Source: Craspedostauros australis (Eukaryota > Bacillariophyta > Bacillariophyceae > Mastogloiales > Achnanthaceae). Taken from it: a DNA stretch of 64,000 nt. Shown here in pieces: positions 1 through 64,000 of the stretch (position 1 is the stretch's first letter; every line of letters starts with the position of its first letter). The notes under the pieces were generated by a model that was given only the letters and a program-made list of their open reading frames with translations, was not told where the DNA came from and ran no database searches. The translations under genes were made by a program, and so were the position numbers. The stretch covers positions 186,001 through 250,000 of the forward strand of contig JAMXDE010000022.1 of assembly GCA_026770025.1 (NCBI GenBank), read 5' to 3'.

Positions 1-1706
1 ACATACCATGGTCAGGATCAGGGCTGACGAATTTTTTTACTAGTAAAACCATGTGAATAAGAAGAATGGTTCCGAACTAGATTAAAAAAGAAAGCTTTCT
101 GTCGTAGCTCCTGGTAGGGAAACCTCGTTCAAAATTTAACACGGGCCGAAAAAAAGGATATAATGAATGCATTGGGCCTGGGTCATGAAGGGATAGTATA
201 CGTGTGTATCGTTGTATAGTATGTCACTTCTCGTGTTCACAACTTCAAAGGAGTGACCCGAATCACAACCAACCCCATCAACTGATCATCGATTGCATCA
301 GGGTCCAGTACCCGTAAGCGCATGAGGCTTATCGAAGGGTGAGCCAATCCACCAACTCGCCATCCGCAACCAAGATGTGATACCGTCATTTGAGAGTGAC
401 CAGGACGAAACCGATGTTGAGATTTATCGGCATGAACTGTGACGAGGTGTCATTCCGACCCAACAAATGGCGAAGCAATCAACGGAACGGGAATGGAGGA
501 ATGGAGGAGCATTCCAATCCAAACAAGAGAAAGGAAGGATGGATGGATGGATGGAAGGAGGTCATTCAATCCAAAACGTAACATCGATCGAACACAACGA
601 AACAAAGATGACATTCGCAATGTGGTACCAAACCACACCATACCATAGTCGTACCATAGTCGTACTATACCATGCCTCTCGAATCGCAAATGGTTCCATT
701 CATTTCTCGATACGAGCAGGTCGTACTTGCTGCTCCTTCCACTCTACGTTCTGCTCTCTGCTCTGGTTGTCTCCATGCCTCTTCAATAGTTGTATGTTGC
801 TATTTCCACCTCGTGCTATACTTGTGATGCCGATGGTCATTTCCAATATTGGCCCAACATGAAGCCCGAAAGGAACAGACCTTCTGCAAGCGATATCTAT
901 ATCTACGTTCCATGTTAACCGCATCAGATAATGGCCGGCTAACTTCAGATGCTTAATGGGAGACCTCTGCCCCAGCATCTATCAATACATAGTAGTATCT
1001 ACAACCAGCTTGCGGTCGCCATGTACATGACCGCCCCAACACTCTGAGGCTGTTGTCTCCAACCGTCGAGTGAAGTCGAAGTGGAGCCGAAGTGAAGGCA
1101 ATGCGAGCCGAGATCTCCAAGTGCTCGTATGCTTTCAAATGTCACCATCTGGAGGTGCCTGGACGGACAGATCAAGCTGATGATGTGGATTAGAATGCCA
1201 CTGAGTGTTCGTAAAGTCGAGTCGACTTGAGTCGAAGAGGAGCTGGATCGCAAGAGGCCGACAAGTCCAGCATGCGATCGTATTCCATACCCGTCTTCCG
1301 AGGACAAGTTGGGTGTTGCACCGAACCTTGGCTCCGGAGCGGCTTGGATGGAATGGTTGTGTATTCGCATGGTACTCCTGTTGGAGTACTATACCCTTGC
1401 AGAGCAGTTGGATTGACCTCGGTGTGCGTGCCAACTTCAACTCCAACGCCAATGCTAACGTCAACGTCAACTGTAACGGCAGCGTCGACGGCAACGCCAG
1501 GCACAGTGTCGGCAGCGAGCAAGTCCATTCATGGGCATCTGTCCATTCAAGCTTTTCTTGTGCCTAACTTGCACAATGTAGAATGAATCGCACACGCCTA
1601 AAACGGGACTGGGTTGAGGGAGTGGGAGTCCCGTGCGTACCAACACGTTGACGGAAACAACAACAGCACGATGCAGAACTGGACATGCTGCGGCTAGCAT
1701 CGTGAA
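1..1706. other. Intergenic DNA left of the first transposon
   Basis: I see no convincing gene here. Open frames are short, overlap on both strands and lack protein-like composition. A short GGAT tetranucleotide run lies near 535-554, and a duplicated ACCATAGTCGT-type word lies near 641-670. Confidence 0.6.
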
Positions 1707-1836
1707 TATCCATAATGATTTTGGCCTGGTACTGGCCTACGTGGCTTGTCTCCCCAGGCAAATTGGAGGTGCAATTTGTCTCCACAGGCAAATTGGGGTC
1801 CATTTGTCTCCACAGACAAACTGCGACTCAACGGAC
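1707..1836 (+). repeat. Left terminal inverted repeat of the first transposon
   Basis: It starts TATCCATAATGA. It then carries three direct copies of a TTTGTCTCCACAGGCAAATTG-like word, which align with the reverse complement of 10373-10500. The alignment is imperfect, with small indels. Confidence 0.8.
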
Positions 1837-2263
1837 TAGCCCAAATACGCTTTACGAGAAGCCGTTTTTTTTCAAACCCTTTTTCGCTGGCCATCTCGAC
1901 TCACGACATGCCTCATGTGATAAATTTATAATTATCGTTGCAGTTGTGGGAATTGAACAAACAATGATCATGCGTCGTGCGTCACCCTCCTTGTCGTGTC
2001 GCACCGTTGCTGTGATTTTGCATTTGCTGTCATCGTGGGTTGATGTTTTCCATGCACTCGCACACACCTGTTCCGCAATTTCGGTTGCGTTCACCGTTGT
2101 CGGTGGACACTCGCCAACGACATCCACAACCCCGTCGTTTCTCCATCGCACACATCACTTCCCCATCTTCCTCCACATCAACACATGTTCAACATGCACT
2201 TGCAATCTGTCCATCCCACACGTCGACATGCCAACATTGCAATGACAATGGCTTCTTCTGCTG

Positions 2264-2905
2264 TTGCAAAACAGAATTGAAGCATGCCTTCTTTCCAGTT
2301 CTCACAAAAATCAACAGCAGCGCGCTCGATCACCTTCCGCCCCAGTGATGGAGAGCATCATCAATGCGAACAACCCATCACACCAACAGCAGCGTGCTCC
2401 ATCAACTTCCACCCCAGTGACGGACAGCATCATCAATGCAAACAACTCACAAAACCAACAGCAGCGCACTCGATCAACTTCCACTTCAGTGATGGGGAGC
2501 ATCATCAATGCTAACAACTCACCAAACCAACAGCACCGTGCTCGATCAACTTCCACTCCAGCGATTGAGAACATCAGCAATGCAAACAACTCACCAAACC
2601 AACAGCAGCATGCCCGATCAACTTCCACTCCAGTGATGGAGAGCATCAGCAATGCGCGCAACCCACCAAACCAACGGCAGCATGCTCAATCAACTTCCAC
2701 CCCAGCGATGGAGAGCATCAGCAATGCGCACAACTCACCAAACCAACAGCACCATGCTCGATCAACTTCCACCCCAGTGACGGACAGCATCATCAATGCG
2801 AACAACTCAACAAACCAACGGCACCGTGCTCGATCAACTTCCACCCCAGTGACGGGCAGCATCATCAACGCAAACAACTCACCAAACCAACATCAGCACA
2901 CTTGA
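2264..2905 (+). other. 5' part of the minisatellite frame, upstream of an in-frame stop
   Basis: This stretch is in the same frame as the main transposase gene and encodes the first nine 24-residue repeats. It ends at a TGA at 2903-2905, exactly where the other units have CGA (Arg), so this looks like one C-to-T nonsense change. No ATG precedes the repeats in this frame within the stretch. The true start may therefore be a further exon upstream, or translation may begin at the ATG at 2924. Confidence 0.6.
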
Positions 2906-4470
2906 TCAACTTCCACCCCAGCAATGGAGAGCATCAGCAATGCGAACAACTCACCAAACCAACAGCTGCACACTCGATCAACTTCCACCCCAGTGACAGA
3001 CAGCATCATCAATGCAAACAACTCATCAAACCAACGGCGGCATGCTCGATCAACTTCCACCCCAGCGATGGAGAGCATCATCAATGCAAACAACTCATCA
3101 AACCAACGGCAGCGTGCTCAATCAACTTCCACTCCAGTAATGGACAGCATCAGCAATGCGCGCAACTCACCAAACCAACGGCAGCGTGCTCGATCAACTT
3201 CCACTCCAGTGACAGACAGCATCAGCAATGCGAGCAACTCGCCAAACCAACGGCAGCGTACTCGATCAACTTCCACCCCAGTGACGGACAGCATCAGCAA
3301 TGCGCGCAACTCACCAAACCAACGGCAGCGTGCTCGATCAACTTTCACCCCAGTGACGGACAGCATCAGCAATGCGCGCAACTCACCAAACCAACGGCAG
3401 CACATTCGATCAACTTCCACCCCAGTGACGGAGAACATCATCGATGCGCGCAACTCACAAAACCAACAGCAGTGCACTCGATCAACTTCCACTTCAGTGA
3501 TGGGGAGCATCATCAATGCAAACAACTCACAAAACCAACAGCAGCATGCTCGATCAACTTCCACTCCAGTAATGGACAGCATCAGCAATGCGCGCAACTC
3601 ACCAAACCAACGGCAGCGTGCTCGATCAACTTCCACTCCAGTGATGGAGAGCATCAGCAATGCAAACAACTCACCAAACCAACAGCAGCATGCTCGATCA
3701 ACTTCCACCCCAGTGATGGAGAGCATCATCAATGCGAACAACTCGCCAAACCAACAGCAGCATGCTCGATCAACTTCCACTCCAGTAATGGACAGCATCA
3801 GCAATGCGCGCAACTCACCAAACCAACGGCAGCGTGCTCGATCAACTTCCACTCCAGTGACGGACAGCATCAGCAATGCAAACAACTCACCAAACCAACG
3901 GCAGCGTACTCGATCAACTTCCACTCCAGTGATGGACAGCATCATCAATGCGCGCAACTCGCCAAACCAACGGCAGCGTGCTCGATCAACTTCCACTCCA
4001 GTGACAGACAGCATCAGCAATGCGAACAACTCAACAAAGCAACGGCACCATGCTCGATCAACTTCCACTCCAGTGACAGACAGCATCAGCAATGCGAACA
4101 ACTCAACAAAGCAACGGCACCATGCTCGATCAACTTCCACTTCAGTGATGGACAGCATCAGCAATGCGCGCAACTCACCAAACCAACGGCAGCGTGCTCG
4201 ATCAACTTCCACTCCAGTGACAGACAGCATCAGCAATGCGAACAACTCAACAAAGCAACGGCACCATGCTCGATCAACTTCCACTCCAGTGACGGACAGC
4301 ATCATCAATGCGAACAACTCAACAAAGCAACGGCACCATGCTCGATCAACTTCCACCCCAGTGATGGAGAGCATCATCAATGCAAACAACTCACCAAACC
4401 AACAGCAGCATGCTCGATCAACTTCCACCCCAGTGACGGACAGCATCAGCAATGCGAGCAACAATGGGCA
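2310..4470 (+). repeat. 72-bp coding minisatellite, about 30 units
   Basis: The unit is 72 bp (24 codons) and encodes a variant of RARSTSTPVMESI followed by INANNSPNQQQ. I count about 30 units with no length change that breaks the frame. Neighbouring units differ by scattered substitutions, notably MES/TDS and IINA/ISNA. The unit length is a multiple of three and stops are rare, so a second plus frame and one minus frame also stay open for about 500 codons; these are by-products. Confidence 0.95.
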
Positions 4471-7400
4471 GGGTGTCAGCACTGGCGCATTCAGCATGCA
4501 TAATGCAACACAGGACCCAAATCCACAGTCAGCCACCGCACCTGTTGATGGTGACATCCATCAAGTGTCCCAGAGTCCACCTCAACATATTTCAGTTGCG
4601 CCAAACCAATCCTTGATTGGTGTTGCCACTGGCCTCGGTGTATGCCTCAACAGTGGCGACGACAACACCAGCAACAACAATGTTGACCACAACAATGCCA
4701 ACACCAACTCCGACAATGATGACAATGGCAATGTTGGCTGCAATATTGACAGCATAAGCAATGGAGATGACAACGGTCATGGAGATGAAAATGGCAATGA
4801 TGGCTACCTTGTCACTTTGCCTTCGCAGACTCTCCATGACAACAACACCTCTGGAATCAAGACTATGCCGATGAAGTGGGACCTTCTGCCTTGGCGTACA
4901 TGCAAATTCTCTGTCTCCGTCAGCGCTGCACAGCGGCTTTGCCACAAGCTCATGGTGGCTGAGGTTCTTCAGATTCGTGCTCGTGCAGTACTCAACACCA
5001 AGAAACACAACCCAACCACAGACGACTTCACAAAGTTTGTCTTCGGAGACCACTCCATCATCTTCTCTTCAGCCTTTGGTCCAGCAGGGTTGGGCATGGG
5101 GTTCAAGAACTTTGTACAGTTCATGGTTGGCTTCACAACTCAGGCATGCTTCAATCTGTCGGTGAAGGAGATGTACTCCACCAAAATTCTGCAAACTGGC
5201 AGTGGATTTCCAACCAGGGAGGAGTACATGCAGGCATGGGACCTCATTTCAGATGATGGTGAAGTACCAGAAAGTGACCGACCAACTTACCTATGGTTCA
5301 CTCTGGAGAAGTGCTGCAATGAAGTCCTCGATCACATGGTGCTACGAAACATGACATCCGAGAGGTACATCACCCTTGACGATGACAAAGTCCAATGCGG
5401 AAGTCGTGGCAGCAAGAGCAACCTTCGCAGAGTACGACACATCCAAAAAAATCGGTTTGGGTACGTGTGCGATCATCACAATGGTTGAGTTGGCCGTGTG
5501 ATTTTGTTTCTCTGTGAAGTTCCAGTCAATTGTATCCATACTCTCAACCTATTTTCTTTTCTTGCATTCCACTCTCCTTCTATTCTTTCTCAGCCTTGTT
5601 GCCAACACAATGGCATTCACCTGTTCGGGTATGCCATGTGGTCTGTTCTGGCTCAGGAAATCTCAAGGTGGAGACACGAAGTTGACGCTGGATGCCATCA
5701 AGCAGCAGCTCGGGAAGGGAATGATGTGGCTGGAGGATGTAACCGTCTTATTCGATCGAGGCTACAGCTGCGAAGACATAGTCAAGAACCTCATCGAAGT
5801 TGGAGCTGATATCCTCAGCACCCATAAGCGTGACGGATACCTCCCATTTGATTTTGGCCAACGTGAACGGAGACCGAAAGGTCAAATGGATCTTCGGATG
5901 AAAGGGATACCGTACGTTTGGATTGCTTCCACTGACAAGATACCAAACAAGGTATTGACATGCCATGCCATGAGGGACAACGGAAAGATGGTGGTTGGGG
6001 TTGAGACCAAGAGGGGTGGCTTTGAGTGGGACCTGACTCTTGTCAACTTTGCGGACGAGAAGCTGTACAACAACCTTGTCAACGCTCCTCCTGATGCAGA
6101 CTTGAGGACGTCTTCCTTTCCCCAATACTTCGTGCCATTTGCCTACAACTATGGTACATCCCATGCAGTGCAAGAAGGAGAGAGGAATTTGGCGCATGCT
6201 GATCATCTCTTCCTTGCAGCTGAAGGTGGAGACGAAAGACGAGATGCCATGACCCAGGTCCACGTTGCCACAGAGGAATTAAGGCGCCGACGGGAAGCGG
6301 CCAAGGCAAGATGGTCGTCACACATCCACGACCTTCAGGTTGAGGGACTGACATGTGCCCAACGTGACCCACTCTGGTTCATGCTACGGAAGTTCGCACT
6401 CACAAGCTCATCAACATACAAGCTCATTTCGACTATTCTTCAATCAGAGGAGTGGGTTGACAGAGCCAACATGAGCACCTTCGATATTGCAGCATGGAAG
6501 ACAGTTGCAGAGTATCTTGGGATCGACCATGGCGCAAAATTGGGAGACCTTGATCGAACTAAGAAAATGCGGAAGATCAACGACAGGGCCCATTCGGTGT
6601 ACAAGGCGCTGACAGAGAACAGCATCGACTCGGCTGCTTTGGAAGAGAAGATGCTCGACGCGTTGAGCAAACGTGCAGAATCGGTTCCTGACTCGGACAG
6701 TGCCACCAGTGCCTCTCATGAGGATGATTCAGCTCCAGGCAACACACTGTCGGATGAGCAGATACTGCTACATGCATTACTCTGTGACCACAGTGTGTTG
6801 TCTCAAGCAGCAGCTGAGGAAGAAATCCGAGCATTGGTCGGGCTCTTCTATGGTGACAACAACTCTCGTGGACTGGGCACGTTGCTATCAAAACTGAAGA
6901 AGATCCTACAAACGAAGTGCAAGTTTCATCGACGATACTGCCTCATGACTACAACAATGCTGAAATCAATCCACACCAAAAGATATCCAGCATCCAGGAG
7001 GGAAAAGATCACTGCTGCGGACCTCCGGAGAATGCTGGTCAAACAAGACCAAGCACAGCCGTCCGCACCTGCAAACACTTCTCAGCCATGCAACAACAGG
7101 ACGGAGTCAGAGGATGCAGGTACCAACAAATACCTGCAGGAGCTGCAGATGCGCCTCATGCAACAGGTGCTGTCCTCCTGGTATATGAAGCCCCGCAAGG
7201 GTGAAGAGGGAGAACCAATCCAGCTCGGGTTAGACAACGAAGACCCTTTGATGGAAGAGGTGATGACACATGCCAACATTTGTGGGCCCAACACTCGACT
7301 GAAAGCTGCATTCAGTGCTGGGCTGGTGAGGCATCCTGACCAGCCTTATGCTCGAGCATCAGTGGACTTTCTTGCAGTTGTGGGAGAATCTGCCAGTGAA

Positions 7401-9877
7401 CTACAAGAAAAGGTGTTCGTGGTCGAAATGAAAACTCGAGCATCACCAAAGACAGAACTGGACGAAAAGGAGTGGCATGCAATGGCAAAACAACGACCTG
7501 GTCACCCAATCAACAACAATGCGTTCTTCCCACTGCAGGATGATGAGTTCAGAGCGGCTTTTTCAAGACCAGAGGAAATGATACAGTTGTTGCATCATTC
7601 ATTTGTCTTTGGTGTTCCGAACGCCCTCCTTTGCATTGGTACGTATCTGAAGTGATATCATCATTTCCCGTCCTTGCATGACAATCCACATCACTAACCT
7701 CCATCCTCTATCTTCACTTGTCATGAAAATCACCTCACAACATTGGATTGCAACGGGACGAACTGTGTCACCACATCACAGGCGACACGGCAGCAAAACC
7801 AATTCGCACCATTGCAACCAGCTTCAGACCATCACTTCTTGCAGCCTACAGCAGGGTGCTGAAGGACCTCCACAAAATGGTTCTGGAATTCGCATACTCG
7901 GAAACTCCTGTAATGGGGGCGACGGCATCACCATCCTATGCATTGTTGACAAGATTTCTTGCTTCCATGTCGACACAAGCACCATTTCGAGGGTGTAACG
8001 AGGTCCTCGCATCGCTCACAGAGGACGACCTCATGCAGGAGGTACGGAAATGGCAAGCCTGTCACAAACACCTGAAGTTTCCAGTACCCAAGGTGAAAAC
8101 CTTCCTGCCCAAGATCTACTCCGTATGGAATTCGTTGAAGGGAGGCTCAGACATAATGACCAGGATGATGGAATCACACTCTCCGGACCTGCCCATCCCA
8201 ACCATGGGCTGCACTGCCGTCTCACGACAGCTGCAAGTCATGTTCATGGCCATTCACAAGGTCAGCCAACATGTGGATCCGAATCGGCCAGCAGACAACA
8301 CTGACGTTATCGAAAGTGACACGCTCGGCCACTACAGGAACAGGGTAAATCAGCGTCGCAGTTTCCAGCAGACCATGGTGGAAATCAACACGTGCTTCCG
8401 GCACATGTTGCAGCGCCTATGCGATGACGACGAGGTCCAACAGGCTGAGGCTGATGGCAACTATTCTGGCACTATATCAATCCATTGCAAAAGGATCCCA
8501 CACGGTATACCAAGGCTCTTCGAAGGCAATCCTCCAACAAATTCGAGTCCGGTACAACCAGCGGAGCTACGAGGTATCCTTTGCATGAAGGCCACCGCAG
8601 ATACCCCAAGGCAACACTTGATACGCACCAACATGAAGCAAAGAGAGCACATCCCCAGGAAGTGCGTCGCCAAACGAGGAACCTGCGTCGTTTGTGCGAA
8701 TGTGACTACCTGGGTGTGCGCTGGATGCCACATGTTCGTGTGCGCACAGTCGAATGAGGAAAAGAGGGCATGGATGGAGACACAGGGGGTATCACCTACC
8801 CTGGCACTTTGCAATTTCCCTGTGAAGAGTGTGGCAGCAGTGGTCGAGAACACATGTCATCATCTTCTCCACAGCAACCCAACATTATGGTGTTCTGAAA
8901 CCAACCTGAACTACACGCAGCGCAATACCAACGAGGAGGTCCGGCAGAAGAAGGCAGATGCCCGGGCAAAGCGCGCTACCGCAAGGATCGCCCAACAAGC
9001 AGCAAGGCTTGCTACGGAAATGGCTGCAACCGCAGAAGCTGATGCCGAAGATGCATTGCTTGCCCAGGCCTCTGCTGTTCCTGCATATGGATTGAACACG
9101 ACTGGTGCAAACATGTCAGATTCTACCGATGGACCAGATGGAGGCAGGGGTGCCATGGCGCCAGATGCAACCATGCAGATCATGGGGAGGGGAGATCAGG
9201 ACGTCAACAAGGCAGGGGCAAGGAGAGAGCCCCCCTCTGCGGCCTCCACGCAGAATGCGCATGCGCTGGGCAGTGACTGCCGCAGAAGTGCAACAACCAT
9301 GGCACAGCAAACGGACAATGAGATACCACCATCAATGACAAACATGTTGGTGCAACATACATCGGTCAGAGATAGAAACAGACGGAATGTACTGGAAGGA
9401 GACACCGATTGCCAGTCAGTATCGACCAATTCAGCAGCCGGAGATGTACATGTTGGAGCAACTGTGGTGCAACGATCTGGTTCAAGAATTCGGAAGAGAC
9501 GAAGAGGAGAACGAAGGATCATCCCAGCAACTCTGGGTCAGACAACATGCAATGCCTCTTCTTCGCCATTGTCTGTTAGCATCGATCCTCGCTTTGGAAA
9601 CGGCAACGGCCATCCTGCCACAGCGGAAGGAACTTCAGGAGGAGGACGAACCGAGTATGGAGCATGTGACGAAGATGTGATTTTCGTGGATATGAGAAGG
9701 GAAGCCCCTGCCTCCATCCATGTTGCTGCCAAGAATTCGACACCAAGTCCAAGCAGAGGTGCCAATGCAAGAGATGGAAGTCCGAACAGACTATCACACA
9801 CAATAAAGAAGGAACTCGCGGCAGCCAGGCAGCGTACAAGGAAACGGATGCGAACAAGAAATGCTAACTGTATGTAA
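2924..9877 (+). CDS. Transposase with YqaJ-like nuclease and C-terminal Cys finger, three exons
   Basis: Exons are 2924-5460, 5594-7638 and 7782-9877. Both introns (133 and 143 bp) begin GTACGT and end CAG, and the joined frame of 6,678 nt is open (2,225 aa). Order of parts: 21 copies of a 24-residue Ser/Thr/Asn-rich repeat; an Asn/Asp-rich linker (about 4600-4800); a DDE-type core with TLDDDKV near 5377, then VLFDRGY near 5750 and STHKRD near 5815; a YqaJ-like region opening at QRDPLWFMLR (about 6360) with a PD-(D/E)XK pair, SVDF near 7359 and VVEMKTR near 7420; and a CxxC-x6-CxxCxxxxC finger at about 8685-8735. The C terminus is basic and low in complexity. The protein would cut and integrate the surrounding element in the nucleus. 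The first intron is accepted because KNRFG joined to LVANT restores a continuous transposase-like sequence. The N-terminal start is uncertain. Superfamily assignment rests on motif memory only. Confidence 0.8.
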
Positions 9878-10260
9878 GGATCCAGGAATAATGGAACTGT
9901 CATAAGATTAGATTTGCAAGGAACTCATGTGCCATCAGGAGGAGAGAGAGGATGCACTGTTGTCGCCAAGTATTTGTGAAAAGGTGCACCAAAAGCACCA
10001 GAATCCGGTGCCGGGATTGTGAAGGAGACAGTGCCGAAAAACTGATGCATGATGAGAAGCACGACAAGCATGTTGGTGGATGCAGGTACCAGACATGGAA
10101 ATAGCAAGGTAGAATATGATTACCCCAGATCCCATGACGTCGAGAAAGCAAGTCAGGCGCACGGAAAGGAACCCCTGAGACATGACCAATGACGCCGTGC
10201 TGCATCGCGACGTTTTTTTTTTTTATCGCCAAATAAATGAGTTACTCGAAGGAGTCAGAA

Positions 10261-10310
10261 AAAAAAACAACCCACTTTCGGGTTTCGGACCGAAATGGGT
10301 TTTTTTTTTT
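10261..10310. other. Hairpin near the right end of the first transposon
   Basis: The arms are an A-run plus CCCACTTTCGG (to 10281) and CCGAAATGGG plus a T-run (10290-10310), with an 8-base loop and one bulged base. It lies about 60 bp inside the right inverted repeat and 380 bp after the transposase stop. It may help 3'-end formation or end synapsis. Confidence 0.5.
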
Positions 10311-10372
10311 GCAACACGGGACATCGTGGAGGAATGTGGGACTTAAGTAGTACGTTGCCATTTTCGGCGACC

Positions 10373-10500
10373 TTCCGTTTGTCTCCACAGGCAAATGGGG
10401 GTCAATTTGTCTGTGGAGGCAAATTGAGACTTCAATTTGCCTGTGGAGACAAACTACGTAGAGTTTGTCTCCACAGACATGAAAACCCTCATTATGGATA
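10373..10500 (-). repeat. Right terminal inverted repeat of the first transposon
   Basis: It ends TCATTATGGATA, the reverse complement of the left end. It holds about four copies of the GTCTCCACAG word in alternating orientation. Two of them form a perfect 15-bp inverted repeat (10441-10455 and 10462-10476, 6-bp spacer). These repeated words are plausible transposase binding sites. Confidence 0.8.
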
Positions 10501-10748
10501 TAGTAGTTTGAGAGCCGTTGATTCTGTTCTGAATCTCGACCAGCATCCCATGAACACCAACTCTGTTCGTAACATGCACTCTGTGGCTCGAACTCGCGTG
10601 GTCCGCATCCAGTCTCAACATGCACTCAACTATTCTACTTGTGTACGCAACTCAGTTCCAAGAATGCTTCGAGCAGAAATATGGAATTATACGATTAGTG
10701 AATGCGATCACAAGTCCAGACCGCCCGTCGGTGGAACAATAATTAATC

Positions 10749-12164
10749 TCATGCGCAGATGCGCTCACCGACGCAGTCTCCGCTCGCGACGGGTTCGGTG
10801 TTGTTGACGCACGCCGCGAAACCGATGCAGGCATCGTCGCTGATCATGCCAGAGTTCTGGCCGCACGAGACTGCGCCGAGGCATGCTTCCTTGCCAACCG
10901 CGCCAGTGTTTCGAGAGCAAGCAGCCGTCCCGATGCATGATTCCTTGCCGATGGTCCCTTCGTTACGTGTGCAGGCGTAGTCATACTTGCAGGAGCCGTC
11001 GTCAACACTTGCGACATTCCGGAAGCACGCGTCGAATCCCTGGCAGGCGTCTTCGCCGATGGTCCCTTCGTTAGATCTGCAGGCGTAGTCATACCTGCAG
11101 GAGCCGTCGTCAACACTTGCGACATTCAGGAAGCACGCGTCGAATCCCTGGCAGGCGTCTTCGCCGATGGTACCGTTGTTATCCTCGCATGCGTAGGTCC
11201 CGATACAAGATCTCTTCCCCGCATTGCCCGCATTGTCGCGACAAGAGACATCCCCGTTGCATGCGAAATCAGACAAGTCGCCACTGTTGGCGAAGCAGGC
11301 GAGGTAGCCGTTGCAATTGAGGTCGCTGAGCTTGCCGGAGTTGAAAAAGCAAGCGAAATTACCATTGCAGGAATCCAAAGGAACCGAGACTTCGACGCCA
11401 AGGCACGCGGCTCGACCGTTGCAAGAGTAGGGAGCGATCTCGATCGTTGACACCTCGTAGGGGCTGAAGTAGCAGGCGCCCTCACCGTTGCAGGAGTACG
11501 GGCACACAGTGATATTTGTTCTGTTGCCCCAAGCGCATGCGGTGTTGTTGGCGTTCGGTGGAACCGTGCAGCAACTGGCATCGGCTGCTGCGCAGTCGGC
11601 AGTGACGACATCGGCCGTTCCAGAAAAGCAGGTGTCAAAGGCCTTGAAGGACTTCACAGTCTTGGCGGTCTTGGATGCTCCGTTCGGGGATCCGGGCGAC
11701 TTGAGCTGGCGGCTGCCGACGTTGAGGGAGTCAACTGTCTTCTTGCGGAGAGAACTTGTGAAGGAGTCCCGTGGTGCGCTGTCCGCACCATTGGCAGTGC
11801 TGCCTTGGAGACGTCCAAGATCGGCGTAGTTGTTGTTGCCGCTGGCAGAGGGACGTGGGCGGCGGATGTTGGCGCTTGTCTTCTCCTGGGACTTGTCGGA
11901 GTGACCATCGGTCTCCGCCCAAACGCTCGTTGGGATGGAGAAGCCGAACTTGTCCTGAGCGTACTGTCTTGCGTCGGCGATCTTCTGGTTGTGTTGGGTA
12001 CGCTTCTTTTCGCGCTTGGCTACCAACGCTGCGAACTCCTGCTCATCAGCAGCGACATCAGCGCCGTTCGCGGGGATGTTGGTACCCAGCGAGGCATCGG
12101 AACCTTTGACGGTGAGGCTCTGTGCGATGAAGAGAGCAAGGATTTCCTTCTTCATGATTGGCAT
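10749..12164 (-). CDS. Secreted Cys-rich repeat protein
   Basis: This is a 471-aa single-exon gene. The first ATG (12164) gives MPIMKKEILALF; the second (12155) starts directly with MKKEILALFIAQ and is an equally good signal-peptide start. Residues 30-170 are charged, then Ser/Gly-rich. From about residue 170 to the end the protein is a run of CxGxxAC-x2-N-x-G modules (for example SCIGTYACEDNNG, ACQGFDACFLN). Such modules occur in many diatom predicted secreted or cell-surface proteins of unknown role and probably form disulphide-pinned solenoids. Two modules are a near-exact 108-bp (36-aa) tandem duplication at about 10,960-11,180, showing growth by unequal exchange. It lies 248 bp from the end of the first transposon, and it faces away from the ATPase gene at 14.4 kb. 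Function unknown; secretion is inferred. Confidence 0.85.
   Translation of the reverse strand: MPIMKKEILALFIAQSLTVKGSDASLGTNIPANGADVAADEQEFAALVAKREKKRTQHNQKIADARQYAQDKFGFSIPTSVWAETDGHSDKSQEKTSANIRRPRPSASGNNNYADLGRLQGSTANGADSAPRDSFTSSLRKKTVDSLNVGSRQLKSPGSPNGASKTAKTVKSFKAFDTCFSGTADVVTADCAAADASCCTVPPNANNTACAWGNRTNITVCPYSCNGEGACYFSPYEVSTIEIAPYSCNGRAACLGVEVSVPLDSCNGNFACFFNSGKLSDLNCNGYLACFANSGDLSDFACNGDVSCRDNAGNAGKRSCIGTYACEDNNGTIGEDACQGFDACFLNVASVDDGSCRYDYACRSNEGTIGEDACQGFDACFRNVASVDDGSCKYDYACTRNEGTIGKESCIGTAACSRNTGAVGKEACLGAVSCGQNSGMISDDACIGFAACVNNTEPVASGDCVGERICA
10960..11180 (-). repeat. 108-bp tandem duplication in the Cys-rich gene
   Basis: Two copies encode GEDACQGFDACF followed by NVASVDDGSC. 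They are offset by 108 bp and differ at only a few bases, adding 36 residues in frame. Confidence 0.85.
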
Positions 12165-14374
12165 GGTTGCGGGTTGTTGTGGTTTGTTTGTGTTTGCTAG
12201 CGTGTGATTTGGTTTGGTTTGGTTTATGTTGGTTTGCCTTGGCTTGGTGATTTATGGGAATATACTTCGTGAGGGATCGCCTTGGCACAGAATACTAGGC
12301 ACTCCTGCGAAAGCAAGTCGACGAGAGCGCGTCAGGGAGGAGCATCACGGAGGGGCATCATGGAAGACCGTCATGGGAGAGCATCAGTACCATACCATAC
12401 GTAGCTCCTACATAGGATTTGGATCCTCCACATTCAAATTTTGCTCATGGCAGCTGTTCGTTGCCAATGGTGCGCGTGCACAGGTGTGGATGTTGAAGCC
12501 AACACGTTTTCAAATTTGTGATCTGTTGACCAGCCGATGTTTTTGTGCGTTGCCGTTGGCCAAAATTTGTGTTTCGTGTGGACCAGTGGCGAAACAGAGG
12601 GCGGGAACAAATTCGGCGATCCTAATTTTCCGAGATATTGTCCGTTTGAATAGTTCTCAAACAGTCCTCATTCACGACCTTTTTTCTGTCGCCGCACGGA
12701 CGGTGGCGAATTTGATGTCTTGTTGTTTTTCGGTTCCGTCTGAACGGCCAGACAGGCAGACAAACAGTCGGGCAAACGAAAGACGGAAACGAGGCAACAG
12801 ACGTTTCCGCAACGACCTTGATGTTCACCATGTCCATGATGTGCAGAAAACAAGGAAGGCGACGCAGCTTTCGTCACGATGTTCCCTCGGCCATGTACTT
12901 GATGGCATCTCTTGAATGCGGATACTCATCGTATGTAGTACAAGCACGAGCACCAATGGCAATCTCCCTTGTCGGAAGTGATGACCCCTTCAGTGTGTTT
13001 TCCACAATGACTGAGGTCGCCCGTCTTCCACTGGGACCAACATGCGTCGGAGCACCGTTTCCGACAAGTGACATTGATTGCGCGTCAACGAAGCATCAGG
13101 CATGACAACCTGTGCCTCAAACTGCGAAGGGACTCTGATGAGGTTGATGTTCGCAGTGTCTCGTCAGAACTCCGAGGAACCAATGCGCAACTTTTGGTCC
13201 ATCTTGTAATCTGATAACGAGTGTTTTATGATTAGTTGCTTGAGGTGCAGGATGCATGGCGAGGTTCAGTGCGGTGTATCGCGGTGCTGTGTGAGTGATT
13301 GCGGGCAGACAGAGAGAGAGGAAGCTGTTGATCGAGATGGAGCGAGATTGGGAATATTTCGCTGGCCGAAGTTTGTTGAGTTCAGCAAGATGACCTTGAC
13401 AGGATAACGCTCCATGAACGAACTTAGATAGACGAACGACTTCTTTGTTGCGTTGCCATCCGTACGAAGCTTAGCACTTAGGGCATGGTCCCACGAACGG
13501 ACCATGCGTTGGATGTGCAAGGCACCTTCTCAGCGCACAGGTTGCTGATGGAAGGTCTTGGTTGAGTGCGTTTTGGCGCGAATTGGCCGATTGTTGTTTT
13601 GTTGTTTTGTGTTTGCTCAATCGATGTTCGGGTTCGTGGTTCGGATCTGATGTTCGGATTCGAGTCACGAGTTTCCAGTCGTGGTTTCGTGCGCTCACAA
13701 AATGGATTGATGGTCGACACAAAACCGATTCCGACAGTCCACCACCAAGATTGAAGCAGGCAACTCTTCCTTGGTCTCATCTGTGGCAGGATAAATAGCC
13801 ACTCTCGATTTTCACAGGATGAATGATTGCACGCCACCAATCCTTCGCAGCGCACCCATGGATACCAGTGAGAGGAGAACCTGGGCATGCCAATGATCAA
13901 CCCTTCTGATCCGCGCAAACAAAACAGTGACGGAGAACTTGCGTTTCGCACGCCCGAAGCCGGAGCGAAGCAGACAAGTCGAAGAGCAAGGAGCGGTTGG
14001 CTCGAGCGGTGGCTGGTTGGATCAGCGAAATCACGCCGTCGCCGTCCCTCTCGTCACTCCACTCCACCGTGTTATCGTCACTCCAGCTCGGCCATCGCCC
14101 CAACTGTCCCGATTGAAGCCCTCCACGCGACCATCTAGATCATCATCATCACTATCATCACTATCATGATCGAACTCCACAGTTTCGTCGTGGACACTTA
14201 GCACATCACAACGCACATGGCGGACTTGGAAGTCACATCATCCTCGTACAGCTCAGAAAACAAAGAATAACCCTCCTCGGCATTTAGCAATCGCAACCGC
14301 AATAGCAACCGGAATACTTGCAGCAACACCACAAGAGGGATCCAGGCAACATCACCATCACCACCACCATCACC
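12165..14374. other. Intergenic region between divergent genes
   Basis: This is 2.2 kb between the Cys-rich gene (minus) and the first ATPase gene (plus), so it should contain both promoters. A GGTTT pentamer run lies near 12,205-12,235. Open frames here are short, mutually overlapping and not protein-like; I see no RNA gene. Confidence 0.6.
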
Positions 14375-17300
14375 ATGAACAGCACCGTTGTCGGTGGTTG
14401 TCGCGACCTTGGACCCTGGTGCGTCCAGTCCTTCACACCAGACCAGCCGAAGAAAGACGATGGATCGATGGGTGGAGCACCAGTGCCACAGACGCTCACA
14501 TCCAACGGGACTGTCGAGACTGGATCCACATCCACATCTTCGCACACATCCACACGTGGATCATCACCTCTGCCCGCCTCCCGTACCCATTCGCCACACC
14601 ATCCACAAGCCCAACTCAACCAAGACATCTTCTTCGGAAGAGAGCAGGAATTAGAGCGCCTCAAGAGTATCCAGTATTGCATCAACAGTAATGGCAACGG
14701 TAATGGCAACGGCAACGGCAATGGCAACGGCAATGGCAACGGCAATGGAAATAGCGACAACGCCAGCGGCAATATCAGTGGCAACGCCTCCGACAGTCAA
14801 CCCACCTTCCCAGCCGCGTTGGTTTGGGGAACAAGCGGGACCGGCAAGTCACAGCTGATCAGCCATTTTCTGGATCATTGCTGCTGCTTCTGCGGAGGCA
14901 GGCATCAATCCAAACAGTCGATGCCTACAGCAGCACTCGCATCGACGTCAAGACCAGAGGATCATCACCAGCAACAACTATCACAACGTGCGATTCAACG
15001 ATGCTCATGCTGCTATGTGCTGCGCGGGAAATACGACGAATACGCAGCTGGCAAGGATCCCTTCTCCGCTATCATCCAAGCATTGGATGAGTTCGCAACG
15101 CAACTCCGAAATGGACCTTCCGAAGAGCTGCGCCGGATTCAACAGTCTGTGCAAGCTACGTTCTGTTCTGATGACGGCGTCGCACCCTCCAACGACAATG
15201 ACCTCACTGATGACTGCTCCATCGGCCAGGCGCATCACGGTATGGCAAAGTATAGTCATTCCGCCTTGCGTACTTTGGTTGCCGTTGTGCCTTCACTATC
15301 CATCCTCCTCCCCAACGCTATCAGATCATCAGCAAGCGTCGCAACAGGCTCTTCCTCTGCACCCGCAGCACTCGTGTACCGTACTGCAGACAGCAACCGC
15401 GATGCTCGCGCCGCGGTTGGTGCCATCACGGAGAATGGATCAACGGCTACCGACAGTGCCGACGCCCTTTTCACGTCCGATGCGTTGGGCACCAACACCA
15501 ACTCGAACAACACCGCATCTACAGGCGGCAACTCGCAGGGCGCATGGAACCGGCTCTGCTACATCTTCATCCAGTTCGTGAAGGCCATCTCCACTCCGCA
15601 ACGGCCAGTCTACCTCTTCCTTGACGATTTGCAGTGGTCGTCTGCCACTGGCTTGGAGCTTCTGGCATCACTGCTCATGGACAGCGATCTCCGCAATTTC
15701 ATGTTGCTGGGCGCCGTCCGCCAGGAGACCGACCCTCATAACCACCAAGCAGTGGAAATGTCACCGGACGCACCCTTGCAGAGATCATTCCTGGATCGGT
15801 TGCTTCACACAAACACAGCAATTCGCAGCAATGGAAGCAGTAAAAACCTTGAGCAGATCACCATTGTCGATCTGTCTTTACTGGACTGCATCCACTGGTT
15901 GTCCCATCTTCTTCGTCGATCCCGCGATGATGATGGCCTCAAGCAGCTGGCATCCAAGATCCACAACAAAACACACGGCAACGTGTACTTCACGCTCCAG
16001 GCCATCGAGGAACTCAAGAGGAGGGGCATCATCATCCACAATCGCATCTCGCAGCGATGGGAGTGGGATCTAAGCGAATCTCTCCATGATGGCAACGGCG
16101 AGCTTCCAATCGGCGACAACATCGTCGCCATCATCGAGCTGCAACTGAAGCATCTGCCGCGTGATCTACAGCATGCTCTGTCGGTTGCGGCATACATCCG
16201 ATCAACATTTGATTTGAACGTGCTTCAAGCCGTGCTTCGGTATCTTGACGATCATGGTGGGTTGGACGTGCCGTTTGGCGACAGCAATAATAGCACAGCC
16301 ACGAAGACTTCGGAGGCAGACCTCTCCACAGAGCCAACACCGTGGCCTAGCAATCGACTGCGCTTGGTCCTCGAGAGAGCTCTCCTAGAAGGCCTTGTGA
16401 CCAACTCTATCGGCGAGGATCGCTATCATTTTTCTCATGATCGCGTCCAACAAGCGGCTCATGGATTGATCCCTTTCGGTGAGATGCGGGATAAGCTCCG
16501 ATCGCAAATAGGCCACTGCCTTCTGCTCATCTACCGGAAGTCAAACTCACTCTTGACAACGATCGAACACCAAGATGCGCCCCAAGGAGCTCCGACAATG
16601 GTCGCCAACGATTCTACTCACGACGAGCATCAGGGCGCTGACCTTGCCATCGCCATTGACGTTGACATTGAGATTGACCTCAGCCGTCATCCGGGCCATA
16701 TGATCAGGGACGTCGATGGCTTGCTCTTCATTGCTGCCGACCACCTCAACAGCACACAGAGCAAGGATCATCTCTTCCTGGTTACCTTCAACATCGAGGT
16801 TGGAAAGAAGGCGCTTCAGATGGGCGCATTGGCATCGGCTGCGACATATCTGCAAAAAGCGACCAGCGAACTGCAGCGCGTCCGCAATCCTTGGGAGGAG
16901 CACTACAAGCTTTGTCTGGAGCTCTTCCGATGCCGATCCGAGGTCGAGCTGTCGCTGGGGAACTCCGAGCTTGGATACAAGGTAGCGAAGGAGCTCATCA
17001 GCAGAGCTCGGACGCTGGATGATAAGCTGCCAACGAACCTCGCCATGGCCAAGGCATTGGGAAGAGAAAACAAAACCACGGAATCATTGAAGCTGAGCCT
17101 GTCCATTGCAAGCAAACTGGGTGAACGTCCAAAGAGATTCTATCTTCTTCGTATTGCGAATGACCTCTTCCAAATCAAATCATTCATGAAGAACAACACC
17201 AACGAGGACATCCTAAATCTACCAGTGCAACAGAGTCATCAGAGAACGATGGCGATGAAGTTCGTGGCGGAGATCGGTGTCCGGTCATACTTCACGGGCG

Positions 17301-18832
17301 ATTTGTTGCAATGGCTCGTTTATATGTTGCGGCAGGTCCGCATGACCATGAATCATGGCATCGGCGAAGAACCAGCCGCGTCCTTTGCCACGCTTGGCAT
17401 CATCTTTGACTTTACCAACGCAGAACGCACGTTGGTGCTGAGGTGTGCGAATCTCGGCCACCGGCTGTTGTCTCGGGCCGGTGGGCAGGAACAAATCAGC
17501 GGCGTTTGTGCCATCACAGGAGGCGTGATTTATCCTTACACTGAACCATTTGATACATGCATCAAGCTGTTGGAAAGAGGGCACGCGCTTGCCATGGAGG
17601 TTGGCGATTTTGAGATAGGGTTGCTGAATCTGCAAATCCGCAACGCCGAGGCGTTCTACTTCGGATACAAGCTCGGGCCGTTGGTGAAGGCACTCGAAAA
17701 CGCGATCGAACAGTCGAAAGTGTACAACGTGACTTTCAACAATGACATGTTCATCGCACTGTTGACGGTCTCCAAGCTATTGACTGGAGCTGAATCGATT
17801 GAGTGGGAAGATATCGACGGCAACCTGCAGCGCGACATGGAAGAAAGCGCGGCAGACCCAAAGGAAGTCCACCGCCTCGTGGTCACCTACTCCGGCCTTC
17901 CACTGCTAGCAGTTCTGTTCCGACGATACGAACTTGCACAGCGAATGACGAAGCTGTACGGCGGATTGTCGGGCCACAGCAAGAGCTACTATTTTGAGAC
18001 CACGGTCATCCTTGGACGAGGCCTTGCATCGTCCGCCTTGTGCCGCATCACGGGCAAGGCCAAGTACAAGAGAGAGCTGAAGAAGCAAGTCGCAGCGGCC
18101 AGAAACCTGGTGGCCACCAAGGGATGCAACGCGACAAGCCTCTTCCAGTTGCTCAAGGCCGAGCGGCTGTCTTTGAAGGATATCAAGTCGAATCGCGACA
18201 TAATCCGTCGCACGGAAGAGGCCTACGGTGTGGCCATCGTCGTGGCCGAGCGGGCCTCCTTGACCCACTATTGCGCCATCGGTTGCGAGAATGCGGCCGA
18301 GTACCTGATCCGAGCGGCCGATGGCCTTTCGCGCCACACGTCCAACACTGGCACTCAGACTTTGAAGGCCGCACTTCACGAATCGATCTGCAAGTTCATG
18401 ACACGTGCCGTGGAATTTTACACGGAGTGGGGCTGCACGATCAAGGCTGAAGACATCCAAGAACGGCGGTTGCAGTATCTGGTAAACAGGAATGCAGCAA
18501 CTATCCAATCGAAGAACGCGAAGGACGGCAGGAGGATCGTGGATATCGACATGCCCAACAGCAGCAACAGCAACAGCAACAACAACGCTGGGTATGCAGC
18601 TGTTACTCTGCTGTTGGACGGGTCAGCGCCCAGATGGCAAAACAGTTCCAGCGTTGGCAATCATGTCTCCACGCTAGCACAGGAATCCGTGTATGGGGGC
18701 ACCGCCGAGAAAGAGAGTGGAGTGTCGCACGTGTCCGGCGAGCCAGGGCACCCCGCAAATCAGGATGGCAACGACGCTGATGGCGTGAATAGCGATGACG
18801 ACATGTCCGTGTTGACGGATGCTTCTGCTTGA
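14375..18832 (+). CDS. Large P-loop ATPase with helical-repeat tail (AAA_16/COG3899 type)
   Basis: 1,485 aa, no intron. The open frame extends 19 codons further upstream without an ATG, so 14375 is chosen as the start. An N-terminal Ser/Thr/Pro-rich region precedes FGREQELERL (about residue 88), the usual opening of AAA_16/NACHT-like signalling ATPases. A (Asn-Gly)n tract lies at residues 106-127. Walker A is GTSGTGKS (152-159) and Walker B is LFLDDLQW (414-421). A sensor-type LLGAVRQE and a winged-helix-like region (HGNVYFTLQAIEELKRRG) follow. The remaining 900 residues are helical and TPR-like. The same ATPase-plus-TPR block forms the C-terminal half of soluble adenylyl cyclases and of bacterial and cyanobacterial multi-domain kinases. 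No kinase or cyclase domain is attached here. The next gene is a paralog in the same orientation. Likely a cytosolic signalling or scaffold ATPase; partner unknown. Confidence 0.85.
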   Translation: MNSTVVGGCRDLGPWCVQSFTPDQPKKDDGSMGGAPVPQTLTSNGTVETGSTSTSSHTSTRGSSPLPASRTHSPHHPQAQLNQDIFFGREQELERLKSIQYCINSNGNGNGNGNGNGNGNGNGNGNSDNASGNISGNASDSQPTFPAALVWGTSGTGKSQLISHFLDHCCCFCGGRHQSKQSMPTAALASTSRPEDHHQQQLSQRAIQRCSCCYVLRGKYDEYAAGKDPFSAIIQALDEFATQLRNGPSEELRRIQQSVQATFCSDDGVAPSNDNDLTDDCSIGQAHHGMAKYSHSALRTLVAVVPSLSILLPNAIRSSASVATGSSSAPAALVYRTADSNRDARAAVGAITENGSTATDSADALFTSDALGTNTNSNNTASTGGNSQGAWNRLCYIFIQFVKAISTPQRPVYLFLDDLQWSSATGLELLASLLMDSDLRNFMLLGAVRQETDPHNHQAVEMSPDAPLQRSFLDRLLHTNTAIRSNGSSKNLEQITIVDLSLLDCIHWLSHLLRRSRDDDGLKQLASKIHNKTHGNVYFTLQAIEELKRRGIIIHNRISQRWEWDLSESLHDGNGELPIGDNIVAIIELQLKHLPRDLQHALSVAAYIRSTFDLNVLQAVLRYLDDHGGLDVPFGDSNNSTATKTSEADLSTEPTPWPSNRLRLVLERALLEGLVTNSIGEDRYHFSHDRVQQAAHGLIPFGEMRDKLRSQIGHCLLLIYRKSNSLLTTIEHQDAPQGAPTMVANDSTHDEHQGADLAIAIDVDIEIDLSRHPGHMIRDVDGLLFIAADHLNSTQSKDHLFLVTFNIEVGKKALQMGALASAATYLQKATSELQRVRNPWEEHYKLCLELFRCRSEVELSLGNSELGYKVAKELISRARTLDDKLPTNLAMAKALGRENKTTESLKLSLSIASKLGERPKRFYLLRIANDLFQIKSFMKNNTNEDILNLPVQQSHQRTMAMKFVAEIGVRSYFTGDLLQWLVYMLRQVRMTMNHGIGEEPAASFATLGIIFDFTNAERTLVLRCANLGHRLLSRAGGQEQISGVCAITGGVIYPYTEPFDTCIKLLERGHALAMEVGDFEIGLLNLQIRNAEAFYFGYKLGPLVKALENAIEQSKVYNVTFNNDMFIALLTVSKLLTGAESIEWEDIDGNLQRDMEESAADPKEVHRLVVTYSGLPLLAVLFRRYELAQRMTKLYGGLSGHSKSYYFETTVILGRGLASSALCRITGKAKYKRELKKQVAAARNLVATKGCNATSLFQLLKAERLSLKDIKSNRDIIRRTEEAYGVAIVVAERASLTHYCAIGCENAAEYLIRAADGLSRHTSNTGTQTLKAALHESICKFMTRAVEFYTEWGCTIKAEDIQERRLQYLVNRNAATIQSKNAKDGRRIVDIDMPNSSNSNSNNNAGYAAVTLLLDGSAPRWQNSSSVGNHVSTLAQESVYGGTAEKESGVSHVSGEPGHPANQDGNDADGVNSDDDMSVLTDASA
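14692..14757 (+). repeat. Hexanucleotide repeat coding for Asn-Gly
   Basis: About eleven copies of AATGGC/AACGGC encode an (Asn-Gly)n tract between the GRE-x-ELERL motif and Walker A of the first ATPase. The paralog at 19.7 kb lacks it, so it is a recent in-frame expansion. Confidence 0.9.
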
Positions 18833-19739
18833 TCCGACAGCACCGAAGCCGTAACAATATTCATAGATGCGCAACTTCCAAGAAGCGCAGCAGCCGTACA
18901 GGAGTAGAATCCAAGTGCGCGCTCTGGTACATACGCGAGACGAGCAACATGCTGTGAGACTCCCAATCACTTCAATCGGTGAGTTCACGATGGGTCAACT
19001 CGTTGCTGCACGCCAATCCGCATCCTTCACCTGAAGCCCACCGCCTCCGCTTGGGCTCCTGAAATACGAGATACAGATACGACGAGGTTCCGCCGTCATG
19101 TTGCACCAAGAGCGAACGGATGGAGGAAAGTGAAGGAAGCAGAGATCGACAACGAGGAGCCACCAAGAAAGGTATCTTTTGGTCATTTTCGGTGGTGGGT
19201 CACTCACGGGGTGATTTTGGCAGAGTAGATTTCTGTCCAAAGAGGCTATTTGTGAGTCTTTTCAGGATTAGTTTGTGTCCGTATCACTGTCCATGTTCGT
19301 CTCATGTGACACGACTACTTATGTTACGGCGCTTTAGGAACGTGCCAGACAACATCGAAGATGGAAGAAAGGCGACGAGAAGCGAAACGGACAGACCACA
19401 AACTCCTTTCTCCACTCCTACAGCTTCGTGAGTCGCTCCTGCAACCTCAGAAAATACGCGCAGACCCGCGCAACCACGCGGGCTAAGCGCAATTGGCTCA
19501 TTGCCATAAAACAACACCAACCAACGCATCCGCACGTGGACGCAGACAGATGAAAGCGAGCACTGCGAAGTCACTCTTCCACGGTTGGCGCGTGCATTTG
19601 CGACAGACAGAGCCGAGTGGACAGATCGATAGTCATACATACAGCATGTTTTGTGTGAGAGGGAGGCACACTCACAATCAATCCATCAATCAAGCAGAGC
19701 CGACACACATTCATCGGTCCAAATGCACTCGTCCAGACC
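18833..19739. other. Intergenic region between the two ATPase genes
   Basis: 907 bp between tandem genes, which should hold the 3' end of the first and the promoter of the second. I see no gene or repeat of note. Confidence 0.6.
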
Positions 19740-22700
19740 ATGCGCCACTCAACAACGACTGTGCCGTCGTTCCGACCGATTGACCACTCTGGTCACTCGC
19801 GGTTAAGCTCCCGGAAGCTTCACACAGCGGAACGATCGTCACAGAGCCAGAGGAACCTCTATCCACGCAAGCAGGAGGACGAGGGCGAAGACGTGGAACC
19901 ACGCGTCACCAAGGAATCTGATAGTGCGACGACGGATAAGATCGCGCATGGAAGCCAGTTTCACAAGAACGATGGGGACGATGGGTCTGTTGACGACGAC
20001 GGCAGTGATGGTGGCCACCGAAGGGCTGATGGCAACCACTCGACTGATGAGAAGAAGTTCCGTTTCGATGCCTTCATTGGACGCGAAGATGAGTTGGAAC
20101 GGTTGAACTCCATCTACGAGCGAATGTGCCGCAAGCCATCTAAAGCCTCAGAGCAGGATGGCGTCAGCAATCGGGTAGCTCAGGTTGTTCTCATTCACGG
20201 CTACTCTGGCACGGGCAAATCGGCGTTGGTGGACCGCTTCTTGGACGGTCTCAACGAGGACGAGGACGAGCATGCTGCATCACGGAAAGACGGATCGGCG
20301 CACATGAAGGGAACCGCAACCGATTCATGCTGCGGTCAACAGGGGGGTGCCACGGCAACGAAGAAGCGAAGACGACAGGCTCCTCCATGCCACTTCGGAA
20401 AGGGGAAATATGATCAGTACAACGCAGGCGGCAATCTTTCAGGAATTGCCGATGCACTCTCGAACTTCTTTGGTCGGATCTCTGCGTCCGAGGACGTCGG
20501 GGAATATCAGCGCGTCATGACGATGATCCGTCGCAGAGTGGATGCAAAGCGCTTGGAACTCTTGTGCAAGGCAATTCCTGAGCTATCTTCGCTATTCGTG
20601 CAGGATAACGAAGGCAGCATGGATGCGACTGAACGCTGGCTACAAAACCAAAGCATGGATGGTATGATGGAGAATGGTGCAGACGCGAGATCAATTGCGA
20701 GGAAAGGTTCATTTGCTGATATGTCCATGAGGTCAGCCAGCACCTTTGACGACGTACTGGCTACAAGTACAGGCCCGCGAGATAGAGAATGGGCTCAACT
20801 CGTCTACGCAATCAAGAAAATTCTTCACGCAATCTGCTCCGTCAGTCGTCCGCTCGTGATATACCTCGATGGTAAGCGCTGCCATATTTGTTTGGGATCG
20901 CGTGTTAGTCATAACTGAGATTGCGATTCTATCGAAGATTGGCGGAACTCACCGTGCTTCAACTTTCACTGCTCCCCTGTCGCTCATGAATCTCTCGCAT
21001 CTTTATTGTTTCGCTCTTTTCAACAATGACCTTAATCACTGCGTGTGCACATGGACATGTATATGCGTAGATCTCCAGTGGATCGACGACCGATCTCTCA
21101 CGCTCATCACCGAGATCCTCCTCGATCGATCCATCCGTAACTTTCTCATCATCGGATCGTATCGCTCCAACGAAGTCCACAGTGACCCACACCACCGTCT
21201 CACAAACGCCATCTCTCAGTGGAATGAATCCGGAAAGATCATCCATGACATTCCTCTGGATGATCTTACCCTTGCGCAGACCATTGAGCTCCTGACAGCT
21301 TCGCTTGACCTGGACACGTTCACAGCATCCCCACTGGCGAGGATACTTTACGACAAAACAAAAGGAAACGTCTTCTACACAAAGCAAGCGCTTGAAGGGC
21401 TGCACCGTCGCAAGCTCCTTACACTGAATCTCCACGGTCTGAATTGGGAGTGGGACGAGCAGCTTGTAGCTGATGAGATCGATTTAGCGCGCAACGTTGT
21501 CGATATCATCACATCAAAGCTGCGTTCGTTACCAAAGGACCTACAAACCTGCCTACGCATGGCGTCATTCTTGCGATCCACATTCCGCCAACCGGTGCTG
21601 CAGGCATTGATTGATCGGGAGAGACAGTGGCAACATCAAGAGACAGAGGGGCGAGAACGAGAACAGGGGCAGGATGCAGACGCAGGAATGATGCCATCCA
21701 CGCTGGGACTGAGTCTCGATAGCATCCTGGATTTGGCCGTCAAGGAAGAATTTCTGGAACGAGTTGGTGGAGATAGAGGTGGGGCTGGAGGTCAAGGTAC
21801 ACGTGCACACCGGCATTCGTGGGGAGAAACAAATTCGAAAATACTCGGATTGTCCACCGGGAATCCCTCAAACGGCGTTTCCGCCAACGCAGTCGACACC
21901 CAGAGTAAGAATGCCGATGCCCGCACCAATGATGCGACCTTTCGATTTGTTCACGATAGGATTCAACAAGCGGCATTCTTGCTGACTCCTCCCGGGGACG
22001 ACCTTGACCGAATGAAGAGTCGAATTGGGAAGCACCTCATGGATATCGCATCCGATCCAGCACTGGGCGAAGACTGGATGTGGTTTGTGGCCGCGGATCA
22101 TCTTCAAGAAGCATCGTCGACGGCAGAGTCAAACAATATCGCGCCACTTAACTTGGTCAAGCTGAATCTCAAGGTTGGGCAGCTCGCCATTGGGGTGGCT
22201 GCATTCGTCCCAGCTGCGAACTACCTGAACCAAGCACTGGCTATCTTGTATACAGAGGTCGCACACCCTTGGGACAGCCAGCGCGAAATATGCATGGGGG
22301 TACATCGTGCTCTCTCCGAAGTTGAGCTGATCCTTGGGAACTACGACAGAGGCTCAATGCTATGCCAAACGATACTGGATCACCGCGCTGACTCCATCGA
22401 AGATATTGTTCATATCAACTCATCACTCGCCGTGGCCCTTGCTCGGTCCCAACGCTTCAGCGAGGCGCTGGACTTGTACCTTCAATCACTCAAGTTGCTC
22501 GGAACGTTTCCGATGAGAAATTATGTTTTCATGATCATGAGGGACTTCATGAAGCTGAAGAAGTTTTTTAGCAAGCATACCGACGAAGAGGTCCTCAATC
22601 TTCCTGCGATGACGAATCCAAGAATTATCATGACGATGCAGATCCTACAATCAGTGGGGACAGTGGCCTTCTTCGCTAATAAGCCTGCGCCACTCCTGCT

Positions 22701-24153
22701 CGCCGGCTTTCGTCAAGCTAGACTGATGACCAAGTACGGACTGAGCGGCGAAGGAGCTTACGGTCTATTCTTCACAGCGACGATGGCAATGCATATCCTG
22801 AAAGACTTCAAGTTTGCAAATCGAGCGAAGCCGTTATCTCAACAACTCATCGAACAAACGGATTCAACCAATATCAAGAGCAAATTTTTCATGACCAGCA
22901 CGGGCTTCCTGACAGCGTGGGCAGAGCCTGTGCACGTCTGCTTGGAGAACTATCGACGTGGCCAACTGGCAGGGATGGAGACAGGGGATTTGGAGTCGGC
23001 GTACAGGTGTTGGGGGATGTCCTTGATGCATTCGTTCCTTTGCGGGCTGCCACTCGCCTCGTTGTACAGTGCTTGTGGCATATTTATGGCACAGGTCGCA
23101 CATTACAACATCATCACATTGAGCGACACCTATACGTATGTGCAAGATATGCTCGAGTATTTGCTTGGAGTTTCGTCTGCGCAAGCGCGAGGTGGAGAAA
23201 CCCAGCACCAACCAAAGCAGCATTGGAAGGATAAATTCGACATGCCTCTCGCCGCAGATGTGCAGAGCTCGCAACGCTCTCGTTGGGCAGTTTGCTACTG
23301 GACCCGGATACAGCTTGCAACCTACCTCGGCGAGCTGGAAGTGGGCAAAGACTACATTCCATCGCTGAAGGCAATTTCATCTCATGATCATTCATACGCG
23401 AACAAGTCCGTTCGGCTGTTTCATGCAGGACTCATCATGTCGAGGCTGGCAAAGAAGACGGCGGACAAAAGAAAGCGAAGACAGTACCGTCGCAACTCCA
23501 CCCGCAGCGCAGACGAGCTTCGGGCAACAATCAAGACCCACGGTGGCAACAATCTCCACCGGTGCCTCATGATGCAAGCAGATATATCAGCCACGTCCAA
23601 GAAGGAATCTGAACAGACGATTAGAGCAGGATACGACAAGGCCATTTCCTGCTGTGCCCGAATCGGACATATTCATGACGCAGCGCTGGCGAACGAACTT
23701 GCCGCTGAGTACTTTCTGATGAAGCGATCACAATCAAGTGCGTGCACGATTGGGCCTTCCGCGACTGACCATGGCAGAACAAGCAGCAGATCCAGGGCCA
23801 AAGGCCGCGGTCACACCTCGGCGAGAAACCTCAACGCTTCTGCAAGCTATGGCTCTCAACGAGAGACCAGTTTGAATGATGATGACCCAAACATCTACTG
23901 GATACGCCAATATTTGGGGAATGCTCTCGCCTTGTACAACGAATGGGGTGCAAGAGGAAAGGTCGAGCAGCTGTTGGAGAAGTATCCAGACTATGTCAAT
24001 AGCAGCATGGTGGACGATTCTTCTGATGTTGACGGGAGAGAAGGGGGCGACAGAGGGAGGAAACGGAAAACAGCCCGACACACAACCGATACTCGAACGT
24101 GCGTGGCGACGGCGCACAAGATCATGGCAAAGATCAATCTCGATGATCTGTAA
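19740..24153 (+). CDS. Second large P-loop ATPase with helical-repeat tail, two exons
   Basis: Exons 19740-20871 and 21071-24153 give 1,404 aa. The 199-bp intron (GTAAGC...GTAG) splits the second Asp codon of Walker B; joining restores YLDDLQWIDD. Order: Ser/Asp-rich N terminus, FIGREDELERL (about residue 116), Walker A GYSGTGKS (154-161), a Cys/basic insert, Walker B (375-380), IIGSYRSNE, winged-helix-like TKGNVFYTKQALEGLHRR, then helical TPR-like repeats to the end with a basic C terminus. It matches the upstream gene block for block, with short shared motifs scattered along the length, so the pair is an old tandem duplication. No cyclase or kinase domain is fused. It converges on the spondin-domain gene, 430 bp away. 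Same inferred role as its paralog: a signalling ATPase with unknown partners. Confidence 0.85.
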
Positions 24154-24583
24154 CATACATATTTTCCCATGCCGCCGACGATCTACGCCGACCTCAATGT
24201 GTGAGTAGTCGGAGCGCGGACCATGGCAGTATGACAGACGCCAATAGTGTGGTCTGCTCTGCTTGACCACTGCGCGTATTTAACTATAATATGTTTCAGA
24301 ATAGATATCTATCGATGCACTCGAGTCGTCTCACGATAATGTTTTTTCTATTATGCGATGTGCCTGGGGATTCGATCGTGCGTGTGATTTCCACGTGCTT
24401 CACGTGTCGTTGCTCATCGCACAGCACGGAGTATTGAAGAGCATTGATACGAGAGTCTTGCTTTTCTCCCACGAACATTTCGCGCAGCGTCGCCTTCTTG
24501 ATTTTTTTCCTTTCATATCATATGCTTGTATTGGGCAGCGAAATGGGTGGTTCCATTGTTACGCTGCTGCTTCCGCATTCTGC
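24154..24583. other. Intergenic region between convergent genes
   Basis: 430 bp between the stops of the second ATPase (plus) and the spondin-domain gene (minus). I see no gene in it. Confidence 0.6.
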
Positions 24584-25533
24584 TTAGGCGCTCATGACAC
24601 GGAACTGGACCATTGGGTTGCGCCAGTCATAGCTCTGGGTGTTTGGGAGGGTGTTGGTTGGAACATCAGACTGGATGCCGCGGTGGATGTGGACGAAGCC
24701 CTCGCCGTTCCCATCAGCGTTGTTGCCGGCTGGGCAGGCTGGTCCTGGGATGGAATCACACTGCTGGTTGTTGACCTCGGTACCGGAATCGTATCCAACT
24801 CCGCGGAACATGTCACCTGGACTGATCTTGGCACCGCTCAGGGCGACGAAGCTGTTGGTTGTGTCGTGGTGAGATTTTGTTGAAGAGGATGTGGTGACGA
24901 GATGTCGTCGGATGAGAGAATGAAACAATGGGGGCACGATAGTGTGAGAAGTGTGATTCTATTCGATTCGATCCGATTCGATTCTGCCCTCTGATTCAAT
25001 AGCGAACGATGCGATGGCAGCACAATCATACGAATATCCATTACTTACCAATCGTTGGTGTTGACCGCCATGGTGGCGATGGTGACATAGTAGCCAGCTG
25101 GGACGGTGACTGGGATGTCGAGGCTGGCGCCTGGTCCGATCGGGCCTGCGACGGCCTTGGCGGTAGCGACACCTGGCTTGCCATCGTATGCGGTGACCAA
25201 AGCGGATGGATCTCCGTTCTCAGCGAGGGTTCCGAGGGCAGCGCTGGCTGGCATACCGAGGGTGAAGAGTGGGCCGGCGGCACGGGTGTGAACCATGAGG
25301 AAGAGGCCGCTGAATGGCTGGCGGAAGGCCAGGTTGGTGACGCGGACAATGAGGGACTGTGGTCCATCTGGGATGCTGCCGGCCTTGAGTCGGCGAGTGG
25401 CCTTGAGGATGTCGAAGTCGTCGACCTTCTCGTTGTCAGAGTCGTGGGCGGCAACGAATGTGGAGTCGTTGTTGGCGAGGAGGGCCATGGCGGAAGCCAG
25501 GAGGAGAGCTAGGGTGCTGGTCTTGAACATCAT
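24584..25533 (-). CDS. Secreted spondin-N-domain protein, two exons
   Basis: Exons (minus) are 25533-25049 and 24851-24584. The 197-bp intron (GTAAGT...ACAG) joins TND to CFVALSGAK and gives a 250-aa protein. The start at 25533 gives MMFKTSTLALLLASAMALLA, a clear signal peptide; an upstream extension has no better start. The mature part matches the spondin_N family: VTNLAFRQPFSG, LFTLGMPASAALGTLAENGD, GPGASLDIPV, MAVNTNDCFVAL, GVGYDSGTEVNNQQC and a final GEGFVHIHRGI. In animals and bacteria this fold is an extracellular, often metal-binding beta-sandwich found in adhesion and matrix proteins. Here it stands alone, so an extracellular or cell-wall role is the best guess. The match runs along the whole domain, so the family call is firm even though the function is not. 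Confidence 0.88.
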
Positions 25534-28500
25534 CTTGTTGCTTGATTTGTTGGTTGGGTTGTGTGTGCAGTTGCTGATTTTATGAGATGAGATGAGACGG
25601 CATGACATGAGAAGTGATGGAATCCAAGACTCTTGGGAATGCCCGCAAAATGAATGAGATCACGCGGATCTCCATCGCAGCAGGAGAGTAAAGTAGCAGG
25701 GGATGAAGTCGCATCCTCGAGATGCCAAAAACATGCCGATGACACAAGCTCAAGCAGGCTTCCCAAGACGTGCCAAGACCGCGCAAAGGCTAAAGAATCA
25801 ATTTCGAAACTGCACGTGCAACATCAATCAGTCGCCAGGGACTTCGCCTCCCCTGGCATTTGGCAACTTGCGGCGAGGGTGAAAATTTGGGCTTGGGTCC
25901 TGTTGTTGCGATCGGGATTTGAATCCTTTGGCGGTTACTTTTTTGGCACCAAGCGGGGAAGAACGACGGGCGGCGGCACCTACTGGTCCATTGCCGCTCC
26001 CGAAGGTATCACGTGTCGCTTGTGGTTGTATTGGTTGCCGCGGTAGTCTTCCTGAAGCGCCTGTTCCACGAGTTCTGGCCTCTTGAATCTCACCAGGTGG
26101 ACGGTGCCACGATAATAACTGTCCACTCTTGTCACAGCTTTCTCTGTGATGATCACTTGTCATGTGTCTCTAAACGCAGTGCGTTTCCGTTCTTCCAGCA
26201 CACTGATGGAAATCGGCCAACATTGCATCTTTCCCGCTTGGGCGCTCTTCCAATTGTTCGCCCGATGCTAAGTGAAGGAGTGTTGCCAAGTATTCCGTTC
26301 ACGACAGTTCATAGTCGAACACATCGCACACTAAGTCTCTTGGCGATAGCGATGATGCAGCCTGTCGCTCTGAGCGCGCTTTGATGTCGTACTATTTGCC
26401 GTTGAACATTTGTCTTTGATCTGGGTGCGTCAATCCCTGAGACGACCAAACCTGCCTGTGCAGTTTGTGAGGAGAGCCGGAGATAAAACAGATGCCCGCC
26501 ACGACCAAACCTTGCCGCTTTTCTGTGAAACAAGAGTTCACGCGCAACTCCAAACAACGCGTTTTCGCTTTTCTTTGCTTGGTTTGGTACCGAGTCCAAA
26601 GACGAGTCAACAAACATGGACACCATATGTTTGATCTGTCCTTCATCCCAACTCGCATCTCGAAGGACTCAGCAGGCTACGTCGAAGGGACGAGATTAAC
26701 TCCCTCTGTATCGGATGGTCTACCCTGGCGAGCGCAACGAGATTGAGGACCGTCGCCATCGATCTTTAATGACATAGCAGAAATTCCTGTTGTGCTGAGC
26801 ATCAGAACAGTCTGCATGGGATGAAACATGGTGCGTGCTCATCGGTTGGAGAAACGACACAAGGAGGAAATAAACCCATCCAACGAATGCATCATGGTAA
26901 ACATACTTGGATATGTCTATGCAACTGTCTCTTCGTGGTTGTCTTGAAGCATCTGGGTTCAAGCAAAAGGAGAGAGTTAACAAGACGACGGAAAAGAATG
27001 CAGCAGATCAAGATGAAGTATGAACGGAAGCAGCGGCAAATGCACATTCTATCTCTTCACAGAATTTCAATACACACATCCAGATGGGACACTCTTCCAC
27101 GTCGAAACACATAATGTGATCAATCGGCATCTCACCGAAGGCCCCCTTCGCTTCTGTGGACCAAGGTTGCGAGGCATGCAGACAGAACCGTCCACAACAA
27201 GCAGCCTGTGGCACATAGTAGCAAATGTGCAACAAATGCACAACAAGTCAGCGGCTATTGTGCCCAGTCCCCGAAGTTGAGCGTCTCTGTTTGGAAGATG
27301 ACGTTTCTGCACCACCGCGCAAGTGATTGGAACTGTAGTTTTCGGTGGATTGCCTGCAACGTATTCTACGAACTACCAAAACGGAAACTATGCTCCATAC
27401 TATTGTATTTTATAATATTATACTCTGCTATATCTCTCCGCTGACTCGATCATCGCCCTCGTCAGCATCGGCATTCATGTCCACATCTACACCCACATCT
27501 ACATCCACTTCTGTAGCGGAACCGTTGCTAGTAGCGTTTGCACGATTCGTATGATCGCGAATGAATCAATTCGATTCTGCTTGGGTGTGGAGTTGAATGT
27601 GCGGTTGGATGTATGGTCCATAGATCATACTCTATCTGGAAGCCTGACCACAGAGCTGATGGTCGGCTTTCACAACCTCGCCGATCCGCAGCGCACTCCT
27701 CCACTGAATGTTTGGGCTTTCTATGTTTGGCTGACGAGTGCTCGGTTTGCTCCTTCCCATCACCGACGCCTCGTCCTAGCTCGCATCACGTTGGGCTGTG
27801 TGATGCAATTACATGTCTGCATCCTCGAAGAGTACATATTCCAGAGTGCTCCACTCTATGGTACGTTCCCTTGTTCTGTGTCGTCTGCATTGATTGGACT
27901 AGCATAATGGTCGCGAAGACGATGGTGGCGGTTACGACGACGACGACGACAACGACGACGATGATGATGGGCGCAACCATGCTCCACAAATTGGCGGTTG
28001 CGGTTGCGGTACCAGTAGTCGATGGTTGCGATGGACAGCGTTGGACATCACAGATCGAACACATTTATGCTGAAGACGGTTCACGCACTTCTGCTTCTCT
28101 TCGCGTATTTTAGCTCCGGCATCGACTTCTGTGAAGAGTTAAGCTCGCGCAAAGTCAAAGCTATCGCTTGGGTGATTGTTCAACGAGGGAGCCTCATTGT
28201 GATGACACTCGTTCTGTCTCACATTTCTCCGCAAGGTATCCACCATCACGAACGCATTTGCAGTCGCTTCACGCTGTGACATCATCTTATGGGTATTACA
28301 TCATGAACGGTCATGATCATTCCTTTGCTCATGATCCTTCAACAAAACAGCCCCCAACACGCCAACGATCACATGAAGCAACGCCTGCCAACCTGGGGGA
28401 ACGACCATCCCACTTGCCGAGGTGGCCTGCGACGTGCTTCGGGATGAATGAACGGGATGAATGAACGGGACGGCGATTCGGGGATGGACACGGTAGCCAA

Positions 28501-29222
28501 AGAGCTTGAGATTTATTGAACACTCGAACCGACAAGGGACATCCAAACATACAATTGCATACCAGTACGAATATGTTCACATTTTGATGCTCTCTGCTCT
28601 CTGCTCTTCGTAGATGTGGGTGTGGGTGTGGATGAGTGTAACGCGCATTGGAGGAAAGCTCCAAATTGATGCGAGCCACGAGTGGAGCACCCATCCATCA
28701 GGAAATCTCGAGAGTGGATGGCTGCACATGATGTCCACCTTCCTTCTTCTTGCGACTGCGAGTACTCCCCCGAACGCACAGAGCAATCGCCAACCAGAAG
28801 CGCGGATACCCAACCATCCGACCCTTCGTGTCAAGGCTTCCAAAAATGCAACAAGACAACAAGGCGACGAACAACATGTTACATTTAACATGCATCCGCG
28901 TATGATGCAGTGCTTGAACGAGAATAAGACGGAGAGATGCGAAGTCGCGCTGCCATGTTTGTGAAAGTCGTCTGATCGCGCACGCCGTGAACAGATCCCG
29001 CGCACCAGATGCTCTTGCATGCGTACTTCGTTCTTCATTCTGTCGCCGATGGTTTCCCATCACGTTCTTCCCTCCGTCTTGTCAATCCGCAGCTCACAAT
29101 ACCGCAACGAGCACAAACGCAACCGCACAAACCAAACATAAAATCACAACAGCCCACAGCAAAAAGACAAACCACAAAGTTACAAAGCAACACAACAGCA
29201 ACGTAAGCCACATCTCAACATC
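25534..29222. other. Long intergenic region
   Basis: 3.7 kb without a supportable gene. It holds a CGA/GAT trinucleotide run at about 27,935-27,968 and a short degenerate CCACATCTACA repeat at about 27,480-27,510. It should contain the promoters of the spondin-domain gene (minus) and of the membrane-protein gene (plus). Confidence 0.55.
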
Positions 29223-30488
29223 ATGAGTATCTCCACCTCCGAATCCATTGCAGTCGCAGTCGAAGTCGCAGGCGCAGTCGCGCCATGCCATGAAGCATTT
29301 TCCATGGCCAGGCTCACCATCCCATCCAGCGGAGCCAACTTCAGCAACATTTTGTCCGCTGACGTACTACTATCGGCGGTACCACCCGTTGGCAATGCCA
29401 TCATCAACATCAATGCGACCAACAGCACGAGTACGAGTACGCGTACCCATGACGACCAGGCTCCCATCTTCACCGAGACCATGTCATCGTCATACTGGAT
29501 GGTCAGCACAATCTTCACCATCGCCATCTGCCTCCATGCCTACCGTCATTGGCACATTCCCAAGATCACGTCAAGAACGCTGGCCATGATCAACCTTGCA
29601 ATGTGCATGACAGCGATGATCCCTTTCCTCATCTACGTCGTCACGAAGAACTCGTGGAGTGGCGGCGACCTCCCCGAGCTGCAGCGGTACCTCATCGATC
29701 ACCTCCACCTCATCCTCATGTCTCTTTGGGCTGTCGTATCCACCACGCAGGTTCTCACCGCCATCTTCAAGGCCTACAGACTGCATTCCATCCTGGGTTG
29801 GTTCGCTTTGGACGTGCTCCTCCCAGCCATCATCGTCGAACTCCACACGAACGCTTCCTGGGTCTTCGTGTCCACCAAATCGGCCGCATTGGCACAAGGA
29901 CATCTGTTGGCGGACGCCGTCGACCCAACCATGTGGCAGACCGCCCTTTACTCCCTACCATTCGCCGCAGCACTGCTCACGCCGACCATGATCGCCATGT
30001 TCTGGTGGTTGAGCCGCTCCAGCCTGCACGACACCAAGCGCATTCCCAACCGCGCCGTGCGTTTCCGACTCCACATCACGTACATGACCTTGCTCATGAC
30101 GACCATCTGCGGCACGGGATTCTCGCGATGGGGCTTTCGCATCGCGTTCCGTATGACGGAGTGTCCTGCTCATCATCATGACATCATCAGCATCCGCATT
30201 CAGCACCTGGCGACCACTCACGGTGCCTGCATGCTGTTGATGGTCGCGACCCTCATCTACATGACGATTCCAAAGAGCATGAGGCAGCACGGCGAGGCTG
30301 TTGCAACATCGGCATCCGAAATGTCCATCAGCACGAGGAACGCCAGCAAGGGGCTGCGACTTTCATTCTACGCGTTCCTGATGCACGGACTTTTGCAACT
30401 CATCGCAACGCAAGCGATGGACTTTCCATTCGCATTTAAGTGCGATATGCCAGCCATCGACGCCTTCATCTCGCAACATGGGCTGTAG
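29223..30488 (+). CDS. Multi-pass membrane protein of unknown family
   Basis: 421 aa, no intron visible. A Ser/Thr/Asn-rich N terminus of about 90 residues with several N-x-S/T sites precedes seven or eight hydrophobic spans: near residues 92-110 (WMVSTIFTIAICLHAY), 121-142, 160-184, 190-208, 240-262, 280-300, 335-350 and 372-392. Short basic loops (FKAYRLH, HDTKRIPNRAVRFR) separate them. The glycosylatable N terminus followed by about seven spans would fit a receptor-like topology, but I see no diagnostic motif such as DRY or NPxxY, so I do not call it a GPCR. It lies about 1 kb upstream of the cyclase gene in the same orientation. The final start codon is preceded by A-rich leader sequence. 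Confidence 0.75.
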   Translation: MSISTSESIAVAVEVAGAVAPCHEAFSMARLTIPSSGANFSNILSADVLLSAVPPVGNAIININATNSTSTSTRTHDDQAPIFTETMSSSYWMVSTIFTIAICLHAYRHWHIPKITSRTLAMINLAMCMTAMIPFLIYVVTKNSWSGGDLPELQRYLIDHLHLILMSLWAVVSTTQVLTAIFKAYRLHSILGWFALDVLLPAIIVELHTNASWVFVSTKSAALAQGHLLADAVDPTMWQTALYSLPFAAALLTPTMIAMFWWLSRSSLHDTKRIPNRAVRFRLHITYMTLLMTTICGTGFSRWGFRIAFRMTECPAHHHDIISIRIQHLATTHGACMLLMVATLIYMTIPKSMRQHGEAVATSASEMSISTRNASKGLRLSFYAFLMHGLLQLIATQAMDFPFAFKCDMPAIDAFISQHGL

Positions 30489-31506
30489 AGCCGATGAATG
30501 CAACGCAAGAGTGAGAGCTGCTCTGCTCTACTCGACTGTTCTCTACTCGGCTGTTCTCTGCTCGACTGTTCTCTATTTCAATCCACTGCAGAGTAGGACA
30601 CTGTAAACACAAACATATTCGTGGGATCTATTATTTTATCCATTCTAGTTCCTGTACGTCCAGGCAGAACGATCAGCTGGCTTCTTTCTTTTCGATGAAT
30701 TGATTTGGGAACAGGAAAACGCTCGAATTGCAAGGGAAAAAGTGAAAAGGGAGAATCATCTCGTTCGAGTCCCGTCAATTGTTTGTTTGGCGATTTTAGT
30801 CAAGAGTGGAAGAAACGATTCGTGTGTGAGCATGCGACGTGGTCGTGGAGTGAAGCACGCGGGTCATTTCTGCAATTCTGCGTACCATAAATAACGACGC
30901 CGACGTTGTCGCACAATCATCATCGCAAACGCACACAAAGTCTGTCGAAGCGAAATGGCTGCCTTGTGCGGTTTGCGAACACTGCGAAAGAGAGACGAAT
31001 TTTGTTGGTTCCGGTAGTCGAGAACTCTTGGCCAAGGCTTGATTGTGCATGTGATGATGTCAACCTTGGAACCGTGCAGAACAACAGCTCTTCCACCGTC
31101 TTTGCGCCTGGGACGTGACAGATTCGGATTCTTCACGCAGACGGACAGCAACAAAGCACAAAAGGGCACGAAGCGAGAGGAAACGAAGGGACAGTTTCGC
31201 CCCTTTGACGGCAGGGGCAAAACGGTGACCCTCTGAGAAGCCAACGAGCACCTCAACACAACCACCACTGTCATCACAATAACCCAGCATCGACTGCAAC
31301 GACAAGGGAACATAGATCGCAACGTCAGTGACCGAGAGCTGCGCAGGTGGCATCACAATCGCAAACATCCAAGAAGACGGTTCCGGGTTCAGCTTGTACC
31401 ATACAGCAATAGCGATAGCTATAGTAGCAGCCACCGGCATACTCTGGAGCATTCACGTTAAGAGATAACCACCATCTTCAGCAAACAGCAAGCAGCAGCA
31501 GCGACC
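30489..31506. other. Intergenic region upstream of the cyclase gene, with a 15-bp triplication
   Basis: 1.0 kb. Three tandem 15-bp units (CTCTACTCGACTGTT and variants) lie at 30526-30570, just after the membrane-protein stop. The rest should be the cyclase promoter and leader. I see no gene. Confidence 0.6.
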
Positions 31507-33315
31507 ATGGCATCCACCAGCATGCCCAACAATGACACCTCCAGATCCAGCGAGACAGACCTAAAGACGGCAGCGTCGGCTGCTATCGCCAAAGCACGAG
31601 CAGCAGCGGCGGTATCGGCGGCGCCATCCCCTGCAGCCAACCTCTGGTCCAGCTTCAACTCGGACATGGAAGACATCCTGCTTGAGCCGGACAGCACCAG
31701 GGACGAGAAATTCCGGCGCGCCAAGGATCGGTTCGAGCGTCCAGGATGTGTTCTCATCATCAAATTTCACATCCATCATGCAGAGTCGTCCCATCAGAAG
31801 CTCTCCATCACCATGTATTTGCGTTCCTTGCTGGAGGCTTGCGTGTTGGACAGCGGCAGGAGCAACAGCAATAGCGACAACAAAAACGACGCTGCCACGT
31901 TGTCAGACAAGCGCGATCGACCGCATCTCGTCAAGTACGACGACGAGCGAGCATTCTGCGTGCACCGATCGCCTGCTGCCGCTCTGCGCGGTGCCTTGCG
32001 CACCAAGTGCATCGTGGACGAATGCAAAAAGCGATTCGCTTGCGAGATCGATGTGTCGTGCGGTTTGGATCACGGGCCGCTGGTCCTGCTGGTCGGCGAC
32101 TACTACGGCAACGCCGTCAACATCGCATCGAAGCTGGGTGAAGATCACGCCAAAGATGGCGAGATCTTGATCTCCGATGGTTGCTACCGCATGATTTTGA
32201 AAGAGCAACATAATGAAGCAGACAGCATATTCTCCGATGTCTCAGTGGAGGATGGATTTGTCAAGATTTCAAAGGTGGATATCGTCTACAAATCCATTGC
32301 CGTATCATCGGACAACGTCCAAAAATTCTTGCCCTCCGACCTGCCATCTCATGAAACGATCGTAAATCCTGCGCAGAACAATCCCGCTAAATATGAAGCG
32401 TCGCAATCGGCAACCTCAGAAGATAACGACGGCACCAACGTCCACGATATCCGCCTGTCCTGCCTGCAGCTCTCCAGCACGGACGGAAATCAGCGACAGC
32501 ATGCGGCCCAGCAGCTGGAAGCAAATTGCCAGTACACGTGCACAATGCTGCAATCGGATCTCAGCGGATTCACCCGTCTGACGCAGCGCTACGGCATCTA
32601 CCATTTCCTCCTCCTCGTGGCCAACTGCCGCAAGATATTCCGGGATGCCATCCGAGAGAGTGGTTGCGACGGCAAGATCGTCAAGTACGACGGGGACAAC
32701 GTCATCGTGCGTTTCGAGACTCCAACAGACTGCATCAGCACGGTTCGGCACATCAAGACCGGCATCCGTCGGTACAACCAGGATAAGGAGACGGACTATC
32801 AGATCCGCATCAAGCTGGGCGTCGCCCACGGCACCGTCTGCATCATTAACCATGACATCATCGGCGAGGCGTGGGAGGATTGCTGCACTCTGGGAGAAGA
32901 TACGGCCGAAGTTGGTGAAGTGCTGATCACTCAGGTGGTGTACGATGAGCTCGCCGTTGCAACCAAGATGGGCGCTGAAGCAGAAACAGACGAAACACGA
33001 AATCAAGCGGCCGAGCAATATCGATTTGAAGACCGTTGCGTGGAGACCGACGAAGGCGAAGCGCTGTGGCACTACAACATGACGTTCACGGATGAGTACG
33101 GCAGCAGCAACAACACCAACGATAACAACATCATTGACACAGGGGTTCATGGTGTGCTGAATGCGACGTGTGTCATCGACGAAAGCACGGTTGTCGTGTC
33201 CGTACAACAAAGAGAAGAATCCGACGAGATTCAACAAATGAAGGCAGATCAATCATCCATCATCAACGATTCGCAACCGACAACGCTCTCTGGCGCTGTT
33301 GCGACCGGCTGCTGA
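31507..33315 (+). CDS. Soluble class III nucleotidyl cyclase with two cyclase homology domains
   Basis: 602 aa, single exon, no membrane span or signal peptide. Domain 1 (about residues 75-240) has SCGLDHG, then GNAVNIASKLGED and GEILIS; it keeps the transition-state Asn (N205) with Lys (K209) in the usual Arg position. The first metal-binding Asp is absent: the expected site reads LIIKFHIHH. Domain 2 (about 345-495) has both metal Asp residues, SDLSGFT (D351) and KYDGDN (D397), then IKLGVAHG and GEVLIT; its Asn-x3-Arg site reads GEAWEDCCTLGED, so Asn and Arg are lost. Together they supply one complete active site, as in C1/C2 mammalian cyclases and soluble adenylyl cyclase, but with the C2-like domain first. 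Expected product is cAMP or cGMP. Domain architecture is seen directly; specificity is not determined. The C terminus is Asn/Asp-rich and disordered. Confidence 0.85.
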   Translation: MASTSMPNNDTSRSSETDLKTAASAAIAKARAAAAVSAAPSPAANLWSSFNSDMEDILLEPDSTRDEKFRRAKDRFERPGCVLIIKFHIHHAESSHQKLSITMYLRSLLEACVLDSGRSNSNSDNKNDAATLSDKRDRPHLVKYDDERAFCVHRSPAAALRGALRTKCIVDECKKRFACEIDVSCGLDHGPLVLLVGDYYGNAVNIASKLGEDHAKDGEILISDGCYRMILKEQHNEADSIFSDVSVEDGFVKISKVDIVYKSIAVSSDNVQKFLPSDLPSHETIVNPAQNNPAKYEASQSATSEDNDGTNVHDIRLSCLQLSSTDGNQRQHAAQQLEANCQYTCTMLQSDLSGFTRLTQRYGIYHFLLLVANCRKIFRDAIRESGCDGKIVKYDGDNVIVRFETPTDCISTVRHIKTGIRRYNQDKETDYQIRIKLGVAHGTVCIINHDIIGEAWEDCCTLGEDTAEVGEVLITQVVYDELAVATKMGAEAETDETRNQAAEQYRFEDRCVETDEGEALWHYNMTFTDEYGSSNNTNDNNIIDTGVHGVLNATCVIDESTVVVSVQQREESDEIQQMKADQSSIINDSQPTTLSGAVATGC

Positions 33316-33389
33316 AGGCACACGATCCGCCGTATCATATCATAGCGTGTTACATGAACTGGAATGTATGGTATTAATCTGCTCCTCGC

Positions 33390-33864
33390 CATCCCCCCTT
33401 CCGGAATTCAAAACCGAACGGAAATGTATGGGATACTCGGGGAACGCTTCCGAAAGGTTGAGCCTGGCGTGAGTGCTGCCTTAGTCCTTCACGTTGATGG
33501 GTCCGAAGATGGGGCCGCAGGAGATTTAGTCGGAACGGTTGTATGCATCTTAGATCTCTGCGACGTCGAAGTTCTTTTCTCCTGGTTCATTGGCGTGCTG
33601 CCGTATGCTGGCGATCACGCCGAAGATTGGTTCGCCATCGAACTTCAACAAATCCATCCGGTGCAGATGGGGGACCGAGGTGGGTGCGGAGACTTCTTCC
33701 TCTGCCGTTGCTGCGGCGACGTCGTCCATTTTGGACGCAACGACCATTCTGTTGGCTGGAACGCGACGACTGAGCAGCGGGGGTGCTGATGCCGTGAGGA
33801 AGGTCCGTCGATGCCGTTGCGACGGTCGAAGCGAGCACGAAGGTTGCGTACCATGATTATCGAG
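33390..33864 (-). pseudogene. Decayed NTF2-like plastid protein paralog
   Basis: The minus strand carries pieces of the same protein as the genes at 46.6 and 47.9 kb. These are a hydrophobic leader (FVLASTVATAST), then LHRMDLLKFDGEPIFGVI matching PHWMDFLKYDGQPTFDVI, then NEPGEKNFDVAEI matching SEPGYKSFNLAQI, then CGPIFGPINVKD matching RGPFIGPMTRED, then FPFGFEF matching VPFGFAV. The pieces lie in different frames, with at least two stops and several shifts, and the C-terminal half is missing. One end of a Tc1/mariner-type copy lies about 30 bp beyond its 5' end. It is the third, dead member of this small local family. Confidence 0.75.
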
Positions 33865-33896
33865 GATTGATCGCAGAGTGAATTGTGGAAGACGTA

Positions 33897-33946
33897 CGAC
33901 CTCCAGGTCGCAGTTGATGCACTCACGATAACACTAGTTGTGGAGT
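33897..33946 (+). repeat. Left 50-bp terminal inverted repeat, copy 1
   Basis: It starts CGACCTCCAGGTCGCAG and ends GTTGTGGAGT. It pairs with 43459-43508 with a single mismatch at the second base. Confidence 0.97.
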
Positions 33947-34215
33947 GTTTTTTGAGTTTTACTCGTGATGAGTCGTGATAAAGTAGACTAAATTAGAGCA
34001 CACCCAAAACCATCCAAACAACTGCTTATGATGTTATATCTCAACAACGCACCATTTAAAATTAAAACTAGACAGTTCATTCGGACGCTTGGCTATCGTT
34101 TATTCTGAATATCTTAGTTAAATTTGTATGAACTTTATTTTTAATGTCGTTTTGGCTTGCTGTCTGTCAGGTGGTGGGTGCAAAAAATTCTCGATGGCAC
34201 CATGCTGCCCTACCT

Positions 34216-35345
34216 TCAGCACCCATGATCATCATTATCATCCCTGGCATTTTCACAATCTGCGCACCACACTGGCTCCGGATACCCCCCATCTATCCAC
34301 TCCATGAAGATCCTGCGCAGATAGCCGCATCTCATACTCCAAACTGTCCCTGCACTGAAACGCAGAATTTTCGAACACCCGATTCCGACACGGATGCCGT
34401 TCGGATTTGGATCCGTATCTCGTCGATACGATCCTTGCAGCTCCTTCACATGCCCCTCATGCGTTCCCACATTCTCTGGCGACACACTGATGTGTTCAGA
34501 ATGGGTGGGGCGCTCATACCTCCAAAGGTGCACCTCCATGTGATGATGCCATCATGATGTTTTTCCGACACCCAAAAAAATCCCTTTCGTGTGCATCCCA
34601 GGCTGCAGCCTCTTCCAGACCGTATCTGCGCAGGATACTTCGCCATGGCCATCTTGAGTTGATTCCTAACACATCTTGAATGGGTGGTTTGGCGATATGG
34701 GTGACTTTTCAATGGCACCCATCACCAGCGAAGTCACGTGATGTGTCCGCCGCCACCCGCCAAAAAACTCTTGCCCGCCACTTGTTTCTTGCGGAGGGCA
34801 CCTTCCAGGCCACCCCCGACCCTCAAACTTCGTGTGCATCTTCACCGTATCCTCTTGGATACGTCTTGCCCATCCATGGTCGTTGGAATGGCCTGTGCAT
34901 TCCAGGCAGAGACCATATCCAATGAGCATATTTTCCTCCGAATCGTGCCGTGTGCGCGTGGGCCTGCCACGGCCCCAAATAAGCCAAGATGACATCCCGC
35001 TCTCGCTCATCCACCAAACTTTCCATGGCGGTTCCGCCTATGCCCTCAGATCTTGCACTGGACCGCTGGTTGTGGCAGTGCCGTCGATGCCATTCGACAG
35101 CGCTTGTGGAGTTTTGTTGTGTTTCTCCATTGTCGTGTTGTTGTGTTGTGTTTGGTGTTCTCAAACAGTTTTTGCTGTTGGGGGCCATGGAGATTAACCA
35201 CAATTCTACCAAATGCGCCCATCAATGAGAACACTTTGCGAGTCCCGAATTGCACCTCCATTCCACAACGACACAGCGAAGGCACAAAATCCTCCTCACA
35301 AAATGGACAACGGAAACATTGCGCATCTGCGACGAGCTGCTGTTG
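34216..35345 (-). pseudogene. Possible Cys-rich coding remnant in copy 1
   Basis: The minus strand just before the hairpin region reads CFRCPFCEEDF, then SLCRCGMEVQF in one frame (about 35,245-35,320), a CxxCxxC...CxC pattern typical of zinc binding. Further downstream are shorter open stretches with CxxC pairs (GYGLCLEC near 34,900; VWCADCEN near 34,250) in other frames. No ATG or set of splice sites joins them convincingly. It is either a multi-exon accessory gene I cannot resolve or a decayed one. Both transposon copies carry it identically. Confidence 0.3.
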
Positions 35346-35504
35346 ATTCTCTGCTGCTTGTAGTCATAGCTTACACAGAATGTAGAATGACTGTGACCTT
35401 CCCACAAAGGAAAGAGTGGATGGTACAAGGCACCTTGTGACCATCCTCCTGTGTTGTTCATGCCGTTCTGTGGTGCGCTGCGCCGTGCTGCGCGTCAATG
35501 ACTG

Positions 35505-35560
35505 GTGCTGTGCTGTGCTGTGCTGTGCTGTGCTGTGCTGTGCTGTGCTGTGCTGTGCTG
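35505..35560. repeat. GTGCT pentanucleotide array, copy 1
   Basis: About eleven perfect TGCTG units. Copy 2 has the same number at 54845-54900. Confidence 0.95.
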
Positions 35561-35850
35561 TTCTCCTTGTGTGCCTGGTGTGCGTCGCGACCAGCCAATC
35601 TCGTACAATCAGCTTGCAACCTCTATTGACACACAGCTAGTATTCACCATGAGTTCCCTTGTTGTTAGACCATGTGTGCTGAATCAATCCAATCGTTGTT
35701 CGAGTTTTGAGTCCTTTGTGTCAGTCACACTTCGTTTCGAAAGATCCAAGAAAACTACTCGATAGAATTCGGAAAATGTGATGCGGGTTTCAGACCCAAG
35801 ACAAAATTAGGAAGATGATCCAAGAGGATCAAAGAGACTCTATTAGACCT

Positions 35851-35878
35851 CCAAACATGTGTCATTGCACATGTTTGG
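35851..35878. promoter_or_regulatory. Perfect hairpin upstream of the transposase, copy 1
   Basis: The arms CCAAACATGTG and CACATGTTTGG are 11 bp and perfect, around a 6-base loop. It lies 269 bp before the transposase ATG. It may be a protein-binding operator or an RNA hairpin in the leader; the sequence alone does not decide. Confidence 0.5.
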
Positions 35879-36146
35879 ACACAGATACACTAATTAGCAA
35901 GAGTAACCAGAAGTTTGGCATGGTTACAACACGATGGACAATGGTGAATAGCACCATTAGTGGAGCCAAGAAGTAGAAAACAGGAAGATGATGAGCTCTT
36001 ATTGATGAGCTCATAATCTCAACAAACTTAACTTTGTAAACCATCACTTCAAACAAGCACACACAATAACACAGTTCTATCAACCTTCACCAACATTGGA
36101 CGTAGTTGTATCATCCCGCAACCACTGAACTCTTCACCTCGCAAGC

Positions 36147-38693
36147 ATGCTGCGCGCTGGTGACTGTGTGAAGGTGGCATCCCACCAGAGCTCAAGCGGC
36201 AGGGTCCATGACCTGGGCGTATGTCATGTTGATTTTGCAATGAAGCAGACCACGGACGGCGCTACAGTCAAACGCAATGGGCCTCTTGCACCAGGAGAGG
36301 TGGCAATGGTCATGGTGACCCCAGTGATGGGGCAGAGCCGAATGTATGTTGTTCGCGAGGATCTGTGCACACCACACAGCCTCGCTACCTTCGCACGGAC
36401 TCGCACTGCTGGAGGCCTTGCTAAGCCTTCCCTCCTTTCTCCCCAGCATCACTCCGTCGCTGCCACGCGTGTCAACAACAAGGCTAAGCCCCCCACACCA
36501 TCCCCAACTACCACAGAATCGCAAGAAGCCAAAATCGCCGCTTTTCTCGAGGTCTCGCGGCGTCAGAAAGCAACAGCAATCGCCCAGCTCACGAACCAGA
36601 TGAAGAAAGGCGCGAAAACAAAAGGATGGTTGCGAAAGGATGGAGGGCATAGTATTGCTAAGCCTGGTAATCTTAGCAAGCGCCTTGACAAAGAAGACAA
36701 TCGGAACTACACTGTTCTCTATTTCAATTTGGGTGGGATTCCTGAACATGCAGAGTTGATTGCCCATGCATGGGGTATCAACCGCACCACAGTGGGGCGC
36801 AACATTGTGAAATTCCAAACGGAGACGCTCGAATGCAAGAAGCGAAGTGACGCAGGCAGCAGCATCTTCACCTGCCCCATCAAGCAACGACAGTACTTCA
36901 CGCAGCGCGCAGCCTTTGAGAAACAACTACGTCTTCGACATCCAGAGCAACAGTTCAAGAACAACGAAATTGATTCTGCCTATGCCTCTGCTTCACCGGA
37001 AGAGCTGGCATCCGCAAAAGTGCTGGCTGATTTGTGGTTGGAGCGTGGTCCCTTCCTGCAATTTGAGCTCCAGGATGTGTTGCGACGGTGCAATGGCGCA
37101 ATCTCGTGGGACAGAATTGCATGGAAACTGGCAGGCAGCGGAAACCCGCAAGTCGTTGGTCCGAAGTGTATTCGCAAATTCGTCATGGGATTGGAAGGCA
37201 GTGAGTACCGTTCTACAACAATACTCCCTCTGATCAATGGCACCACTACAGCAAAGCGCGACATCTGGGCTCAGGACTTCTGTGTGTTCTGGGAATCAGC
37301 TGAGCTGTTTGAGAATACGCAAGTTGTCCTTGTCCACATGGACGAAAAGTGGTTCTACTCCATTGTCGCTCGCATGCATCTGAAACATGTGCCCCAGATG
37401 GGAGTTAAGCCTGTGAAGCAGACTGTGCATCACAAGTGTCACATTGACAAGACCATGGCAATTGCATCAACAGCATTTGCCCCAACAAATAACTGTTTTG
37501 CGAAAGGAGGAAAGGCGTATAAGGTGAACTTCGAACGTGTTGGGCGCATGGTCCGAGCGCAGAAGACCACGTACAAGCGAACTTGGGTCTCGCCGACCAA
37601 GTACAAGCACCTTCCTGATCCCGAGAAAATCTCTCGCAAGAAGGGTGAACTGTACTTCCAACCACTGGAAATCACGGGCAGCAAGGAAACAGATGGTCAT
37701 CGTGTTAAGCCCAAGCCGAAGTACAGCCTCAAGAAATTCTTCCGCGAAAAAGAACTCCCCGCACTGGATTCGCTCGCCAGCAAAATCAAGGCCGAAACCG
37801 GAAAGAACGTGGTGATTCGGTACCAGATGGATGGCGCAGGGCCACACAGAGACACGGAGCTACTTAGATTCATCAACAAGGAGTTCGACAGTCGCGGATG
37901 GCACTTACGACTGCAACCACCAAATTCTCCCATCACGAATGTGAAAGACGATGCGATATTCCCAGCGATGTCAAAACACGTGTCAGCGTATCAAGGTGAG
38001 CACCATGGAAGCCGATTGCTTACCACTGAGGCATTGTGGAATGCTTGTGGAACCTGTTGGAAACAATTCAAGCTGGACAAGGTGGCTAGCGCGTATGTTC
38101 GCCACAATCAGATTGCCTACGCAATTTGTGCTGCAAAAGGAGGTGACGAATTTGTGACGGAGCGCAAGGGACTGCACATGAATGTGCGGAAACAAACGTC
38201 CACGGAATTCGACAAAGAGGGCAACAAGATCGGCGTTACCGTGTCTCACACGGACTTCGTGTTGGAGGAGGATGAGGCTACCCGCGCGACCACCAACAAA
38301 CCAACTGCAACAGACAACAAAGGCAAATCAGCTGACTTCAAATACGCCAAGCCCGACATCAAAGGTATGTACGATGATGCGCTCAAGGTGATGGCTGTCA
38401 GTGGACTGCAGTGCCTGAAAACGAATCTGCCAACAACCAGCAGCCTCATTCCGTTGCTGGAGAAGCAAATCGTTGCGACAACCAGAGCCAACGAGGAGGC
38501 TGAGCAACAGAAGAAAGACGAGAAGAGAAAGAAGCAACCCAGCAAGAGCAAAGCCAACATCATTGAGCCTTGCAACAACAACAGCAAAGCCAAAGCAGCA
38601 CCCACCATGAACACATTCGAAGTGGCCATGTTCGTTGGCAAGGACGAGCATCACAGCAAAGCAGAGCAGGATACCAACACAGCAGAGATGTAG
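36147..38693 (+). CDS. Tc1/mariner-type transposase, copy 1
   Basis: 848 aa from a clear ATG, single exon. The N-terminal 150 residues are basic and Pro-rich. A helix-turn-helix follows (ELIAHAWGINRTTVGRNI, about residues 206-223) that should bind the inverted repeats. The catalytic core has VHMDEKWFY (D399), RYQMDGAGPH (D562) and LQPPNSPITNVKD (D601). DEKWF and PNSP are hallmarks of plant- and protist-type mariner-like transposases. The last two acids are separated by 38 residues (39 if D602 is used), close to the DD39D of plant mariner-like elements. A 160-residue insert between the first two acids and a Lys-rich tail of about 200 residues (KKDEKRKKQ) make it nearly twice the usual length. 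The frame is intact with all three acids, so it could be active. It would excise and insert the surrounding element at TA in the nucleus. Confidence 0.92.
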   Translation: MLRAGDCVKVASHQSSSGRVHDLGVCHVDFAMKQTTDGATVKRNGPLAPGEVAMVMVTPVMGQSRMYVVREDLCTPHSLATFARTRTAGGLAKPSLLSPQHHSVAATRVNNKAKPPTPSPTTTESQEAKIAAFLEVSRRQKATAIAQLTNQMKKGAKTKGWLRKDGGHSIAKPGNLSKRLDKEDNRNYTVLYFNLGGIPEHAELIAHAWGINRTTVGRNIVKFQTETLECKKRSDAGSSIFTCPIKQRQYFTQRAAFEKQLRLRHPEQQFKNNEIDSAYASASPEELASAKVLADLWLERGPFLQFELQDVLRRCNGAISWDRIAWKLAGSGNPQVVGPKCIRKFVMGLEGSEYRSTTILPLINGTTTAKRDIWAQDFCVFWESAELFENTQVVLVHMDEKWFYSIVARMHLKHVPQMGVKPVKQTVHHKCHIDKTMAIASTAFAPTNNCFAKGGKAYKVNFERVGRMVRAQKTTYKRTWVSPTKYKHLPDPEKISRKKGELYFQPLEITGSKETDGHRVKPKPKYSLKKFFREKELPALDSLASKIKAETGKNVVIRYQMDGAGPHRDTELLRFINKEFDSRGWHLRLQPPNSPITNVKDDAIFPAMSKHVSAYQGEHHGSRLLTTEALWNACGTCWKQFKLDKVASAYVRHNQIAYAICAAKGGDEFVTERKGLHMNVRKQTSTEFDKEGNKIGVTVSHTDFVLEEDEATRATTNKPTATDNKGKSADFKYAKPDIKGMYDDALKVMAVSGLQCLKTNLPTTSSLIPLLEKQIVATTRANEEAEQQKKDEKRKKQPSKSKANIIEPCNNNSKAKAAPTMNTFEVAMFVGKDEHHSKAEQDTNTAEM

Positions 38694-38807
38694 CTGCAAA
38701 TCAAAGTAGTAGTATTATATGTTATAGGCACACCTGTGATTGGAGTGCCTGTGTGCACATCGTCTGTTTGATGGCATGGAGGATTGTGATGTGTGATGTG
38801 TGATGTG

Positions 38808-38850
38808 TGGTGTGTGGTGTGGTGTGGTGTGGTGTGGTGTGGTGTGGTGT
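38808..38850. repeat. GGTGT pentanucleotide array, copy 1
   Basis: About eight GGTGT units. Copy 2 has the same length at 58148-58190. Confidence 0.9.
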
Positions 38851-39315
38851 GTGATGTTTGTTTTGTGTTTTGTGACGAGTGGTGTGAATTGTGTGACGCG
38901 GACCGTATTTTTGTGTCGTGAATGGTGTGCGTCGTGGAGCCATCGCGTCGTGGAGCCGGCACGTTGTGTTGTGCCGTTCTGGTCGGAAAATTTCCATCCG
39001 AACCACACACAAAAACGCTCCAAGGCCTCAACTGCGTCGATCGGAGCGCCAGCACAATCGGTGTGTGTCGCACAAACCAATCGAATGGCAAAGCCTCCTC
39101 TTGGTTGGTACCGCACTCGTACATCTGTACCACATCGTGCCATGCCAGTATTCCGCTTTCTCTTCATCACACATGTGCAACCCTCGCGATCGTTGCTGCC
39201 ATCAAGTCCAAGCGTCTGTACTCGTCACTGGAGCACCAACGATGCATCCTCTGATCATTCATCTCTGCTCGTGCCCTGCCGACGGCGCTGCCACTAGCAC
39301 AATCGTCATGTATTG

Positions 39316-39345
39316 GTAGAGTAGAGTAGAGTAGAGTAGAGTAGA
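39316..39345. repeat. GTAGA pentanucleotide array, copy 1
   Basis: Six GTAGA units. Copy 2 is identical at 58656-58685. Confidence 0.9.
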
Positions 39346-40032
39346 GCGCAACGAATCCACACCATACCATGCTCATATGCTATACTATGCTATGTTGTGA
39401 TGTGCTAGTGCAGCTCCTATAATATGTTACATTCGATGAGCTATTCCGTCGTCTGCGTGCTGAAGACGAACACGCAGGACGCCCCCTTCTGCAGATACAG
39501 ACGTTCTGGGTAACCAAACGTGGCATCACCGAGTCTTCGTTTTAGTTCGCACATAACGTTTCCTCGCTGAGCTGGCCTCGAACAAGACAAGTTTAGAATA
39601 CTCGACGAGTTGTACGACAAGAACGCAAGTGCACTCGTATGGATGTCTGGACGGAGTGGTTGAAACTGTAGTCAAGTTGTGTGGTTCATCTTCGGATATG
39701 CTCCCTTGAAGTCATGGGCAAAGGTACCATATCATGCTATACTAGCACATGGAAGTACGAGAATGCACAACTGGCAAGGCGCAGCACAGCACAGGATGCA
39801 AACGATTGTTCCATGACTGTATTGTAACATGTATTCTATTCTTCGATCATCGTGCCATATGCAACGATGGAGTTGAGTTGAGCCATTTGTTCTGAATATG
39901 GATCGCATCCATGCTGTCTTGCCGCTGCGGAAGATGCGACCGTATGAGCATGGGCGTACATGTGGATACGTCGTGATGTTTGTACTCCCACTCCTGTTCG
40001 CGCCCTGAGAGTGCGGTCAGCCATTTCATTTT

Positions 40033-42754
40033 TCAAGAGCATGCATCGTTATTTTGTCCAGGGCAGTCGTTGGATGGGCTGTCGATGGTGTAGGTCCAGC
40101 CAGGAGAGCCGCTGCACATGTCTGTCGCCATGCAGTCCTGACAGTTGCTTGGAGCCGCGCAGGTGTTCGCCGCCACGACCAGATCATCAACCGCCAAGTT
40201 GGAGTTTGCAACACCGTTACAGCTGTCTTGTGACAAGCATGTGCCACTGCCGATGGTGATACAACCGAGAGTCTTGAACGGGCCAGCGTGAACATTCTGA
40301 CTAGCGCGTTGTCCCTCACAAGCGTTCATCCCCACGTCGATGTTGGCAAGCGTAGGTGTGGCGATACTGGGAGACTGGTCGGCGCAAATTTCAAGGCCTT
40401 TGCAGCCGTCCCCGCCATTTCATCCTGCGTGTTGGGTCCAGATGTTACCATAGATGTTCTGCCCAAGATTCTCGCAGCTGTTTGTGCTGGTTCATGCGGC
40501 TGGCCCGATGATCTGGTAGCCAATGGTGGCCGTGGCACTGGGAGGGCTGGAAAAAGATCCAAGATTCTTGCAGGATTTTGGTCCCAGACAGCTGCTGAGG
40601 ATGATGGCATCCTTCGAAACCTCTTCGCAGGAACTATCACTTGCACATGAGTCCAGGGTGATGATGATGTCGCCCCTGAGAGTCCAACTGAGAGTTCCTC
40701 AGCGGCAGGCCCCGCCCACAGCACCGCATCTCGTGGATAGGCTTGCGGCGTTCGCAGTGAGAAGGATGCCATCGCCTTCGAGAGCAGTGAGGATGGCTGC
40801 GATTGCTTGGGGGTCATTCTTGATGCGATCAAATCGTACCTGCGCCTGTTGCTGCGACGTCCGGCTGCCTTGGTCGTCATCGCATCCGAAGATGCTTTTC
40901 ACGAACCTGTCCTTGTTCATTGGGAGAGACTCGTTGTCGTTGACGAATTGTGCGCATGTGCCCACATCATCATCGCAGAGGACGACTTGTCTGGAGGTGA
41001 AGCCCGCAGTAACCTCCCCAGCCTCATTCAAGCAAAGGGTCTGCAGGGTGGTCTTGTTGATGGTTGGGGAGTTTGTTGGAACAAAAGTTGACAGATCGGA
41101 TGGCTGCTCTGTCGGAATCATCGTTGGGGTATCGCTTGCCAGCGGAGAAGGGGGCGAAAGTTGGGCAATCTGTTGGGCGTTGGTCTTTGTTGATGCAGAA
41201 TTGATCGACCCTTTTCACTGGTTGGGTCGCCATCGACGTCTTTGGGGCAGGCGACGGCAGCATCGTAGATAATGAAGACTTCGTCGCTGTCGCAGTTGGT
41301 TTTTGTCATGCATTCGTAGCATGCGCCGCTGCTGTCACAGCCATAGTCTGGCACAATGATGTCAGTTGTCACTGAGTCACCGAATCCCAATCCCGGGCAA
41401 GCGTAGGCTGCGGCGCAGGCATTGTCGCCGATGCTCAAGCTGCCCTGAATCTTCGCAGGTGATGGCAACGAGTGCATGTGCAGTCGTAGTAACCGCTCGC
41501 ATGTGCTGCGGTGCATGCATATTCACCAAGGCATGCGTTGAACCCAATTCTGACGTGGCTCTGGGAACGGCTGGGCCCGTACTGTTCAACGCGGTAGCCA
41601 ACGCTCGCACAGGCGTAGGGTCCAACGCAGGCGCCGCTTTGTATGATGGCGTCTCTGTAGGAGTATGTGCCAGCAAGGACGCAGGAAAGATAATCAGTGC
41701 AGGCCAGTTGACCAATGAAGGTGACACCGTATGTTGGGTGAGGACCATAGCAATTGGAAACATAAAGAGAGTTCATGCCGGCGCATACCCCTTTGCTGGT
41801 ACAGGATGAAGCCAGGACCAATGTGTTTCGTCCCATCCTGTCGCAAGATCCAGACCCAATGCAGGCAGTGGTGGCAATGGTCATGAAACTGTAACCGTCG
41901 GCGCTGGTACAGTGATACTTCTCTGCACAGCTTGGAGCCCCAGCGTCCTGGCACATGTAGTAGATGTCCTCGCCACCGAGAGCTGTGAGCAGAGTGGTGC
42001 CGGCGGCGGACAATAGCTTCAGCTCCTCAGCTAGCAAGGGGCTGGACGCATATTGGTTGAATAGCTTGTGCGCATCCCCCTTGGTCAAGAGGCCAGCGCA
42101 TGCAAAGTAATTCTGCAATCCTGGTGTGCTTCGAACAGCAGTGACGGCCTCGCGGTACGATGTCTTGGATGGATTGCAGATGATGGTCTTTGGCTCGGAT
42201 GCCTCCGGCGGAAAGCATGGCGGCGCAACATCTGGCTCGCAGGCCACGGAGATGCTGGAATCAAATGCAAACGAGATGGTTGTCGGTGCAGATGTAGGCC
42301 CTGATGTCGGCATGCTGGTTGCTCCGCCTGTTGGCTGGTCGGTCGGTGATGAGGTAGGCCTCAGGGTTGGATTGCTGGTTGGCAAGGCAACTGGCCGCCC
42401 AGTTGGCCTTGAAGTTGGTGCCCCAGTTGGTGGCAAGGTTGGTGTAGAAGTCGGTGTTGTCGTCATTATTCAGGCCAACGCAGTTGGTGCCAATGTAGGA
42501 GAGCTGGTAGGCGAACTGGTTGGTGCCACACTGGGATTGCTGCTTGGATTGTTGGACGGTGCTCCCGTCTGTTTGTTACCCTTGACGTTCTTTGGAATGA
42601 AACCGCCGTCGCCCTTCAGCAGTCTGGTTGCCTGCATCGCAACATGAAGTTCGTTGGTTGGGTCAATCAATCTATGGCCGCGAAGGATGGCATCGATTGT
42701 CTTGCATTCGGCGAGCAAGATCGCCGTGATGGTAACTGCCTTGAAGTTGAGCAT
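40033..42754 (-). pseudogene. Passenger: decayed Pro-Thr/Cys-rich secreted protein gene, copy 1
   Basis: The minus strand starts at ATG 42754 with a good signal peptide (MLNFKAVTITAILLAE). It runs into a Pro-Thr repeat (SSPTSSPTLAPT), meets an in-frame TGA at 42470-42472, and continues in the same frame from ATG 42466 as TTTPTSTPTLPPTGAPTS and on. A Cys-rich stretch follows with ACVGPYACASVGY and ACLGEYACTAA modules, like the secreted host protein at 10.7-12.2 kb. After 41435 homologous modules go on in other frames (GDNACAAAYACPGLG, then CLNEAGEV, then SCEEVSKDAIILSSC, and CITIGSGTCLSQDSCNG ending at 40033). I count at least two stops and three frame changes that no good splice sites explain. 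It is therefore a captured host-type gene that has decayed. Copy 2 carries the same lesions. Confidence 0.75.
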
Positions 42755-43458
42755 CTTCGGTTTCCACGTGATCTTTGCTTGGTTGTGGTTTGCTGGAATG
42801 CTGTTTCTTTCCTCTCGAATTTGGACGAGCGGTTTACTATTGCTCGTATTTGCTTCGAGGCTCCTTCACACTCGTGGCTGGATCGGTACTTTTGGTTGTG
42901 TTGATGTCGTCCCTTGCGCCTTGGCGTTCATGCAGGAGGATCGTGCTGCACGGTTGCGCAGGATGCATACCGTACCACGTTGATCATGTGCGCACCGCAT
43001 GTTATCGGAGAAGAAAAATGGAAACAGCAACAGTGGCAAGAATGTGGATTGGCTGAGCTGTGCATGCATCATTCACAGGATTGGCAGCCGAGGTGAAGAC
43101 GATGTTGTGGTGATTGGCGAAGCACTGTCGTCTGCGTCGGACAGCTCGCCAATGCGCTTCGTCGTATTCCGAGACGATTGGCTGTTGCTGGTTTCCATTG
43201 TGAGACTGGTCAACATGGAGTGTTGTTGGCTGTCCTGGCCTGGCACATTCTGTTGTCGCCGCGCGCAGTCATCATCTTGTCTTGCGGAGGAAGAGTCACA
43301 CGATGTCTCTTCCTCTGTTGTGACTCGTTTTTCATGACGTGGAATACGTTCCCTGTGACGTAGAAGACGGATCAGCGAGAGCAAACACACAATAGCTCTA
43401 AATATCCAATCGCCGTTTCTCCCAAAAGCAAGCAAACCAGTGACAACAAGGGGCCAAA
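42755..43458. other. Right arm of copy 1, no gene seen
   Basis: 700 bp between the passenger gene start and the right inverted repeat. It may contain the original promoter of the captured gene. Nothing else is supported. Confidence 0.55.
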
Positions 43459-43508
43459 ACTCCACAACTAGTGTTATCGTGAGTGCATCAACTGCGACCT
43501 GGAGGTAG
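43459..43508 (-). repeat. Right 50-bp terminal inverted repeat, copy 1
   Basis: It starts ACTCCACAAC and ends CTGCGACCTGGAGGTAG, followed by the TA duplication. Confidence 0.97.
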
Positions 43509-43510
43509 TA

Positions 43511-44616
43511 CGCAAGAAGTTCGTCGTCCGAGACAGACGATGGCTTTACGCAACGACTAGATCAAATAAATGGACAGAGTACGTAGATGTTGCAGTTCGT
43601 GAATGGTCGCCGCAAGCGATCTCCAGCTCGGATGCTCATCAGAGTGGCGAGAGTCCCCGCCTGACGTATGACAGACAGACTAATAAGGTGATACATTGTG
43701 CCTTTCGCGTGACAAAACACGATTGCTGTGTGTTGTCCGTCTCGAGTCTGGTACGACATTGTTCTTCACCATTCCATAATGGTAAACCGTCCTAATCAGA
43801 GCCAACACAAATACGATCAACCACGATTCCATTTGTTGGCATCGTTTTCGTGAGCAACGAAGAGGCGCATCTTTGTCGATCGAGCACATCGCGGTTATCG
43901 TGAAATCATCATTCGTGTCAAAATGGAACATGATTCCACCACACAAACCGTCGCGCACGACTCGGCCACGATGGCCACACGCCCAAAAAGGAAGGCGCGG
44001 AACGGCGCCGAACGCCTGAACTGCCACCGGGTCTGCACGCAAAGATGCCTGCCAACACCCACGAAAACTCACACCTTTCCCTCACCTTCTCTGTTTGGCG
44101 AAAACTAACCATTGTTCAACGAACCGCGAGTAAACGCCTTTTGTGGCGCCAACGCTGGAGGTGTCGAATGACACACACAATACGGTATCGCATTGCTGTG
44201 TTGCGAAGTTTGGCATTCACATGTCTTTGGTTGGTAAACGACCAATAGCTGGACACATCCTCATTGCGAGATCGGCAAGACCGCAGAGCCACAGAGATCA
44301 CAAAGCGACTGTTGGAGATGCACCAAGCATAAATCTGAGCATAACGACAAGCACAACCACAGACACAACGATAATCACACCGTCAAACACGAGTACGGAC
44401 TCGGATAGAGAAAAGAGTATCGGGAGACAGAGACTTTCTCACAAAGTTGGATTTGCACCACCCAAAAGCCACAGCATGATGAACGCATCGCCGACTACGG
44501 AAGGCTCAATGGAGACAATGGAGACAATGCCAACCACGCAAGCGATGACTATGAACGCAAGGAGGCGAAGGAGTCGGGGCAACAGGAGGCGGTCCAACCA
44601 ACCTGCGAGTACTCTC
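43511..44616. other. Intergenic region upstream of the protease gene
   Basis: 1.1 kb between transposon copy 1 and the protease start. The protease frame stays open upstream to about 44143 without protein-like features, so I place the start at 44617. No other gene is seen. Confidence 0.55.
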
Positions 44617-46308
44617 ATGAGCAATCTCTCCATCCTGCAGCTGATCGTCGCTCTCCCTCTCGTCTTCGCGACCGACCTGTCGACATCGCCAGTTTCCAAC
44701 AAGAGCGAGCTTTTCACGAAGGAGCTCTCCTTCACGCCGTCCGAGAACTACTACAAAGAGATCCAGGACGGTGACAACGATGCAGCATCCACAGGAGGTC
44801 AGCTCGATCCCAGTCCAAGGATCGTCAAAGGCACGGACGCAGTGCAGGGTCGCTACCCTTACATGGTTGCGCTGCGCTTCTATGGCAGCCATGTGTGCGG
44901 TGGAACCCTGATTGCATCGGATATCGTCTTGACCGCGGCGCACTGCATGGACGATGCTCCATCGTTATTCTTCATCAGCGCGTTTATCGACCCGCACGAT
45001 CTCAGCGACCCGGATGAGGAGGCTGAGAACATCCGAGTTCAGGCTGCGGAGGTCCATCCATCCTACGCCTTCGAAGGGGAAGTGCGGGCCGACGTGGCAG
45101 TTCTTAAGCTCGTACGGTCTGCGAAATTCCGCTTTCCGGTCAAGCTCAACGTCGATCCCGATGTTCCGATCGACGGTCAGCTTGAGATCGAGGCCATCGG
45201 TTGGGGTGACACGTCGAATGGCGAGGGAGTGTACGAGCCCATTCTCCAGAGGTTTGATGACGCGCGCTACATCTCCAATGAGAACTGCCAGGGCATCTTC
45301 GACTTCTATTACAAGGATACGGAAGGCATCATCCAGGAGGATACGCTTTGCATGTATCAAGAGAACGGAGGCGGAACCTGCTTCGGTGATTCAGGTGAGT
45401 GGAGTAGCTTGCGTATGTGCCTGTGATCGCAGTCGTACGAAATGATAGGAGGCGCCTCACGCGTGAACTTTGCTTCTCCGCCCAGTTGCAAGCCAGGCAT
45501 CCATGCAGATTGGCATCACCAACATCAATACCGCCGCCACGTACCACATGCAAACTCACACGTTCTCTCTGCGTCACCATTTTTTATTGTTGTTGCAACG
45601 CCTCGTTTTTCTGCGGTGTGATCTTCAGGAGGACCACTGTTAATTCTCGGCGACGACCCCACTCAGGATGTTCAGGTCGGGCTCACGTCCTGGGGCGTGG
45701 ATTGCGACACCAGTAAGTACTGCGGCACGAAATGGAGACCATATATCACCAATAGGTGGTCTTGGGGAATCTTGCGATGAACAGAATACCGAGATGACCG
45801 CAAACCTGGAGCAACAATCGTGCGATTACATCTGCACTCACGATACTCTTCTTCTTTCGTTCCAACTCTTCACACTGCCTGCTGTGCCCACCTTCAACTT
45901 TGATGTCGCTCCACCAATGCAGAACTATTCCCTGGCATGTTCGCGCGCATCAGCTGGGCATACGAGTACATCCGCACCCATGTGTGCGAGATGTCTTCCG
46001 ATCCACCGACCAGCTTCGACTGTGATGGCGCAGTGACACCGGCTGATGGACTCAGCTCGCCGCCGACACCGTTGCCAAAGCCAAAGAGCTCCGTCGCATC
46101 TGCGGCACCATCAACCGCGCCCACCACTCAACCGTCAGCATCCACGAATGCTGCTGCAGACCTTTCGAACGATGCTGGTGCTGCATCGACGAGTCAGTCC
46201 GGTGAGCTGAATGAAGACGATTCCGCAAGTCCGGCAACTTATGGTATGCCAGTAGCATGCATCGCGCTGTCCGCCATCCTGTGCATGTGGCAAACGATCA
46301 TCCATTGA
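44617..46308 (+). CDS. S1 family serine protease with C-terminal membrane tail, three exons
   Basis: Exons 44617-45394, 45629-45712 and 45923-46308 give 415 aa; the introns are 234 and 210 bp (GTGAGT...TCAG, GTAAGT...GCAG). The start at 44617 gives MSNLSILQLIVALPLVFA, a signal peptide. The propeptide ends at RIVKGTDAVQGRYPY, the normal activation site. Catalytic residues are TAAHC (His57), RADVAVLKL (Asp102) and GDSGGP (Ser195, split by intron 1). SWGVDCD and FPGMFARISWAYEYI close the domain. Six residues before the Ser is Gly (GTCFGDSG), with G216 in SWG. The S1 pocket is therefore not trypsin-like and should favour uncharged side chains. After the domain comes a Pro/Ser/Thr-rich stalk of about 80 residues and a hydrophobic end (GMPVACIALSAILCMW), suggesting a GPI signal or membrane anchor. 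Likely an extracellular surface protease. Confidence 0.9.
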
Positions 46309-46560
46309 GCACACTCGTTGCCATACACTCCAATCATCCTCTTGATCGTTGCTGCTGCCTTCACAAACCATAGAGTAACTTGTAGATAGAGTAGACTCAC
46401 GCATTCACGAAAACGCACACGTGCACACAGTATGCGCAGGTCTATGACAAGGTGCGATCAGGTGGCAGTCTTCATTCGCGTGGTGTGAAAGGATCGTGTT
46501 CTACAGTATCATTTCCTGTCTATTGCAACGATGGTTGACACCATGCAATCGCTATTCACC

Positions 46561-47448
46561 TCACACAGTATCATTGACCTCCGCACCGCGCGCCTTGCTC
46601 TTCCACCACGACGGAATATCTTCCTCTTTGGAAAGCTGCTGCAATGGCTGATTGGCGAAGCGGACGAACTTTTGGAATAGACACAGCAACTTGTTGCCTA
46701 CGTGCACATGGATGCCATCCATGAGACCCATCGTTTGCATCAACCCCGTCACGGCTGATTTGCCCTGCGTGTTGCCCTCGAACCGATCCACCTCGCCTCC
46801 CAACGCAGCGTAGATGATCTTGCCTTCCGGAGTCCAATTCAACGAGAATGGCACCAATGGCTGCTTACCGTAATTGTTGGTCGGCAGCAACGTGATTGGC
46901 GTGTTGATCAGTTCGAAATCGCCCGTGTGGGTGTATTCCCATCGTTCGAAGTACAACACGCGGTAGGGATTCTCGGGATCGACCGCGAAGCCGAAGGGCA
47001 CACGATCCAAGTCGGGAAAGACCTTGGAGACCTTGAAATTGGAGTTGGTCTCGTCGAGGTCCTCGCGCGTCATGGGTCCGATGAAGGGACCGCGGAAGAG
47101 GTACTCGTCATCGTAGTACGTGGTCGGTATCTGCGCCAAGTTGAACGACTTGTAGCCTGGTTCCGAGGTGTACTGCTTCGTTTTCTCGATAACATCGAAG
47201 GTTGGTTGTCCGTCGTACTTCAAAAAGTCCATCCAGTGTGGATCTGCCTTGGAAGTCGGTTTGGGCGCCACCTGCTCTTCTGCTGATGCAGCAGCCGCGA
47301 GCGCTGTGGCACGAGGACAGTGCTGCTGTGCTGGCCGAGATGGCACCGGCGAAGGAATCGTGAAGCCTTGAACGTGGAAAGTCGACACGATCGCCAACGC
47401 TGCGGCAAGCGCGAAGGCGGTTTGGGAAGATGGCTTGGAGATGCTCAT
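46561..47448 (-). CDS. Plastid-targeted NTF2/SnoaL-like protein 1
   Basis: 295 aa, single exon. The start at 47448 (MSISKPSSQTAF) gives a signal peptide ending VQG|FTIPSP, the Gly|Phe cleavage context that sends proteins into complex diatom plastids, then a transit-like stretch. An upstream open extension lacks such features and is not used. The mature part has PHWMDFLKYDGQPTFDVI, LFRGPFIGPMTREDL, PFGFAVDPENPYRVLYFERW and a C-terminal PSWWKSKARG. The pattern (aromatic, Gly-Pro, Arg-Glu-Asp) resembles SnoaL/NTF2-like small-domain proteins of diatoms with unknown substrates; this is a weak fold-level call. A paralog with the same layout lies 441 bp upstream in the same orientation, and a dead copy is at 33.4-33.9 kb. 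Confidence 0.8.
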   Translation of the reverse strand: MSISKPSSQTAFALAAALAIVSTFHVQGFTIPSPVPSRPAQQHCPRATALAAAASAEEQVAPKPTSKADPHWMDFLKYDGQPTFDVIEKTKQYTSEPGYKSFNLAQIPTTYYDDEYLFRGPFIGPMTREDLDETNSNFKVSKVFPDLDRVPFGFAVDPENPYRVLYFERWEYTHTGDFELINTPITLLPTNNYGKQPLVPFSLNWTPEGKIIYAALGGEVDRFEGNTQGKSAVTGLMQTMGLMDGIHVHVGNKLLCLFQKFVRFANQPLQQLSKEEDIPSWWKSKARGAEVNDTV

Positions 47449-47889
47449 TGCGTCTCTTGAATAGAGTGGATGGAATGCTTGGTTGCTTGGTGACTTGGTG
47501 ACTTGCTCTGTTGTTGACTTGTGACCAAAGTTTGGGAGAGTGCCGCAAGTGTCTGGAGCTTGATCTCTTTCTCTCGTGCTGTCTGTGTGTGATGGTTGTG
47601 GTGCGGACGCCACATGAGCGAACTGTGGATCTTTTTCAGATTTGCTTCATGAAGTTTTGGCACTGACTGACGTGTCGGCAGACGCTTCAAAGATACCAAA
47701 ACCACACTGCATACACGAACGGCAAGTCGTTCTCTCACTGTTCCAGCGCAACGATGGTAATCAGCGGAAGCTACTGCTTGAGATTAGGACTGCATGCATT
47801 GTTGTGTCTACTCGTAAATCGATACACACTCGTCTCCACTTCATTCCGCCTAACACTCCATTCCGTCTATATCAACAAACCCGCCAGCC
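47449..47889. other. Spacer between tandem NTF2-like paralogs
   Basis: 441 bp holding the promoter of paralog 1 and the 3' end of paralog 2. No other gene is seen. Confidence 0.6.
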
Positions 47890-48783
47890 TTACATATCGT
47901 TCACATCCACGCCGCGCGCCTTGCTCTTCCACCAGGATGGAATATCGGCCTCCTTGGAGAATGCTTGCAAAGCAGCGTTCATGAGGCGATTGAACTTTTG
48001 GCCGATGCCAATCGCCTTGTTGCCGACGTGGAAGTTGTATCCCTTGAGCAATCCCATGGTTTCGAACAGCCCGAACACTGCCGTTTTGCCGCCGGTGTTG
48101 CCCTCGAACCGATCCACGGCGCCGCCCAGGCACGAGTAGATGATCTTGCCCTCGGGAGTCCAGTTCACTGAGAACGTCATCAGTGGTTGCTTACCGTACT
48201 CGTTGGTCGCCGGCATCGTGATGGGGTATCCGTTCAACGTATAATCACCCATGTGCGTGTAGGTCCAACGCTCGAAGTACAGCACGCGGTAGGGATTTTC
48301 CGGATCGACCGCGAAACCAAATGGCTCGCGCTTCAGGTCCGGGAAGATTTTGGGCATGTCGATGCGCTTGTTGGTTGCGTCGAGATCCTCGCGATTGATC
48401 GGACCCACTGCGGGACCGCGGAAGAGGTACTCCGGATCGTAGTAGTCACTTGGGATCCGCGAGAGATCGAACGCCCTGTAGCCAGGTTCGGATGTGAGCT
48501 GCTGTGTCTTCGCGACCACATCGAACGTGGGCTTGCCATCGTACTTGAGGAAGTCCATCCAGTGCGGGTCGGATGCAGAGGAGGGCGGAGTGGAGGCCTC
48601 TTCCTCAATTTCCTTGGCAACCGCTGCAAGGGCCGCAGAACAAACATATTGCCGCTGTTGGTTGACGCGGACACGAGAAGATGGAGCAGGAACCGTGAAA
48701 CCTTGAGCAAGATGCATCGATGCTGCCGCCAAGACAGCGGCGATCCCGATGGTCGTCATTGAAGATGCGTTGGTGATTGTCAT
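47890..48783 (-). CDS. Plastid-targeted NTF2/SnoaL-like protein 2
   Basis: 297 aa, ATG at 48783. The signal peptide MTITNASSMTTIGIAAVL ends AQG|FTVPAP, again a diatom plastid leader, followed by a Ser/Arg/Gln-rich transit region. The mature part tracks paralog 1 residue by residue: PHWMDFLKYDGKPTFDVV, SEPGYRAFDL, LFRGPAVGPINREDL, PFGFAVDPENPYRVLYFERW, NWTPEGKIIYSCLGG, IPSWWKSKARG. The two are clearly a tandem duplication with differences mainly in the leader and in the loop between GPINRED and the PFGF motif. Stroma or thylakoid lumen location is not resolved. Substrate unknown. Confidence 0.82.
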   Translation of the reverse strand: MTITNASSMTTIGIAAVLAAASMHLAQGFTVPAPSSRVRVNQQRQYVCSAALAAVAKEIEEEASTPPSSASDPHWMDFLKYDGKPTFDVVAKTQQLTSEPGYRAFDLSRIPSDYYDPEYLFRGPAVGPINREDLDATNKRIDMPKIFPDLKREPFGFAVDPENPYRVLYFERWTYTHMGDYTLNGYPITMPATNEYGKQPLMTFSVNWTPEGKIIYSCLGGAVDRFEGNTGGKTAVFGLFETMGLLKGYNFHVGNKAIGIGQKFNRLMNAALQAFSKEADIPSWWKSKARGVDVNDM

Positions 48784-49310
48784 GGTGTAGATCGTAGTTC
48801 TGCGCTTCTGTGTTCTTTCTTCCTTTTGTTGTGATGTGATGAGAACATTCCAGAGTTCGGACAGCTGCTGGAGAGAGATGAAGTCTTCGAATCACCAAAG
48901 ATCGTGTTTTGTGGTTCGTTTGGGCTGTCTCGACAAATTCGTTTTGTGCAGAAAGAACGGTTAAACGCTGCGATTACATGGACTAAAATGTCGCTGGCGA
49001 CGTGATCTTTGTGGAAGTTGTCAATCCGAGAATCGCCTTCGCTGTTCTTGATCTTTCTCTTCGCGCTCAAGAAAGGCAGTTTTGTGGTGTGTTTGATGTC
49101 GGTTGCTCGCGGCGGCTCCTCCGGTTGTGTAGGGCCACTCATGTGGTGTGGAGGAGAAACAGCGTGTTCGTGCAAACACAATGATTTGCAAGGGAGGCTT
49201 CGAAGAGCGCTTTCGTGTTGGAGGAGAATGGAAGGGAGGAGCGTGCTCTTGGTTGATGTTCGACGCTCTCCGAAGGTGACGCGGACACAACTGAATGAAA
49301 CGGCGGTTTC
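48784..49310. promoter_or_regulatory. Shared promoter region between divergent genes
   Basis: 527 bp separate the divergent starts of NTF2-like paralog 2 (minus) and the ERMARD-like gene (plus). Both promoters must lie here or in the leaders. No distinct TATA box stands out. Confidence 0.5.
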
Positions 49311-52300
49311 ATGGTCCTGATTCGCCCATCTACGCTCCCCCTGTGTCGCTTTCGGTTGGCACGGTTGGGTGTCGTAGTGGTGGCATCCGCGTTGACGTCT
49401 GCATCAACTTCCACGTCCGCTTTCGCGCTGGCTTCCTGGCGAGCCCCTGGCTCGGGACGACGGCAGGAACGAACGGACTCCAGCTCTGTCATCACCGGCA
49501 GACGAAGCTGCGGCCAGGCTTTTGGGAGCAGTCCGATGGAACCTCTCCCGCGGATGGTGCCATCAGCAATGGAACTACCAGTTGCATCCGACCACATTCG
49601 CTTCCCATTCATCCATCCTGCCATTTCAAAACCACTCTCGCTGACATTAGAGCTGGAGTTAGGACGGGATGATGGAGATGCTGCGGATAGTGCGACTACT
49701 AGTGGCGTGCGTCGTCCAGCACGTCTCCAAGTGGATCCAGACTCCTTCCAACTCAGGGACTCCTTCGTCAGCAACTTCAATGGCGCTGGAGATGACGGTG
49801 ACGAGTCTTCCAGCCACAAAGTGCCGTCGCCGCTTTCAACCGACGATCTGATTCAGTTGGCATTGCAGTGTGATCAGTTGTTATTCCAATCATCGTCGGA
49901 TGCTGGTGGCTTCCCACCATCCATCCAAGCGTGGATCGAACTGGCTCGACTAGAGCATGACAATGACAACGAAGAGGATGATGTGCCTACGGGTGCATCA
50001 GCATCAGCAGCAACACCAACAGCCGCGGTGCGGAGAACGATCGCATCGTTGTTGGCCATCAATGGGTTGGAATCTGCGATACGATCATCGTTGGGATACA
50101 TGACCGGGAAGGCGCCGCTGCTGAAAAGCATGATCGCGCAGCTGCGAGATGACTGCGCGTCAACAACCACGGCGAACGGTGCAGATGGCACAGATGACAG
50201 AGCCATCATCCAATCCATCTTGCAGATTCTCCTTCTGCCCAGTCCAGGTTTAAATCTGCGCAACCTGCTGTGGCATGGATTTGTGGACGACCTCCCAAGG
50301 CCGTGGCTATCGCTGATTGCTGTTCTCACTCATCGATTGCACCAGCAGTCCTCGCCAACGACAATTGCGCAATCATCAGAATCATTCGCATACACATTTC
50401 CACCTTATCGACAAGACCAGCCTGATCTCAATGCCGTGATGGAATTCGGAGAACACGAGGTGCTGGGTAGTCAGAACAATCTCGACACCATTCGGCAGTG
50501 GCTGCCATCTCGCGCACATCAGCGTCTGTTTGACTTCGTCGTCCATGAATGGCTTTCACCAGCTGCCAGCGAGACAGCGAGATCGGCGTGCCCAGCATGC
50601 GCTCTCGCCGTTCTCTCCATCCTCCTGGAGAATGCCCTCCGTGTGGATTGGTGCGATGTCAATGATCTGCCAGATGATCGCTGGGCTCGTCCCGGTGTGT
50701 TCTACGTGACGCTGGATGGGCATGGCCAGCGCAACCTGCACAATTTGCTGGTGCATCCGTACCTCACGGTAACGGGAGATCAATCCGTGATAGACGGCCG
50801 TGCACCGAACCGCGTTGAAAATCAACTCGTCCGCAAGGTTTTGAGAGGATCAACGACCGCCTTGCTCACGGATCTGTTTGCCTCATCGTGTGGCGGTCCC
50901 AATGTCCGCGCTACCTTGAGCCACGGTTTGTTGGACGATCAATTCGACCACGAACTGAGAAGATGGCTGTCTTGCCGCGCAAAGGGGAGTGCGGCAGTGA
51001 CATTGCAGCAACTGGAGTCAAGATATGGCACCAAGTCGAATCTATGGGATATGGTGTACCTCGTGCTTGCTGCCATGCACAACGCGTCCGTGGAATCCCT
51101 TTCCTTTCGTCGCCAAGGAGAGGATCACGATGGAGTTGAAACTGCAGCAACAATCATAACAACAGGAATACCGGCAGCAGGAGCAAACGGTTCGCAGGAT
51201 ACGAATGGACATGGTCTCGCTGACAATATCACCAATAGCATCGACAGCAGCAACAGTATCAACGGCGACACCAGTTTCTTTCATGATGAAGACGATAGGC
51301 GTGAGGGTATGGTTGGCGTCAATTATCCAGCACGATATCGGCCAACCTTTTCATATTCTACTGCTACTATCAAGCACCTTGGGAACGCCCATGATGCTCT
51401 GCGAGCCTTGCTGTCCATCCAGCATCAGTCCGAGGACTTTGAGAGGATGTTCGATCGATCCATGGGCGAATTCCAGCAGATCCCGGACGCGCTGCAGCAG
51501 ATCCGTGACGTTCCTCAGATTGAGGACGAGCTGCGACGGACATCGATACTCCGATCGAAATCTCCGGATGACGGTGATTGGACGACGAAGGATGTATACG
51601 ACGAACACTGCTCGAATGAATTGCTCATTTCGTTGGGTGCGACCCGCAACCTGCTGTGCGAGGTCGGCGATTCGGCGAATGCAATGATCGAATCGTTGCG
51701 GCCAGTCCTGAGAATGGGTTCCTTCGACGATTGCTCTCGCCGGGAACGTCGCCGCATGCTGCGGTTGGTGTGGAACAGCCACATTGCGGCTCAGGTGTAC
51801 ATGGCTTCCATGCTGGTGGCGCATGCGTCTCTGCGACAAGCAATGGAGACAAAAGATGAGCGGGACTTGGATCCTCGGCTCGTTCTGAAAGGAGTTGAGC
51901 GATCGCGGATGGTCGTCTCCACCATCGGTAAGTGAAGCTACTCCACGACTCCGCGCTCGTTTGTACTCGTAGTTTGCACAGGACACTGATTGCGGGACCT
52001 TGCGAGCTGCGCGAATGAATGATCATACCGGTGCCAACGCTCACACGTATGCCTGTTTTCTTCTTTGAATGCTGCACTATCCACATTGCTCGTGGAACTC
52101 ATACTCATATAATACGATTGGATAACGCCTGGTGCTAATACTCCGCACACGAAACAACAGGCACGTTCATTCAGAACAATCCTGACCGAGCCGTGAGTGC
52201 AGCCGCAACATACTTCAAGGGCAAAGCAATCAAGGCGATTCTGAAGCAGCACAGCACCATCGCAACGAGAACAAAGACCGCTGCGAGAGCACTTGAGGGG

Positions 52301-52324
52301 GAGCCTTCGGTTCCCTTTCGGTAA
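49311..52324 (+). CDS. ERMARD-like protein (DUF4209), two exons
   Basis: Exons 49311-51927 and 52161-52324 give 926 aa. The 233-bp intron (GTAAGT...ACAG) joins STIG to TFIQNNPDRAV and keeps the frame. The N terminus is Arg/Ser/Ala-rich and could be a targeting sequence. The match to ERMARD is by three spaced motifs: LLLPSPGLNLRNLLWHGF (about residue 310), LLENALRVDW (about 440) and NVRATLSHGLLDD (about 530). These are the paired Arg-Asn-x-His-Gly motifs typical of DUF4209. Human ERMARD is an ER membrane-associated protein linked to RNA degradation; its biochemical activity is poorly defined. In this protein hydrophobic spans are weak, so membrane association is not shown. The last third is helical with no recognised domain. 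It is unrelated to its neighbours. Confidence 0.72.
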
Positions 52325-53234
52325 CACATGAATCGATGGATGTTTCAACCGATTGATTGGGCCATCCATGAACTGCAAGCTACGGGTATGCATATGTGCA
52401 ACGTATCCGATCGTCACCGGTTACTTCCAGGAATCTTGCAAAATTCGCGCCGTCCAATACAACTACTCTGTTCAACTTGGTATAGCACGATCTGCAATCG
52501 GGCGGAAACAGATATGGCGCCAAAAGGCCCCACAGCAGAGGACCACGGCAAAGGGCTGAGGGAATCGCCAATGGTCATCACATCGATAGATCGTCTTGCA
52601 CATCAGCGAACCGGATGAGATGTGCAAGTGTGACACGGTGGCGTGGGAATGCAAACGAAGGCGCGTCGCGCGAGGCTCCTCAAAGTTGATGGGATAGTCA
52701 AAGCCCAACCATCAAATTGTGACGATGCCCATGAAAGAACACGACAGAAGATCATCACGACTCAATCTCGACCAACCAACACACGATCGACCATCACCAA
52801 TCCCGTTCTTTCTGCACTTGTGCCTGAGATGTGTCACCAATGACATCGAGAGTTGTGCTGACGCCCAGGCGCGATCATGTGCTGGTGTTTGGCACAGACA
52901 CCTTTTTGCTTTGGTGTGGCATCGCATGGTTCACAGATCCGTCTTCACCTCCTCGTGTGGAGTGTTTGCAGGCCTGGTATGTTCGAGTTGCTGAATCTCC
53001 AAGATCCTACCGACCACAGTGAGTGGAGTCGATGCCAGTTTGCACGGTTATCGCGTCGCCAAATTAGTAGTTAGTCTAACAATGGAAGATAGCCGTGTGA
53101 CACCAGATTCGATGAGAGATCGTGGATGATTTGTGACAAATCCTGCAGGCGTGCCAGACTAGCTCAAGACTCTTTTCGAATGTAAATTTGTCTGTAGCAT
53201 GTCGCATATGTGTCGCTCTACCTATTGACAGACA
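52325..53234. other. Intergenic region before transposon copy 2
   Basis: 0.9 kb with no supportable gene. Copy 2 landed here about 910 bp after the ERMARD-like stop, so it breaks no visible coding region. Confidence 0.6.
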
Positions 53235-53236
53235 TA

Positions 53237-53286
53237 CGACCTCCAGGTCGCAGTTGATGCACTCACGATAACACTAGTTGTGGAGT
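53237..53286 (+). repeat. Left 50-bp terminal inverted repeat, copy 2
   Basis: Same sequence as 33897-33946, pairing with 62799-62848. Confidence 0.97.
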
Positions 53287-53555
53287 GTTTTTTGAGTTTT
53301 ACTCGTGATGAGTCGTGATAAAGTAGACTAAATTAGAGCACACCCAAAACCATCCAAACAACTGCTTATGATGTTATATCTCAACAACGCACCATTTAAA
53401 ATTAAAACTAGACAGTTCATTCGGACGCTTGGCTATCGTTTATTCTGAATATCTTAGTTAAATTTGTATGAACTTTATTTTTAATGTCGTTTTGGCTTGC
53501 TGTCTGTCAGGTGGTGGGTGCAAAAAATTCTCGATGGCACCATGCTGCCCTACCT

Positions 53556-54685
53556 TCAGCACCCATGATCATCATTATCATCCCTGGCATTTTCACAATC
53601 TGCGCACCACACTGGCTCCGGATACCCCCCATCTATCCACTCCATGAAGATCCTGCGCAGATAGCCGCATCTCATACTCCAAACTGTCCCTGCACTGAAA
53701 CGCAGAATTTTCGAACACCCGATTCCGACACGGATGCCGTTCGGATTTGGATCCGTATCTCGTCGATACGATCCTTGCAGCTCCTTCACATGCCCCTCAT
53801 GCGTTCCCACATTCTCTGGCGACACACTGATGTGTTCAGAATGGGTGGGGCGCTCATACCTCCAAAGGTGCACCTCCATGTGATGATGCCATCATGATGT
53901 TTTTCCGACACCCAAAAAAATCCCTTTCGTGTGCATCCCAGGCTGCAGCCTCTTCCAGACCGTATCTGCGCAGGATACTTCGCCATGGCCATCTTGAGTT
54001 GATTCCTAACACATCTTGAATGGGTGGTTTGGCGATATGGGTGACTTTTCAATGGCACCCATCACCAGCGAAGTCACGTGATGTGTCCGCCGCCACCCGC
54101 CAAAAAACTCTTGCCCGCCACTTGTTTCTTGCGGAGGGCACCTTCCAGGCCACCCCCGACCCTCAAACTTCGTGTGCATCTTCACCGTATCCTCTTGGAT
54201 ACGTCTTGCCCATCCATGGTCGTTGGAATGGCCTGTGCATTCCAGGCAGAGACCATATCCAATGAGCATATTTTCCTCCGAATCGTGCCGTGTGCGCGTG
54301 GGCCTGCCACGGCCCCAAATAAGCCAAGATGACATCCCGCTCTCGCTCATCCACCAAACTTTCCATGGCGGTTCCGCCTATGCCCTCAGATCTTGCACTG
54401 GACCGCTGGTTGTGGCAGTGCCGTCGATGCCATTCGACAGCGCTTGTGGAGTTTTGTTGTGTTTCTCCATTGTCGTGTTGTTGTGTTGTGTTTGGTGTTC
54501 TCAAACAGTTTTTGCTGTTGGGGGCCATGGAGATTAACCACAATTCTACCAAATGCGCCCATCAATGAGAACACTTTGCGAGTCCCGAATTGCACCTCCA
54601 TTCCACAACGACACAGCGAAGGCACAAAATCCTCCTCACAAAATGGACAACGGAAACATTGCGCATCTGCGACGAGCTGCTGTTG
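53556..54685 (-). pseudogene. Possible Cys-rich coding remnant in copy 2
   Basis: Identical to 34216-35345 in copy 1, including the CFRCPFC motif near 54,650. Same uncertainty. Confidence 0.3.
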
Positions 54686-54844
54686 ATTCTCTGCTGCTTG
54701 TAGTCATAGCTTACACAGAATGTAGAATGACTGTGACCTTCCCACAAAGGAAAGAGTGGATGGTACAAGGCACCTTGTGACCATCCTCCTGTGTTGTTCA
54801 TGCCGTTCTGTGGTGCGCTGCGCCGTGCTGCGCGTCAATGACTG

Positions 54845-54900
54845 GTGCTGTGCTGTGCTGTGCTGTGCTGTGCTGTGCTGTGCTGTGCTGTGCTGTGCTG
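54845..54900. repeat. GTGCT pentanucleotide array, copy 2
   Basis: Same unit number as 35505-35560. Confidence 0.95.
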
Positions 54901-55190
54901 TTCTCCTTGTGTGCCTGGTGTGCGTCGCGACCAGCCAATCTCGTACAATCAGCTTGCAACCTCTATTGACACACAGCTAGTATTCACCATGAGTTCCCTT
55001 GTTGTTAGACCATGTGTGCTGAATCAATCCAATCGTTGTTCGAGTTTTGAGTCCTTTGTGTCAGTCACACTTCGTTTCGAAAGATCCAAGAAAACTACTC
55101 GATAGAATTCGGAAAATGTGATGCGGGTTTCAGACCCAAGACAAAATTAGGAAGATGATCCAAGAGGATCAAAGAGACTCTATTAGACCT

Positions 55191-55218
55191 CCAAACATGT
55201 GTCATTGCACATGTTTGG
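55191..55218. promoter_or_regulatory. Perfect hairpin upstream of the transposase, copy 2
   Basis: Same 11-bp arms and 6-base loop as 35851-35878. Confidence 0.5.
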
Positions 55219-55486
55219 ACACAGATACACTAATTAGCAAGAGTAACCAGAAGTTTGGCATGGTTACAACACGATGGACAATGGTGAATAGCACCATTAG
55301 TGGAGCCAAGAAGTAGAAAACAGGAAGATGATGAGCTCTTATTGATGAGCTCATAATCTCAACAAACTTAACTTTGTAAACCATCACTTCAAACAAGCAC
55401 ACACAATAACACAGTTCTATCAACCTTCACCAACATTGGACGTAGTTGTATCATCCCGCAACCACTGAACTCTTCACCTCGCAAGC

Positions 55487-58033
55487 ATGCTGCGCGCTGG
55501 TGACTGTGTGAAGGTGGCATCCCACCAGAGCTCAAGCGGCAGGGTCCATGACCTGGGCGTATGTCATGTTGATTTTGCAATGAAGCAGACCACGGACGGC
55601 GCTACAGTCAAACGCAATGGGCCTCTTGCACCAGGAGAGGTGGCAATGGTCATGGTGACCCCAGTGATGGGGCAGAGCCGAATGTATGTTGTTCGCGAGG
55701 ATCTGTGCACACCACACAGCCTCGCTACCTTCGCACGGACTCGCACTGCTGGAGGCCTTGCTAAGCCTTCCCTCCTTTCTCCCCAGCATCACTCCGTCGC
55801 TGCCACGCGTGTCAACAACAAGGCTAAGCCCCCCACACCATCCCCAACTACCACAGAATCGCAAGAAGCCAAAATCGCCGCTTTTCTCGAGGTCTCGCGG
55901 CGTCAGAAAGCAACAGCAATCGCCCAGCTCACGAACCAGATGAAGAAAGGCGCGAAAACAAAAGGATGGTTGCGAAAGGATGGAGGGCATAGTATTGCTA
56001 AGCCTGGTAATCTTAGCAAGCGCCTTGACAAAGAAGACAATCGGAACTACACTGTTCTCTATTTCAATTTGGGTGGGATTCCTGAACATGCAGAGTTGAT
56101 TGCCCATGCATGGGGTATCAACCGCACCACAGTGGGGCGCAACATTGTGAAATTCCAAACGGAGACGCTCGAATGCAAGAAGCGAAGTGACGCAGGCAGC
56201 AGCATCTTCACCTGCCCCATCAAGCAACGACAGTACTTCACGCAGCGCGCAGCCTTTGAGAAACAACTACGTCTTCGACATCCAGAGCAACAGTTCAAGA
56301 ACAACGAAATTGATTCTGCCTATGCCTCTGCTTCACCGGAAGAGCTGGCATCCGCAAAAGTGCTGGCTGATTTGTGGTTGGAGCGTGGTCCCTTCCTGCA
56401 ATTTGAGCTCCAGGATGTGTTGCGACGGTGCAATGGCGCAATCTCGTGGGACAGAATTGCATGGAAACTGGCAGGCAGCGGAAACCCGCAAGTCGTTGGT
56501 CCGAAGTGTATTCGCAAATTCGTCATGGGATTGGAAGGCAGTGAGTACCGTTCTACAACAATACTCCCTCTGATCAATGGCACCACTACAGCAAAGCGCG
56601 ACATCTGGGCTCAGGACTTCTGTGTGTTCTGGGAATCAGCTGAGCTGTTTGAGAATACGCAAGTTGTCCTTGTCCACATGGACGAAAAGTGGTTCTACTC
56701 CATTGTCGCTCGCATGCATCTGAAACATGTGCCCCAGATGGGAGTTAAGCCTGTGAAGCAGACTGTGCATCACAAGTGTCACATTGACAAGACCATGGCA
56801 ATTGCATCAACAGCATTTGCCCCAACAAATAACTGTTTTGCGAAAGGAGGAAAGGCGTATAAGGTGAACTTCGAACGTGTTGGGCGCATGGTCCGAGCGC
56901 AGAAGACCACGTACAAGCGAACTTGGGTCTCGCCGACCAAGTACAAGCACCTTCCTGATCCCGAGAAAATCTCTCGCAAGAAGGGTGAACTGTACTTCCA
57001 ACCACTGGAAATCACGGGCAGCAAGGAAACAGATGGTCATCGTGTTAAGCCCAAGCCGAAGTACAGCCTCAAGAAATTCTTCCGCGAAAAAGAACTCCCC
57101 GCACTGGATTCGCTCGCCAGCAAAATCAAGGCCGAAACCGGAAAGAACGTGGTGATTCGGTACCAGATGGATGGCGCAGGGCCACACAGAGACACGGAGC
57201 TACTTAGATTCATCAACAAGGAGTTCGACAGTCGCGGATGGCACTTACGACTGCAACCACCAAATTCTCCCATCACGAATGTGAAAGACGATGCGATATT
57301 CCCAGCGATGTCAAAACACGTGTCAGCGTATCAAGGTGAGCACCATGGAAGCCGATTGCTTACCACTGAGGCATTGTGGAATGCTTGTGGAACCTGTTGG
57401 AAACAATTCAAGCTGGACAAGGTGGCTAGCGCGTATGTTCGCCACAATCAGATTGCCTACGCAATTTGTGCTGCAAAAGGAGGTGACGAATTTGTGACGG
57501 AGCGCAAGGGACTGCACATGAATGTGCGGAAACAAACGTCCACGGAATTCGACAAAGAGGGCAACAAGATCGGCGTTACCGTGTCTCACACGGACTTCGT
57601 GTTGGAGGAGGATGAGGCTACCCGCGCGACCACCAACAAACCAACTGCAACAGACAACAAAGGCAAATCAGCTGACTTCAAATACGCCAAGCCCGACATC
57701 AAAGGTATGTACGATGATGCGCTCAAGGTGATGGCTGTCAGTGGACTGCAGTGCCTGAAAACGAATCTGCCAACAACCAGCAGCCTCATTCCGTTGCTGG
57801 AGAAGCAAATCGTTGCGACAACCAGAGCCAACGAGGAGGCTGAGCAACAGAAGAAAGACGAGAAGAGAAAGAAGCAACCCAGCAAGAGCAAAGCCAACAT
57901 CATTGAGCCTTGCAACAACAACAGCAAAGCCAAAGCAGCACCCACCATGAACACATTCGAAGTGGCCATGTTCGTTGGCAAGGACGAGCATCACAGCAAA
58001 GCAGAGCAGGATACCAACACAGCAGAGATGTAG
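55487..58033 (+). CDS. Tc1/mariner-type transposase, copy 2
   Basis: 848 aa, identical in sequence to the copy 1 transposase, with the same helix-turn-helix and the D399, D562 and D601 catalytic acids. Two intact source genes within 20 kb mean that either copy could mobilise both, as well as shorter derivatives elsewhere that share the 50-bp ends. Confidence 0.92.
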   Translation: MLRAGDCVKVASHQSSSGRVHDLGVCHVDFAMKQTTDGATVKRNGPLAPGEVAMVMVTPVMGQSRMYVVREDLCTPHSLATFARTRTAGGLAKPSLLSPQHHSVAATRVNNKAKPPTPSPTTTESQEAKIAAFLEVSRRQKATAIAQLTNQMKKGAKTKGWLRKDGGHSIAKPGNLSKRLDKEDNRNYTVLYFNLGGIPEHAELIAHAWGINRTTVGRNIVKFQTETLECKKRSDAGSSIFTCPIKQRQYFTQRAAFEKQLRLRHPEQQFKNNEIDSAYASASPEELASAKVLADLWLERGPFLQFELQDVLRRCNGAISWDRIAWKLAGSGNPQVVGPKCIRKFVMGLEGSEYRSTTILPLINGTTTAKRDIWAQDFCVFWESAELFENTQVVLVHMDEKWFYSIVARMHLKHVPQMGVKPVKQTVHHKCHIDKTMAIASTAFAPTNNCFAKGGKAYKVNFERVGRMVRAQKTTYKRTWVSPTKYKHLPDPEKISRKKGELYFQPLEITGSKETDGHRVKPKPKYSLKKFFREKELPALDSLASKIKAETGKNVVIRYQMDGAGPHRDTELLRFINKEFDSRGWHLRLQPPNSPITNVKDDAIFPAMSKHVSAYQGEHHGSRLLTTEALWNACGTCWKQFKLDKVASAYVRHNQIAYAICAAKGGDEFVTERKGLHMNVRKQTSTEFDKEGNKIGVTVSHTDFVLEEDEATRATTNKPTATDNKGKSADFKYAKPDIKGMYDDALKVMAVSGLQCLKTNLPTTSSLIPLLEKQIVATTRANEEAEQQKKDEKRKKQPSKSKANIIEPCNNNSKAKAAPTMNTFEVAMFVGKDEHHSKAEQDTNTAEM

Positions 58034-58147
58034 CTGCAAATCAAAGTAGTAGTATTATATGTTATAGGCACACCTGTGATTGGAGTGCCTGTGTGCACAT
58101 CGTCTGTTTGATGGCATGGAGGATTGTGATGTGTGATGTGTGATGTG

Positions 58148-58190
58148 TGGTGTGTGGTGTGGTGTGGTGTGGTGTGGTGTGGTGTGGTGT
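58148..58190. repeat. GGTGT pentanucleotide array, copy 2
   Basis: Same length as 38808-38850. Confidence 0.9.
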
Positions 58191-58655
58191 GTGATGTTTG
58201 TTTTGTGTTTTGTGACGAGTGGTGTGAATTGTGTGACGCGGACCGTATTTTTGTGTCGTGAATGGTGTGCGTCGTGGAGCCATCGCGTCGTGGAGCCGGC
58301 ACGTTGTGTTGTGCCGTTCTGGTCGGAAAATTTCCATCCGAACCACACACAAAAACGCTCCAAGGCCTCAACTGCGTCGATCGGAGCGCCAGCACAATCG
58401 GTGTGTGTCGCACAAACCAATCGAATGGCAAAGCCTCCTCTTGGTTGGTACCGCACTCGTACATCTGTACCACATCGTGCCATGCCAGTATTCCGCTTTC
58501 TCTTCATCACACATGTGCAACCCTCGCGATCGTTGCTGCCATCAAGTCCAAGCGTCTGTACTCGTCACTGGAGCACCAACGATGCATCCTCTGATCATTC
58601 ATCTCTGCTCGTGCCCTGCCGACGGCGCTGCCACTAGCACAATCGTCATGTATTG

Positions 58656-58685
58656 GTAGAGTAGAGTAGAGTAGAGTAGAGTAGA
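58656..58685. repeat. GTAGA pentanucleotide array, copy 2
   Basis: Same six units as 39316-39345. Confidence 0.9.
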
Positions 58686-59372
58686 GCGCAACGAATCCAC
58701 ACCATACCATGCTCATATGCTATACTATGCTATGTTGTGATGTGCTAGTGCAGCTCCTATAATATGTTACATTCGATGAGCTATTCCGTCGTCTGCGTGC
58801 TGAAGACGAACACGCAGGACGCCCCCTTCTGCAGATACAGACGTTCTGGGTAACCAAACGTGGCATCACCGAGTCTTCGTTTTAGTTCGCACATAACGTT
58901 TCCTCGCTGAGCTGGCCTCGAACAAGACAAGTTTAGAATACTCGACGAGTTGTACGACAAGAACGCAAGTGCACTCGTATGGATGTCTGGACGGAGTGGT
59001 TGAAACTGTAGTCAAGTTGTGTGGTTCATCTTCGGATATGCTCCCTTGAAGTCATGGGCAAAGGTACCATATCATGCTATACTAGCACATGGAAGTACGA
59101 GAATGCACAACTGGCAAGGCGCAGCACAGCACAGGATGCAAACGATTGTTCCATGACTGTATTGTAACATGTATTCTATTCTTCGATCATCGTGCCATAT
59201 GCAACGATGGAGTTGAGTTGAGCCATTTGTTCTGAATATGGATCGCATCCATGCTGTCTTGCCGCTGCGGAAGATGCGACCGTATGAGCATGGGCGTACA
59301 TGTGGATACGTCGTGATGTTTGTACTCCCACTCCTGTTCGCGCCCTGAGAGTGCGGTCAGCCATTTCATTTT

Positions 59373-62094
59373 TCAAGAGCATGCATCGTTATTTTGTCCA
59401 GGGCAGTCGTTGGATGGGCTGTCGATGGTGTAGGTCCAGCCAGGAGAGCCGCTGCACATGTCTGTCGCCATGCAGTCCTGACAGTTGCTTGGAGCCGCGC
59501 AGGTGTTCGCCGCCACGACCAGATCATCAACCGCCAAGTTGGAGTTTGCAACACCGTTACAGCTGTCTTGTGACAAGCATGTGCCACTGCCGATGGTGAT
59601 ACAACCGAGAGTCTTGAACGGGCCAGCGTGAACATTCTGACTAGCGCGTTGTCCCTCACAAGCGTTCATCCCCACGTCGATGTTGGCAAGCGTAGGTGTG
59701 GCGATACTGGGAGACTGGTCGGCGCAAATTTCAAGGCCTTTGCAGCCGTCCCCGCCATTTCATCCTGCGTGTTGGGTCCAGATGTTACCATAGATGTTCT
59801 GCCCAAGATTCTCGCAGCTGTTTGTGCTGGTTCATGCGGCTGGCCCGATGATCTGGTAGCCAATGGTGGCCGTGGCACTGGGAGGGCTGGAAAAAGATCC
59901 AAGATTCTTGCAGGATTTTGGTCCCAGACAGCTGCTGAGGATGATGGCATCCTTCGAAACCTCTTCGCAGGAACTATCACTTGCACATGAGTCCAGGGTG
60001 ATGATGATGTCGCCCCTGAGAGTCCAACTGAGAGTTCCTCAGCGGCAGGCCCCGCCCACAGCACCGCATCTCGTGGATAGGCTTGCGGCGTTCGCAGTGA
60101 GAAGGATGCCATCGCCTTCGAGAGCAGTGAGGATGGCTGCGATTGCTTGGGGGTCATTCTTGATGCGATCAAATCGTACCTGCGCCTGTTGCTGCGACGT
60201 CCGGCTGCCTTGGTCGTCATCGCATCCGAAGATGCTTTTCACGAACCTGTCCTTGTTCATTGGGAGAGACTCGTTGTCGTTGACGAATTGTGCGCATGTG
60301 CCCACATCATCATCGCAGAGGACGACTTGTCTGGAGGTGAAGCCCGCAGTAACCTCCCCAGCCTCATTCAAGCAAAGGGTCTGCAGGGTGGTCTTGTTGA
60401 TGGTTGGGGAGTTTGTTGGAACAAAAGTTGACAGATCGGATGGCTGCTCTGTCGGAATCATCGTTGGGGTATCGCTTGCCAGCGGAGAAGGGGGCGAAAG
60501 TTGGGCAATCTGTTGGGCGTTGGTCTTTGTTGATGCAGAATTGATCGACCCTTTTCACTGGTTGGGTCGCCATCGACGTCTTTGGGGCAGGCGACGGCAG
60601 CATCGTAGATAATGAAGACTTCGTCGCTGTCGCAGTTGGTTTTTGTCATGCATTCGTAGCATGCGCCGCTGCTGTCACAGCCATAGTCTGGCACAATGAT
60701 GTCAGTTGTCACTGAGTCACCGAATCCCAATCCCGGGCAAGCGTAGGCTGCGGCGCAGGCATTGTCGCCGATGCTCAAGCTGCCCTGAATCTTCGCAGGT
60801 GATGGCAACGAGTGCATGTGCAGTCGTAGTAACCGCTCGCATGTGCTGCGGTGCATGCATATTCACCAAGGCATGCGTTGAACCCAATTCTGACGTGGCT
60901 CTGGGAACGGCTGGGCCCGTACTGTTCAACGCGGTAGCCAACGCTCGCACAGGCGTAGGGTCCAACGCAGGCGCCGCTTTGTATGATGGCGTCTCTGTAG
61001 GAGTATGTGCCAGCAAGGACGCAGGAAAGATAATCAGTGCAGGCCAGTTGACCAATGAAGGTGACACCGTATGTTGGGTGAGGACCATAGCAATTGGAAA
61101 CATAAAGAGAGTTCATGCCGGCGCATACCCCTTTGCTGGTACAGGATGAAGCCAGGACCAATGTGTTTCGTCCCATCCTGTCGCAAGATCCAGACCCAAT
61201 GCAGGCAGTGGTGGCAATGGTCATGAAACTGTAACCGTCGGCGCTGGTACAGTGATACTTCTCTGCACAGCTTGGAGCCCCAGCGTCCTGGCACATGTAG
61301 TAGATGTCCTCGCCACCGAGAGCTGTGAGCAGAGTGGTGCCGGCGGCGGACAATAGCTTCAGCTCCTCAGCTAGCAAGGGGCTGGACGCATATTGGTTGA
61401 ATAGCTTGTGCGCATCCCCCTTGGTCAAGAGGCCAGCGCATGCAAAGTAATTCTGCAATCCTGGTGTGCTTCGAACAGCAGTGACGGCCTCGCGGTACGA
61501 TGTCTTGGATGGATTGCAGATGATGGTCTTTGGCTCGGATGCCTCCGGCGGAAAGCATGGCGGCGCAACATCTGGCTCGCAGGCCACGGAGATGCTGGAA
61601 TCAAATGCAAACGAGATGGTTGTCGGTGCAGATGTAGGCCCTGATGTCGGCATGCTGGTTGCTCCGCCTGTTGGCTGGTCGGTCGGTGATGAGGTAGGCC
61701 TCAGGGTTGGATTGCTGGTTGGCAAGGCAACTGGCCGCCCAGTTGGCCTTGAAGTTGGTGCCCCAGTTGGTGGCAAGGTTGGTGTAGAAGTCGGTGTTGT
61801 CGTCATTATTCAGGCCAACGCAGTTGGTGCCAATGTAGGAGAGCTGGTAGGCGAACTGGTTGGTGCCACACTGGGATTGCTGCTTGGATTGTTGGACGGT
61901 GCTCCCGTCTGTTTGTTACCCTTGACGTTCTTTGGAATGAAACCGCCGTCGCCCTTCAGCAGTCTGGTTGCCTGCATCGCAACATGAAGTTCGTTGGTTG
62001 GGTCAATCAATCTATGGCCGCGAAGGATGGCATCGATTGTCTTGCATTCGGCGAGCAAGATCGCCGTGATGGTAACTGCCTTGAAGTTGAGCAT
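59373..62094 (-). pseudogene. Passenger: decayed Pro-Thr/Cys-rich secreted protein gene, copy 2
   Basis: Identical to 40033-42754: signal peptide at 62094, Pro-Thr repeats, in-frame TGA at 61810-61812, Cys-Gly-Ala-Cys modules and the same later frame changes. The shared lesions show that the gene was already broken before the two copies separated. Confidence 0.75.
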
Positions 62095-62798
62095 CTTCGG
62101 TTTCCACGTGATCTTTGCTTGGTTGTGGTTTGCTGGAATGCTGTTTCTTTCCTCTCGAATTTGGACGAGCGGTTTACTATTGCTCGTATTTGCTTCGAGG
62201 CTCCTTCACACTCGTGGCTGGATCGGTACTTTTGGTTGTGTTGATGTCGTCCCTTGCGCCTTGGCGTTCATGCAGGAGGATCGTGCTGCACGGTTGCGCA
62301 GGATGCATACCGTACCACGTTGATCATGTGCGCACCGCATGTTATCGGAGAAGAAAAATGGAAACAGCAACAGTGGCAAGAATGTGGATTGGCTGAGCTG
62401 TGCATGCATCATTCACAGGATTGGCAGCCGAGGTGAAGACGATGTTGTGGTGATTGGCGAAGCACTGTCGTCTGCGTCGGACAGCTCGCCAATGCGCTTC
62501 GTCGTATTCCGAGACGATTGGCTGTTGCTGGTTTCCATTGTGAGACTGGTCAACATGGAGTGTTGTTGGCTGTCCTGGCCTGGCACATTCTGTTGTCGCC
62601 GCGCGCAGTCATCATCTTGTCTTGCGGAGGAAGAGTCACACGATGTCTCTTCCTCTGTTGTGACTCGTTTTTCATGACGTGGAATACGTTCCCTGTGACG
62701 TAGAAGACGGATCAGCGAGAGCAAACACACAATAGCTCTAAATATCCAATCGCCGTTTCTCCCAAAAGCAAGCAAACCAGTGACAACAAGGGGCCAAA
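62095..62798. other. Right arm of copy 2, no gene seen
   Basis: Matches 42755-43458. Nothing is supported in it. Confidence 0.55.
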
Positions 62799-62848
62799 AC
62801 TCCACAACTAGTGTTATCGTGAGTGCATCAACTGCGACCTGGAGGTAG
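62799..62848 (-). repeat. Right 50-bp terminal inverted repeat, copy 2
   Basis: Same sequence as 43459-43508, followed by the TA duplication. Confidence 0.97.
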
Positions 62849-62850
62849 TA

Positions 62851-64000
62851 AGCAAGACGAAAACGGCAGTGGGACCACCGAATTTAGTCGTTCAAAACGA
62901 TGTCGAGAAACCGCGGCACAGGAAGGTCACGGCCAAAAATCCCGTCACGCATCTTCCGACACAACGCACAAAGTGGAACCAACGAGAGCACAGCACAAGG
63001 CAACACGCAAAAGCAACCATTGCACTCCCATTCCAATACATGCGGCCAAGGGAACCAAAACGACAATCAAGTCCTCCCCTGCACTCGGAGACTCGGATCT
63101 CTCTGTGTTTGAATTGTTGGTTGCAGCATCTCCAGAAGTGATCGCGCATTTCCTGCGACGTCTGCCATCAACGAGAGGTTGTTGGAACGATCTCTGCATC
63201 AGTCTCGCATCTACACAAACACGAAGCAAACCAAAGTCAAGCAAGACAAGGCGAAGAGAAAGGACTCGAATTGGTTCCGTTTTGCCGCCTCCATCAGTCA
63301 CAAAACAGAAAAAGCTCTTCCTCTTGATCGGATCGGCGCCAGTTGTGTTCGTTGCCCCTGACCAACCCAACACCAACAGCATCAGACCCCTCTCTGCATC
63401 CTCCACATCAATTGCGACGCAGACCACTCGACAGCCACTCTTCATCCAAGCAAGAAGAGCAACAGCGCCTCACACACACCCTGAAGTCCATCGCAAGACG
63501 GTCATTTACGATCACAAACAACACCCAAGAGCGAGCCGAAGCGTGCACAGGTACTCATCGTAACACTGGCACATCATCACTGCGACCACACACCTTCCAC
63601 GCTATCACAGTCCTCATCTCACTCCTCGAGTCTTGTCGCTCAAGCAATCTGTAAAAACACCGTTGACAACCGTTGACATTCGCAGCCTCAGATTCACGTC
63701 ACTTCACCTTTTGGACATCATCGCACACGCAGACCAGCGCATAACACACGGTTACTTCTGCATTGCAGTTGCGAAACGCCCGCACCACACCCTGTTCAAG
63801 GAACCAACTCGAACACAGCAATCGACCTGAACCCCTCTCCTCAATCGACTTCGTCTGGTTGCGTTTCCAAGCCAAAGAATTTGGCGAGAGGCGAACTCCT
63901 CGTGAGAGCCATAGTGCACGCAATAGAGACCATTCTGCATCAAAGAGCACCAACACGGAGCACATCAGTGAAGCGCAAGTGCAAAGAGACTGGCTGCATT
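62851..64000. other. Intergenic DNA to the window end
   Basis: 1.15 kb. An open frame crosses from the transposon end (62823-63563), but its Lys/Arg/Thr/Ser composition and its start inside the inverted repeat argue against a gene. CACA- and AAAC-rich leader-like sequence fills the last part, so this may be upstream of a gene beyond the window. Confidence 0.55.

Follow-up and report, generated by a model that had tools for sequence, protein, structure and literature searches.

A DNA element of 9.6 kb is present twice, without a single difference between the copies, in the stretch of 64,000 nucleotides analysed here (the window). We consider it probable that these are two copies of one Tc1/mariner-type DNA transposon, most like PlantMar (DD39D), which has reached 9.6 kb by acquiring non-coding DNA together with a host-like gene (one at least) that is now dead. 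Membership in PlantMar appears likely from the TA target sites, the Stowaway-like tips and a DDD core that matches a putative plant mariner-like sequence. It is likely rather than proven because comparisons with Pfam, the PDB and Mos1 were not significant.

Two identical copies bounded by TA

Base-by-base comparison of copies A and B gave 0 mismatches over 9,612 positions, with both copies in the same orientation and a start-to-start distance of 19,340 bp (Table 1). The two-copy observation of a preliminary description of this DNA is thereby confirmed, as is its report of TA at the element ends, which we see directly beside each end of either copy. In keeping with the TA insertion of Tc1/mariner elements, TA stands at four of four borders and the flanks are unrelated, which suggests that the TA was duplicated.

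The ends also have the terminal inverted repeats of Tc1/mariner elements. Their length of 50 nt is as previously described, but they pair at 49 of the 50 positions, the sole mismatch being position 2 (G vs T), and the likeness ends a few bases past the 50 nt. When the window was searched with the 50-nt end, only the four expected places were returned, and the next best match was 13 nt long (E 0.063). A 45-nt piece of the element end had no matches in the viral contigs.

The consensus tip of Stowaway is CTCCCTCCRT (PMC1925063), and the ends of Ppmar2NA read TA-CTCCCTCCGTCCC (PMC6696609). Tips of the CTCCCTCC type are a usual, though not strict, feature of PlantMar, and those found here are similar rather than identical to them, agreeing at eight of ten positions on the right and seven of ten on the left. 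By chance, at a fixed place and with equal bases, agreement at 8 or more of 10 positions has a probability of 0.0007 and at 7 or more a probability of 0.006, figures that apply to two near-identical and thus not independent ends and to a family picked after the tips had been seen.

Table 1. Features of the two element copies, with positions counted from the first nucleotide of the window
Feature	Position	Strand	Remarks
Element copy A	33897..43508	+	9,612 bp; base-by-base match to copy B 9,612/9,612
Element copy B	53237..62848	+	9,612 bp; downstream of copy A by 19,340 bp
TA, left of copy A	33895..33896		directly outside element end
TA, right of copy A	43509..43510		directly outside element end
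TA, left of copy B	53235..53236		directly outside element end
TA, right of copy B	62849..62850		directly outside element end
Left terminal inverted repeat, copy A	33897..33946	+	tip CGACCTCCAG, 7/10 to Stowaway consensus
Right terminal inverted repeat, copy A	43459..43508	-	tip CTACCTCCAG, 8/10 to Stowaway consensus
Left terminal inverted repeat, copy B	53237..53286	+	from sequence comparison with copy A and 50-nt end search
Right terminal inverted repeat, copy B	62799..62848	-	from sequence comparison with copy A and 50-nt end search
Left arm, copy A	33947..36146		2.2 kb, without recognised gene
Transposase frame, copy A	36147..38693	+	848 codons, ATG to TAG
Transposase frame, copy B	55487..58033	+	same as frame of copy A
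Passenger, copy A	about 40033..42865	-	decayed gene for PT-repeat cysteine-rich protein
Passenger, copy B	59373..62205	-	pseudogene identical to passenger of copy A

Target sites and neighbouring genes

The differing flanks had been taken beforehand to exclude a segmental duplication. When the two sites were rejoined as empty sites (about 300 bp per side) and compared, the best alignment reached only E 0.12, which rules out a segmental duplication because the flanks of the two copies are unrelated. The difference is not complete, however: around the target TAs of copies A and B, 13 of 16 bases agree, TA counted (AGAC[G/A]TA[C/A]GCAAGA[A/C]G), a level reached by 329 of 200,000 random pairings of the 1,022 TA sites in the window. 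Since the likeness of the joined flanks is limited to about 16 bp around the TA, we rejected insertion into copies of one repeat, and an extended target preference is the likelier explanation for the two sites at hand.

Frames spanning the joined sites held no clear case of gene disruption. Twelve stop-to-stop frames cross the two sites (two of them longer than 120 codons), and none of the 12 is a gene clearly split by the element. The downstream part of a 270-codon frame across joined site 2 had no Pfam match, and a 130-codon minus-strand frame across joined site 1, which extends only 15 codons past the junction, contains the remains of one member of a local gene family.

That family also bears on whether the pairing of the copies, in an otherwise real element, is a product of assembly, arising by a misjoin through the 9.6-kb repeat or by consensus polishing that made the copies identical. 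The identity is indeed perfect over all 9,612 bp, including a GTGCT tandem repeat of 11.4 units within the left arm (35505-35561). TA at the four borders is compatible with a misjoin because an element of this kind would have TA beside all its copies, and since a 2-bp TA cannot show that flanks pair correctly, some chance of a misjoin is left. Copy A, on the other hand, lies between members of the one local family, with a decayed fragment (33436-33831) before it and two open frames (46561-47613, 47890-48783) after it, so its flanks appear to belong together; for copy B, no flank-pairing argument of this kind was found. We regard an assembly product as quite improbable.

A putative transposase with a DDD core

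The element as preferred here, a Tc1/mariner-type transposon, would encode its transposase in the 848-codon frame, which is open in both copies. Motif alignment suggests D399 (HMDEKWFY), D562 (QMDGAGPH) and D601 (NVKDD) as the catalytic residues, a DD38D arrangement with a D2-D3 spacing of 38 to the aligned D601, or 39 if the adjoining D602 is counted. What had been described as an intact 848-aa DDD transposase stands as an open frame, and its homology is suggested by motifs and by a putative plant mariner-like sequence.

Searches for relatives gave little. The whole frame matched no Pfam family at E 1 and no PDB relative at E 10. For five sub-stretches searched at E 10, the Pfam matches were limited to Prok_Ub (0.25) and MOZART2 (0.21), neither of which is DDE-like, and the core alone returned only a serpin from the PDB (E 0.096). 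A profile comparison with Mos1/SETMAR matched best on the D2-D3 segment; its score of 17.2 was not significant and lay below the top control scores, 18.2 among 60 shuffles and 21.0 among 20 window frames. AlphaFold models made without relatives had mean pLDDT values of 38.8 and 38.4, too poor for use. By pattern, none of three candidates in viral contigs and none of 27 in genome contigs was a relative, and plasmids gave no match. A motif scan of the viral contigs produced ten loci, none transposase-like by eye, and a second motif produced none there; in the genome contigs this second motif produced three loci, of which one (L011) looks IS630-like, another (L012) is unrelated and the third (L013) came without a printed frame. 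DDE_3, sought in one viral record, was not matched.

The strongest protein comparison, and the only significant one, was made with a sequence of unverified provenance that we take to be that of a plant mariner-like element. Aligned with it by hhalign, the catalytic core gave E 4.4e-7 and a score of 56.4 (31% identity, 194 columns), against 21.5 for the best of 100 core shuffles and 19.7 for the best of 20 other window frames (at least 250 aa), a set in which the passenger is represented by its frame from each copy. The aspartates are in register, as would fit a DDE/D transposase of the IS630-Tc1-mariner kind, with a D2-D3 spacing of 38 vs 39 and a D1-D2 spacing of 162 residues vs 123. In Pfam, this putative plant sequence itself weakly resembles DDE_3 (E 0.0041, below cut-off).

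A DDE/D transposon that inserts at TA but belongs to a different superfamily (pogo-like, Sailor-like or undescribed), PlantMar-like through convergence of short motifs, would account for the lack of significant Pfam and PDB matches and for the long transposase with its extended D1-D2 stretch. Such an origin seems unlikely to us: HMDEKWFY, MDGAGPH and QPPNSP..NV.D show a PlantMar-like order and register relative to the putative plant sequence, and the Stowaway-like tips agree with PlantMar independently of that sequence. Sailor is similar in that it has hosts among stramenopiles and large members that reach 6,979 bp, but has mostly TATA duplications, DD82E and other motifs (PMC8533490).

Extra DNA and a decayed passenger

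Four frames of the left arm were searched against Pfam; one gave nothing at E 1 and three reached at best E 0.096, which is below cut-off. The earlier label "gene-carrying" holds in that a recognisable passenger is present, but this passenger is a pseudogene, with two frame changes and four in-frame TGAs (in copy A at 42470-42472, 40699-40701, 40492-40494 and 40420-40422). We infer that its pieces belong to one gene. An alternative genetic code was rejected as the reason for the TGAs because TGA is the terminal codon of 8 among 13 frames examined (the transposase plus 12 more) and because the passenger changes frame twice. That the passenger was copied from a host gene within the window was likewise rejected, as tblastn at 1e-3 matched only the two element copies. 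Two of six passenger pieces resemble DUF7640 in Pfam (E 0.0052 and 0.014, below cut-off), and this likeness is the only thing the passenger has in common with a host frame at 10749-12164, which matches DUF7640 at E 6.5e-31. On the plus strand, opposite the PT repeats, a frame at 42126-42644 resembled LrgB (E 0.0074, below cut-off), a match taken as spurious.

The 848-codon frame is uninterrupted, whereas the nearby passenger, of similar length, has four stops and two frame changes. This contrast suggests selection on the transposase, less strongly if the element acquired the passenger as a dead gene, and with the same proviso it argues against a non-autonomous or dead element that is mobilised by another element's enzyme and whose non-functional frame is open through recent descent. 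We give that explanation, with which the decayed passenger and catalytic aspartates assigned by motif would agree, only a small chance. The element is host-like in its base composition, 0.517 compared with 0.522 upstream, and in its codon use, with a correlation of 0.82, as would fit a resident nuclear element.

Comparison with known families

PlantMar (DD39D; Osmar5, Ppmar1/2, Stowaway MITEs and a few oomycete members) shares with the element its TA target, tips at 7-8 of 10 positions and, judged against the putative plant sequence, DDD core motifs in register. The element departs from it in its extra DNA and pseudogene, its 848-aa transposase, its longer D1-D2 stretch and its D2-D3 spacing of 38 (39 with D602). 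With mariner DD34D (Mos1, SETMAR) it shares the TA target, DEKW and D-x-A-x-x-H by eye, and the best profile match on D2-D3; it differs in a profile score no better than controls, in a spacing of 38 vs 34 and in being far larger.

The size had been called unusual, and we agree: 9,612 bp exceeds the 1.3-2.5 kb of typical Tc1/mariner elements, a Sailor of 6,979 bp termed "colossal" (PMC8533490) and the 2-6 kb that is usual, though not defining, for PlantMar (PMC7325037). Among the open-licence matches listed, no title or abstract opening names a PlantMar-type element of about 9 kb, which is not evidence of absence. Ectocarpus, like the presumed host a photosynthetic stramenopile, has Mariner-Tc1 families, and its named autonomous example is 4.4 kb vs 9.6 kb here (PMC12477816). 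PlantMar has been reported only from flowering plants and from a small number of oomycetes (PMC7325037), a distribution that would fit a stramenopile host.

Proposed mechanism and significance

Most likely, the element is excised by its 848-aa protein, which would bind at the 50-bp inverted ends, cut with the three aspartates (D399, D562, and D601 or D602) and join the element into a TA that would thereby be duplicated. One copy is most likely the source of the other, or both may come from a third, and the copying was most likely a recent short-range jump with the donor retained via repair or replication. Copy identity and the open frame suggest that the element may be currently active.

More broadly, and as a tentative reading on the doubtful side, an oversized PlantMar lineage may exist in photosynthetic stramenopiles (diatoms or kin), still moving and taking up host genes, and may represent an algal part of the family that, by transfer, may have given rise to the mariner elements and Stowaway MITEs of plants. 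The origin of plant PlantMar has been left open, with transfer favoured and oomycetes, fungal pathogens or viruses seen as carriers of the source element (PMC7325037). If a further lineage, probably of stramenopiles, harbours a recently moved PlantMar relative, the question of plant origin would become testable by a tree. The element also bears on the maximum size at which a TA-inserting cut-and-paste element can still move, a question that matters because transposition efficiency is held to drop with growing distance between the ends (PMC6431247).

Identity of the two copies and their insertion sites

Compared base by base, the two copies of the transposon (copies A and B) agree at 9,612 of 9,612 positions, as the preliminary description had proposed, and the interval comparison also bore out their common orientation and their spacing of 19,340 bp. 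TA lies directly outside both ends of each copy. The flanks do differ as claimed: the joined flanks (~300 bp per side) of the two sites show no relationship, with E 0.12 for their best alignment, and a segmental duplication is thereby excluded. Because the identity includes a GTGCT repeat of 11.4 units, it suggests that copies A and B, provided that they are correctly assembled, arose very recently. It is possible that the assembly wrongly joined the left and right flanks of the copies through the repeat, because a 2-bp TA is uninformative on whether a copy's two flanks belong together. For copy A only, this is opposed by a local gene family with members on either side of it. The two open frames of this family share 61% protein identity and gave no Pfam family above the cut-off; the decayed member aligns over 33436-33831 with one query and 33436-33717 with the other, with three stops in the aligned part. 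We infer that the element is active.

Around the target TAs, 13 of 16 bases agree, TA counted (AGAC[G/A]TA[C/A]GCAAGA[A/C]G). When 200,000 pairs were sampled at random from the window's 1,022 TA sites lying outside the elements, 329 did as well. With two sites, this is a hint of a target preference beyond TA.

Features of the window discussed in the text
Feature	Position	Strand	Remark
Copy A	33897-43508	+	
Copy B	53237-62848	+	
Transposase frame, copy A	36147-38693		848 codons
Passenger, copy A	about 42865 to 40033	-	sole recognisable one in the element
Compared target-site bases, copy A	33890-33896 with 43511-43519		
Compared target-site bases, copy B	53230-53236 with 62851-62859		
Local gene family, open member 1	46561-47613	-	
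Local gene family, open member 2	47890-48783	-	
Local gene family, third member	33436-33831	-	decayed; just left of copy A
Host DUF7640 cysteine-rich protein	10749-12164	-	E 6.5e-31
DUF4209 frame	49311-51935	+	874 codons; E 2.1e-9; ends ~1.3 kb upstream of copy B

Element ends and transposase

The inverted repeats have the 50-nt length first given for them, but they are not perfect (one mismatch, at position 2); the likeness of the two ends stops within a few bases beyond 50 nt. Searched against the window, the 50-nt end was found at the four expected places and nowhere else; the best of the remaining matches covers 13 nt. The left tip CGACCTCCAGGTCG (33897-33910) comes close to a palindrome, and folding prediction for the single strand gives a 5-bp hairpin (64-nt stretch, z -2.07, equalled by 8 of 200 shuffles).

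Against the Stowaway consensus, given as CTCCCTCCRT (PMC1925063), the tips CTACCTCCAG and CGACCTCCAG agree at 8/10 and 7/10 positions (chance at a fixed position 0.0007 and 0.006), the two ends being mutually non-independent and the consensus having been picked after the tips were seen. The element end TA-CTACCTCCAGGTC compares with TA-CTCCCTCCGTCCC, the end, including TA, reported for bamboo Ppmar2NA (PMC6696609). Independently of the plant protein considered below, the tips support assignment of the element to the plant-type mariners.

The transposase is, as described, intact: a single uninterrupted ATG frame. By eye it has a mariner-type core with three acidic motifs, HMDEKWFY (D399), QMDGAGPH (D562) and QPPNSPITNVKDD (D601/D602). 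Pfam returned no family for the whole frame at E 1 and, at E 10, just two unrelated weak matches (0.21, 0.25) for five sub-stretches; PDB returned no match for the whole transposase at E 10 and a serpin alone (E 0.096) for the core. Two structure predictions made without relatives yielded no usable model. A Mos1 and SETMAR profile aligned best on the second-to-third aspartate segment, with a score of 17.2 that the controls also reach (18.2 for the best of 60 shuffles, 21.0 for the best among 20 other window frames), and a bacterial IS630-like fragment scored 22.5 over 17 columns only (best of 20 control frames 16.2). A sequence which we take to be a plant mariner-like catalytic domain scored 56.4 (E 4.4e-7, 194 columns, 31% identity), whereas the best of 100 shuffles reached 21.5 and the best of 20 window frames, the passenger of both copies among them, 19.7. 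From the second aspartate to the third there are 38 residues if D601 is counted and 39 if D602 is; in the presumed plant sequence the spacing is 39. This match is a strong lead to kinship with plant mariners, rather than a test of it, because the plant sequence is a presumed one and its own tie to Pfam DDE_3 (E 0.0041) is below the cut-off.

Size, surroundings and passenger

The unusual size claimed for the element held up against published sizes from open-licence papers. At 9,612 bp it is larger than members of PlantMar, the plant-type mariner branch (DD39D), described as 2-6 kb and confined to flowering plants and a few oomycetes (PMC7325037), larger than typical Tc1/mariner elements (1.3-2.5 kb) and the 6,979-bp Sailor, termed colossal (PMC8533490), and larger than an autonomous Mariner-Tc1 element of 4.4 kb from a brown-alga survey (PMC12477816). 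Neither "mariner" nor "Tc1" occurs in the available text of a giant-transposon review (PMC6431247).

In base composition and codon use the element is like its surroundings. The genes of the window (a guanylate cyclase domain, a trypsin, AAA_16 proteins, PT repeats and a weak match to TPR) may point to a diatom or other stramenopile as host. A 72-bp tandem unit (about 30 copies, 88% matches) occupies 2301-4462, and an 854-codon frame (2924-5488) reads in part through it. The Pfam protealysin propeptide match of this frame (E 2.6e-18, without any single stretch passing) is probably a repeat artefact.

Extra DNA lies on both sides of the transposase within the element, ~2.2 kb to its left and ~4.8 kb to its right. 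The element was said to carry a gene, and a recognisable passenger does lie inside it, but TGA interrupts that passenger in frame four times and its reading frame changes twice. We infer that its six pieces are one gene, in which an intron could account for a single break. PT repeats were found by Pfam in three of the six (E 6.6e-7, which passes the cut-off, and 0.0012 and 0.58, which do not), and a weak DUF7640 likeness in two (E 0.0052 and 0.014, neither of them passing). Since a host frame in the window, with an internal 108-bp tandem repeat (2.1 copies, 10947-11171), is clearly DUF7640, the passenger may have descended from a host gene family; tblastn with the passenger gave no direct match in the window beyond the two copies. 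The decay is identical in A and B, so the passenger was dead before the copies separated. Because the transposase is open while the neighbouring passenger is decayed, selection for the enzyme is suggested, unless the element acquired the passenger as an already dead gene.
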